From positions 19,780,001 to 19,844,000 of the forward strand of contig OU612072.1 of the NCBI GenBank assembly GCA_914767715.1: DNA of 64,000 nucleotides, in the 5' to 3' direction. Below, one piece after another: positions 1 to 64,000 of the stretch. The notes under the pieces were generated by a model. It saw only the letters and a program-made list of their open reading frames with translations, made no database searches and was not told the DNA's origin. The number at the start of each line of letters is the position of its first letter. The stretch's first letter is position 1. Source of the stretch: Membranipora membranacea. Taxonomy: Eukaryota; Bryozoa; Gymnolaemata; Cheilostomatida; Membraniporidae. The position numbers and the translations under genes are program-made.

Positions 1-1780
1 TATACTGAGTTCCGTTAGGTTGGGGTACATGGATCAGCTCGCAGACTATCGGGCCCGGCAATCATTCTCAAGAGCAGATTAATCTCTCTGCGTTTTAAGC
101 ATGAATGGTATCAGGCCAGGGGGGCGTGGGTCACCCTCCCACCCGCCGTTATCAGCATGTTGTAAATACAAACTTTTGCGTCTGCAGTGCAAATAAAATA
201 GAGCATTTCAATATTAGATGCTTTGTTTGACAGAAACTACTTCATTTTTCTCAGTAGCAGCAATGTGATGACGGCATACTTTCTTTCCGGCAGCTCTAAA
301 CATATCATATACAATGGTCAATTGTTACATAGCAGGTTATATATATATATATATTATATATATCACTTATTGTATATTAACGTAGTCAGCAATGCGGTCT
401 GTTGGGTATTGTCTAGCTGTAGTGTCAATCCAGTGTAGAATTCTTCAGTATGCTGTCAGCAACCTGCTGTGGAATGTCAGGAATTACCATCGTTACTGAT
501 AGTAGCAGAGGGACATATCCATCCACTGTATAACCTCAGTAACCAGCCTATCTGGAATGGCTATACCCATCAGTTGTTCTAAGAAGTAAAAAAGACATTT
601 CCCTTTTATTTCATTGTTTAATTCAATTTAATTTAATTTTAATTTAGTTCAAGTTTTTAATTAAGCCTCAACCGTGGAGTCGATTGTTTGAGCAAGTAGA
701 TGGGGAATAATATTGGCGGTCGAGCGCCTGAGATCTTGTAGATGCAGTGGTGTCAGAAAGGTGTTAGACTACAGTTGCTTTCGCTACAAGTCTGCAGACC
801 ATCCAAAAAATCCTTCACTGGAAACAGTGTGTCATGGAAATTAACAATCGTGACCTCAAGAGTTTGATTTTGGGATCCTCGATGAGTGCATATTAGTAGA
901 TATACAGTACTGACCTACTTCCTTGTCGGAAATTAGTCCTATTATGAAATATCAATTGTAGCATATAATAAAACACCTGTGTGGCCCAGTCAAACACTAT
1001 AAGACACAGTGCCTAACACAGGAGCGGCATGCCATCTCTACTGTAACAGGGCTGTATTGCAAATATCCCGGATCCCCAGATGATCTTCGATTGAAGTATC
1101 GCCTGAAGTTGAGATGTGACTCATCCATGAATTTTAAATCTCTTTCCAGCTTTTTTATAATCAATTTATTTTCACTCACATTTCTTATCATTGGTATAAA
1201 GTTGGGAGAGAATGTTACAATACGCCCCTGCCTGGGCTGTTATTACATTTCCCTTACTACATTAGGATATGTTTAGAAAATTTTCTAAGCATTCTATTCT
1301 GTCAAGCCTAAACAGTGAAATTATTAATAACCAAGTAAAATATGTATAAATCAAACATTTGACTGCTAGATTTATAAGAACAAAGAGGCCTTCATCGTAC
1401 TGGATGTATCCCAATCATGTTTGGAATTTGTGAAATTCTTTTAGTATCTGCTCTTTTGCTTGAGTATGAAACTTTACGCATTTGTTTAGACAAGTCACAC
1501 ATGTTTGAAAAGCCAAGCTTGCACTATGAATACAGGGCTGTACTAATGTACCAGTATCTTTCCATTTTAAAACACCAGTACTTGATATCTTTGGGAATAC
1601 AGAGTTTGTCAAGGTTTTTCTTTGTGACTGTTATCACTTATTTCCTGCTGTTATTCTGGGTTTCTGGGATCATTGCATCATATTACCCCCATACAAACTA
1701 ATGATGTTGAAATCAAATAATAGTAAAAACGCAAAAGAAGGAAGTTGTCATTGCTAAGCAAGCAGGCTGAATGATGATTA
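1..1780. other. intergenic sequence, no gene seen
   Basis: AT-rich sequence with only short open frames that show no domain signature and no convincing splice partners. A short TA-rich run lies near 339-362. I see no gene or recognisable mobile element. Confidence 0.5.
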
Positions 1781-1792
1781 AGTGAGCATGCA

Positions 1793-1888
1793 AGGGAGGG
1801 AGGGAGGGAGGGAGGGAGGGAGGGAGGGAGGGAGGGAGGGACGGACGGACGGAGGGACGGAGGGAGGGACGGAGGGAGGGACGGAGCC
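1793..1888. repeat. GGGA microsatellite, plus 3' GGAC-interrupted part
   Basis: An uninterrupted run of GGGA units passes into a part interrupted by GGAC units. An open frame of Gly-Arg-Glu repeats across it is a repeat artefact. The repeated GGG tracts could form G-quadruplexes on the plus strand. Confidence 0.95.
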
Positions 1889-3160
1889 CACTGGTGACTA
1901 TAGCTTCACCTCAGTGCAGTTGTCATGTATGATTGCGGAAAATGCTGACTTGTCAGAATTACACTCAGTTTATTATCTGACAGATTAATTTTGTGAATAT
2001 TTTTTCCCAGCTGAGATCACATTATTTTAGATCTCCCTTGTACTGACATCATCTCTATCTTTTTCTACAAGGTCGTTCATTGACCCACAATGCTATAACT
2101 GTTTTGTTCAAATAGAAATAATCGAGAAGGATATGAACTAAAAATAGCGATCCTAAAGAAAGTATCTCCAAATATAATCTTCAGAGCATCTCAAGAGTCC
2201 AATTATTGAGACAGAGAAGCTGGTTGCTTTGTAAATACTTCTCTGTGGGTTTAATGTAACTGATTAACCAAAAAGACTCTCTATCTAAGAGTCTGGCCAC
2301 TTTAATAGTTCCTGGTACAGTGTTGACTGTGGGTATTTTTTATGACGATGCTTAGCTCCATATCCTGTAATGCAACAGGAGAGAGTACTGATATCCGGCT
2401 TTAGAATGCAGTGTTCTCTAATTGGTTACCCACAGTGATATCATGTGCTAGATATCACTGCTCCTTTCCTCGCGTAACACGAACACCAAGGTGTACAATA
2501 AAACATTTTTGAAGATGGTTTTCTGGTGAAAAAACGGTTGATGACTGATATTGTAATACCCTACTGATACTATGAAACCCATGCAGGCATGTAGACAACA
2601 GAAAAAGAGCGGCACCTCTTTGACAGAATATGGTTGATGATCAGCTCAGGACAACCATCTCATCAAGAAATACATATAAGTTGATCTGGGAGGGAAATTT
2701 CAGGGGGATATATGTTAACTGTTTGTGAAGCTGGCGGTTAATCTGTATCAGAATACCACATTCTTGCACGTATAAAGCCGAATTGAGCGATAGAAACCAT
2801 CACTTCAACTAAAAAGAGTGTACGATTATTTTGAAAGTGAGTTGGGGCGAGGAAATGTATTGCTATTAAATAGAGCATATCACATTTCAAACTGTACTGA
2901 CAACCATACATTTCATTAACTTCAGTTATAGAATTAAAACTCCAGTGTATTTTCTCTTTTGGTTTTGATGGCTGTGTATTACTACTCTTCTCATTCACAC
3001 CAGCTGACAACTGTTAAAACATTCAGAAAATATTTATATATAAACGACTTCATTGGCATCAATTGCCCATCAGCGAAAAGCATCAGTGTCTTCCTCGATC
3101 TTATGGATATATTGAGGTTATAGGGAGTTGTCCTCTCAGAGGAAAAGAGGGTATAACTAG
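1889..3160. other. intergenic sequence, no gene seen
   Basis: No recognisable gene. A 90-codon open frame on the minus strand (2738-3010) has no motif I can place and no clear splice context, so I do not call it. Confidence 0.45.
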
Positions 3161-3629
3161 GTCTCCCGTGAATAAACATATATATAATCAGAAGACGGCT
3201 GTTTATGTCACACAACCGAAAAGAGCACCCAATAAACTACTAACCTTGATTGTTCCTGATTTTAGGGCTTGGCCAATACCAAAATCTTATCCAGCTCATA
3301 CTGTGCAAGTCAATACAAGTTCATTGAAAAATGCTTATAAACTACTGGACGTAAACTCCAATATCCAAGAATTTGGGATTAAGTCTAAATCAATTTCTTT
3401 CAATAATGTAACGCCATAAGGAAAAAATATCTATTGCAATGCTCAGCCCTAATCTTGGGGAAAAATGGCATGTAATTGACTGTGTAAGATAAAACTCAGA
3501 GACACAAAGGTATTGGTATGTAATATCATGCAATACAGTGATGAACCAATGGAATCCAGGAGACATGACCTGATAGCACAGCCCATCTCTCCACCTGAAG
3601 TTAATCATCATTCACAGAGGTGTAAACAA
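3161..3629 (+). repeat. dispersed repeat, copy 1 (about 470 bp)
   Basis: This block is nearly identical to 17560-18035. Both copies begin at a GTCTCCCGTGAATAAAC stretch and end at GTGTAAACAA, and flanking sequences differ, so it behaves as a discrete mobile or duplicated segment. Inside, after a CCTGATTTTAG acceptor-like site, both copies keep an open frame reading FRA-PIPKSYPAHTVQ then NAYKLLDVNSNIQ, or a close variant. It may be a captured exon. I see no terminal inverted repeats and cannot name the family. Confidence 0.8.
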
Positions 3630-3631
3630 TT

Positions 3632-3694
3632 GGAGGGAGGGAGGGAGGGAGGGAGGGAGGGAGGGAGGGAGGGAGGGAGGGAGGGAGGGAGGGA
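3632..3694. repeat. GGGA microsatellite
   Basis: About fifteen GGGA units followed by GAGA. It lies exactly at the downstream edge of the dispersed repeat, and may have seeded there. Confidence 0.95.
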
Positions 3695-3842
3695 GAGAGA
3701 GAGATGATCGTCAACTTTTGCACCCAGAAACTTAAAAAAACTTTTGAGAGAGACTCTTGCATTGATACAAGTGTCTTTAAAAAAACAGGGTTTAAGATAA
3801 AATTCATTACTTCAGTTTTGTCACCGTTCAGCGTTTAACATT

Positions 3843-3914
3843 TGATAAGAGAGGGAAGTAAACCTCTCATTGTTCCAAGAAACTGTGGGCTGCAGGCGGG
3901 TGCCTCTCTTATCA
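3843..3914. repeat. fold-back repeat (TGATAAGAGA/TCTCTTATCA family)
   Basis: Starts TGATAAGAGAGGGAAGTAAA and ends TCTCTTATCA, giving 10-bp inverted ends around about 50 bp. The same pattern recurs many times in the window (for example 17453-17512, 18991-19060, 27557-27620, 31519-31587, 59429-59586). Confidence 0.75.
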
Positions 3915-4796
3915 AGGTATTTAGCTTGGGGGCTTAATCATGGATCTCAAGCTTAAATCTCCTTAAAATCAGCTAAACCTCCAACTTTTGTAGTCAATAT
4001 TGCTATCAAGCAAGAATATTAATTGGTATAAAACACTTCAATGTTTACAAAATCGCAGGCGTGCGCCTGCAACAATTTACTAGAAAAACTTTCATTTAGA
4101 ATACAAATTAAACAAAGTTCATTCATAAATAAGGCAAGATAATCATTTGGTAACCCCTTCTCAAAAAATACCTTCTTTCATATGTATGCAATCCGTATAA
4201 AATTACAAGATTTTGATCAGCAAATAATGCTAAAGATTTTATGTTTTTAAGTGATTTGAATCGCTACTCATTGGTGGATTTGTTTATCTGCGTCAAGGAA
4301 AAATTGGCAACTGCGCTGTTTTATAAGAAATGTGCCCATAGTATAGGCGAACTGCATTCTAAGAAAACTTACAATGAAGATTGGCTCACTTTGTTGTATT
4401 TCTTTATTTCTTAACTTGATTCCTTCACTCGTTGATTAAACGAATAAAATTCAAAACTTACGCTTCAGAGTAACAGATTGAAAAAAAAAAATTAATCAAT
4501 TAACTAATTAATTGAATGGCACGACATGGTAAATGTCACATTAGCAAGACTAAAATTATGAATAAAGCTTTTCTCCCAAAGATATCTACACATGAAGTTT
4601 AGAAAACAGGATAGAATTAAATGGAAGAAAAGAGAGGTGTGCAGGGAGTAAAATACTTTGCGAGACATGGCAAAGAAATATATTTGAAGCTATATTTCAC
4701 TCTAACCTATCATATTATGAAATACCTCAAGATGGTATTTAATACTATATTGTAGTATGGTATTCGATTTTTTATATATTCTGTTTCATTGAGTTG
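3915..4796. other. intergenic sequence downstream of receptor copy 0
   Basis: AT-rich, no gene recognised. It lies just 3' of the minus-strand receptor remnant and may include its 3' untranslated region. Confidence 0.4.
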
Positions 4797-6190
4797 CTAT
4801 GCTGGTACATTATGATTATGATCATCATGGAATGTGTCCACGCCCAAATCAGTGCTTGTCTCATCTTGGCTATTCTCCTGGCCAGATTGATTCTCCCTGT
4901 TGCGTCTTTTGCCCTCGGCAACATTCATCCGGATGCAGCTGAACTGTAATCAGTACAAATCAATTTTAGTCAAGAAACCCGCATTAATTACAGTACACTT
5001 GTGATATCAAACCGTATACACACCAACATCAGTATACAAATCTGATATCACTGTTGAATGAAATCCAAACCAGAAGTCCTGTGAACTGAAACAATGTCTC
5101 AAGTCTGTTTTCAAAAGTTTGGTCTTGCTGAAGATTCTATGGCTCAATATTAACACACAAACACGCCTTTCAAAGGAAGTCAGTAAATATACTTACCTTT
5201 CATTCCTTTTGTTGGTGATGGTCCTCAGTCTGACGACATAAGCGGCAAATACTAGAGCAGAAATCACCACTATAATCCCAACAACTAAAGATATAAATGC
5301 AACATTTAGATTCGATATGCCAGGTTGTTCTGCTGACTTTCCGGCTGTGTTTGCGAAGTTTCCCTCTGAAAATAAACAAGGAAAATATTTATTGAGTGGG
5401 TTTGCTATTTTGCATTTTACTTCACTGATGAAATCATAATTCAGCAAGATTTGTGCATTCAGGGAGAAAAATATTTGTTATGCATTGATAATATGTCATT
5501 TCTGATTTCGTTTATTTCATTGAAAGGAGAGTGAAAATGACTCATAGGCCAAAAATAAAAGGTTTCTACCAGTTTGCCTACAGTTGGGTAACAATGATTG
5601 TAGAGAGGGTGTCCGGAGAATCTTGAGCCAGAAATAGTAAATATGAATAATAACCTTCTGTAGATTGTGGTTCCGGTGTAACATATGATGTACTTATAGC
5701 TGTTGCTCTCCTCGGCATCCTCCCTGGCAAAGTTACAAAAGTCATTGTCGTGTCAACGTAGTAGCTGTTGGTAAAACATCAAAAAATTGTTATAACTTTT
5801 ATTGATAAAATAATTTAAAACACATAAATAATAATAAAAATAACATAAATTGCATGGCGACAACAAAGAAGTAATTCCTTCAGTCACAGCAGACAGCGTT
5901 CTTGTCTACCGACCAGGCTATTGATTACAATATCAATACATTCTTTTATGGATGCTTAAAATTGGTAATAAACCACTTATGTTGTTGCTTACAATTATGA
6001 ATGACTGTAATATTAATAGTACAGTTGCCTCTATGAATCACATGACTACCGACAGCAAATCCAATCTGTTGATCGGGACCTGCATCCACTAACGCTTTCT
6101 CCTCATCAGATGTCACATAGAATGTCATGTCACTGTCAGGACAAGGTGCTCTGGAGGTAGTTTGCAGAGCAGTAGTTGATGTTTCCCAAT
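4797..6190 (-). pseudogene. receptor copy 0: HYR-stalk-TM-tail remnant without tail tyrosines
   Basis: 3' half of the NHL/HYR receptor family. In transcript order: HYR-like exon (about 6190-6003; APCPDSDMTFYVTSDEE, then AVGSHVIH and GNCTINITV), stalk exon (about 5767-5655), transmembrane exon (5365-5197, 169 bp, same length as in the other copies) and tail exon (4943 or 4938 to 4797). Lesions: the HYR exon lost its upstream part and acceptor; the stalk acceptor TTTTAG of copy B reads TTTTAC here after a small deletion; the tail exon has a 1-bp deletion giving an early TGA from the ancestral acceptor. An acceptor 5 nt further in (TTCAG) would restore frame. The three tail tyrosines of copies B and C are Ser, Phe and His. 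No NHL exon or signal peptide was found upstream. Probably a decaying duplicate, though a tail-dead decoy form cannot be excluded. Introns resemble those of copy B. Confidence 0.85.
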
Positions 6191-8605
6191 TAAAAGGTTA
6201 TGAACAGTTTTTGTTTTTAGGTTTTTTTTACGTTAGGTTTCTGCAATAACTAAGTGAGAACAAGATCAGATTCTAACAGTGAGTGGTCGGTAATGGAATG
6301 CCGCTCCCAGCCCCCCTGGCTCACAAATATTGTTGTGCTTGTTGATGGGTTGTTTTATTAATAAATTATGTTTGACATCATATTGAAAAATTATAGACAT
6401 GGATAATTTAATAATCGTTGTGTAACATTGAAAATTTAAATATGATTTATATAAACAGTTCCCATTTGTATATATCAACATTTGAATACATTTTAACCAA
6501 GAATCGGCAAAGGGCCGTTTGGACGGTAACGCAGCATGGGTGAATCACGGTGCAAAAAACTTGAAAAATTATTTTGCGAAAAATAAAGTTATAAAAATAT
6601 ATCATAGCAATGAAATGAACAAAAGACAATCATTGTTTCGAGGGACGGTGACGTTACAGACTCAGATAGGATATACAGGGACGGATAAGTACCTGGACTA
6701 GCAGTAATATGAGCAGCAGAAAGAAAAATAATGGAGATTGTTGCAATTAACCTTAAGACAGAATTTCTAGGAAAGCAGGCATTCAAAAAAATTTAACCAA
6801 AGCATACAAAATCCAAAAATTTGTTATTCAATTGTATTGCCTACTTACAGAAAAACTCTATTGGTGATGTTTTGTACCTGCAACATTAATTTGGGGCCAC
6901 AGTCCTAAATCTACTTTGAAACCCTTATTAATTCATCTAGGAGAAGGAATATGAAGGAAAAAGGTGCAAAATCTTACTATAAGAAATACAACATGTAAAA
7001 CATGAGCAAAAAAAACTTATAAGCGAACAGTCACCTAAGCTGCCTTAAGGTAGGAAAGTTGGAACTTATTGTAGGGTCTTGATGACAGTTGCAGTACCGG
7101 CATACTAAAGTGCCTGATCAAAGTTTCCCAACTCACACTGCAACATTGCCATGTGTGAGAAAAAAATTACAAAACACTAAAGTAATGTCGGGTAAGACAA
7201 TACAGCGATTGGTAAAATACTGTTTTCAGTACAGAAATAAGAAAAAGCCAATAAAAATAAACAAATCTCGGAGACTTATCATCCCAGGAGTGCCGACCAA
7301 GTGTGAGGGGGGACAATCACCAGTACAATAAGAATCAAAGAAAACACAGCTTTGTTTGGATTGTCAACTGAATCGTTTTTTTGTCCTAAATTTACAACAT
7401 GTTCACATAGGGAGTTGCCCTCTCACAAACGAGATTGGATTGTAAGACATTGAGTTATGCTGTCACTTGACCCTGTAAGATATATATGATTGGAACGAAG
7501 ATGATTATTCCTTTTATATCCGGTCATCAGTAGTCTTGACTTTCTACTCATATATCAGGTAGATGCGTCGTCCCAGCTCCCTACAAACAGAATTAAAGGC
7601 ATATCAATAAATAAAACGTTACGCCTTCTTAGTGACAAACGAAAAGTTAGCTCCACACTACAAGTCTGGTGTACTTAGCCTCAGGGTGACAATCACATGT
7701 TCGCTGGTGCGAACTACCCCCCGCCCCCATAAGACAAGCCTATATGTGACACATAGCTTCCAATATGTCTACACAAACTAAGCACAGCTGGAATTGTCCT
7801 GGCTGAATTGGGTGAAAGCTCATTTCTCCGAGTGGTTAATAGCTAGCATTGTCATGTGTTATGCATGGGTTTTGTTTTGTTGACCAAAAAAACAGACTTG
7901 TGTCAAGGCTGGGGAATAACAGGCATACAAAATAGTGCCTACTTAAGTCCATGATTTGTACTGTCAGGAGGTTGGCGCTTCAATAGGAAATGTTGGTTCG
8001 GGACCAATCGGGGAAGTTGTTTGTAAACATGAGTACTGCTCTTCTGACCCATGGGAAGAGGGGTGACTACTTTGTAAGAGCCTGCTAAACACTCCATAAG
8101 TCCAGAACACACATAGGTAGGCTACAATGTTTAACTATTACACAACATATGGTGTGCTTTAATTGAGAAGCATGCTTGATTTATGCTTCCAGCCTCAGGC
8201 CATCCCTAGACATATGTATTCCTCAATCAATCCACAAGAAACCCCTGATCATGTATGGGCCAAGAAGCCTGTACTTGGAGTTGCCCTCCACCCTACGCAG
8301 TAGAATGTAAAACAAACATGAATGTGGAGAAATCGGTTCAAACTTGACCAGACCCCACAATACTTTGTATGGAAACCCAAGGATTCATAAACCCGAACTT
8401 GGCAAAATTAAATTCCCATGCCATGCAAACATCATGTACCACATAATATTGACATGTCCCCCCTAAATGCTCTCTCAACTCAGAGATAAGTCAGTAAGAA
8501 TCTGATAAAAACTTTTGGTGAATGTCGGGAACGTCAGTGAACGTCAGTGAATGTTAGGGGATATCGGTGAATGTTGATGAATTCTAAAACCCCAACTAAA
8601 CGTAC
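6191..8605. other. intergenic sequence between receptor copy 0 and kinase remnant
   Basis: No gene I can support. A hydrophobic minus-strand stretch at 6690-6786 (core LIATISIIFLSAAHITA) looks signal-peptide-like and ends near a possible donor, but no acceptor downstream fits it in frame to receptor copy 0, so I leave it uncalled. Around 8530-8575 there is a short run of repeated GAACGTCAGT-like units. Confidence 0.4.
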
Positions 8606-10219
<1,614 letters not shown>

Positions 10220-12236
10220 ATATACTAATGAAATTCTTGCGTGTATCAATTTTAGCTAATTTATTATTAGCTATTTTTTATTTTGTCGGGTTGCAAGGAC
10301 GTCATTACCCCAAATTACTTCAACTTCTCATACTAGTGATATGATTTTGGCAGTATCTACCTATAATCAGTACACTGCAGTAAATATGTGATGCAATGAA
10401 CCTTTAGAAACCAGTAATGATCATATACCGAATCACAGTGACACAATGAAATCATGTGCAAGCCGGGAATATCGATTCCGTTGGTACAAGCTTACAAAAA
10501 TTGTAAAACGGTTAAACGGTATAGTTCTGACTGCAGAGTTATGTGGCTAGAACCAACTTTATATTACCTGGTATTTTTTATGCGCCATCCGATTGCATGA
10601 GAGATGTTATACAGAGAGCTTACCTGCCATGTAAAACGAGGGTAACAAATTGATACCCAGTTGTTTAGGAGATCAGTTTCACTTTACATTAATTTTGTAT
10701 GGCAAGTCTGTGACCTTCAAACATTTGACCAAGGTCAGCTTGTCTCAGCTATCGATATGCTATGCATACATCTTTAACAAGTGACATAATATTTGGAATA
10801 GCATCCTAGTTTTGTAGGACGGCTGGCTGCACCTTATTAGTGAGCATGATGTTTGATTTTTTTTTAAGTTCAGTGTCATTTATGGGTTGCTATAAGTCAA
10901 AATAGCTCAAGCACAAAAGAGAATTTCATGTTTCGTAACAAAGACGGTCATTATTTTAGCATCGCTTACAATCATACGTGATTATTTAGTGCATGATGGA
11001 TTGATAATTTTTGATATTTGTAACAGGCTTCATCGTTTGTTTACAAGGCACCTTGGATTTTTACACAGCTGCTCGATTGAAATTTGCCTAGCGGCTGCCT
11101 TCTGGCCTTCCAAAACAAGACACTGTCTACGCCAATAATTTGTTTAATAGCTTTATAACAAGTCATCGTTTGTACAACTTATCCCTGTGACAGCGGCTCT
11201 AACTCTGAATCTCTAAATGTGTGATATTGATATACGCTTCCCTCAATTTTGATCAACATGATGGCTAATGTCAGTTTGAAATTTATGACAGCATATGTTA
11301 ACCACAACACCAGTCACGTCCAAGTTTAATTTGATTTGTTTTAAAAAAAACGGCATTGGAATACAGATTGTTCTGAGGTCATAATAGCTTTGTCTTCACG
11401 TTATTCAATCCTATCTCAAACCATAGCACCATGAAGAGTATAGGAAACAAAGAATGTGTACATTGCATTGTGGGATACATAGCAACTTAGTTGTCACAAT
11501 TTAGTTATCACAGTTGTGACAGCCCAAAATCTACAGCGACAGAAGAAAGGATGATCAAAGATGTATATTCTCCCACAAGCACTGGTAAGCCTCATATCAT
11601 ACCTTACTCAAGGGCAGTGATTATTTGGGGACTTGAACGAACACAGACGCTGCTGGGAACTCAAAGACTAATACAGAAATGCTTCCCAATATTACTCATA
11701 CTATTCAAAAACTGATCGCATGTATCTGAAGCAGGAAACCCAACGATGCATTGCATAAAACAAAGGGTGGGTTTATTAAGCTAAATAGGCAGCCTAACAT
11801 ATGTTGATCTGTGCCTGCCATACCCTGTTTATGGCAAACAGAGGGTGGGTTGCCCCTAAAGACGGACGCAAGGTGCTCGAAGTCCTCGTACTGAGAGTGT
11901 GATACCTCCTAGAAAACTAGAACGCATCCTAGAGGTGACGCCAACGTGGACCTCATAATCGTGAGTGTGCAGCGAGCTGCCAGAAACTGAAGCAGGCACT
12001 AATCAGCCATTGGCAGTGACACTTTGATCTTAGCCAAAGCAATCTGTGCCTACCATACACCGCAAGTCATTTGATACAATGCGTAGTGATTGCCCACTGT
12101 CACAGAGCAGCCAAATCTAGCAGTGCCCTAAAACTAAAGTCAGGCCTGTCAAAGTTAGTATCTGTTATCAGATAAAATACTTGGAACTAAAATTGTACAG
12201 AGTCATTTTCCTTGCTGCTAACTATATACTATATAT
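10220..12236 (+). repeat. long direct repeat, copy 1
   Basis: Roughly 2-kb unit repeated in tandem at 12236-14208 and, more diverged and longer, at 25380-28475. Shared landmarks include CTGGTATTTTTTATRCGCC, GACGGCTGGCTGCACCTTATTA, the GCATTGTGGGATA motif, and GACAGCCCAAAATCTACAGC. Open frames inside (for example 11491-11715) are conserved only as a by-product of the DNA identity, and I see no domain in them. Confidence 0.85.
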
Positions 12237-14208
12237 AAGTAGCCATGTGACAAAGCTATGGCTTCAGAGCTATGCCCCTTCCCCTCTTCAAATAACTCCA
12301 CCTCAACCCTTATATATTATGAAGTTTTGTCTCAATGAAAATAAAATACCAAGATATACGGTTTTCTTTCGGCTCTTTGTTCAGAAATCCAATCCTGTCA
12401 TCAAAACATATATCCATAGCATGCATCTATGGGAATGGCAGGATTAGGATAATCAACTGACAAGTGCTGCACCCGATGGACATAAGCCATTTCAACTTTT
12501 ATACACATAACTCGCACGAATCTAGCGGTATAGTTCCGACTGCAGAGTCATGTGGCTAGTACCAACTTTATATAACCTGGTATTTTTTATACGCCATCCG
12601 ATTACATGAGAGATGTTATATATATAGCATACCTGCCATGTAAAACGATGGTAACAAATTGATACACAGTTGTTCAGGATATCAGTTTCACTTTACATTA
12701 ATTTTGTAAAGCAAGTCTGTGATCTTCAAACATTTAACAAAGGTCAGCTTGTCTCCGCTATCAATATGCTATGCGTACATATTTAATGAGTGACATAATA
12801 TAAGGAAAAGCATCCAAGTTTTGTAGGACGGCTGGCTGCACCTTATTAGGGAGCATGATGTTTGATTTTTTCAAAAAGTCAGTGGCACTTATGGGTTGCA
12901 ATAAGACAAAATGGCTCGACTAGAAAAAAGAATTTTATGTTTCGTAAAAACGACGGTCATTTTAGCATCGCTCACAATCATAAGTGATTATTTAGTGCAT
13001 GATGGATTGATAATTCTTGATATTTGTAACAGGATTATTTATTTGTTTACAAGGCACCTCGGGTTATTACACAGCTGCTCGATGGAAATTTGCCTAGCGG
13101 CTGCCGTTTGGCCTCCATAATCAAGACATTGTCTACGGCAATGATAGGTTTAATAGTTTGTAAGGTAACAAGTCATTGGTTGTATAACTTATCCCTGTGA
13201 CAGCGGCTCTAACTCTGAATCTCTAAATTTGTGATATTGATACATGCCTCAATTTTGATCAACATGATCGCTAATGTCAGTTTGAAATTTGTGACAGCAT
13301 ATGTTTACCACAACACCAGTCACATAAAAGTTTGATTTGATTTGTCTAAAAAAAAACGGCATTGATGCAGAATGTTCTGAGGTCATAATAGCTTTGTCTT
13401 CACGTTATTCAATCCTATCTCAAACCACAGCACCATGAAGAGTATAGGAAACAAAGAATGTGTACATTGCATTGTGGGATACATAGCAACTTAGTTGTCA
13501 CAATTTAGTTATCACAGTTGTGACAGCCCAAAATCTACAGCGACAGAAGAAAGGATGATCAAAGATGTATATTCTCCCACAAGCACTGGTAAGCCTCATA
13601 TCATACCTTACTCAAGGGCAGTGATTATTTGGGGACTTGAACGAACACAGACGCTGCTTGGAACTCAAAGACTAATACAGAAATGCTTCCCAATATTACT
13701 CATACTATTCCAAACTGATCGCATGTATCTGAAGCAGGAAACCCAACGATACATTGCATAAAACAAAGGGTGGGTTTATTAAGCTAAACATATGTTGATC
13801 TGTGCCTGCCATACCCTGTTTATGACAAGCAGAGGGTGGGCCGCCCCTAAAGACGGACGCAAGGTGCTCAAATTCCTCGTACTGAGAGTGTGATACATCC
13901 CAGAAAACTAGAATGCATCCTAGAGGAGACGCCATGGTGTACCTCCTAATCGTGAGTGTGCAGCAAGCCATTGGCAGTGACACTTTGATCGTAGCCAATA
14001 GGCCGAGAAGCGATCTGTTCCTACCATACACCGCAAGTTGTTTGATACAATGCTTAGTGATTGCTCACTGTCACAGAGCAGCCAAATCTAGCAGTGCTAT
14101 GAAACTAAGGTCAGGCCTGTCAGAGTTAGCTGCTCTTACCAGATAAAATACTTGGAACTAAAATTGTACAGAGTCATGTTCCTTGCTGCTAACTATACAC
14201 TATATATA
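12237..14208 (+). repeat. long direct repeat, copy 2
   Basis: Tandem neighbour of 10220-12236 with small indels and scattered substitutions. A 69-codon hydrophobic frame at 12911-13120 has a diverged counterpart in copy 3 (26453-26686), but in copy 1 the frame is broken, which argues against a real gene. Confidence 0.85.
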
Positions 14209-15000
14209 TATCCTGAGAGCTGCACGGTGTGTATATCATGTGATAATGCTAATGCGGGCGTAGGGACGACAACTCCAATTCTTGCAATTTTTCATGAAAT
14301 CATAATTAACTTTTCCTAATGTGCACAATAATTATCTTAAGGTCTGGAAAATCTACCATTTCTTCCATTCTAACTAGGGTAAGCAGTGTTTGGATGTATG
14401 AAAATAGTAGAGCCGGAGGTGTAATTTCTGCTATGTACTAGCATTGACTTTGGCAAACTAAAAGGGTCCTAACATGGAAGACATGCAAAAAGCAGCATAT
14501 TGCAACTTATTTTGCAAGTAATTTAGACATTACATGTTCCTAAATAGGGATTCTTTGTCAATAGATTAAGGGAAAGGAAGGCCAGCAAACTAGAAAAGGG
14601 ATGATTGATAGCGTCATTCAATCATCTGTCATCGCCCATGACTGTCTTATGAAATCAACCAAAAATTGAATCTTCAAAGATATTAGCAGGCCTTACCAAT
14701 CTAAAGATGTTGTAAGCAAGGTCTTTGTATTAGGAGCGATACAAGACTGAGTAATTTGGTGAGAGCCGTGTAGTTAACAGATTATGAAATATAGGAATAT
14801 GATCCAATAAAAAATGTGCAACGTTGTATGGTTGAATCACATACTATTGGATAGGCTATTGAACATGCCTGAATCTTAATGTGTGCCATGATTAATTATA
14901 TCCTGTGTTTAGCTTAAATCCATGCTCTGTTTATATAAAGGTCTAGGAATACCCGTGTACAGGTAGTACGTCAGGGTTGAGGTAGACTGGAAAGTAAGTA
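14209..15000. other. intergenic sequence, no gene seen
   Basis: No gene. Parts (for example TCCATTCTAACTAGGGT and GGTCCTAACATGG) recur near 29510-30350, so this is part of the same repetitive landscape. Confidence 0.5.
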
Positions 15001-17452
15001 TAAACATTGCATTGTGGGATACCATATCACTGCTGTACTATCGGGTCTGGGAGGACAGCACCGAGGAGAGCACAGCACACACCCCCTCCTCCCCCACAAA
15101 GCTCACTCAAACTCCAGCATATTGTGTGATCCAAGCTCTCTTTCTCAATTTACTCTATTTGGATTTCAATATATGTATCCTGGCGATAATTATTCGCATC
15201 ATAATTATGATAAGAGCATCAACTTCACGTGTCACTGCGGGAGTATTATAGCATTGTTGACGTGAGGACGCCTTATCAATTCAAAGTCCGTAGCCAGCGA
15301 ACTAGGAAAAGTCACACTTTTTGCTCTACATGAATTCTTATTATTTCACCACTTAGCGCTAAGTTCACTAATCACCTGATAAGAGTACCAGGTGAACCTT
15401 TCACTTTGTGTAGTTGAATACTGATGACTCAAGTACCTTTTATCAATGGTAATATTGCAAGGTCATTATTACAGACAATATGCAGTCTCATGGTAGATAA
15501 TTCACAATATATAACCAGACCCGGATATTGGTGTCTCAAATCTGATAATAGCATGAATTTAACCACTCACAATATGGCTGATGAGTGCGTCTTATTGGTC
15601 GAAGTGATGCATACATGGCAACACACGCTGTGTTTGACTTTTGGCTTTAACGCGCCTATCAATATGTCTAACTCTATTATAATGCTTCATCCTCTACTGT
15701 ATTAGGAATTGTGTTACGCTATAAAATGCACTCTTCGTATAATTGAATAGCAGTGGATGAACCCTTGTCACGTGGCTTCATAAGGGCAACAGCTACTTTT
15801 TTGTGGCTGCGCATCAAGTCTACAGATGCGAATAAGACCATTAATCCATGCCTGATAAGGGTAGAACAGTAATAATATGATTCAGGATAAATTTGGAAAA
15901 TAATTCGATGGGTTGTATGTCTTGCATATAGGATAAAGCATGAAGGTCGAGGGTCTAATACACAGTGATTAGGAACTTACTGTACCCTGAGAGGGCACAA
16001 CTCTTACGTTAATCTGTTTCAGTTTGAAGGCCAGTTGGAGAATACCTAGATACAAGCAGTCACTCAGGGTACATTTCAACATCTCTCTTTCTTGACTATA
16101 CCATATTTGAATTTTAAACATTGTAACCTGGCAAAGCGTACTTTCAGGATATTTATGATAAGAGTGTCAAATATGCGCTTTGCGGCTGGAGTCCTAAATA
16201 TTGGTGACATGAGAAGGTCTTATCGATGCTAACTGCGCAACACAGCATCCTATTAAAAGTCATGCTTGTTCTACATAAGTTCCAAATATTCACCGATCAT
16301 GGCTAGATGCGTCAAACATTTGATAAGAGAACCTTTCACTGGATATTATTGAATACTGTTGCACAAATTTCTACGTAATTATTGCATTGTCATTATTACA
16401 GACAATACGCAGTCTCCTGGTCGATAATTCACAATACATAACCAGATGGCGACGATTTGATAAGAGCACGCAATTCACCTTTCACTGCATGTAGCCAAAA
16501 ATATAGTTCCTGGAACTGTGTCTTAGCAGGGGAACTAATCGATACATGACAACAGCACTGTGATGTTATCATAGCCTGCATGCGCCTATGAATATATCAC
16601 ACATTAACCTTACATCTAAGACCAATAGTTAGCTACTTGGTCTACTGTTTTATGATTTGAATTACACTATATGCATTGCTTGTATAATTGAAGGACAGTG
16701 GATGAAGCCATGTCATGCGGCCGCACACAAAGTAAACACGTGACAAGGCTGTACAGTCAATGCAGGTAGGAGAATGACATCATGACAGCTAAGGATAAAA
16801 TAAAAACAAAATCCAGGACAGTTTTGGTGAATACATTGATGAGTTACATGTCTTGGTCATGTTATATAACAAGAAGGGACAGGGTCTTGAAATGTGCAAT
16901 GATTAAGGATTATTAATACCTGATAGGGCACAGCTTTTATGTTCTTCTTGAATCTGCCCTCAATTTGTAAGCAAATGGGAGAATACCCGGAATTAAGAAT
17001 TCAGGGCTCAGTGTTATCTATTGAATTAATAAATTCAATTTTTTGCTTGACATAAATCGGAATGCATTATCATACAGCACGGAGAGGAAGCAATGGTATC
17101 TAAGAGGTCAAGGGGGAGATTCGGAACAGCCTTTCCCCATCCGAAGTAATTCATGAATCTCAGGGGTGTGTACAACGGGCTCACAGGGACCTCAGCAGCA
17201 AATCTCATCCCACCCCTCTTTCTTGACTATACCTTATTGGATATTTAACTTCATAAGCTTGCAAAGAGTTTTGCATATTATTTATGATGCGAGAGTGAAA
17301 TACACGTTTGATGGCGAGAATACTAAATGTTTTGACATAAGGTCTTATCAATGCTAAGCTGACAAGAAAGCTCCCTAATAAAATTCACAGTGTTTGTTCT
17401 ACATCAGTGCTAAATAATATGTTACCACTTATGGCTAGATGCGTCATACATT

Positions 17453-17512
17453 TGATAAGAGAACCTTTCACTGGTTACTATTGAATATTGTTGACACAGG
17501 TTTCTCTTAGCA
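17453..17512. repeat. fold-back repeat (TGATAAGAGA family)
   Basis: TGATAAGAGAACCTTTCACT at the left end and TCTCTTAGCA at the right, one mismatch from a perfect 10-bp inverted pair. Confidence 0.75.
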
Positions 17513-17559
17513 ATGTAAATATTACAAGGTCAGTAGTACATACAAAATCACGGCTCATG

Positions 17560-18035
17560 GTCTCCCGTGAATAAACATATATATATAATCTGAAGATGGC
17601 TGTTTGCCTCACACAACCGATAAGAGCACCCAATTAACTACTAACCTTGATTTTCCTGATTTTAGGGCTGCACCAATACCAAAATCTTATCCAGCTCACA
17701 CTGTGCAAGTCAATACATATTCATTGAACGATGCTTATAAACTGCTGGATGTAAACTCCAATATCCAAGTATTTGGGAATAAGTCTAAATCAATTTCTTA
17801 CATAATGTAATGCCATAAGGAAAAAAGATCTATTGCAGTGCTCAGCCCTAATCTTGGGGAAAAAATCGGCATATAATTTACTGTGTAAGATAAAACTCAG
17901 AGACGCAAAGCTATTGGTATGTAATATCATGCATTACAGTGATGAACCAATGGCATCCAGGAGACATGAACTGATAGCACAGCCCATCTCTCCACCCTAT
18001 GAAGTTAATCATCATTCACAGAGGTGTAAACAATG
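17560..18035 (+). repeat. dispersed repeat, copy 2
   Basis: Second copy of the block at 3161-3629, nearly identical along its length. The exon-like open frame (17604-17810) is preserved, with a few amino-acid changes and an altered C-terminus. Here the block is not followed by a GGGA microsatellite. Confidence 0.8.
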
Positions 18036-18475
18036 AGCTAACTCTAACTTCAGCAGCATTAGTCATCTGACCTCTCTTTCTTGACTATACCTTATTTGAA
18101 TTTCTAACTATATAGCCTTGAAAAATTGTTTGCATCATCTTTGTGATAAGACTGTCGAATTCATTTTTCGCTGTGGGAGATCTAAACCTTGTTGACGTGA
18201 GAAGGTTTTATCCACGCTAAGTTCAAATGGTTGTGAGATAGGAAAAGCCACACTTCCTATTCTACATAAATTCTAAATTTTTCACCACTTCAGTGAAGTG
18301 AATGATACATGGCAACAAACACTGCTTGGATACAATGTTATGTGATTGCTTTTGATTCATAAAGTCCATAGCAGTGCATTACAACCAAAGTCAGGCCTGT
18401 TGAAGCTTGTAATTCCCATCATATATAGTGAGATATGGAAGCAAAATTGTGACGCTCCCTGCTAACAAAATTTCA

Positions 18476-18549
18476 GCCTGGCTTGAAAAGCTTTGTTCGG
18501 TTGGGGGGGGAGGGGGGTTGGAGGGTTCAAAATGCTTTTCAAGGCAGGC
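18476..18549. repeat. hairpin with G-run loop
   Basis: 16-bp arms GCCTGGCTTGAAAAGC and GCTTTTCAAGGCAGGC pair with one mismatch around a loop of about 42 bp that holds runs of eight and six G. May be a mobile-element end pair or a structured DNA motif. Confidence 0.7.
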
Positions 18550-18990
18550 TAACAACATTTATAATGTGTGACAAGAGCAACAAATTAACCTTATAATGTT
18601 TGGCGCTGCACCCTTTTAATATTAGCGTAGGGGGATAAATCCATTAGATGAACTCATGATACGAAATGATTATGTTTACCACCCTCATGTAGGATTTACA
18701 GCCCCCAACCCTCTCTCCCTACCAAACCTCTCATTATTTTCAGAGCTCACTAGAACTTCGGTAGCACATGTCAGCCCATTGGTCTTTGATGACTATCCCT
18801 CGCTTTACCTAACCTTGGAAAGATTATTTGCATAATATTTTTGATAAGTTCGTCGAATACATATTTAACTGTTGACGTGAGAATGTCTTATCTACATACG
18901 CTAAGTTCATGAAGCAGTGAAATAGGAAAAGTCACACTTATTATTCTGCTTTCCTAAATATATCACCACTTACACGCAGTGTACGTGCAT

Positions 18991-19060
18991 CAGATAAGAG
19001 CACTGAGTGGGCATTTCACTTGTTGTTATTGAATACTGTTGACACAAGTTTCTCTTATCA
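18991..19060. repeat. fold-back repeat (TGATAAGAGA family)
   Basis: Left end CAGATAAGAG and right end TCTCTTATCA, with the family's internal TTCACTTGTTGTTATTGAAT stretch. Confidence 0.7.
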
Positions 19061-19300
19061 AAGTTATTAATGCAAAGTCAGAAATAAAGACAACATCCCA
19101 CTGCATGGTCAGTAACTCAATACAAATATACCCAAATGGCTTGGGTCACACATCTGATAAGAGCACAGTATGAACCACACACTGCTAGTCGTTGAAAATA
19201 GTTGATGCAACTATATCTTTATTGGTGCAATTGATAGTACATGAAAATAGCACACACTATCCTTCATCTAACCGCCAAACATGACTAAGCTCCTTCCTCC

Positions 19301-20239
19301 CTACTTTAAAATTTGCATTGTATCATAGGCATAAAGAAATACTTGCTAAAATTTGAAGATGTAGCTTCCATTGACTAATCAAAAACTGAAATCCTGAATC
19401 ATCAAATTTTCCGAGCAAACACATATCTCAGGATTAAATCTGATTCCATATGTATATTGAACCTGGCCATGGAGATCACAAGTCCTAAGAGCTAAGAGGG
19501 CTTTTGATCGACCTGATTCTCCGGGTACAAAGGAAAAGCTGAGAATTTGTAATTTTCGTTGGTTGTGTTCTAACCAAGTTTTGTATTTAGATTGATCATA
19601 AGGTAAAATATGAGAGAGTAAATCTTTTTCTACAACTCTAAGTTAACTACCAGTGTTGCTGAAAAGTTGTTTTTGCATTTGATTAGGGAACAATATCGTA
19701 CGTTATATTATGAAAAGTAAAGAAGTAGGGGTTCTAAGAAGAAAGTAGGATAGCACAGCAACCTGACTAACCTCTGACACTATCCCCAATGATCTTAATT
19801 TTAATCAAGCATCACACAATGAATCAATAGAATCGCGAGGTAAATTAACTATTTAAGTAGCTTCTGTCCTTGTAATCACTACTAAAGGCCCATACTGTAA
19901 AGTGGTTCAACCTGGTTTAACTCGTTACTTTGTTAGACACAAGAATCTGTTCTCTTGTCATACTTCTTATTATGAAGACATGAAGAAGTCAGCACCAGCT
20001 CAGCGTACGCTCCTGTATTTGTCTTAGTTGGATAAACCACCCTGCATGAATCATAGAAAGAGAGAAAAGTTTGGATACTGCTCAGTTTGTCTCTATATTA
20101 CTTACTCCCTTCACTTAGGTACAAAAAATCTGAGACTTGCCACAGAGAGTAATCTTAGCATAGAATTCCATAAGGATCCAACATCATTTCACAATTAAAA
20201 CAATTGAAATCAAAATACCACGCTTCTAAATAAAATCGC
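19301..20239. other. intergenic sequence downstream of gene A
   Basis: No gene recognised. The part next to 20239 is the presumed 3' untranslated region of gene A; I saw no clean AATAAA close to the stop. Confidence 0.4.
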
Positions 20240-23200
20240 TCACGGTGGTATCCTAGAGATGACCAGCATGCTCAGAGTAGGATATCTGCTCCGTTCAATG
20301 AGTCTGTCTGTCAGTCTCTGTTTCAGTGCGTTCGGTATTTTGGTTACTGAACCATCGAATGTGACATCAGTAGACCACGTTACTGTCAGAGTATCATTCT
20401 CACAAGTCAGCATAGCCTGAGAACCTGCCTGTGGCCTGCAGTCTGCAAAACAGAATTTGATATAACAGTAGTTGCAGAAGAAGATATTCAACATGTCCAG
20501 ACAGAGACAGAGTGACATGATGGGCATAATGAAAACTTTGACCTCTTGATCTTTCGAGCTAATAATTCTCATCATTATGCGGTGATCTTTCTAAAGACCT
20601 ACGCAGGTAGCATCATGCATTTGTATTTCGTCAATGATGAGCAAAAGTAGCGCAGCGAATTCAAAACTAACATCGCCTAAATTTTCAGTTTTCATTTGAC
20701 AAAGTAGCTGCCACAGTTTTTATCCCCATGGTTAAACAAGGAGGAGTTTATGATGGGATTTTTAATTGGCCTGTCCCTCATTATGTTTGGTCATTATCAA
20801 CATTACAGTTACAATATTAAGCCCCATATTTATCTTGATAATAAATTAACTTACTGTGTTGACATATATCCTTTATCTGGTTGACATTACTATTGGCGAC
20901 GCTTGTAAGAGTAGATAGAGCAACCTTCTCAGTCAGCACTGTACACTTTATATCATATCTAGCAACCAGTTCTATTTGTCTCAGCAACAGGTAGTCTGAA
21001 ATTTCAAAGGTTGAATATCATAGCGGGTAGAGGCCTACTGCAGACATGAACTTGCAGAAAAACATTTTGACTGACTGATAACCGTGGTAACAAAATTCCA
21101 TTCTAGTGTGTTTAACACACCAATAAAGACAACTATAGCCTATGAAGCAAATTGGCAATAATCAGCAATAACAATTCTGAATGATGATGGTCATATCAAA
21201 TTGACTCAAGCATATTTTGTGTGCAGTCAATCAAATGTGATTTTTTCATATATGCTTTTTTTATTTTGAAGGTTTCGAAGTTTAAATTTGAGGTTGATCC
21301 TGACATCATCAATGTTTTGAGCATCGAGCCTCAAGATTGCACTTTCAACCTCAATCTATCAACATACCTTTAATTTCTACAGTGACATTACAGGGATTAT
21401 TTCCACCGACTATCTCATACTCATAACTACCGACTGGTAACTTCATTCTGTGGGTGATACCTTCTATAGACAGATCTACGTCAGCTAATCCAGTAGCAGG
21501 AGAGACAACTTCCCGTATCGTATCCGGGCAGGTCATGTCTAGTTTTGAGGTGCCTGTGAAGTGTTACACAATACCTTCTGATCACAAAGATTTTTGTGGT
21601 ACTAATTGACTAGGTATTTAAAACTTCAATTTTGAGATTTGAAATTGAGACGCAAATGTAGGATACAAAACTACCTAACATAAATATAACACACAGAATG
21701 CAGGTATATTGAAATATTCAAATTCTTGAATGCCTCTTCATACAAATATCTTCGTTGAAATTCCAAATTTATATTATGTTATCAAGAGAACATATACAAA
21801 TGAGCAGCAACCAGACACAAGAAGCTCAAGGTTAAGTAACCGGTCAGCAATCCAGAGCAGCAGTGATCACAGGAAGGGATGAAATATACAGATCACATTT
21901 TGTACTTACTATTATTTATGACTGTAATTTGTATGGTACAGTTGTCTCTGTAGATGACATGACTACCTACAGCAAATCCAGTGTGCTGGTCAGGAGCTGT
22001 ACCCACAAAGGCTTTCTCATCATCAGACGTCACATACAGTGTCATGTTGATGTCCTGACAAGGTGGTCTGGTGGTTGTCTCTACAGGTAAAAATAGATAT
22101 TCATTTTGATGTGACAATATATTTTAATTGATGAAGTTTAAAATGTGACAGCTGTAAATCCATTTAGACAAGTACAAGTACAGCAAGGTATGATGAAAGG
22201 TTGCTTAAGTTGGCAATATTTACGGCGTATATTCATACTCACCGTTTTTTATAACTTCGATGTTCAATGCGCAGTTGTCTTTATAAATCACATGACTACC
22301 CACAGCGAGTCTAGTCTGTATGTCAGGAGTTATGTCCACTTGTGCTTGCTCCTCATCGGATGTCACATAGACTGTCATGTTTTCGTCCTGACAAGGGGCT
22401 TTGGAGGTGGTCGTCTGTGTAGTTGTTGATGGTGTGGTAGTTGTAGGTATTGGCGTAGTTGTCAGTCTTGGATCTAGAATATTAGAATATTTAGTATCGT
22501 GGAGTCATTTATTAAAACACCTTTCAAACAAAATCAAAAGAATTTTAAAAATTGTGGTTTCAACAGGAATATAAACAGAATTTCCAAGGCTGCTTCTCTA
22601 CTTTATAATTTAATTAATTCATATCTCATTTATTGGAGTAATCTTTTTATGTGAGGCAAAAGTGGTAAATTTGATCATTGATATTATATTTAGTAAAATC
22701 AGCTACTATGTTGTCTCACAAGATTATCAGGCGGGAATGGCTAAAGTGGTAAAATGGACCAGCAAATATCACCTATAAATTCAACTTGAGATAACAGAGA
22801 TAGCATTAACCTATAAATATATATACAGAGTACTCACACACAAACTGCTGGATCCTCGGCCATTGTCCGACGTACAGAGAAGTATTAGTGATAAGCAGAG
22901 AGGTTGGGCGATACAAACATCCTGAGCAGAGATCCAGGGTGGTCACTCTGTCTGAGTTCATGTCTACGAGTCGGATCTTGTTATTGTCTCTGTCAGCCAC
23001 AAGCAGTGTCTGATTACCTATGAATACGAGGTCATATGGGTTGGAGAATAACGAGTATAGTAGAGAGCTGTCTCTGTATCCTCTGTTCCCTGGTGACCCG
23101 GAGATAAGTGTTATTTTCTTCTCTCTGTATGTGATACGGTAGAGAGCGCTTTTTGCTGCTAAGACATACAGATCCCCTTTGTCATCTTGTGTCAGCTGTC

Positions 23201-24723
23201 TGATATACTGGAGGCGGTCGGACTTAACGAAATTACCGACCGAGGCGGAGCTTACATCGACTGTCCTCACAGCCTTGTTAAGCCGGTCAGTGACGAGAAG
23301 CTGATCGACACTTTTATTGTCTCTTATTACAGAGAAGGGATAGTAGAACTGACCGGGGCGACCGTCTGTGTATCCTGCTGACTTACACTGTCCAGAGAAG
23401 ACGGAGGTGATCCTTGTGACACGGTTAATCTCTCTCAGACAGTGATTACCAATGTCAGTTACAATTACACGCCTATCTGTGACTTGTGTGAATCCATAGA
23501 TAGAATCAAACCAAGCCTCAGTTCCTTTCCCCTCTCTGTATCCTCTCTCAGCAGTGTTCCCGGCTATGGTCGTAGATGTCGTACCATCGCTGGTCTTCAG
23601 TGAGTGCATGTCAGTGTACAGTATGTGACCGGGTTGGAACAGATCTTCTTCCATGTGATAAACATAGTAAGTGGTGGTGGTGGTGAAGTGTGTAGCAGTA
23701 GATCTCTCTAATCTGTAAGATTAATATTATTATGTAAATGGACGATGTTTGTTAATTTGATTGTATTAACGCAGTAATTATTGAACAAAAAAAACACAGA
23801 TATTGCAAATGCAAATGCAATATTTTAAATTCATAATTTAAATGAAGTGTATTTTTCGCATTCTAAGTATTTATGTGCTGGTGGGTGAATCAAATATATC
23901 AGAATTATTAATTTTTCCCAAAATTGATTCAAATTGATTCAAAAGGCTAATCGTGTTTTCTATCTACCAATTAAATTTAAATGCAGGTTATGCACCAGAC
24001 ACCAAATTATATAATATTTTACACGCGGCTTTCGTTCACAGTAAGTTTTGGTTATTTGGAGTTGTCACATGTTATACACCATGAGGAGGCAATACACAAA
24101 ATTTCAATTAAGCGACCTAAATTCAAAATCTTGAGTAAAACAGATATTGCTTCAATTAATCAACAAAAATGTTTGCAATGTATAAATTACAAAAAAGTAA
24201 CAGCTTGTACCAAAATTAATGTGTAATATCACAAATCACAAGAAGGAATGAAACGATCAAATGATTAGTTCACTGTACATTGCCTACCCTGAATCTGATA
24301 TTTTTACTAAAGTATATTCTAGCATAGAACTCAGAAGGCTTTCAAACCCCTATTTATCACATCAATGGAAAGTGACTCACCGATCAACTAGAGACTGCGT
24401 ATCCTGATCCAGACACCACCCAGTATTTAGTGTCACACAACATAACACCTGTCAAAACAATGATGGTAATAATTAAGTTTGTTACAAACGAAACAAGTAA
24501 TGTACTGTAGGTTAGGGGGGAGACACCTCCCATATAACGAGAATACTGATTCCCCATTGAGACCCTCTGCACACTCATCATATAAGTGTTATGTCAGGGT
24601 TGAAGCATGTCATGCTTGTAATCTTCTGTACTGCAGGATTATTACAAAATATCAATTTTAAGGTTATAATTGAATTGCAATTCACATTGTACTTACAAGG
24701 AAAAGTGCCAGTCTCAGCTCCAT
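20240..24723 (-). CDS. gene A: secreted NHL-propeller/HYR-like protein (8 exons, 633 aa)
   Basis: Coding exons in transcript order: 24723-24697, 24448-24381, 23712-22838, 22473-22243, 22080-21910, 21553-21368, 20995-20855, 20442-20240. They join in frame to 634 codons including TGA. Residues 1-21 (MELRLALFLVLCC...) form a signal peptide split by intron 1. Exon 3 (residues 32-323) is a six-bladed-type NHL beta-propeller with blade signatures such as NHCLREI, NKAVRTV, ALYRITY and NKIRLVDM. Exon 4 opens with a Thr/Pro linker and, like exon 5, encodes a short HYR-like beta domain (CQD..MTxYVTSD, AVGSHVIY, DNC). Exon 6 is another (MTCPDTI, LPVGSYEYEI, CNVTVEI). Exons 7-8 add Cys-containing segments of unknown fold. 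There is no transmembrane helix or GPI-like tail, so it is probably secreted. From exon 3's end through exon 8's start all boundaries are phase 1, typical of shuffled extracellular modules. NHL propellers bind proteins or nucleic acids; being extracellular points to protein or glycan ligands. Paralogue of gene B. Confidence 0.9.
24381..24723 (-). other. signal-peptide exons 1-2 of gene A
   Basis: Exon 1 (27 bp) starts at the ATG at 24723 and ends before GTAAGT. Exon 2 (68 bp) follows a TTTTGACAG acceptor and ends before GTGAGT in phase 2, which the first base of exon 3 completes. Together they give a hydrophobic core ending in Cys, then LDQDTQSLVD. The start is chosen because it is the only upstream ATG that makes a signal peptide in frame with the propeller. 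Confidence 0.85.
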
Positions 24724-25379
24724 GATCTTCTTCGGACTATAGCAATATTAATTCTACACCTCTAGTCTCTCCTCAGTACGGTAAGTGAATGAGCTGGCAG
24801 TGAACATTAACCGGCTGCGGAGGTATTTAGCTAGCGGCAACTAATATTTAACCAGTTATCTTTTATGTGCGTCAAACTTCAGATAAGAGAGCCAAGTAAA
24901 CCTTTCTCTGCCTGGTACTTAATACTGTTTTAACAAAGTCCCCAATATTGAACCGGGGTACTGCTGTGTGCGTCAGAGACCTGATTAGAAGGACAGGTGA
25001 AACTTTCACTACACAGTACTCAATCATGCTAATACAATGATTCATATATCACTGTAAATGTTACAGGAGGCAACAAACTTAAATTCTACGAAAAGGAATG
25101 TAAATGTTGGCATGCCTGCTTGAGTTTCATTTGATGAGGCCTGATGCTTACAAGTCTGAGTCTGTTGCATCAATTGAGCTTAAATGATAATATGGAATGA
25201 CAACTCTTTGTTTGTCATCAATATCTCTCTAACGGCACACAATTCTTGTGGTGTTATTAATGGTGTATCAATTATACCTGTAGCTGTAATTGTTGGTGAG
25301 GTTTATCAAGGGGCCTGATGTTTACAAGTCAGAGCCGGTTTGGTCAACGGAGCTACAATGACATTAATGAAGGATGACA
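24724..25379. other. upstream region of gene A, no gene seen
   Basis: Presumed promoter and 5' untranslated region of gene A. Two TGATAAGAG-like half elements lie near 24896 and 24980. I cannot point to a convincing TATA box or initiator. Confidence 0.4.
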
Positions 25380-28300
25380 GCACACAGTTCTCGCATGTAT
25401 AAATTTTAGCCAATTTATTATTAGCTATTTTTTATTCAATTGCATTGCATGGATCTCATGATATCAAACTATCTCAACCTTACATCCTAGCGATAAGATT
25501 TTTGTAGTGTCTAACTTCTATCCTTAAACTGCTGTAAATACCTAATGCCGTTATCTTGTAGAAACAATTAATGATGAGATCATATGATTGATATCAAAGT
25601 GACGCAACTCAGTCATGTGGAAGCTGGGAATATTGAATTCATTGACGCAAACTATACAAATACTGCTGATCTTGTGCTTATTATTGGGAGGGCGTTATAG
25701 CTCAGCCCCTCCCATATTTAATCAACATCAACCCAGTGAATGTTATAGATTCTTATTCTCAGTCACAACTAAACAACAAGATACTATCTAGAGATAACTT
25801 CTGACTCACTCTTCAGATATCAGATATCAAACCATATATCCATAGAATGCATATGTAAGGAAGGCAGGATTAAAGACATTGAAGGGTGCGAGGGATTGAA
25901 TAGTCAATCAAGAATTGCCTCTTAATTGGACACAAATGATCCCTGAGCCACCGATCGCCTGGCAGTTAATCTCACGAATGGGTAAACAATTACAATTTCT
26001 TCGTAGACATGGGATGATGGGGCTGCTTAGAGAGCATGTTCCAGAAGCTATCGGTAAAATTCAACTTTAAAGCAAAAAGCTTACTGAGACTGCGCAATCT
26101 AGCAGTATTCATGCTGCAGTGTTATGTGGCTAGTACAAACTATATATAACCTGGTATCTTAACCAGAGAGCATACCTGCCATGTAAAACGACTGCAACTA
26201 TTTTACACACAGTCATTCAGAAGGGCAGTTTCACTCTACATTAATTTTGTATGGCTAGTCTGTTATTTTAAAAATTTATTCAAGGCTGCCGTTTGTCTCA
26301 ACTATTAAAAATCTGTACGTTTTTACCAAGTGACATAGTGTTAGGAAAAGCAGCTAATTTTGTATGACGGCTACCCGCGCATAATTAGGGAGCTTGATCA
26401 TTTTTAGTAATCTGTGGCATCCACGGGTTGTTAAAAGACAAGAAAGTTCAATATGAAAAATGAACTTTATGTTTCTGTGAAAAAGACAGTCATCTTAGCA
26501 TTGCTTACAATTATGCCAAGCCTTGGTGATTATTTAGAAGATGATGGATCGATAACGATAAGTATTTGTAACAGGCCCCATGATTTATTTACAAGGCAGC
26601 CAGGGTTGTTACAAAGCTATTGGTATAGGCGTTCACCTCTCAACGCTTCTGAAGTGAATGGTCAAGGGCTCAAGTACCGCCGCTAAGCAAGAGTGAGTGG
26701 CTTTCTCTTTCTAGAAGGTATACCAGTTGTGTAATTCTTGCGCCACATCCACCCTCCAATGCCATACACACAGGACCAGCGGTAAGATGAGTGATAAACT
26801 TAGGGACTCTGCTTGCAGAGTGCGGAAGTAGCTAAGCTAAAACACTGTCCCTCTTACTTTACTGTTTAAAAATTGCCTAGCAGCTGCATTCTGGTTTTCA
26901 AAAACAAGACATAGTTGTTGATGTCAATAATTACTTTACTAATTTGTAAGGTAACAAGTAATCATTAGTATGACTTATTCCTGTGAAAGCGGCATTAACT
27001 ATGAATCTCTAACTTCATGATATTGAATATGTCATTTGCTTCATTTCGATTAATATTTTGGCCAATGTCAACTTGAACTTTTTGACAGTTTTTGTTAACC
27101 ACAACACTAGCATGCAATTACCGGTTTAGATCATTTTGGTTTATATAACAAGTATTTAAGATAGTATTAGGGAAAGAGATGTAAAGTTACTGATCAAGCA
27201 GGATGAGGACCCATGAGCTGTATCCAACACAGCTAACCTCAACAATGCGATCTAAATTTAGGAGCAAAACTGGTGTCTCAAGGTACGAAGGCACGCTGTA
27301 AAAATCATCATGACGCAATATCACAAACATTTATTGGGAGATTTAACCTCTAGTAGTTTGACACCCCCATACTTTTGGTAAGCAGTAACAATGCCGTAAT
27401 AAACCAAGACCTTGTTTTATTGTGTTTAGAAAGGTATACCAGACCCTCCCCCTTCAATGTTATTGTCAGTGGTCGTTGCTTCTCGCGGCAGAGTAAATTA
27501 ACACATATTTTTTAATTTGGCGATAGCCTTGAATTTCTAATGTGCTTCAAACCTCTGATAAGAGAAGGAAGTAATCCTTAGCTTAGTAATCCTAGGCTGT
27601 TGACATATTTCTCTTATCACAGATCATTCAGAGAACACAGGCCAGTGACTTTTAAAAAGTATTTCAGGAAAATAAAGACTAGGTTTTAGACTTCATTGGA
27701 CTATAATTTTATTAGATATGTTGAACTGCGATGCATCGGTCTCGTGATTAAAAAAGTAATGGTGCTGGTAGGGCATGGCCGTTACGTCCAACTTTGATTT
27801 GAGTTGTTACCAAAAAAAATGCATATTGGAAGGCAGACTCTCATAATTACTTTGTATTTACACAATTACTATCCTATCTCGATCCTTAGCACCATGAAGA
27901 GTGAAGGAAAGAATGCATGTGTGCATTGCATTGTGGGATACATAATAATTAAGTTATCACAATTTTGACAGCCAAAAAACAAAACAATTGAAGAAAGGAA
28001 GACCAAAGCCGTGTATTCTCCCACTAGCAATGGTAAGACTTATATCCAATCTTACCCAACGGCAGTCATTATTTGGAGGACTTAATAATTAACTAATAAA
28101 TACAGACGATGCTTGGGACTAGGGAACTAATACAGAACTTCTCCTCGATAATACCCATGATATTCATAAACTGATTGCCTTGGTCTGAAGCAGGACATCT
28201 GACGATACATTGCATCAAGACAAAGGGTAGGTGTATGAAGCTAAATATGCAGCCTGTTAACATATTTTGATCTGTTCCTGCAATACACCGTAATCGTTTA

Positions 28301-28475
28301 AAGTAACGCTAAATGATTGCTTAGAATTATCAATTTTATAGAGCAGCCTACACAGCTTTGCTATTAAATCAAAGTCATGCTTAACAAAGTTTGTATCTCT
28401 TATCAATCAAGTTTCAATGAAGCAAAATTGGACCGACTCATGTTCCTCGTCACTAACTAAATTCCTTATATAGCT
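25380..28475 (+). repeat. long direct repeat, copy 3 (diverged, expanded)
   Basis: Third copy of the 10.2-14.2 kb unit. It shares the head around TTTATTATTAGCTATTTTTTATT, the middle around ATACCTGCCATGTAAAACGA and the tail around GCATTGTGGGATA and GCTAAATATGCAGCCT, but has extra segments and is much more diverged. A fold-back repeat lies inside at 27557-27620. Confidence 0.8.
27557..27620. repeat. fold-back repeat (TGATAAGAGA family)
   Basis: Perfect 10-bp ends TGATAAGAGA and TCTCTTATCA with 44 bp between. The interior has AAGGAAGTAATCC and GGCTGTTGACATAT, as in other family members. Confidence 0.85.
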
Positions 28476-29910
28476 TCAAAACTGCATGGTGCCTAAAGTA
28501 TGTGATAAGAGCACCAAGTTAGCTTTTTACTGCTTGGCACTGAACCCTGCTAATGTGAATGTAGGCAGATAATTCCATTTTTTGCTATCTTTGTCCCATA
28601 TTCGACCCACTAGGGGCCGAATATCCAAGCAGAACAGACACCTCTCTTTTACTCATTATCGCTCATGTTTATTTTGTATGGAGTTAACTTCTTCCTGTTT
28701 AGGAAGAAGGCAACTCGATACAAAAAGTGTTTTGTTTATCTAATCAAATTTATCCACAACATTTGTTTTTAGAACTTTGTTACAAGTAGGTATTAATTCA
28801 ATTTACTAATGACTCATAGTTGAGATGCCTTTTCGACATTAAAATCAATTTGTATTCTTGAATATTAAACCAAGTTAAATACCAGAAAAGCAATCTTTAC
28901 CATACCAAATAAACATGCTCCAAGGGCTCTCTCGCCAGAACTGATCAGCCTTGATGTTCCTCCGGTCTTATATGCACCGGAGGTCATCACTGTTGATAGG
29001 CATGGCCGAAAAACCGGAGATTGCATTTGCCCATGGATCACTTCAAATTTGAAAATAAAAATGCAAATAAACTGGCTTCCTCTTGAAAAAATGGCGATTG
29101 GATTTTGATTTTCGTCTGAAAAAAAGGTTTAACATATACATTATTATATGACAGCGATTGAACCTCCCAAAAAAGAGGAAATGGGATGTCTGATAGCTGA
29201 CAGTAATTCAATTATGCCTAATACACAACAGATTTCGTCAAAAGATAAAACTGAGAATGGTCTCTGATTTGAAATGGTTGACACTGTCTGTTATCACTTG
29301 CTCCCATCTTCTTGGTTTTATTCTCTCTATCCGAAATCTCCTGAGCCTGAGCTGTGAGAACTTGAGATCTCACAGCTTCTGCTCCTCCTTCTCCTTGACT
29401 CTCCTGAGTCATCCAAGGAAGCTGTGAAGTTATCTCACATGTTTTCATGAAATCATTTTAATAACTTACTAATGTACACAAATACCTGTCCTAAAGTGTC
29501 CTACCATGTCATCCATTCTAACTAGGGTGGGCAGTGCTTGGATGTATGACAATAGTAGGGCAAAAACGCCTTGATATGGACAATATCACCAAGTGCGCCG
29601 AGAAGCTCTCCAAAGAAGATACTGCCAAACACAGATTGAAATCCAAATCCCTCAGAATGGTGGCCATCAATGCACCAAACCCTTTAATGTCCTTTGACAT
29701 GCTACTATCCGGTTGCTTTACGTCTCTGCGCCACTGCATTAATCTTCGTAGAGACTGTTTTAGATCACAGTCTATCCTTATTTTCTATTATTGTATATAT
29801 GTACACTACAAATAGATTTTTATGCAACAGTTTTAGACTTGAGAATTTTCATGAACAAGTTCAACTACAGGCAAGCCAGTTTTTTATTTCTCAATCGCCC
29901 CTTGTGATAA
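28476..29910. other. intergenic sequence, no gene assigned
   Basis: No recognised gene. Both strands stay open for about 75-90 codons around 29530-29815, with no family motif. A small hairpin with arms CTCCGGT and ACCGGAG lies at about 28960-28985. Confidence 0.4.
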
Positions 29911-29921
29911 TAAAGGTCCGT

Positions 29922-30144
29922 ACATACATACATACATACATACATACATACATACATACAAACGTACATACATACGTACGTACGTACATACATACATACA
30001 TACATACAAACATACATACATACATACATACATACATACATACATACATACATACATACATACATACATACATACATACATACATACATACATACATACA
30101 TACATACATACATACATACATACATACATACATACATACATACA

Positions 30145-30178
<34 letters not shown>

Positions 30179-30306
30179 CATACATACATACATACATATA
30201 TACATTCATACATACATACATATATACATGCATACATACGTACATACATACATATATACATATATGCATGCACGCACGCACACACACGCACGCATACACA
30301 TACATA
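29922..30306. repeat. CATA tetranucleotide microsatellite
   Basis: Nearly 400 bp of CATA repeats with CGTA, TATA and CACG variants, denser toward the right end. The long open frames across it on both strands (Tyr-Ile-His-Thr or Tyr-Val-Cys-Met periods) are artefacts of a tetranucleotide repeat. Confidence 0.98.
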
Positions 30307-33204
30307 CTTACCTCTATTATGGTAAATTATAAAGGTCCTAACATGGTTGACACGCAAAAAACAGCATTTTGCAGCTAATTTGCAAGTAATTTAGACAAAT
30401 CGTCTTCCAAACAAGGAATTATTTACCACTAAGAATGAGATATAGGTAGGCAAGCAAATTAGTGCATGAACGATTGATACCAACATCATTCTCTTGTAAA
30501 AATCAGCCAAAGTAAGTAAGTTTTTGGTTCACTAGACCTTATCAATCTGAAGATATTGCAAGTGGTGTCTGTTTTTCTCAAGGTTACTCATCTGTGATAT
30601 TAGCACAAGGGAGAATAAAAACCCGACTGCTTGTGTATTGCATTGTGGGATACTAATAAAATTCATCATCAAATATTTGACAGCTTAAGTTTTTGTCTCA
30701 AACTACCTGCCCCTCCCATCCTGTTCAGCTGTTCTAATAGTGCCCACTAAACCTTTTTTCGAGGAGCACAAAAGGGCAGTGAAATTTAAGGGAGAAACAC
30801 TTTGGAAAATCATCAAAATTCATATTGAGCTATGTTGTTTAAACATGCTGAACTGGAACTTTTGGAGTGAAAATTGATGGTGCAGGAGGTGACCGCTGAC
30901 TTCAGTATGTGCTATAGTTATAGTCAGGTTGGAAGGCACTTGGGGCAAATCGTAGCCTGGCTAATTATTTAAAAACAACACCCAACCATCGGGCGGGTCG
31001 GAATAGAAAACAAAGTTCCTGCGCGTTGCATTGTGGGATACTCATTAACATATCTAAGAATATTTGGCAGCCTAAAAACTTTTTGAAAAAAGTAAGGAAG
31101 AGTAAAGACATATAATTTACCTAAAATACCAAGGAGAGGATTGATATCGTGTGTGCGACCTGTGCACGTTATTACAGCAGGCTGTCAACTTCAATCCAAT
31201 TGCAAATGGGTGTCAATAGCATTACATTTGCCCCTCAGTTAAAAATCCAGTGAACATTTTTTAAACAGAATGAGTCATCGACGTCACGACAGTCTGAGCG
31301 AGAAAAGCTCTAGAATTTTAAACCAGCCACAAAGCTATGTTGACAGTATTCAACATAGTACCTGTGGAAATTAGTTGCATGAAATTATAAAAGACTGCTT
31401 TGCGTTGTTGACATAATAATGATAGATTTATGAGGTAGCAAAGTAGGAAAATGTCATACTCTTTGCTCTATGTAAACTCCGGTTGTTTCAGCACTAAGGC
31501 CTAGTGTGTCAAACAACTGATAAGAGTATGAAGTGAACTTTTCATTCAGTGTTATTGTAAACTGTTGACGTGAATTTTTTCTTATCAAATTTAACATTCC
31601 AAACAAAACTATCAGCTTGTGCATTGCATTGTGGGATACTCATCAATTTATCTAAGTGATATTTGACAGCCTAATAGCCCTTTAATGATTTGAGGGAACG
31701 AAATTGTTGCCTTATACTAGCACCTCACAAGGAGCTGTTGTATAAAGTGCCGTCTTATCCGTTGCCCCCCCCCCCCCCCCCCCCCCGGAGCATGGAAAGG
31801 TATTGAAATTTCATAGAGAAAATGTTATGGAAATAATTAAAAGATATATTGAACTGTGCTGTTTTAAAATATTGAATTGCAAGATAATGCATCTGACTTG
31901 TGACTGTAAATCAATGGTGCAGGAAGAGACTGCTGAGTTCAAGTCGATCAATCATTACAGTCAGGATGGAACACAACACACCTTAAGCTGACTGTAGCCA
32001 GGTTCATTATTCTCAAACCTTTTGTAAGTTACAATCCTATCCGAAACTGTTGAACGGTGGCAAATGGAAAGCAAATATATTGTGCATTGCATTGTGGGAT
32101 ACTCTTCAACTTATCCAGAAAATAATTAGCATCCTAATAACTAGTCGAAAGAAGGGAGGAAAAGGAAAGATAAATATAATTGTCTTTAACTACTCCTTTC
32201 ATCATGTTACAAACCCATCATTTTAGATTTCATGATTTTGTGGTGACACTGTTTTATGGTACAATGAGTCATTACGTAGCATACACATGCATACTATGAG
32301 CATTTATATTCTGATAAATCATATTGTGTGTCCTTTGACTTATAGCTTTTGTTCCATGGTTGACCTGTTTCAACCGGACATAACTATTTTTAATTGGTTG
32401 ATTTTGGGTGCAAGGTGATTTAGCTGAAGAGAAGAAGCTAAGCAGGACTTTTATAGTCAAGTTGTAATATGATGAGAATAAGGATAAAATACTCCATAAA
32501 GTGTTGATTGGTAATAGGAAGCCCGATAAATATCTACACATTCGTGACATCCATCCCAAGAAGAGGATTGTGTGTGCTAACTGTGAATATTATTACGGCA
32601 GGCTGACAATTCTAATCTACAACTTGATTGCAAATGGGTGTCATTGACCCTCAGATATATTTATTGTAAATATTTTTTAGAATCAAATTATTTTTCCTAC
32701 GCATCTCTGTGATAGCCTAAGAGTAGATTGGAAAGTTCAGTGTCAACATTGCATTGTGGGATATATTAATGCAGTGATACTATGATATGTGGTGTCAGGA
32801 ATTTGTAAACGGTTGTGTTTTACATTATCTACCGCACATAGATGATGTGCACACAGCTGGCGGCATTTAGTAAGGTTCAGCGAGGCCTGATACCACCAAA
32901 TTACAATGACTGGCAGCACCGGAATTGAATGAAGCCACAGAAATCGCCGCCTGCTCAACTCATGTCAATGTGCTGCACTCTTTGAAACACAGCAGCAAAC
33001 ATTACAATCCCATGTCTTAAGATGTTTTGCACTTTTTAGAATATTGATAAATTATTCAATCAATTGCATACAGTTAAAATCAAAACTGGAAGCCGAGCCT
33101 AAAATTTTAATGGAGTTATGAAAGAACCGAAAAAGCTAAAATAATATCAAAGACAGATAATGAGATGAATTTTTTTTCTTCTATGGACTAGGTCATATTT
33201 GACC
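30307..33204 (+). repeat. cluster of repeat units carrying GCATTGTGGGATA
   Basis: Five copies of GCATTGTGGGATA (30640, 31028, 31626, 32089, 32751), all on the plus strand, each starting a block that continues ACTCATCAAYTTATCTAAG and then GACAGCCTAA in the better copies. Spacing is roughly 0.4-0.7 kb. A unit of the 15-19 kb array lies at 31390-31590, with a fold-back at 31519-31587. No protein-coding gene seen. Confidence 0.75.
31765..31786. repeat. poly-C run
   Basis: Twenty-two consecutive C, a candidate i-motif, or G-quadruplex on the opposite strand; also a likely sequencing weak point. Confidence 0.95.
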
Positions 33205-33472
33205 ACCCTATTTAACGGGCCCCCATAAGCTCGGGTGGCTTGTGTGGGGTAGTACGCTATACCCTTGCCGGCTACTCTTTTTTCGAAGAGGCAGAGGGGG
33301 ATCTTTATACTGCAAGCAAGGTAACAGTAGACCTCCTGTATTTATTGTCCTGATCCGAACAGACCTGGCTAGGATGAATTGCTTGCCAGTGCCAGATCAG
33401 AAATGACGGCCAGCGCTGGGAATCAAACCTGGATCATAAGATCACAAGTCCATACCCTTAACAGTCATACTT
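33205..33472 (-). mobile_element. tRNA-headed SINE
   Basis: On the minus strand a tRNA-like head reads TTAAGGGTATGGACTTGTGA, then a B box GGTTTGATTCC (33429-33419) followed by CAGCGCTGG. A body follows that I do not recognise. The head resembles a Ser or Leu class tRNA, but lacks a foldable acceptor stem, so it is a SINE, not a tRNA gene. No target duplication identified. Confidence 0.65.
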
Positions 33473-33618
33473 GTAATGATGAAATGAAATTTAGTAAGGA
33501 TCTATGAAAACTCATGCCATACGATGAGGAAGAAATTGGGCCTGGGAGACAAGCACTAGGAGTTCAGCACCACCACCCTCCCCCCTTCCCTTCACTGAGG
33601 TAATTCTTTACTCTCGGA
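33473..33618. other. flank of the P-type transposon
   Basis: Short unremarkable sequence; holds the left target-site copy just before 33627. Confidence 0.5.
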
Positions 33619-33626
33619 GGTAGAAA

Positions 33627-34840
33627 CATAGACTTAATTTAATACCTAGACAGGACAATGCTTCCGCTTCACTGATCATAATGTGTCCCACTTAAATAGC
33701 AAGACATGACGTAATTAGTTTGTGCTGTGAGCCATGGTTTACTATATACCACTCAATGAAATAATGTGAAAAATCAAGGGACGCCGGGCTTGATGTCAGC
33801 CCTTGTCCGGCCCCTAATTATTCAAACACAGAGAAAATTTGCGAGTTTATGAAAAAGACCTTTCCGCACGAGATGGTATAAAAAATTGACTCCTTAGGCG
33901 AATCCAAAGCGAGAACAGACCTGATAAGTTACAATCATTAGCCAATAAATATTGAAACAAATACAGCCATCGACCCTTAACACTGTCGGATCGAGAAAGA
34001 TCACGACAGTTCACTGCTGGCGGAGTTCATATGTTTATAATACTGAATGCAGTTTTTCGGCAGTTTGATGATTTTATTACGGAACTACACCCTGGGGCAA
34101 ATGCCCCAGGCAACTGATAAATTGCAACGCCAAGTTGTAACTGAATCTTCAGATCAAAAACCACTGTTCTTTATACTGACCTGTATAAATAGGTCGTAAA
34201 AATAGAAACAGGTGGGATGATACGTCATTATTTTGATGGCCAACCTCCGCATTTAGATGGTAATTAAAGGTGCAAAAAATGGAAGTAAATGCGGAAGATT
34301 ATAACAATTAATCAGATTAAGACCATGGCAACCATGACAGTGCAATATACAGTGCCTAACTTCATGTAGAGTCATGCACCTAGGCCTGTCACATACAGTG
34401 TATGTGACAACACTTCTGTCCCTACTATTCAAATGCACAGAATACCCACAACACAGTATCACAAATATTTTGTTGGATGAGCCAGATCAAAGCACCACCA
34501 CCATCATCATAGATTTTTGCATAAATATTCCCAGTCCTGACTGAGCACAACCTGCTCAGCTTGGATTCCTTGTTACAAGTTTTTACTGCAATTTTTTTTG
34601 TCGCTTCATGAGGATGAATAGATCTGTGCTGTAAATTGAGTATGCCAACTCCAGGTATGTATGTATGTATGTATGTACGTGACACATATATATATATATA
34701 TATATTAAGTCTATGATCATCTCTCATCAATGAAATAATATAGTAAATCAAGGCACGCAGGGTATAATACCATCCAAATTATATTAGATCTGTTTTAATT
34801 TATGAGATACAAATTATCAAAACAAATACAGCCCTGTACT
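33627..34840 (+). repeat. left terminal inverted repeat of the P-type element
   Basis: Reverse-complements 38409-39188 through several long blocks, for example TTTCCGCACGAGATGGTATA and GCTTCATGAGGATGAATAGA. It is about 430 bp longer because of extra sequence at about 33977-34407 that the right arm lacks. An internal TTAAGTCTATGATCATC near 34706 repeats the terminal sequence, so the arm contains a second copy of the tip. Confidence 0.85.
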
Positions 34841-34888
34841 GAAACAGAAGATGAAAGATACTATGTAAACAAAGTGGTTAATGGTTTT

Positions 34889-34924
34889 AATATTCATACT
34901 TTGAATTTTCAAAGTATGAATATT
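34889..34924. repeat. perfect 17-bp-arm palindrome
   Basis: Arms AATATTCATACTTTGAA and TTCAAAGTATGAATATT separated by only TT. It sits just inside the left inverted repeat of the P-type element. Confidence 0.95.
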
Positions 34925-35094
34925 CATACTGGAAATTTATTTATTTATATAACGTGAACCTGCGGCCTGCTGTCTCATCTTCACGAGTAAGCCCAGCTGC
35001 AATTTCACTATCATCAGTTGCGAGATACGAGGCAAACATAGAAGTTCTGGATATAATACCCACGCCGCTCAGTTTATAGCAAAACTATTTTTAA

Positions 35095-37924
35095 ATGAGC
35101 CTGCAGCCTGCTACCTCGTCTTCACAAGATGATAATCTGGCTGCCTCATCTTCACAAGATGCTAATCTTGCTGCCTCATCTTCACAAGATGAAAATCCTG
35201 CTGCTACCACTTCACAAGATGATAAGGTAAGAAACAGCCCAGTGGTGGCTCTCATGTATGTATTGTCATATTTCGGTCGTTATTGGATTGAATTTTTTGA
35301 CATAATTTCTGCTTGTCCCATCCATCTAAGAGGACAGGCTTCCTTATTTTTTTAGATAGAAATCAATTAAATATTGTCACATAATAATACCCACATCCTT
35401 CTATACATGCACATAAATTTAAGGCTATAGACATAGTAAATAATAATCGATGGGTGTGATAAAATTTGAACGTTAGAAAAAAAAGGTGGAACGATAGTGA
35501 TGGGGCGGGGGGGGGGGGGGGGGGAGTGGGGGCTGGAGGGACACTATTTGAGATGACAATTCTGATTTACTCCCGAAATATCCAACTCAGAACTGTCACA
35601 GCAGTCAAAAAGTGTGAGTAGACTGAATCGGTGATCTCGCAAATCTTTCTTGGCCATGCTGACGCTGCTATGAAATTGATTTTACAATTTCTGTTTATTA
35701 TATCAAAAGCTGTAGTTTAATGATAATTATTTGTATATGTTATCATTTGTGATGCTTTTAGAAACAGTCATCTAGATACTGGTGTGCTGCCTACGGCTGT
35801 GGAAATAACCCGGCTGGAAATCCTAAATTAAGCTCCCACACCTTCCCCAGAAATAACGAGGAGAGACTAAAGGCAATGACTATGACATGACACTCCCGCC
35901 GTTCCCTGTCCACAGCAATTCAAGCGTGAAAACGAGTGTTTGTCATTTTAGGATGCTGTGCTCGCTTGCTCTGTTTATATAAGATTACAATGTAGAAATG
36001 ATTTCTTTCTGCAGATATAGCCTTACTTATTTCAGATTTGCCTGAGAATGGTTCATGCAATCCTCTTGATTTTTTTTACATGTGTTACCAGAACATATGG
36101 GCCACAGTCTAGGCATTTATTCATGTAGTCAGTCAATGGATTTTGCAGATATATTTGATTTAGTGGCTATCATTCCTTTGTGAGATGAGTAAGACAAGGT
36201 ACACACAATACTAGATAGCCCTTACATCAAACAGAGTTTCCTATGACCAACAGTCATTCTAAGCTGACCAAAGGAAGGTGTCAGATTTATGAAATTTGTC
36301 ATTCACAAGCTGAGAACTAGATAAAATCAGCCCAAAAACAGCCTTCTTTTCTCCCTCCCCCTCCAACATAATCTTTTTGTGAACCATGAAAATAATCATT
36401 ATTACCAATCACCTCAATCAAGATATTTACTTGAGAACATTTGCTCTAATTTAAGAGGTAAATGTGGCTATAGAGACGGCCCAAAAAGTGTCCAGTTCAT
36501 AGCGCCATATGGACATGTCTCTTTTATACATATGCTAAGCAAAAATTACCCAACCATCTGCATGAATGATGGGGCCTTTATTTTAGATTGAGCTTAGCGT
36601 TATAACATGAAAACTCAGGTCAATACTCGAGTACTCAACTACATCAGTGAAACTCCACCCATAATCTCAGCTATCATATAGTTAACCTACCAAGCGTTTA
36701 GTCGCTGGCAAAATAGTAAGTGGTAAGATCACCACAGTTGGATTTATATCACCTTCCCTTGGTAGTCAAACTATCGTTAGTCATGTTTCCCCTCAAACGC
36801 TATGATAAGGCCAATGTCACTTAGTTGATCCTACAGTGTACTTTATAGTTTTTTACCAAATCTTGCAATAAGATCCTACGATATCCTCTCGAGTAAGATC
36901 CATACTAACTCGATACTCAAAAATTTGAATTCATTTTCAAAGAAACTGATCTGTGCATTGACATAGACTGCACTTATTCAGTAATATTGATAGTCCATGT
37001 TTAGATGTGCTGAGTAACTGTGGTGCACAAATGGACAAGATCTGATGCCACAAAACAGAAAGCTTCTCCAAGTCACCCACTGCTAACACATTTAAATACT
37101 ACTCTCTAGGAGGCCGTCAAATTCATTTGGATTTTTTATCACCCTGAAGACTGAAATAACTAGATAACACATTTATTTACATGGATCTACTTTAAGACAT
37201 GCAAATACTAGTTTTTGATGTAGAGAGAACTGTTTATCTGAGTAAGTCTTGTGTGTCAAAACATCTTAAAGTTTGTAAAGATTGCTGAAAAATATCCTCA
37301 AAACTCAAAATCACTTGTTTGTAATCATCACATGATTTTGATTTTTACATGATGAGATGCCTGAAATGTCTAGGTCTAAAATAGTTTTATTTGAAGTTTC
37401 AGTGAAATTTGGAAATACATAATTTTCATGAAAAACAAACAGGCTACCTGTGTAAATTTTGAATTTCCTATTGAAATTCTATTGAAAGCCACTAATCATA
37501 AAGCTCATAATTGAAGCATAACACTCGTTTTCATGCGGCCGCTTGCCTATTCAACTGAAGACCGCAGTTTGATAGGAGCGTCATATCTTAGTATTTATAA
37601 TCTTTGCTAAAGGTATGGGTTTCGGCCGTTAAACGCAAGAACTGGACTCCATCCAAATATGCTGTTCTACGTAGCGAACATTTGAAACGAGATACATTTA
37701 GAAGGCCTCCTGGTGTGGGTGGGAGAGCTTTGCTAAAAAAGGATGCTATCCCAACAATTTTCCGATCCTTCCCACACTATCCACAGTGTCTAATAGTGAA
37801 GAGATATACGCTGGTCAGAATACACCATGAAACAACCAAACTCGCAGCAAACACTGACAATAAGCGCTCCAAACTGAGCAGGCTTTTTTGTGTTCAGTCA
37901 TATCTAATTTTCAGCGATTGCTGA
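35095..37924 (+). pseudogene. THAP zinc-finger gene inside the P-type element (mutated zinc ligand)
   Basis: Exons 35095-35226, 35762-35872 and 37613 to a stop at 37924, joined in phase 0. Exon 1 encodes four 10-residue repeats of the form AASSSQDxNL. Exon 2 starts the THAP domain: YWCAAYGCGNN (first Cys pair), SHTFPRN and EERLK. Exon 3 continues VWVSAVKRKNW, SKYAVL, RSEHL, DTFRRP and DAIPTIF, the last matching the THAP AVPTIF box. In the C2CH zinc site the third ligand should be the Cys of CSxH; here it is Arg (CGT, one step from TGT), so zinc binding should fail. Intron 2 would use a GC donor (AAAG/GCAATG); reading through gives a stop within a few codons. After the domain the frame continues only about 45 residues, with no transposase. 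Likely a decayed P-transposase 5' end. Confidence 0.8.
35507..35524. repeat. poly-G run
   Basis: Eighteen consecutive G inside intron 1 of the THAP gene. Confidence 0.9.
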
Positions 37925-38455
37925 TAGTGATAGTGTCACATTTGGAAATTTTGCAGCAATCACCGATAGTGGTAGTTTTCTAGTCTTTGACCCATCTGCA
38001 AAATTCAGTATAATCCCACAGTATATATTTTTTTGCTAAGTAGTGTAAGAAGTGGTTAGCTTACATTGCTCTACTAATTTGATTAATTTTAACGTATACT
38101 GCAACCAGTCATATCTAACTTTGCAATGCTCGCTGATAGTGGTAGTGTTTTTAATTTTTGTCGTGCCCACAACAATTAGTATAACTCAACAGTATATATT
38201 CATATTTTTTACAAAGTAGTGATAAGAAGTGGCTAGCTTCATGGCTGTATTTGTGTCGATAAGCTTTAGCTCATGCTGTAATCAGTCACATCTAATATGG
38301 CAGCAATCGCTGATAGTGGTAGCCGTTAGCCTTGGTCGTGCCCTCAGAAATTAGTATAATCCCGCAGTAACAGCCCTCTTTTTTGTCATGTAGTGATAGA
38401 AGTGGTTAAGTACAGGGCTGTATTTGTTTTGATAATTTTTATCTCATAAATTAAA
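37907..38455 (+). repeat. subterminal tandem repeats, about three units
   Basis: Units of roughly 180 bp each carry CTGATAGTGGTAG, then GTATAATCCCACAGTA and GTAGTGATAAGAAGTGG. They overlap the inner end of the right inverted repeat. Subterminal arrays often hold transposase binding sites; that role is inferred. Confidence 0.7.
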
Positions 38456-38536
38456 ACAGATCTAATATAATTTGGCTGGTATTATACCCTGCGTGTCTTG
38501 ATTTACTATATTATTTCATTGATGAGAGATTACCAA

Positions 38537-38573
<37 letters not shown>

Positions 38574-39188
38574 ACGTACCCTAGCTTCATCATACATACA
38601 TACTTGGAGTTGGCGTACTCAATTTACATTACAGATCTATTCTTCCTCATGAAGCGACAATAAAATTTGCAGTAAAATCTTTTAACAAGGAATCCAAGCT
38701 GAACAGGTTGTGCTCAGTCATGACTAGGAATATTTATGCAAAAATCCATGATGATGGTGGTGGTGCTTTGATCTGGCTCATCCAACAAAGTATTTGTGAT
38801 ACTGTGTTGTGGGTATTCTGTGCATTTGAATAGTAGTGGTGGAAGTGATCAGGGTAGACGGCTGTATTAGTTTCAATATTTATTGGCTAATGATTGTAAC
38901 TTATCAGGTCTGTTCTCGCTTTGGATTCGCCTAAGGAGTCAATTTTTTATACCATCTCGTGCGGAAAGGTCTTTTACATAAACTCACAAATTTTCTCTGT
39001 GTTTAAATAATTAGGGGCCTGATAAGGGCCGATATCATGCCGGCGTCCCTCGATTTTTCACATTATTTCATTGAATGGTATATAGTAAACTACGGCTCAC
39101 AGCACAAACTAATTACGTCATGTCGTGCTATTTAAGTGGGACAGTATTGAATGCTATCAGCCTGTCTAGGTAGTATATTAAGTCTATG
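38409..39188 (-). repeat. right terminal inverted repeat of the P-type element
   Basis: 780 bp ending ATTAAGTCTATG at 39188. It pairs with the left arm, though without the extra 430 bp. An open frame across it (reading KLSRL, CSV, NIYAKI) occurs in both arms and is a consequence of the inverted repeat. Confidence 0.85.
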
Positions 39189-39424
39189 GGTAGAAACAAC
39201 AGATTATGTGATATAACCCATCCTTCTCAACTAACACTTATTTGGATTTCAATTTAGATTACTTGCATCATATTTGCAGTGTATCCCTCAAAATTATACA
39301 ACCATATAGGTAATGTAGAGGTATGACGCATATGGGAGTATATAGTCAACGGACAGATCCAAAAAATGGCTCCGTTAAGGCGTTTCGTGATATCGGAAGG
39401 ACCAAAGCACCACTATATATCAAA

Positions 39425-39678
39425 TCAAAGCGTAGTGGCAAGGGGTACGGTGCTAAGATGTACAAAATTCCTGACAATATACATACGCTGCACAGCTTTA
39501 CTCACAACAGACTGAATGTATTCTTCAAAGCGCAGCTCTTGATCTAACATAATATCAAGATAAGTGACTTTGTCACACATAGTAATGCTTTCACCATTTA
39601 AAACAATAGGAGGGGTATGGGGCTTAGTTCGTTGAGTAAAAAATAATATTTCCTGAGTTTTGCTGGCATTCAATAAAA
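39425..39678 (-). mobile_element. LINE fragment, C-terminal reverse-transcriptase part
   Basis: Minus-strand frame with LNASKTQEI, LNGESITMCDKVTYLDIMLD and QRMYIVRNF. These match the segment after the catalytic YADD in CR1/Jockey-type non-LTR reverse transcriptases (the NxxKTxE and LGxxLD region, here LDIMLD). Similarity fades near 39430. It is the downstream piece of the fragment that continues at 40569-40636 and 46123-46430. Confidence 0.8.
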
Positions 39679-40568
39679 GTATGAGCAATGAACTCCCTCC
39701 TCCTCAGGAATAACAACACATAGGAATTGTTGGTGTGGCCTAGTGTGATGTCCTAGACAATTGGCCTATTTAGTGTCCCTTATAATATAGGCTTAATAGA
39801 TTAGGTCTATATAGGAATATTCGGCTTTCCATTGTGTATGCCACTAAACAAAAGAAAATAAACAATAGATTCACTGCATCAAATAATACCAGGGTTTTCA
39901 TTGGCTGAGAAGGTTCACTGTCACCAATTCAGAGCAGAGCAGGTCATGTTTCTAGGATTATTGAGGGGTAGTAAGCTGTACTTGATTCGTAGCCGATCTC
40001 AATTAAATGGGTGTTTACCTGATAAAAAAAACCACATGTCTCTAAGTGCACTATGACTGAAGATATTTGTTGTGAAATTGTATCATTTGTGAAGTATTTT
40101 GAAGACACATTTTTGATTTTGTGGCTTGCTATACCCTCACATGGACAATGTTTTGGAAAAGTTAAACATAGTTGATTACCTACAACACGTGCTCTATCAA
40201 ATGAGCATTGTTTGGGCCCAGAGACCACCCTAACTATATTTTCTGAGCGGAGAAAGAAATAAGCAACAAAATACACATGTGTGTTGATGTTCACATAATC
40301 AATAACACTACTATCAGGTATATTTGGCAAGTGATGCAGCTGTAGAATGGTAGGGTAAGATGTTTTCTTGAGATATAACTAATAGTCATGAACTCTTTTG
40401 TAAGGAATATGGGCTTAGCCATTTTATTTCATATTATATTATATTTATTCCATCACTTGGCGGCCATTTTGATTTCAACAAATGTCCCAGACATAGCTCA
40501 AGCGATACTGTTTGCTGATTGGTCAATATCATCCTGTTGTTATTCCTGAGGAAGTTCATTGGTATGAG
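39679..40568. mobile_element. 876-bp inverted-repeat DNA element inserted in the LINE
   Basis: Element 39686-40561, ends CAATGAACTCCCT and (reverse-complemented) CAATGAACTTCCT, each followed by CTCAGGAATAACAACA. Flanks carry a 7-bp direct repeat GTATGAG (39679-39685 and 40562-40568). It interrupts the LINE just after its YADD block. A 128-codon minus-strand frame lies inside. The superfamily is uncertain; a 7-8 bp duplication would fit hAT-like or related families. Confidence 0.8.
39944..40330 (-). CDS. unknown ORF inside the 876-bp inverted-repeat element
   Basis: 128 codons from ATG. Several Cys and His residues (GPKQCSFD, PKHCPCEG, HLETCGFFYQV), with no zinc-finger spacing I recognise, and no signal peptide or strong membrane helix. 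It fills the middle of the inverted-repeat element and may be the remnant of a longer transposon gene or of captured host sequence. Function unknown; it could also be a chance frame. Confidence 0.3.
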   Translation of the reverse strand: MPNIPDSSVIDYVNINTHVYFVAYFFLRSENIVRVVSGPKQCSFDRARVVGNQLCLTFPKHCPCEGIASHKIKNVSSKYFTNDTISQQISSVIVHLETCGFFYQVNTHLIEIGYESSTAYYPSIILET

Positions 40569-40636
40569 CCTAGATCTTGTTGATTGGAAATGCAGCCAAT
40601 GATACTGGTGTCATCAGCATACTTGATTATGGTAAC
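40569..40636 (-). mobile_element. LINE fragment with the YADD catalytic motif
   Basis: Minus strand reads VTIIKYADDTSIIGCISNQ, the reverse-transcriptase palm motif C. It continues 46123-46430 across the Gypsy insertion, and 39425-39678 across the inverted-repeat element. Confidence 0.85.
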
Positions 40637-41042
40637 TGTCGTGTATTCAACTTACATGTATAGTTGTATGGGTCCTCCTAGCTCCCTAGTTCTTTATGTA
40701 ACTCAGTATGTCTCTCCTTAGTACTTCTTCTCTCTCAGTCCACATTTATTGTAAAACCCTCTCTTTGCGCATCCGGATATAGTCCGAGTCTGCCTCCTTT
40801 GCTAATCTCTTTCACCTGCTGTCTAGATCCCTTATGCTAATATCCGGTTCCACCACATCTCCCTTCCTTTCCTCAAATCTATTGTCTTGATTCCTTATGC
40901 TAATATTTGGTTCCACCATATCTCCCTTCCTTTCCTTATTTCTTCGTTATCTTATTATTTTTTTTTTCTAATCCTGATTGTACGTCTACTGGGGACGTTC
41001 TCTCTTATGTCCCGATTTCTGAATCTGGGCTCTTCTCTCTCC
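40637..41042 (-). repeat. 3' LTR of the Gypsy element
   Basis: 406 bp, starting TGTCGTGTATTC on the plus strand. It holds an internal duplication: two copies of CTTATGCTAATAT, each followed by GGTTCCACCA and ATCTCCCTTCCTTTCCT. The purine-rich string GGAGAGAGAAGAG at its minus-strand start could be the polypurine tract, though it is present in both LTRs. Confidence 0.95.
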
Positions 41043-41919
41043 GCTTGTGCTTCTCTCATATTTCTGTTTCTGTCTCGCACTCTTCGCTGTCTCTCCTCCC
41101 TTTCTCGGTCCTCTTCCTCTCTCTCTAACTCATCTAGCCTTTGTTGGTACGTCCTGTTGTTTTGTTCAAGCATCCTATGGCTCCGCTCTTGGTACTCAGC
41201 TCTAACTTCCTCTAGCGCCCTTTCCATCTCTTCTTGATTACTTCTCCTGATGTTTTCTTCTTCTCTATCTCTTTCTCTCCTTGGCTCCTCTCTGCCTCTT
41301 CTTGCTACCCATTCCTGCCTAATTTGCCTGTTTCCTTCCTCCCTATCTATTCCTCTCCTTGGCTCCTCTCTGCCTCTTCTTGCCACCGGTTCCTGCCTAA
41401 TTTGCCTCTCTTGTTGCCGGTTGGCCTCAATTCTCTCTCTGGCGTCTTCTCCTTCTCTAATTGCTGGTACTCTCGCTTCTCCCCTCTCTCCTTGCCTTCT
41501 CTCCCTTGCCCTAATAAACTGTTTCATCGTCTCAGACATCTGCCTTGCCAAAAATTGGCCTGGGTGGGCCTCGTCCCTAAGTTTTTCAGGTCTGAAATAT
41601 AATTCCTGACTGCCACTCTGCCTTCCGAACACTCCCGCTGAGAGGCAGGGAGTCCCTTTTGCGAGTTCAAATCACAGATCATGTGATTTAGTCTGTTCAC
41701 TATCCCCCAGTGATCGGGTGTGAGTGATCGGGGAGGATAAAACGGGCACAGTATCACATCAGTCCTTGCTGCTAATTCGCTTAGTGTCCTCTCGTATGCT
41801 AAGATCATGGGACCCGCTGCGTGGGTTTCCCCCCTTTGTACGATGTCTGGTATCCCTGATACCAACAGCATGATTCCCGGTCGGTCTAAGTATTGTCTCA
41901 TGGTAGCTAAAAGTATCAA
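40955..41919 (-). CDS. extra 3' ORFs of the Gypsy element (possible SGNH-like domain, then Arg/Glu-rich coiled coil)
   Basis: Downstream of integrase, a frame starting near 41919 reads PGIMLLVSGIPDIV, then LCPFYPPRSLTP and NRLNHMICDLN. After a frame change near 41630 comes FRPEKLRDEAHPGQFLARQ, followed by about 190 residues rich in Arg and Glu (EEPRRERDREEE), predicted as a charged coiled coil. GIPD and DEAH in this order resemble blocks III and V of SGNH/GDSL hydrolases, but the Asn of GxND is Pro, and the Ser block is not seen. The second part reads into the 3' LTR. An additional 3' frame is unusual for Ty3/Gypsy elements other than those with env; I see no signal peptide or membrane helix, so it is not env-like. 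Function unknown. Confidence 0.5.
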
Positions 41920-41939
41920 TCTCAGGGAGGTCCAGGTAT

Positions 41940-42995
41940 CTCACGATGCTGTTACCGACGACAACTCATTTCTCAATCTACGTCCATAGATTAACTCATC
42001 GGGTCGGGCCCCACTTTCCAGTGGCGTCGTTCGATAGGCCAAGAGTGCCTTGTCCTTATCCGCCTCTTTTTCCACAGCGCCTTTACAATCTCCACTCCTC
42101 TCTCTGCTAGTCCATTCGCCTGAGGGTGATGTGGACTGCTTGTAGAGTGTATTATGTTATACTCTTCCATAAGTGCTCTCCAACCCTGAGATACATAACA
42201 AGGGCCGTTATCTGTTCTAATCCTATTTGGTGCTCCTAGTCTTGATATGACTGCTCTAAATTTCTTGGCTAATTCTGCTCCTGTTAGTCCCTTCATCTCG
42301 ACCACCTCGATCCACCTTGAGTAATAATCTATGAAGATTGCATAGTTCCTTCCCTCTAATTCAAATAAATCTGACGCTATATGTGTCCAAGGCTTGTCTG
42401 GCAGCTGAGTCTGTTTCTGGGGCAGATTTTGCATTCTCCTAAATTGAATGCACTTGGTGCATCCTTCCACCATATCTATAATCTCTCTCCTAATGGTGGG
42501 CCACCAGATTGAATCCTGGCTTCTGCGGTATGTTTTTACTATGCCTTGGTGCCCTGAATGCAACCTTCTCAACATTTGAGTTCTCATCTTCTTTGGAATG
42601 TATAACCGATTATTCATCATCACCATGCCGTTCATCTCGCTCAATAGGTCTGCACTACCCTTAACTTGCCTCATTTCCCCTTTCAATTCACCGGGCCACC
42701 CTTCTCTTATAAATTTGACAATATCCTGATACTCCTTATCTAATACGCTTTCGACCTTTATCTCCTCAATAAGATCATCTTCCTTGGCTAATAGTAGGCT
42801 CTGTATATGCATCTCCACCCGTGATATCTTAACTGCTTCATCTTTGGTTGGTGGCCTTGACAAGAGATCTGCTATAAACATCTTGTTCCCGGGCGTATGG
42901 AAAATGTCGTAGCAGTATCTCATCAACCTTATTTTAAACCTCTGGATTCTCAAGGGAAGCTCTGAGAGGTCCTTGGATCCTAATAGCGGTATCAA
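41940..42995 (-). CDS. Gypsy integrase (frameshifted near its C-terminus)
   Basis: HHCC zinc domain (LHSGHQGIVKTY, then GCTKC) and the DDE core: IASDLFEL, IRTDNGPCYV and HPQANGLAERGVE. The reading frame slips near 42065, after which the other frame carries the usual AYRTTPLESG and IYGRRLRNEL, to about 41940. The N-terminal part (KIRLMRYCYDIFHTPGNKMFIADLLSR) is the RNase H/integrase connection. An integrase inserts the element's DNA copy into the host genome; this copy needs the frame intact to do so. Confidence 0.9.
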
Positions 42996-44159
42996 TGGTT
43001 TATTTCCGTTTCTATCTCGAACCGCCTTCCCACTAAATAGAAATCAAACTTCCCACATGCCCATGTGATTGCTAATGCCTCTTTCTCAATTTGTCCGTAT
43101 CTCCTGTCTGCATCTGTCAGTTTTCGTGACGCATATGCCACTGGTCTCCATTCTCTATTACCTTGGTTTTGTAGTAATGCTGCACCTAGTGTATGGCAGC
43201 TAGCGTCCGCTGTCACCCTATGCTCCTTATTATAGTCGAACAGGGCCAATAGCGGAGAAGACGTTATCAAGTCCTTAACTAATTCAAAACTTCTCTGATG
43301 AGTTTCCAGCCAAATCCATTCATTTTTCTGCCTATCCAGCTCTCTGAGGGCCACTTCTGCTTCAGACAACTTGGGGCTGTACCTACTCAAATAATTGACC
43401 ATTGCCAAAAATCTTTGACGACTTTCTCTGTCTGTCGGGGGTGGCATCTCCCTAATTGCTCTCTCTTTCTCGGGGTCCACACTTATCCCCTTCGTGCTGA
43501 GTATGTGCCCCAAGAACTTCACTTCCTTAACGCCAAATTCACACTTGGACTTATTTAAGGTCATACCTGCCTTTTCTATCTTTAAAAATACCTCCCAAAG
43601 CCTTTTATCGTGCTCTTCTCTGTTCTTCCCTACTACTAATATATCGTCCATCATGCAAACTACTCCTTCCATCCCTCCCAGAATCTTATTCATCTGTCGC
43701 TGAAAGAATTCTGGGGCTGCTGATATACCAAAAGGCATTATTTTTCCTATATTGGTATCTGCCAAAAGGGGTGATAAAGGTTGTGTATTCCCTTGATTCC
43801 TCCTCTAATCTAACCTGCCAAAACCCTGAGTTGGCGTCCATCTTGCTAAAGTACTGGCTCCCTGCCAACGACGATAAAGTGTCTTCTATATGGGGCAAAG
43901 GAAAAGTCTCCCGCTTGACACTCTTATTGAGTTCTGAGAGATCTACGCAGATCCTAACTTTCCCGCTCGACTTCGGTGCTACCACCATCCCTGAACACCA
44001 AGTAGTTGGTTTCTCTACTTTTTCAATTACTCCCAAGCTTTCCATCCTCTCTAATTCATCTTGTGTAGCCTGCCTAGAGCCAATCGGTAGTCTCCTTGGG
44101 ACATTAAGACATAACGGCTTCGCTCCGTCTTTCACGTTGATTTTGAAAACATCCAGCAA
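42992..44159 (-). CDS. Gypsy reverse transcriptase and RNase H (one frame break)
   Basis: Reverse-transcriptase blocks GVIEKVEKPTTWCSGMVV, KVRICVDLSELNK, FSKMDANSGFWQ, and, after a frame break near 43690-43765, PFGISAAPEFFQR and the catalytic CMMDDILV. The usual first residue Tyr or Phe of the xxDD box is Cys-Met-Met here. RNase H follows with HRVTADASCHTLGAAL and RYGQIEKEALAI. The order and residues fit Ty3/Gypsy rather than retroviral or Copia enzymes. Confidence 0.93.
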
Positions 44160-44234
44160 AACACCAAGTTTACCGAAGAGTTTCGGATGTCTTGTTTGAA
44201 TTTCCCAGCCGCTAATGCTCCGTACTGTCTTTAC

Positions 44235-44507
44235 TTACTCTAATTTGCTTATTTCTGGTTTGCCTAAAAGGTTGTTTTGGGCTCCCTCCAATATGTAAGC
44301 TCTCCCTCTAACTGCTTGTCCCCATTCTGACAACAGGGGAATGTGTGTCCTGAATTTTATATCGGGCCTATTACCGTCGGCTCCTCTGAACTCTCTCTTC
44401 GTTGATTTCCTCTCTAAACCCAGCCTATCTGCTGTCTCTGGTGTAATCACTGTGACGTCAGCTCCTGTGTCGACTATAAACTTAACCATTTTCTTGTCGA
44501 CTTTCAA
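44235..44507 (-). CDS. Gypsy aspartic protease
   Basis: Retropepsin-type active site FIVDTGADVTVI, with a flap-like segment and the C-terminal ILEGAQNNLLGKPEI. A stop (44235) separates it from the reverse-transcriptase frame, so pol is not a single frame in this copy. It would process the gag-pol polyprotein. Confidence 0.9.
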   Translation of the reverse strand: MKVDKKMVKFIVDTGADVTVITPETADRLGLERKSTKREFRGADGNRPDIKFRTHIPLLSEWGQAVRGRAYILEGAQNNLLGKPEISKLE

Positions 44508-44546
44508 TCTTATCTTGAAATCCTCGCTCTTTTTTCTCCCTTGTAG

Positions 44547-45564
44547 TCAAAATGATTCCTCTGATTCGCTCGAATACCCTGCCATTGCATGAACTTTGCT
44601 TTTGCTTGTGTCTTTTTGTCCGAACCGGCTCGGGCAGAATATCGCTAGATGGCTGGTGTCTCCACAAACGAAGCACTTAAAGTTTGTGTTTCTACTTCTC
44701 GCTCCCATTTCTCTCTCTTTCTTATCTCGACATTCCTTATAGTCATGTGCAAATCCTCTACATGTGTAGCAGCCTCTTCCTCTTCCTCTGCCTCGCCCTC
44801 TCCCATATCCTCGACCTCTAAATCCCGAGTTGAAACTACTGCCATAATTGCTTGCTCCAACTCTATCTATGTTTTCCTGTTCTCCCTCCTGACTATAGTC
44901 GCCTAAATGTTTCTCCGTTACTTCGTCCACTTCTGATATGGGTTTTGGCTCGGTTCTTTGTAGGATCTTAGAAGCTGCCCTTGCTGACTCGTACCTGTTG
45001 CAAGTCTCCTTTACTTTTTGTAATGTCAGGTCTTTCTTCAATAGCAACTCATTTCTTATCTTATCCACATTCATGCCTTTTATCACTACCTGAACGTTCA
45101 TCTCCTCTTCTAATCCTCCCCATTGACACGTACTTCCTCTCCTTTCTACTCTCTCGATAAATTTATCTAACCTCTCCTCGCTATTTTGCTCCATTCCTAA
45201 GAACCTGTGTCGCGTTGCCACTATATTCTCTCTGCTTGCAAAATGCTCATCGAACGCGGTTTTCAGCCTTTCACATTGCATGGTTTCCACTTCTATGCGC
45301 CATGTCTCAAAAATGTTCATGCCGTATTCCCCCATGCTATCTACTAGTATAGCCGCTTATCTCTGCTCAATATAAAAAAATTAGCTGACGTTCGGTGATG
45401 GCGGATCTCTTTGTTTTGACTCCATCACACTCTTTGTACCTGATTCCCGCTCCAATTACTGCCATCTCAAACCTCTTTATAAACTTTCTCCAGCACTCCA
45501 ACTCCGCTCCTTGCTCAATGTGAAACATTGGTGTCTTCACACCCTTTCCAAATTTTTTTTCCAT
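44547..45564 (-). CDS. Gypsy gag with two zinc knuckles (frame break)
   Basis: N-terminal piece 45564-45367 and main piece 45335-44547 lie in different frames. The capsid-like region has LGMEQNSEERLDKFIERV and RNELLLKKDLTLQKVKETC, as in retrotransposon gag. A GRGRGRGRG basic stretch is followed by two CCHC knuckles, CYTCRGFAHDYKEC and CFVCGDTSHLAIFC. The protein would package the RNA genome. Confidence 0.9.
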
Positions 45565-45703
45565 TGCTTTAATACTAAGGAGTTACCGGGAACCTTGCCT
45601 AATTTTATCGATGACGTCACACTCCGCCTAATTCAAATTCTTTCAACTCTCTATTCCTTCACTAATTTCAACCCTCATGCCAATCCTCTCTAATTCTAGT
45701 TTA

Positions 45704-45715
45704 CATCTGACACCA
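45704..45715 (-). promoter_or_regulatory. primer-binding site candidate of the Gypsy element
   Basis: TGGTGTCAGATG directly abuts the 5' LTR end (ACGACA). TGG at this position is expected from complementarity to a tRNA CCA end. The tRNA species is not determined. Confidence 0.65.
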
Positions 45716-46122
45716 TGTCGTGTATTCAACTTACATGTATAGTTGTATGGGTCCTCCTAGCTCCCTAGTTCTTTATGTAACTCAGTATGTCTCTCCTTAG
45801 TACTTCTTCTCTCTCAGTCCACGTTTATTGTAATACCGTCTCTTTGCGCATCCGGATATAGTCCGAGTCTGCCTCCTTTGCTTATCTCTTTCACCTGCTG
45901 TCTAGATCCCTTATGCTAATATCCGGTTCCACCACATCTCCCTTCCTTTCCTCAAATCTATTGTCTTGATTCCTTATGCTAATATTTGGTTCCACCACAT
46001 CTCCCTTCCTTTCCTTATTTCTTCGTTATCATATTATTTTTTTTTTCTAATCCTGATTGTACCGTCTACTGGGGACGTTCTCTCTTATGTCCCGATTTCT
46101 GAATCTGGGCTCTTCTCTCTCC
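45716..46122 (-). repeat. 5' LTR of the Gypsy element
   Basis: 407 bp, differing from the 3' LTR at fewer than ten positions by eye (for example CACGTTTATTG against CACATTTATTG). Its outer end abuts LINE sequence. Confidence 0.95.
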
Positions 46123-46430
46123 GGTTCCATCACAGTGCCGTTGCTCAATTCAGATGTAATCCAGTCCGTATATATGGAAAACAAAATAGGACTTAAAACG
46201 GAGCCTTGAGGTGTACCAGTGTTTGTCTTGGTGGGTCAAGATAGATTGCCGTCTACCAAAGTTTCTTTGTACTTTGTCACTGAGAAAGCTAGCTATCCAC
46301 TCATTAATACTGCAGAGTCGAGGTGCTGGAGTTGTGATATGAGACTGGAGACATTGATTGTATTGAAGGCTGCGAAAAGTCTAGAAATACACATCTTGCA
46401 TAATTGGTGGCTAGTTTGTCTATGAAAGTG
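46123..46430 (-). mobile_element. LINE fragment, reverse-transcriptase palm before YADD
   Basis: Minus strand carries AAFNTINVSSLISQLQHL, ASFLSDKVQR and, in another frame, GTPQGSVLSPILFSIYTDW, the classic non-LTR reverse-transcriptase blocks. Frameshifts and a TAG make it dead. It ends at NGTVME, next to the Gypsy 5' LTR; the YADD part resumes at 40636. Confidence 0.88.
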
Positions 46431-49209
46431 CTTACTGTGGTAGTCAAGCAGGGAATATAATAATAAATAATATAATATCAACTTTTATTTGCTATTCGAT
46501 GCCCTTTCGGGCCAATGAGAATATGCTTACATAAGATTCATCACATCTATGTAGCGCACTCCTGTAAAAGGTAGGAGTGGGCAAGCTAGGTTTTTGTTCG
46601 GAGAGCTCACCTCCTTTAGCAGAAAGGGTAGTGACCGGGATTCAAACCTGCAACTCTCAGATTGAGAAGCCCTGCCTGCCCTGAATGGCATCTTGTGTAG
46701 AATGGTTTGATCTATATGCAAATTGATGACTGTCCAAAGGCATATGAGAGATAACATTATTGTTTAATGAGGCAATCCATGATCTTTCACAGGCAGCTGG
46801 TTAAAGCGATGGGTCTATATTGTTTCAGTTCTTGTGAATATTTTACTTTATCAGAGGGTTAAAGAAGGGAAAACTACAAATTTGTCAAACATACGCCTAT
46901 TCGCATTAGACATCACACAAAGTTTTTCTGTAACAATAAATGTAATTCAACAATTAGTATAGATAAAAACATAGTAGGTGACATAAAAATAGTTGAACAA
47001 CTTTCTCGGATTTTTATGCTGCCGGATATTCCAAGGGCACCTACAAATTGGTATGATTTGGTTTTGCTGTAGACTGCTTCTTTTTTTCTGTCTGACATAA
47101 ATAATTTCAAAACTATTGTCATAATAAGTCTGATGAATTCATTCGGAGTTGTCCCGACAGCGAATTTCAGATGGTTTTCACCTTCCAATCTCTGAATATA
47201 ATTAACTTCCCATCAATAGATATAGAATAAATAACTTACTGCTGCCCTTCTCAACATGGTTGAGTACAATTTTTATCTGGAAAACTTTCAATTATGTCCC
47301 TTCACAAGGCACTGAATAGTTGATTATTGGAAGTATTTTTTGCAGATACATATAACTGTCCTTCCCTCCGATTTAATAGTATCACGTAGGTCCTAGGTTA
47401 TTATAAAAGCTTTTTAAATGGTAAAACAAAATTCGAACACGGTCGAAAAATGTAAAAAAAAGAAGCAAACATTTGTATTTCATGTGCGAACGGACAAGGC
47501 AGGGCCTACATCAAATTTCACAAAAGAATAGTGAGCAAATCGTCTTTGGAGCAGCACAGCTGAGAGATGACCAGATTAGCTTTCATCTGGTGAAGTTTAT
47601 TGAATATTCTTGAAAATCAAAATGCATGAGGATCCATCAGGTTAGCAGCTTAGTAATAACTTTACAGAGAAGTGTCCCAAAAGGCCACCTCACTACTATA
47701 AAAAATGCTACAAACCTTACAGAAGCAAGCAACCCATCTCCAGGTTTACTCTCATAGAAATACCCTACATAGAAAATGATATGAAACGACCCGCAAGAGA
47801 AGCGCCTTCTGTTGTCAGCCTCATATTGTTAGGTTGTGAGAGGCAAAGTGTATATTCTTCATAGGCAACAACATAAAAGTGAGTTGACCAATGTTTCAAG
47901 CGTCTGAGAGTGTGACTGAGATTCAGCAGAGAAACCAGAAAGATCGTTATTTACATGCACAGCCTGATCAGTTTCTTCAGCCTGATCAGTTTCTTCAAGC
48001 TATTGAAGCACAATACAACACCAACGGTACTCAATCAGTATGATATCATGAAAAGGCTCAAGAAAGCAGACACAGATCAAGACAAGAAAGATGGTGCAAT
48101 TACAAAATTGACTCAAGTTCAAGCGACCGGTCACTGGGACTGGTTCACACAATGAGATTATCGGGACTCAATTAAAAGCAAGGTACCAAACTTCAACGCT
48201 CAAATGCCAGCTTGCCTTGCACTATGGCGATCAGATAGTATTCTATCCCAGTAACTTTTTCCTAAGCTTGTTAAGCCAGCTGAGTTTTTATATGGCAGTA
48301 AGACCTCACAAGAGTCAGGCATTCAAAAAGCGAACCAACAAAACCCCCATCCTGAAGATAAATCTATGCTAAGATGAGATTTGATCTGTTTTTTTTTAAA
48401 TTTCATCAAAGAATTTAAAATTTTGAGATTGAAAAATATTTTGGATGACAGTTAGGGGTGGAACGACCTCTTGTGGTTGGAGTTGAATTTCGGATATATG
48501 ACCTCGGATCCGAGATGATACGTACTTAATCAAGACTTACTAAGCATCAATTATCTCACTAAAAATGACAAGGAAGGAAGTACGATAGTCATTAATTTGT
48601 AGTTATGATTAGATAATTGAGTTTGGCTAGAAGCACTCAGTGGTGATCAGTAGGCATTCGATACCTATCTCATTTTCATAGCTGCTATATTGTTGCTGAT
48701 AAAATTTGATGGATGTGCTTTTTCGGCTGAAATTGAGAGAAGCATTTTACTCAGATCGTTGTGAATGATTTTTATCCAATGATGATCCTTGTAACAAACT
48801 AATAGGAGCAGGGAGTTTGTTCAAACTCAGTGATTATTAACATCGGGGTTTGAGTGAACCTGGCACATTGAGTGTCTATGCACAAATGCTCAGAGCCAAG
48901 AGGTCCTTGTACTCATAAATAATGATCATTTCAAATAATCTGTTTGTGTGAACCTTGCATCTTGGCTGTTTGTGTGATAAGTTGCACCTTGTAAAATGAT
49001 ATATCCATGCATATATATGCACATTTAAATTAGGGTAATGGTTCAGGGAAAATATTGTTGAAGGTGTTTATCCAGTGTTCAATGACCTTAACTGTACAAT
49101 ATGGTGCAAAAGTAAAGCTGCTGGGACTTGTAAATTTAGCGAATGTACGTGTTATCCGGATCCGATCCGAGGTCAAATTTATGGCCCGATCCGATATCCG
49201 ATCCAAGGT
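46431..49209. other. intergenic sequence with a SINE and no gene recognised
   Basis: Apart from the SINE at 46500-46700 I recognise nothing. A 20-bp unit CAGCCTGATCAGTTTCTTCA occurs twice in tandem near 47959-47996. Repeated GATCCGATCC words lie at 49150-49210. Confidence 0.4.
46500..46700 (-). mobile_element. tRNA-headed SINE
   Basis: Minus strand has CTCAATCTGAGAGTTGCA, then a B box GGTTTGAATCC (46648-46638) and CGGTCACTACCC. The body ends near a CGAATAGCAAATAAAAG stretch. The anticodon and acceptor stems do not form a working tRNA. Confidence 0.6.
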
Positions 49210-50283
49210 TATTGTTACAGTTACAGTTATTGTAAATCACCATGAGGTCCAGTTTTTCATGTATATATAACCGGGGAGCAGACTTTTCAAAGCTTTTTCT
49301 GAAGACCGTAAACTTTTTATGAATTATTTTTGATAGAGGGACGCATACTGTGTTAATAAATATGTGTACCAAGTTTCAGACCTGTAGCTATAGTCCTGTT
49401 TTTCCAAAGTTTACCCAAAGAATTGAGGTTATCAGAGCTAATTGTGAAAATTTTAGCTTTCTGGCTGATTTATTTTACTATATCAACTTATACCATGCAA
49501 TTGGCTATGTGTGGTAAGTTACAGACTTCTAGCTTCAATACATCACCATGTTGTCCTGTTGTGGTCCAGTTTTTTTTTCCATGTTCACCCAAAAAATATG
49601 GGGTTAGCAGAGCTATTCATCAAAAATAAAGCTTTTTTTACAGATGGTTTATGCTTTTTCAACTATTACGATGCCATCGACCATGCAGTTTTCAGAGCTA
49701 TTATTGAAACAAAAAAGCTTTTTTCTAATTTTTTCTTGCTTCATCAACCGATACTATGCCATTGTCTATGTGTGATAAGTTAAAGACCTCTAGCTATAGT
49801 AAATCACCATGAGGTCCAGCGTGGTCCAGTTTTTTTCCCATCTTTACCCCGAAAAATGAGGTTTTCAGGGCAATTATCGTAAAATTAAAGCTTTTTTTTT
49901 TCGAACTCTTTTTTGCTATAACAACTGATAATATGACATTGTATGTGTGTGTTAAGTTACAGTCCTCTAGCTATAGTAAATCACCATTAGGTCCAGTGTG
50001 GTCCATTTTTTTTCCAATTTCTACCCCGAAAAATGAGGTTTTCAGAGCTATTATCGTAAAATAAAACCTTTTATTGAATTTTTGTTGCTTTGTCAACTGA
50101 TACTATGCCATAGACTATATGTGCCGAATAATAGACCTTTAGCTATAGTACATCACCATGAGGTCCAGTTGTGGTCCATTTGTCTCATGGTCCATTTGTC
50201 TTGTGATCCATTTTGCATGTGGTCCATTTGTCTTGCGGTCCAATTGTCTTGTGGTCCATTTGTCTTGCGGTCCATCTGTCATA
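49210..50283 (+). repeat. tandem repeat array (about 170-bp units) ending in a 16-bp minisatellite
   Basis: Units share CCTCTAGCTATAGTAAATCA, CACCATGAGGTCCAG, GTGGTCCATTTTT, CCCGAAAAATGAGGTT and TCAGAGCTATTATCGTAAA. At 50161-50283 only the GGTCCATTTGTCTTGT word is repeated, about eight times. The array ends right at the 5' edge of the receptor fragment C and replaces the sequence expected upstream of it. Confidence 0.85.
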
Positions 50284-50299
50284 GAACCCAAACTAACAT

Positions 50300-51213
50300 A
50301 CCAACAACTTAAACGATGGACATGATAAGGACTATGGTAACATCAACTGCCCTAAATACATCATTTGTTACAACGGAGCCACAATCTGCAGAAGGTTATT
50401 ATTTGTATTTACTATTTTTGGCTTAAGATTCTCTCCCCCTATACAATTATTGTTACCCGAAAAATGGTAGGAGAGTTTCATTTATGGGCAGATGAGTTGT
50501 TTTTATTCTCCTTCCGATATAAAACTAAATCACTAATGACAGATCATCAATGAAAATTAAATATGTATTAGCATGAAAACTAGTGAACCTACTCAATATA
50601 TAATTTTTCTGTTTATTTCCAGATGGAATTCCCAAAATCTCAACCGTGAACCCAACAGAACCTCCAAGCATATCAAGTCTACATATCGCATTAATATAAT
50701 CAGCTGTGGTGATTAAACTTATAATTATTGTGTTGTTATTTGCTGCTTATATCATCAGACTGAGGACCAAAACAAAGAACAGGAATAATAGGTAAGTTTT
50801 GTTACCGATCTTTCTTAGAAAGGATACAGGTGTATTGCTTCATTAATAGAATTATTAACAAGTCCAATGTTCTGAATACAAACTTTATTCAATGTTGCAG
50901 TTCACAATACATCTAGTGTTGGAGGTTTTTATGAATTTAATGATATCAATTTGATATAGGTCTTTATAGTAATTCAACAATGATATCAGTGTTGTGGAAA
51001 TTCAAAATAATTAAAGCAGGTTTCTTGCCTTACATTGAGCTGTACATACCTAATCACACTGCTTACAGCTCAGCTGGTATTGGGATGAATGTTGTCGGGA
51101 GCAAACAAAGTAACATAGTAAATCAAGCTGGTCAGGAGAAAAGCCCAGATGAGACATACGCTGAGTTAGACATGGACACATACCATGATGATCATACTTA
51201 TAATATACCATAA
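50300..51213 (+). pseudogene. receptor copy C: stalk-TM-tail fragment with nonsense codon
   Basis: Only 3' exons remain, on the opposite strand to the other copies. The stalk part ends VTTEPQSAE at 50394, before a GTTATT donor shared with copies 0 and B, and its upstream half is replaced by the tandem array. The transmembrane exon (50623-50791, 169 bp) has good splice sites but TAA at 50697-50699 within the helix, and a Lys in the helix. The tail exon (51069-51213) is intact: SSAGIGMNVVGS, then TYAEL, DTYH and TYNIP. AATAAA follows at 51219. No NHL or HYR exon upstream. A dead 3' duplicate, but its tail has kept all three tyrosines. Confidence 0.85.
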
Positions 51214-51224
51214 AAAACAATAAA

Positions 51225-52372
51225 ATGAAAAATATGATCGTTTAAAATGTTATCATATAATATATTTTGATATCATAATGTATTACATAATATGATTTAA
51301 TAACTTATATTTTAATTCATAGTTGCTACACATATTATTTAGCATTAATCTGGAGCTGATAAAACTCAGCAACGTTGAAATGGCTAGATCATTGTTGCGG
51401 TTTAATATTTACATTGCAAAGAGAGACAATACCTTGATACCAAACAGTGAAAGGTGTACTAGTGCTTCTATTGGATATCTGACATACATAGTGCTTATTG
51501 CTAATATTATTTATAATTGGAGAGAGATATTCTTCTGCCTCTTATTGCGCCTGTGTGATAATAAAATTAATAAGAGTAACCCTTGTCAACAGCCTTCAGT
51601 TACTAAGCTTGAATTGTTATTTTTGTCAAATCCACTACAGGGTTGGTCACAATATAGACAAGCTAAGCATGTCAACATGTTCTGGCACCAATAAGTTGAG
51701 GATGTACTCGGTGCTTCTTATCTGATTGTTGAAGCACATAGCACTACTCAGTTCATTAAAGTCAATTTGGGCAAGTCTTAGGCTAAGAAATTGTCTTCCC
51801 TTATTGTTGAAATTCGGTGGCTCATTTGCAGTATAGAGTCATCACCCCATCTATCTATCTGTGTAAAACATTTTAGTTTCAAGCATGTGGATAGACTGCT
51901 TCACAGGGTAAAGGGATTCAGAGTAAATTTTTTAACAATAGTCAAGGAAAGTGTTTTTTACTCCTTGGTCAAGATACCTGCAAGCTTTGTGTCAAGGGGA
52001 AAGTTATGGGAAGCTTGATGCCAAAAACTCCTTTCATCTATTTGTCACAATTAAAGGGTTCTGGAGAATGAACTGAATTCAAAGTTTTCGATTACAGTAA
52101 AAAAATAGAATATGCAGGCTCTCCCGTAAAAATTTCTCTTTGTACAGCCTTACTCCACAATTAGACTTGATGTTTTATGCTTAAATTACACCTAACTATC
52201 CTAGCTAAATTGATACGGTGGGTATAACTAGGAAGGCAGTATTGTGGCAGTTTTTACAATAGGATTAACTATTACAATCCTTGAATGATGCTGCCACAAT
52301 GTGCCCTTGGTCTGTGCAATCATTGAACCTTAAATTTATCAAAAGGGCCTCATATCAAATGTATCTGCGGTC
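51225..52372. other. intergenic sequence with one satellite-like unit
   Basis: 51480-51760 matches the 55-58 kb repeat family (TTAATAAGAGTAACCCTTGT, then GCCTTCAGTTACTAAGC, and TCACAATATAGACAAGCTAA). No gene recognised. Confidence 0.5.
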
Positions 52373-52960
52373 CATCGTCTACTGGGCTTTGGTTGGCACC
52401 CAGGTGTGCTCCGACCTGCCTGCAAACAGAGAGCAACTTGCCACAGATATTGTGGCCTGGCCACTAAGGCAACGAATTTCGCCGCCTATGCTCCGGGATG
52501 CGGCTTGTGACAAGACATCTGATTTAAATCAACCTTCAATTTTAATCAGTCTTGAGACACAACGGTTATCCTCAGGTTTTGATATTCTAATATTGCATTG
52601 CCTTTAAATCCTTTGGAAAAGATAAACAAGGCACAACAGTAACAAATTCTTTCCTTGTAATGAAACACAGAGACTGCAATACAACTGGTTGTTTACAAAT
52701 AAGATTTTCTTGAGGGATTAGAAAATTTACTCTGAGAAAACAATGTCTGTAATTGCTCTAACTGATATCTTCATCCAGCTTAGGTCTCAATTGTACTTGG
52801 ATCGTTTCAATGCACCGCGTGGAGAATTGCTTTCAACTTTGTTTGGAGGCCATCTCAGATTTGTTGTTTATTGAGGCAGCCTACCTGTTTGGCTAACCGA
52901 ATCCTCAAAAGTAACAACATTATAACTTGTTGCAGTATAGATGCAGTCCCAGGGCACCCT
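52373..52960 (+). repeat. direct duplication, left copy (SINE-related)
   Basis: Matches 53325-53946 over most of its length, starting at ACTGGGCTTTGGT, with GCACCCAGGTGTGCTCCGAC and AACAGAGAGCAAC. The latter string also occurs in the SINE at 56630-56800, so the duplication contains SINE body sequence. The right copy has an extra 55 bp or so near 53500. Confidence 0.8.
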
Positions 52961-53324
52961 CTACTTGATTGTGCAATAACTCCCGGAAGAAGGTTTACCC
53001 GGCTAGCCAAGAGTGAAGTGATCGCAACCTTGTATAACTTTTTAGAAGCATGGACCATGTTTTTGTTGAGTAAAGAGAGTGTGGATAATTGAATGTCGAC
53101 AAGGTGTCATGGTCGATTGCAAAAATGTAAATATATGAGTAGCCAGCCACTAGAGCCTATTGATTCAACATAATATGATATGATATTTTAGATGCGATAA
53201 AATTGGTATAAAAGAATGGGGCACTCAATATGGGCTAAATTTTTTGTATCAGAACTGGGGTTTCGGGCTTGAAATACTGGTTGGAAAATATATTTGGACT
53301 GAGCAGGAATTACAAATTATCTAG

Positions 53325-53946
53325 CACTGGGCTTTGGTAGGCACCCAGGTGTGCTCCGACCCGCCTGCAAACAGAGAGCAACCTGGTGCAGATATTGCGG
53401 CCTGGCCACTAAGGCAACAAATTTTGCTGCCTAAGCTCCAGGATGTTGCTTGTGACAAGACATCTGATTTAAATCAACTTTCAATTTTAATCTGATGTAA
53501 TAACGCTATTATACATAAATATCATAAGAAGCAACAAGTCTTGAGACACAAAGGTAATCCTCAGGTTTTGATATTCTAATATTACGTTGCCTTTAAATCC
53601 TTTGGAAAAGATAAACAAGGCACAGCAGTAACAAATTCTTTCCCTGTAATGAAACACAGAGACTGCAGTACAACTGGTTGTTTACAAATAAGATTTTCTT
53701 GAGGGATTGGAAAAGTTACTATGTGAAAACAATGTCTGTAATTGCTCTAACTGATATCTTCGTCCAGCTTAGGTCTCAATTGTACTTGGATCGTTTCAAT
53801 ACACTGCGTGAAGAATTGCTTCCAATTTTGTTTGGAGGCCATCTCAGATTTGTTGTTTCTTGAGGCAGCCCACCTGTTTTGCTAACCGAATCCTCAAAAG
53901 TAACAACATTATAACTTGGTGCAGTATAGATGCAGTCCCAGGGCAC
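53325..53946 (+). repeat. direct duplication, right copy (SINE-related)
   Basis: Partner of 52373-52960; both end near GATGCAGTCCCAGGGCAC. About 360 bp separate the copies. Confidence 0.8.
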
Positions 53947-54960
53947 GATTTTAAAAAAAATGTACAAATTCAACTGTAGCATGAATGCTGTCAATGGTTA
54001 TTTCAGGACTGCAATTCCTAAATGGTGATAAATACATCAAGGTCGACCATAAAGATACCAGCTCACTGAAAATGCAGCAGAATATTTCACATAGAATATC
54101 ATGTGTGTTATTAAGGGTGAGCCCTCCAGACACACATTTATCATAATCCTATACGCATCCAGCATAGTTACATTAGTGTTTTTCAATAATAAAAATATTG
54201 GGATGACATTTGAGTAAAATTTAAGCTCAAACATTTGTGTGTATTTTGAAAATGCTATCATTGAACAGTATCCACTGAAAAAGCCAAATCCAAACCATGT
54301 TTCGGAACATTAATAATATTAATTATTTTGAGGTCTATAGTCATTCTGATAGAAATTGATGGGTGACTAATGGGTCACCACAATCTATACTGAAAACTTA
54401 TATCAACCAACAGAAACATTCTTTTGTTTAAGTTCAGTATAGCATCTCCATTGTCATTTATGAATTGCTCCACTCCTTTGATAAAAGGCAATTAGAATTT
54501 GTTTGAAACTGTACACAATGGCATAGAAACTACAAATATATAGGCTCTTTGCACTGCCTTGCTCAACATTGCCACTGCACTGATGGATGAAATAAACACC
54601 GTAATGAAAAAGTAAATCGCAATTTTAAATATGTTAAAAAAATATTTCAAACATGCCCTCAAAAGCTCGTTTAGATAATGTAATGAACTGATGTTTAAAA
54701 AAAAACCAGATCTCTGTGAGTTACCATGTTGAAATGTAATTCTGCCCAAAGAGAAAAACTTGAACTTGGAGATTTTTTGTCAGATTTGGAGTTTTTTGCA
54801 GAAAAAGATAAATGAATAGTTAGCTGATTGACTAACGATCCAGGTGACCAAATGTGGTTATTCTGAATTAAAAACTGTAGGATGGAGATAGCTTTTGGAA
54901 AATTAAGGAGGAGATAACTACAACTGAGCAGTTTTGACTTTAAATAACTGAGTAGCTTGT
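53947..54960. other. intergenic sequence, no gene seen
   Basis: Short frames only; no motif or splice context that supports a gene. Confidence 0.4.
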
Positions 54961-57900
54961 TATATTATTAAAGTAATTTAGCATAGCAGAGGACTGAGAG
55001 ACACTATACTGAATTGACCCTGATTGCACTTCTGTGCTATTTACATTTATAAGAGTAAACAACATCCGCAGACCTCAGTAACTAAGCATGGAAAAGTTTA
55101 CTTCCCTCTCTCTTATGTTTTGTTAAAATACTATAGGTTTGGTTAAAATATACATAAGGCTACTAATGCCATCAGATCTCAGCACCAAACAGTGAAGGGT
55201 ATGCTTATAGGTCTATGATGTTTGACCCACAGGGGCACTAACTAGTTATATCATTACGAGAGACATTATATTGACCCTTATTGCACCACCGTGATATTTA
55301 CACTAATAATTAAAACACTTGTTTACAGCCTTCAGTTACTAAGCAGTGAAAGGTTTACTTCCCTGTCTTAACAGGACTTGAATAGCACACTAATACAAGG
55401 GTCGCGGCAAATTACAAAATCTCAATTTTGACCGCGATAAAAATCAGGTACCCTTACAACAGCTTTTGGAGGGGAAGACATGCTATGATTTATGCAAGGA
55501 CATGAACACTGAACTGCTGATGGACTCGATTTATGAAAAGAAAGAAACATTAGTTTTTCCCAGAATTTATTACCAAGTAAATTTATATTAACACCTTACC
55601 AAAATATTGCCTTGCTCATAACTTATACCAGAATAAATCAAGCTGATAGGGATAGGTTTTAATTTTTGTTTTGTGTTAATTTTAAGAGCTTTAGATGCTT
55701 CGATGAGAATCAACAATCTTGCACTGCAAAAGAGTTTGGTGCCATTCAATGATTACACTGAAAGGAGGTACACGTGGGTCGTCACACCAAGCAGACAAAG
55801 GTAAACTTTCATCTGATATTTGACACACATAGTGCTTATTGGTCAAAATCTTCATAATTTTGTCCGAGATTGTGCCCCTGTGATACTTAAATCCACAAAT
55901 ATAAACTTGTCAACAACCTTCAGTTACTAGGCATTCAAATGCTTATTTCCCTATCTAGTATTTTGTCAAATCTAGCACAGTGTTGGTCGCCTTATAAACA
56001 AGCTAAGAATGTCAAAATGTTTCGGTACCAATTAGTCAAGGGTGTATTTGGTGCTCTTGTCACATTTTACGCACCAAGCATCAACTGGTTTGGTTTTGTT
56101 ATTGATGTAATTTAGCATAGCTGAGTACAAAAAGCCATTATACTGAAATATCCCTTTGTTCACCCCTGTGATATTTACATTAATAAGAGTAACACATAGT
56201 TTACAGGTTTACAGTGTGCAGTTACTAAGCATCATAGGGTTTACTTCCCTGTCTTATCAGGGTCTAGAATAGCAAAACAAATACAAGGCTCGCCGCAAAT
56301 TACAAAATCTCAGTTTTCATCGGTGCGAAAAGCAGGTACCATTTACAACAGCTTTCTCAGGGGAAGACATTACATGATTTGCACCGGGACATGAGCAGTG
56401 AACTACTGATGGAGTGGATAATAATTAGAAAAATTTAACAATTTTAACTGCAAACTCTCTCCCACCATTTTGTTTTAGTAACAGGATTACTCAAGATGAG
56501 TGCGAAGCGGCTAATACTCTCAAAATAAAATTTATTATTGGAAAATGTTGATGGATTAAAATTTTTTCTCTTGAACTGAAGCAATTAACTTTAATTAACT
56601 TAAATTATTCTTAACTCTTGCTAGTTTCAACCTTGAGCAAGCGTTAGAGGTCCTGGGTCCGAATCCCGCTGCGGTCTACTGACTATTGGGCTCATATAAC
56701 GCCCCAGGTGTGCTCCGACCTGCATGCAAACTGAGAGCAACTTGGCGCCGAATATGGCGGCCTCGCCCTTAAGGCACTAATATTTCTCAGTCCTCGGACG
56801 GAGACAACACTTGCAATTTAAACCACATTAAAAAAATACATAAGCCTACATCTGTGTAATTTTATCGGATAATTGACCCACAAATGTAAATTGGTCACAT
56901 TTTTATTACACATAATTTTTAACGAACCAAACGATACTTTTTTGACCTCGATTGCGTTCCTGTAATATTTACATTAATGAGAGTAACACACATCAACATC
57001 ACTTTCTAAGCCTTAAAAGGGTTACTTCTCCATCTCTTATGTTTTAATAAATGCACTTGGGTGTTGGTCGCAATATAGATAAGTCTAAGCATGTAAACAT
57101 TTCTCGGCTCCAAACAGTAAAGGTTGTACTCGGTGCCCTTATCAGATTTGTGACGCACGTTGGCACACTATTTGGTTATTGGTTTATATTAGAGTTGTTA
57201 TGCATAGCAGAGAACTAAATGACATTTTATAAGCTCAGATTGTGCCTCTGTGATATTTACATTCATAAGAGTTACACACTTCACCAGCTTTCAGTTACTA
57301 AGCATTGCAAGGTTTGTTTCCCTATCTTATGTTATTTCAAACCTGCAAAAGTTTTTGCTGCCATAGCCAAGCTAAGCATGCCGAAACATTCCCGCACCAA
57401 TTAGTGAAAAATGTACATGGTGACCTTATCACATGTTGAAGCACATAGCACTAACTTGTTATATTTTTAAAGTAATTTAGCTTAGCAGAGGACTGAGAGA
57501 CATTATACCAAATTGACCCTGATTATGTCCCTGTAATATTTACATTAAACCAAACATTTAAGGGTAAACTTGGTGCTTGTATCAGATGATTGACCAACAG
57601 TGGCACTAACTGGTTAAATTATTACAGAGTCATTATATTGACCTGTTTTCACCCATGTGATATTTACATTCATAAGAGAAACACATGTCAAACAGCCTTC
57701 AATTACTAAGCATTGAAAGGTTTACTTCCCTTTCTTATCAATGGCTGAATAGCAAATTAAATACAAGGCTCTTCACAAATTACAGAACCTCAATTTGCTA
57801 CGAGGAAAGCAGACACCCTTGACAACGGCTTACAAGGGGTAAGGCGATAGTTTCACCACATAGTTAAACCCTTAAATATCTGCCCTATTTAATCTGGTAT

Positions 57901-58580
57901 AGGTTTAGCAATAAATTTGTTGCAAGGTGCAAATTAAACCCCTCGCTGAGGATGCCTCTTCAATATAAGTTTATTTGGTGACAAATGCTCATCTTATTCA
58001 TGAATTGTAATTGAGTAACATCAGTGCAAATGCCACGAGCTCAAGTCTTATTGAAAATTTTGAATGCTTTCCCTATAAAATCTGTTGTAATAGGTCCCTG
58101 TTTTTTTTACCGGAGTAAATTGAGGTTCTGTGATTTTGCAAAGTCCCTGATAAGAGAAGGAGCTAAGCCTTTCAATGCTCACTAGCTAATTAATGTATAT
58201 ATCACAGGGGTGCACTTTCCTGGTTCAGTGCTATGCCAATTAAACATGTGAGCCAAACATCTGATAAGAGCACTAGGTCATTAAGTGCTGAGAAAGGTTA
58301 TAATGCTTAGCCTCATCTAACTGTGACCAACACTCTAGTGGATTTATTAAAACATATGAGAGGGAAGTAATCCTCCCAATGCTTACTACCTGAAGGCTGC
58401 TGACATATGTTACTTTCCCTAATGTGAATATTACTCGGACCCAATCGGGGTCATAATATTATCTTTTGATTCACTTGATGTTATGAATAAAATGACCAAT
58501 AAGCATTATGTGCGTCAAATATCCGACAACAGTACACCTCTCACTGTTTGGTAGCAAGGTTGAATATTGTTGATTTCCGT
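54961..58580. repeat. satellite-like array of diverged 0.3-0.4 kb units with fold-backs
   Basis: A block GTGATATTTACATTAATAAG, then AGTAACACA, CAGCCTTCAGTTACTAAGCA and AAGGTTTACTTCCCTGTCTT recurs at about 55035, 55294, 55882, 56168, 56968, 57249 and 57656. The opposite orientation appears at about 58150 and 58360. This block is the reverse complement of the TGATAAGAG fold-back family. Between blocks lie TTGGTCGCAATATAGA and AAATTACAAAATCTCA segments. No gene seen. Confidence 0.8.
56630..56800 (+). mobile_element. tRNA-headed SINE fragment
   Basis: GTTAGAGGTCCTGG then B-box-like GGTCCGAATCC (56656-56666) and CGCTGCGG, followed by the body CAGGTGTGCTCCGACCTGC also found at 52390 and 53345. Confidence 0.6.
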
Positions 58581-60164
58581 GTTTTCTACGTCGTTGAAGC
58601 TTTTAAAATGTACTGCACCACAAAATAAAACCCATCAGCCCCATTTCATCCGGTGTAAGTTAAGAGCAAGCCATTTGCGGCAACGTGACAATTAAGCCCC
58701 AAACCAACGAAAGTTAACATGGTAATAAAATGAGAAAAAGTAATAGTTCTTTCTTAACAGAATTATCCAATCCATCAGCAGTCCAGTGCTCATATCCTGG
58801 CTGAAATCATAAAATTTCTTCCCCTCCGAAAGCTGTTGCAGAGGGTGCCTGGTTTTCTCACCGGTTAAAGATTAAACCTTCTTAGGTCACAGTTAAGCCG
58901 CACACACGAACACTGCCTGTCTGCCTCTTGTCAGTGTTGTCTATATAACATGACAAAAATTACTCATTTTATCTAACATCACCCTCAAGTGGCCCATGAG
59001 AATTTCACACACGATACAACATATATAATTCACAAGCATGACTCAACTTTTTTTCTCTGTACTAAATCATATGACTCGCATTATATCACAAGCATAAATA
59101 CACCAGATTTCCTGAGGACTTAGTGAGTGATAATATAATGTCACTGGCGGGTCTATGGGTTCAAGAGTTCTTCACAGAGTACGCAAATGATGCCTGAATA
59201 GGTTGCCTTGGTCTGAAACAGGATAATTTACTATTCCGGGAGTATGGAAGGGATTACCTTCAAGTATCAATTTCATATATTAAACAATCGACTTCTAGTA
59301 GTGTTACGAGATTTATTATTAAGCCTGTTGACATGGTATCTTTTATCAATAAAAATTCTATGAGGAACCAAATGCTATTCTGACATTCTAAATATCTGCC
59401 CTGATAACTGGTGTGTGCGTCAAACTTCTGATAAGAGAGGGAAGTAAACCTGTCACTATCAAGTAACTGCAGGCTACTGACAATTGTGTCTCTCATACCA
59501 AGGTAATTAGCCCAAGAGCTGAATGCTTGATAACTTTCAACTGCCAAGTAACTGCAGCAGGCCGTTGACATATGTCTCTCTTATCAAGATAAATAGCTAA
59601 GGGGCTTTACTGTGGATTTAAAGTATAAATCTTCTAAAATCCTTCAAGAATTCATTTAAGGTGATATTTATGCAAAAACATAAGCAAAATGTAGTCCCCT
59701 GGCTTTCTTAAATCCATATGTTGTTACTATGCAAGCTATGTCCGTCAAAAATCAGGTGAGATTTCCAAGTACACTCTTCACTATTAAGTTTTGAGACCTT
59801 TTGCTATAAATATCGATTCCAAGCATAAACATTGGTTGGCAGCATACACCTTAATGTTTACAACATAGCGAGCAAAGGCCGATGGAAATTTCGCTGGACA
59901 ATCTTTCATGAGGTTTCCTGAATACAAATAAAACAAGTTACATTTATAAATGAGGCCAAACAAAATTTTGGTAGTCCTTTTATGATTAAAAGTACCAATC
60001 ACTTAAGGATTAAAAACTACTAGCCACTATAACTTGGCCAAAAGTAAGAACATATTTTATTATGCTATGTCATATCACATATTTTTAAGATATATTACCT
60101 AATCTTATACTATATGTAGTATTACTTTATGTCAGAGTTATTTATATTTTGTTTCCTCGGATCG
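58581..60164. other. intergenic sequence downstream of gene B, with fold-backs
   Basis: Fold-back family ends occur at 59429 (TGATAAGAGA) and 59577-59586 (TCTCTTATCA), with a further imperfect end near 59490. The remainder holds no recognisable gene; the part near 60164 is presumably the 3' untranslated region of gene B. Confidence 0.5.
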
Positions 60165-63100
60165 TTATGCCGGTACGTTATAAATATGATCATCATGGTA
60201 TGTGTCCATGTCTAACTCAGCGTATGTCTCATCTGGGCTTTCCTCCTGACCAGCTTGATTCTCTCTGTTGCTTTGTTTGCTCCCGACAACATTCATCCCA
60301 ATACCAGCTGAGCTGTAAGTAGTACAAGTAGGCGTGTACAGATCAATACTAAATCAAGAAAGCCTTTATTGCTTTGAGTAAACTTGTGATATCAAACCGT
60401 ATATACACCAACATCAGTATACAAATCTGATATCAATGTTGAATGGAGGTCAACTCCAGACCAGAAGTACTGTAAGCTGAAACTGAAAAAGAATAAAATC
60501 TGTATTTAACAGTTTAATCTTGCAGAAGATTCTATGGAGCAAAACTTCATCCTTGCCTTTCAAAGGAAGTCAGTAACAATTCATACCTTTCAGATCTTCT
60601 GTTGGTGATGGTCCTCAGTCTAACGATATAAGCGACAAATACTAGAAGAGAAATCACCACTATAATAACAACAGCTGAAGATATTATTGCGACATTTAGA
60701 TTTGATATGCCAGGATGTTCTGTGGTGTTTCCGGTTGTGATTGCAGAGTTTCCCTCTGAAAATAAATGAGGAAATTAAATATTGAGTGGGTTTGTTAATT
60801 TTCATCTTACTTCACAGATGGGATCATAATTTTGCAAGATTTGTGCATTCAGGAGATTAATATTTGTTACTCAAATTCACAATGCCATTTTTGATTTAGT
60901 TTCCATTGAAAGGAGTGCAAGAAATGACTCAAAAGCCCCAAAATAAAAGGTGTCTACCATTTTGCAAACATTTGGGTAACAATGATTGTAGAGAGGGGCT
61001 GAGGAGAATCTTAAGCCATAAATAGTAAATACAAATAATAACCTTGTGTAGATTGTGGCTCCGGTGTAACATGTGATGTACTTATAGGTGTTGATCTCAT
61101 CGGCAGCCTCTCTGTGAAAGTTACCATTGTCATTATTGGGTCTATTGTAGAAGTTGTTTGTGGTCCAGCTGTTAGTTTAGGATCTAAAACATCAACGTTT
61201 TTATATTGTTAAAATTGTTTTAAACAGCAGACGAGAATGAAAAATAAGGTTAGTGAGGTGGCAATATAGAACTTAACTAACAGCCCATATCGATGCATAT
61301 TTTTGAAATAAATAACATAAAACTTCATCATTACCCTGGCGATAATATTTATAGGACTACAAAAACTGTCCGGTGAAAAGAATTTCAGAGAGCTTTGGGA
61401 TTGGGGCTTAGGTACTTGTGTACCAAGTAGGGTTATGATTGCCATTTAAATGTGAGTCTTCCTTACGTTAAATGAAAAACGAGGTATTAAATTGACACGC
61501 TCAAATTAGCAATGAATTATTTATAATTATCCTCACCATTATTTGTGACTAAAACATTTATAGTACAGTTGTCTTCATAAATCACATGAGTTCCGACAGC
61601 TAAACTTGTATTTACACTTGGAGTCACCTCCATAAATGCTCTGTCCTCATCAGATGTCACATACAGTGTCATGTTTCTGTCGTGACAAGGCACTCTAGTG
61701 GTAGTTCCTAAAGATTAAAATAAAAATGCATCATTTCCATGAGGATTCTATTCAATATAGGAGAACAAATACTGTATGGTACAATTACATTTAGTTTTGG
61801 ATACAAGTTTAGGTGCTTGTGTGCCGAGTATTAGAGGTGGTATCCTTCATTTAACGGACAGCAAGTTATTTTTAATGGTTAGCTCAAATTGGCTATCAAC
61901 TATATTTATTTATACCCACCGTTATTTATGACTATAATGTTTATAGTACAGTTGTCCCTATAGATGACATGACTACCCACTGCAAATGCAGTCTGCTGGC
62001 CAGGAGCTGTATCAACCAGTGCTCTCCCCCCATCAGATGTCACATAGAGTGTCTTGTTACTGTCCTGACAAGAGGCTCTGGTGGTCGTCATCTGTGTAGT
62101 AGTTGATGGTGTGGTAGTTGTAGGTATTGGCGTAGTTGTAAGTTTTGGATCTAGAAAATTTGAATATTCAATATCATGGAGTCAATTTTTAAACACCTTT
62201 CAAACAAAATCAAAAGAATATTAAAAAAAATTGGTTCAACATATATATATATAAACAGAATTTCTAAGGCTGCTACTCTACTTTATAATTTAATTATTTC
62301 ATATCTCATTTATTGGAGTAATCTTTTTATATGAGGCAAAAGTGGTAAATTTGATCATTGATATTTAGTAAAATCAGCTATATGTTGTCTCACAAGATTA
62401 TCAGGCGGGAATAGCTACAGTGATAAAATGGACCAGCAAATATCACCTATAAATTCAACTTGAGATAACAGAGATAGCATTAAACTATCAATATATATAC
62501 AGCGTACTCACACACAAACTGCTGGATCCTTCTGTTTTGTCCGACGTACATAGAAGTGTTAGTGATGAATAGAGAGCTGGGATAGCTCAGACATCCTGAG
62601 CAGAGATCCAGTGTGGATACTCTGTCTGTGTTCATGTCTACGAGTCGGATCTTGTGATTGTCCCAGTCAGCCACGAGTAGTATCTGATTACCTATGAATA
62701 CGAGGTCATGTGGGTAGTTGAATAACGAGTTTAGTAGAGAGCTGTCTCTGTATCCTGAGGTCCCTGGTGACCCGGAGATCAGTGTTATTATCTTCTCTCT
62801 GTATGTGATACGGTAGAGAGCGCGGTTCGCTACTGTGACATACAGATCCCCGTTGTCATCCTGTGTCAGGTGTGTGATATGCTGGAGTCGGTCGGACTTA
62901 ACGAAAGTACCGACAGAGGCTGAGCTTACATCGACTGTCCTCACAGCCTTGTTATAGTAAGCAGTGACGAGAAGCTGATCGACATCTTTCTTGTCTTTTA
63001 TTACAGACCAGGGAAAGTTGAACTGACTGGGGAGACCGTTTGTGTATCCTGATGACTGACACTGTCCAGAGAAGACGAAGGTGAGGCCTGTGTGACGGTT

Positions 63101-63383
63101 AATCTCTCTCAGACAGTGATTACTATAGTCAGCTACCATTATACGCCTATCTGTGACTTGTGTGAATCCTGTGATAGTGGAGAATCGAGCCTCAGTTCCT
63201 CTCCCCTCTCTGTATCCTCTCTCAGCAGTGTTCCCGGCTATTGTCATAGATGTTTTACCATCGCTGGTCTTCAGTGAGTAGCGGTCTGTGTACAGGATGT
63301 TACCAGGCTTGAAGATATCTTCTGACAAGTGGAAAACATAGTTAGTGGTGGTGGTGAAGTTTGTAGCTGTAGATCTCTCTAAT
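60165..63383 (-). CDS. gene B: transmembrane NHL-propeller/HYR receptor with tyrosine tail (5' end off window)
   Basis: Exons in transcript order: 63383-62512 (NHL), 62150-61920 and 61707-61537 (HYR-like), 61183-61043 (stalk), 60755-60587 (TM), 60312-60165 (tail, stop TAA). Frames join without error. Exon sizes match gene A for the two HYR-like exons (231 and 171 bp), and the NHL exon is one codon shorter. The propeller has NHCLREI, NKAVRTV, ALYRITY and HKIRLVDM blades. The stalk is Thr/Ser/Pro-rich (probably O-glycosylated). The helix runs about VAIISSAVVIIVVISLLVFV, then RLRTITNRR as stop-transfer. The 50-residue tail carries TYAEL (a YxxL motif), DTYH and IYNVP (a YxxP motif), so SH2-domain partners are plausible. 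The two signal-peptide exons expected by analogy with gene A would lie beyond 64000; the last 600 bp match gene A's intron 2. A single-pass cell-surface receptor is the likely role. Confidence 0.9.
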
Positions 63384-64000
63384 CTGTAACATTAATATTG
63401 TTATGTAAATGGACGATGTTTGTTAATTTGATCGTATTAACGCAGTAATTATTGAACAAAATAACCACAGATATTGCAAACGCAATATTTTAAATTCATA
63501 AATTGAATGAAGTGTATTTTTCGTATTCTAAGTATTCATGTGCTGGTGGGTGAATCAAATATATCAGAATTATTAGTTTTTCCCAAAATTGATTCAAATT
63601 GATTCAAATGGATAATTGTGTTTTCTATCAACCAATTAAATTTAAATGCACGTTATGCACCAGACACCAAAATATATAATATTTTACACACGGCTTTTGT
63701 TCACAGTAAATTTTGGTTATTTGGAGTTGTCTCATGTTAAACACCATGAGGAGGCAATACACAAAATTTCCATTAAGCGACCTAAATTCAAAATCTTGAG
63801 TAAAACAGATGTTTTCTTCAATTAATCAACAAAAATGTTTGCAATGTATAAATCACAAAAAAGTAACAGCTTGTACCAAAAGTAATGTGTTATATCACAA
63901 ATCACAAGAAGGAATGAAACGATCAAATGATTAGTTCACTGTACATTGCCTAACCTGAATCTGATATTTTTACTAAAGGATATTCTAGCATAGAACTCAG
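63384..64000 (-). other. intron 2 of gene B, near-identical to that of gene A
   Basis: Aligns with 23713-24340 with few substitutions and small indels (for example one ATGCAA unit fewer). It shows that the duplication between genes A and B includes introns. Confidence 0.9.

Follow-up and report, generated by a model that had tools for sequence, protein, structure and literature searches.

Secreted and membrane-bound NHL-propeller genes that differ at a ring of recurring blade positions: candidate recognition receptors in Membranipora membranacea

The window analysed here, a stretch of 64,000 nucleotides of Membranipora membranacea DNA, holds four copies of a receptor-like gene. All four lie where an earlier sequence-only reading had placed them, but a propeller is present in only two, genes A and B; copies 0 and C are partial, each a 3' fragment that lacks it. 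The propeller exons of A and B show 76% protein identity (tblastn E 2.75e-145 and 4.2e-138), and their 3' halves differ, that of A belonging to a secreted protein and that of B to a membrane protein. The exon joins of both genes were deduced from splice sites and phase. No Rfam family was matched at gathering scores, and ARAGORN returned nothing.

Gene A, on the minus strand, comprises nine exons and eight GT-AG introns and reads as a single open frame of 668 amino acids that begins with an ATG at 24723 and whose stop codon ends at 19933. Exon 1 (24697..24723) opens with this ATG and encodes the start of the signal peptide (MELRLALFL); its GTAAGT donor is in phase with exon 2 (24381..24448; AG acceptor, GTGAGT donor, phase 2), which supplies the remainder of the signal peptide and the N-terminus and is in frame with the propeller exon. 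This third exon (22838..23712) encodes the six-bladed NHL propeller. It is followed by three phase 1-1 exons: exon 4 (22243..22473), with a Thr-rich linker and HYR-like module 1; exon 5 (21910..22080), with module 2; and exon 6 (21368..21553), with a more divergent module 3 assigned by alignment. Exons 7 (20855..20995) and 8 (20244..20442; donor phase 2) make up a C-terminal region, both in frame and bounded by GT-AG introns, while exon 9 (19933..20041) carries the C-terminus and the stop. By tblastn, nothing else in the window matches exon 7 at E <1, and the exon has no Pfam match. The N-terminus is hydrophobic and no further 19-residue hydropathy window exceeds 1.6, in agreement with the earlier description of the product as secreted. 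The end proposed for the gene, 20240, must however be moved: the GT at 20243 (GTGAGC) joins in phase to the AG acceptor of the additional exon at 20041-19933, and the gene ends at 19933.

Gene B, also on the minus strand, is open from exon 3 to a stop ending at 60165. Its exons encode the six-bladed NHL propeller (exon 3, 62512..63383), a Thr-rich linker with HYR-like module 1 (exon 4, 61920..62150), HYR-like module 2 (exon 5, 61537..61707), a Ser/Thr/Pro-rich stalk (exon 6, 61043..61183), a transmembrane helix (exon 7, 60587..60755; hydropathy 3.1 over 19 residues) and a cytoplasmic tail with the stop (exon 8, 60165..60312). The product is thus a single-pass protein with one transmembrane helix and tail tyrosines in ETYAELD, DTYHDDH and HIYNVPA (YAEL, YHDD and YNVP), as the earlier reading had it, its N-terminus lying outside the window. 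YAEL and YNVP resemble what we take to be SH2-binding motifs. The tail is reached by a direct in-frame splice from the transmembrane exon to 60312. An alternative model uses an extra exon at 60482-60409 and a last exon from 60307; the direct splice is preferred because the same join is in frame in copy C. By comparison with A, the first two exons of B, with any signal peptide, would lie beyond position 64000, so that the signal peptide claimed for the whole family is borne out for A only. At the level of sequence, the anatomy of the two genes is established by these exons.

The NHL identity of the propeller is confirmed by Pfam: PF01436 matches B at 2.6e-9 (37.1 bits, cut-off 20) and A at 3.9e-5 (23.9 bits). 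NHL sequence was also recovered by a PDB sequence search, and the predicted structure is a six-bladed NHL beta-propeller. The modules that follow had been described as HYR-like domains, a description that Pfam does not support. The HYR profile is unmatched: in a scan of the assembled gene A, its modules included, that extended to E 10, NHL was the sole family to appear, with HMMER filters that may drop weak matches. Module 2 of A is predicted to form a five-stranded beta unit (pLDDT 81) whose best PDB match has an E of 0.49, with none at E <=0.001. HYR is therefore a resemblance and not an established domain assignment. In coding sequence the modules look constrained, with dN/dS of 0.23-0.39 in 7/7 pairs compared (0.39 between the first modules of A and B).

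Of the two fragments, copy 0 lies on the minus strand. Its HYR-like module (5997..6164) is 57.9% identical to the B module over 76 amino acids and has an in-frame stop upstream; no in-phase acceptor was seen for this exon on inspection by eye, and tblastn found neither a first exon nor a propeller for this copy. A transmembrane exon follows (5197..5365; dN 0.171 and dS 0.194 versus B, with adjoining introns 0.17-0.21 divergent), then a tail exon without tyrosines (4797..4938; DETSTDLGVDTFHDDHNHNVPA). Compared with B, w is 1.16 in the stalk, 0.88 in the transmembrane exon and 0.71 in the tail. Since these three segments have diverged at about the intron rate, copy 0 is probably, to judge from its sequence, a decaying copy rather than a designed form. 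The description of copy 0 as "tail-dead" accordingly stands for the missing tyrosines but not for a functional class, the stalk, transmembrane exon and tail behaving as neutrally decaying sequence. A functional decoy was considered for copy 0 and set aside as a lead idea, dN being close to both dS and intron divergence in the same three segments. The dN/dS of 0.23-0.26 in its HYR-like module speaks against pure decay; older constraint may be the explanation. Copy C, inverted relative to the other copies and thus on the plus strand, is the 3' fragment it was said to be, without a propeller and with stops. It consists of a stalk-like stretch with an in-frame stop (50304..50423; tblastn 1.5e-5), a transmembrane exon with an in-frame TAA (50623..50791) and an open tail exon (51069..51213; YAELDMDTYHDDHTYNIP; dN 0.051 and dS 0.158 versus B, with introns at 0.29-0.39). 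The presence of partial and broken copies suggests turnover at the locus. A search for relatives with patterns built from the gene B propeller alone, which reach close relatives only, gave 2 matches in viral contigs and 21 in genome contigs, none of them related (tblastn E 1e-3).

The propellers of A and B have diverged more than the DNA around them. Nucleotide differences amount to 122/872 (14.0%) in the propeller exon, against 30/607 (4.9%) in the 5' flank and 26/357 (7.3%) in intron 3 (exon versus both combined, Fisher p 3e-9). CpG hypermutation was rejected as the cause of the exon divergence: without CpG the counts are still 101/796 (12.7%), 24/583 (4.1%) and 24/351 (6.8%), respectively. 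At its four-fold sites, too, the exon exceeds non-coding DNA in divergence (16/117 versus 56/964). Taken whole, the exon has a dN/dS of 0.65-0.77 (bootstrap 0.52-1.12, with 7% of values >1).

The amino acid changes recur at matching places in the blades. Variable residues fall at matching blade positions in 42 column pairs versus 19.5 +/- 3.6 under circular shifts, none of 20,000 of which reached the observed value; this holds for final blade anchors (the conserved P/I and V) and a blade 1 turn that were assigned after the variable residues had been seen, a first alignment, with two blades shifted by one column, giving p 0.0066. The positions form a ring of five per blade. Three of them flank a conserved residue at the junction of the d-a loop with strand a, two preceding it (P-2 and P-1) and one following it (P+1); the other two lie in the b-c turn. 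With the columns chosen leaving each blade out, 22/25 ring codons carry amino acid changes (pN 0.555), whereas the remaining 136 aligned codons have a pN of 0.069 and a pS of 0.148. Neutral simulation at the synonymous distance of the rest of the exon, 0.16, yielded 7.7 changed ring codons on average and never more than 17 in 20,000 runs, whereas 211/20,000 runs reach 22 at an assumed distance of 0.5. Blade 1, which stood outside the column choice, differs between A and B at both b-c turn residues. In a partial control of 123 residues, TRIM2 and TRIM3 differ at 1/14 ring positions and at 21/109 elsewhere. There is thus, in these two propellers, an excess of amino acid change at five positions per blade relative to both the synonymous rate of the exon and the non-coding rate, and these positions may mark a binding face. 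A coarser comparison of faces, by strand halves and loops, gave 39/140 changes on the top against 15/92 on the bottom (p 0.056, not significant). Within the ring codons themselves, synonymous sites are as changed as non-synonymous ones (7.8/13.3 and 34.2/61.7, respectively), so that dN is not above dS by those few sites, and the ring could conceivably be a local hot spot of mutation or conversion. Tyrosine and tryptophan make up 14/50 of the ring residues versus 14/398 in the remainder of blades 2-6; NHL repeats in general may carry aromatics at some of these sites.

The reading that we favour, with somewhat better than even confidence, is that A and B belong to a small duplicating group of diversifying extracellular recognition receptors with membrane and soluble forms. 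In each receptor, a stalk made of short beta modules would bear a six-bladed NHL propeller as the head. The B form would be anchored by its single helix, and its tyrosine-motif tail, once phosphorylated, probably recruits SH2 proteins; the A form would be secreted and differ in its C-terminal region. Binding of the ligand would most likely take place on the top face of the propeller, through some five residues from each blade that surround the opening of the central channel, and selection would have driven these residues apart between paralogues while keeping the frame, giving each receptor its own specificity. Possible targets are non-self, microbes or other individuals. We infer ligand binding, signalling through the tail and an immune or allorecognition use from these features. 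The earlier proposal of a recognition-receptor locus thus gains support from a propeller exon that has diverged beyond the non-coding DNA around it, and from changes that recur at matching blade positions more often than neutral drift at the synonymous distance of the exon would give, while its immune or self-recognition role keeps the conditional standing it had.

An alternative account, which we regard as unlikely though worth weighing, is that two duplicated developmental or adhesion receptors diverged once for two ligands, the ring change reflecting a new partner, and that neither a repertoire nor an immune role is involved. The propellers seen number only two, the 3' halves of A and B differ in a way that may simply reflect different roles, secreted and membrane, and teneurins carry extracellular NHL propellers with binding roles, according to the extract of PMC6422961. 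However, a flank divergence of about 5% beside 22/25 changed ring residues would demand very fast change, and the turnover suggested by the partial and broken copies also argues against it. That A and B are gamete or species recognition proteins, under positive selection from reproductive conflict and not from immunity, seems to us quite improbable: such selection is typical of secreted and surface binding proteins of that kind, but the tyrosine-motif tail of B suggests a signalling cell-surface receptor. Most improbable is an origin without selection for binding, in which gene conversion or unequal crossing-over exchanged all or part of one copy's propeller exon for that of a divergent donor, or the flanks were homogenised, the ring being the surface under least constraint or a hot spot of mutation or conversion; the synonymous divergence of the propeller exon in excess of its flanks and that of the ring codons would fit, as would the changed character of the A/B match from the propeller to HYR-like module 1 (dS 0.62), which indicates that recombination has acted at the locus, but 22/25 changes are not reached in 20,000 simulations at the rest-of-exon synonymous rate, and the ring is spared in the part of TRIM2 and TRIM3 compared.

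Recognition receptors of animals with focused hypervariability are built mainly on Ig, LRR and lectin scaffolds. If the diversifying-receptor reading is right, a secreted and transmembrane NHL propeller with a hypervariable ring would be a new scaffold. Hydractinia Alr and other clustered allorecognition receptors resemble the A/B family in being clustered and transmembrane, with tyrosine-motif tails and paralogous fragments; the ectodomains of the Alr type are Ig-like and not propellers. The propellers of TRIM2, TRIM3, TRIM71/LIN-41, Thin, NHLRC2 and SOQ1 share NHL sequence and the six-bladed fold with A and B, but the ring is nearly constant in the part of TRIM2 and TRIM3 compared, and none of these proteins is known as a transmembrane receptor with a tyrosine tail. 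Among the structural matches to the propeller model, 1rwi, from PknD of Mycobacterium tuberculosis, is likewise an extracellular six-bladed propeller; PknD is bacterial, its propeller being joined through a transmembrane helix to an intracellular Ser/Thr kinase that signals. A teneurin-like structure stands at row 14 of these matches. Teneurins are type II proteins of very large size that contain further domains, and they are not known to occur as clustered diversifying copies.

A close parallel to the ring comes from HET-D and HET-E (HNWD) of Podospora anserina, NLR allorecognition proteins with a beta-propeller recognition platform in which, in the extracts of PMC1805685 and PMC2873952, the positively selected codons of each repeat are 7 and 9, in the d-a loop and flanking a conserved residue, and 25 and 27, in the b-c turn, all on the top face. 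The A/B ring occupies the same two loops. In its details it differs from the sites described in those extracts, the b-c positions of A/B being adjacent where a conserved residue separates those of HET-D/HET-E, and the d-a loop of A/B having P-2 as a third variable position. HET-D and HET-E are NACHT proteins with near-identical WD40 repeats exchanged between and within genes, as given in the extract of PMC1805685, unlike the divergent NHL blades of A and B, which belong to a transmembrane or secreted protein. With NHL as the only Pfam family reported in gene A and blades divergent within each gene, A and B fall outside the class of NACHT proteins with concertedly evolving WD40 repeats. It is a tentative proposition, to which we give somewhat less than even weight, that an animal-like genome has independently invented propeller recognition, with an extracellular NHL paratope to which each blade contributes some five residues, aromatic-rich and free to vary, at the channel mouth, in signalling and soluble forms and in the same two loops as HET-D/HET-E. 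One structural solution, the d-a loop and b-c turn of a propeller, would then serve both fungal allorecognition and an extracellular receptor, and A and B would be candidate self/non-self recognition genes in their host. The exact ring positions are now available for polymorphism surveys, domain swaps and binding assays. Among the literature matches listed, the only title on NHL-propeller surface or immune receptors is that of the teneurin paper (PMC6422961), a statement that concerns titles among those matches and not print as a whole. The NHL repeat is among the domains named in a figure legend on sponge immune receptors (PMC8242945).

Gene A, the secreted NHL-propeller gene, reads on the minus strand as nine exons between 24723 and 19933, separated by eight GT-AG introns. 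The joined frame stays open for 668 residues and runs further than the sequence-only reading, which had ended it at 20240. The predicted product has a hydrophobic N-terminus, MELRLALFLVLCCVTLNTGWC; next come the propeller exon, a linker rich in Thr, three short modules (HYR-like, by resemblance) and a C-terminal region for which a Pfam search returned no match. A transmembrane (TM) segment after the N-terminus was sought in the protein and none was found. The membrane-bound paralogue, gene B, is represented by exons 3 to 8 (63383 to 60165, minus strand; 576 residues) and continues past the window edge; judging from gene A, its exons 1 and 2 would fall beyond. In its product the propeller is followed by two modules and a stalk rich in Ser, Thr and Pro; a single TM helix (hydropathy 3.1) then leads into a tail bearing the motifs ETYAELD, DTYHDDH and HIYNVPA.

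The amino acid differs between A and B in 67 of 290 codons of the propeller exon (68 of 289 if the one-residue gap is placed otherwise). Two conserved residues served as anchors for aligning blades 2-6: the P/I at the start of strand a and a V in strand b, both fixed after the variable residues had been seen. Changes then coincided by column in 42 blade-to-blade pairs, against 19.5 +/- 3.6, and none of 20,000 circular shifts reached 42. The recurrent columns, P-2, P-1, P+1, V+3 and V+4, form a ring of variable positions. When columns were picked from four blades and tested on the fifth, the same five were picked in 5/5 rounds, and 22 of 25 held-out ring codons were changed (5, 5, 3, 4 and 5 of 5 per blade). 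Neutral simulation gave a maximum of 17 changed ring codons at d 0.16; it reached 22 in 1/20,000 runs at d 0.27 and in 211/20,000 at d 0.5. In ring codons pN is 0.555, whereas the remaining 136 aligned codons have a pN of 0.069 and a pS of 0.148; codon positions 1 and 2 differ at 31/50 sites in the ring and 48/530 in the rest of the exon. Blade 1 was unused in choosing columns, and both residues of its b-c turn are changed, that turn having been assigned after differences there had been noticed. Tyr and Trp make up 14/50 ring residues versus 14/398 in the rest of blades 2-6. Between the NHL domains of TRIM2 and TRIM3 (one pair, partial coverage, 123 aligned residues), 1/14 ring positions differ as against 21/109 elsewhere, which argues that NHL paralogues probably do not drift at these positions as a matter of course. 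What was measured is the concentration of surplus amino-acid changes in the ring, on a basis of two propellers from one window.

Set against this, the ring's own synonymous sites are equally changed (7.8/13.3, versus 34.2/61.7 non-synonymous), a weak counter-result drawn from 13 sites, in which codons hit more than once were averaged over mutational paths. The excess therefore holds relative to the rest of the exon and to non-coding DNA, not relative to the ring's synonymous sites. A history in which conversion drew whole codons from a diverse pool, with selection acting afterwards, would be compatible with both the amino-acid excess and the synonymous change. The DNA upstream of the propeller exon is nearly identical in A and B (30/607 differ); the counts are 26/357 for intron 3 and 122/872 for the propeller exon. 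At four-fold sites of that exon (62512-63383 vs 22838-23712) 16/117 differ, compared with 56/964 in flank plus intron: synonymous divergence exceeds that of non-coding DNA, and selection on the ring does not fully explain it. Given these four-fold counts and a dN/dS of 0.65-0.77 for the whole exon (bootstrap 0.52-1.12), recombination and selection must both be weighed. HYR-like module 1 has a dS of 0.62, and 3' of the propeller A and B are older relatives; in the simplest history, the 5' half may recently have been copied and placed before a different 3' half.

The d-a loops of a beta-propeller share one face with its b-c turns, and strand a is innermost, so that the ring, placed by model strand order and not by measured coordinates, would encircle, on the top face, the mouth of the channel. 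A coarse top/bottom split of the changes is only suggestive (p 0.056). In the WD40 repeats of HET-D/HET-E (PMC1805685, PMC2873952), positively selected codons 7 and 9 in the d-a loop flank conserved residue 8, codons 25 and 27 in the b-c turn flank 26, and all sit on top of the propeller. The A/B ring occupies the same two loops and its d-a pair likewise flanks a conserved residue; it differs in having one extra variable position before that residue, an adjacent b-c pair, and an NHL propeller, of unrelated architecture. The A/B receptors would thus resemble HET-D/HET-E in how they work, but they are not members of that system. They could serve in immunity or allorecognition.

Two partial copies of the family are 3' fragments without a propeller. 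Copy 0 (6164 to 4797, minus strand), compared with B, gives dN 0.208 and dS 0.18 in the stalk, 0.171 and 0.194 in the TM exon, and 0.200 and 0.281 in the tail, with introns at 0.17-0.21, values that make this part look neutral; its tail has lost the tyrosines and the constraint too. The HYR-like module has a dN/dS of 0.23-0.26 against the A and B modules, which speaks for constraint, at least formerly. Copy C (50304 to 51213, plus strand) has stops in its stalk-like stretch and TM exon. Its tail exon is conserved (dN 0.051, dS 0.158) relative to its introns (0.29-0.39), pointing to a tail that either was constrained until recently or was converted. Immediately upstream lie a 177-base tandem repeat (2.8 copies, 49688-50178) and a 16-base array extending to 50280.

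Elsewhere in the window, minus-strand fragments at 8600-9240, including GELLQRHMEVLSNNLFFKG and a stop, resemble CDKL-type kinase exons; the longer piece gave no Pfam match at E 0.01. A tandem duplication (10517-14208 and 26096-28508) is ~89% identical, with a related, more diverged third copy; the one reading frame scanned in it had no Pfam match. A Gypsy-type retroelement (40637-46126, minus strand) shows gag/PNMA-like, RT, RNase H and integrase matches in separate frames and is flanked by direct repeats of ~411 bases, 98% identical. A TACA tetranucleotide array (29921-30262, 85.5 copies) yields long spurious ORFs in several frames.
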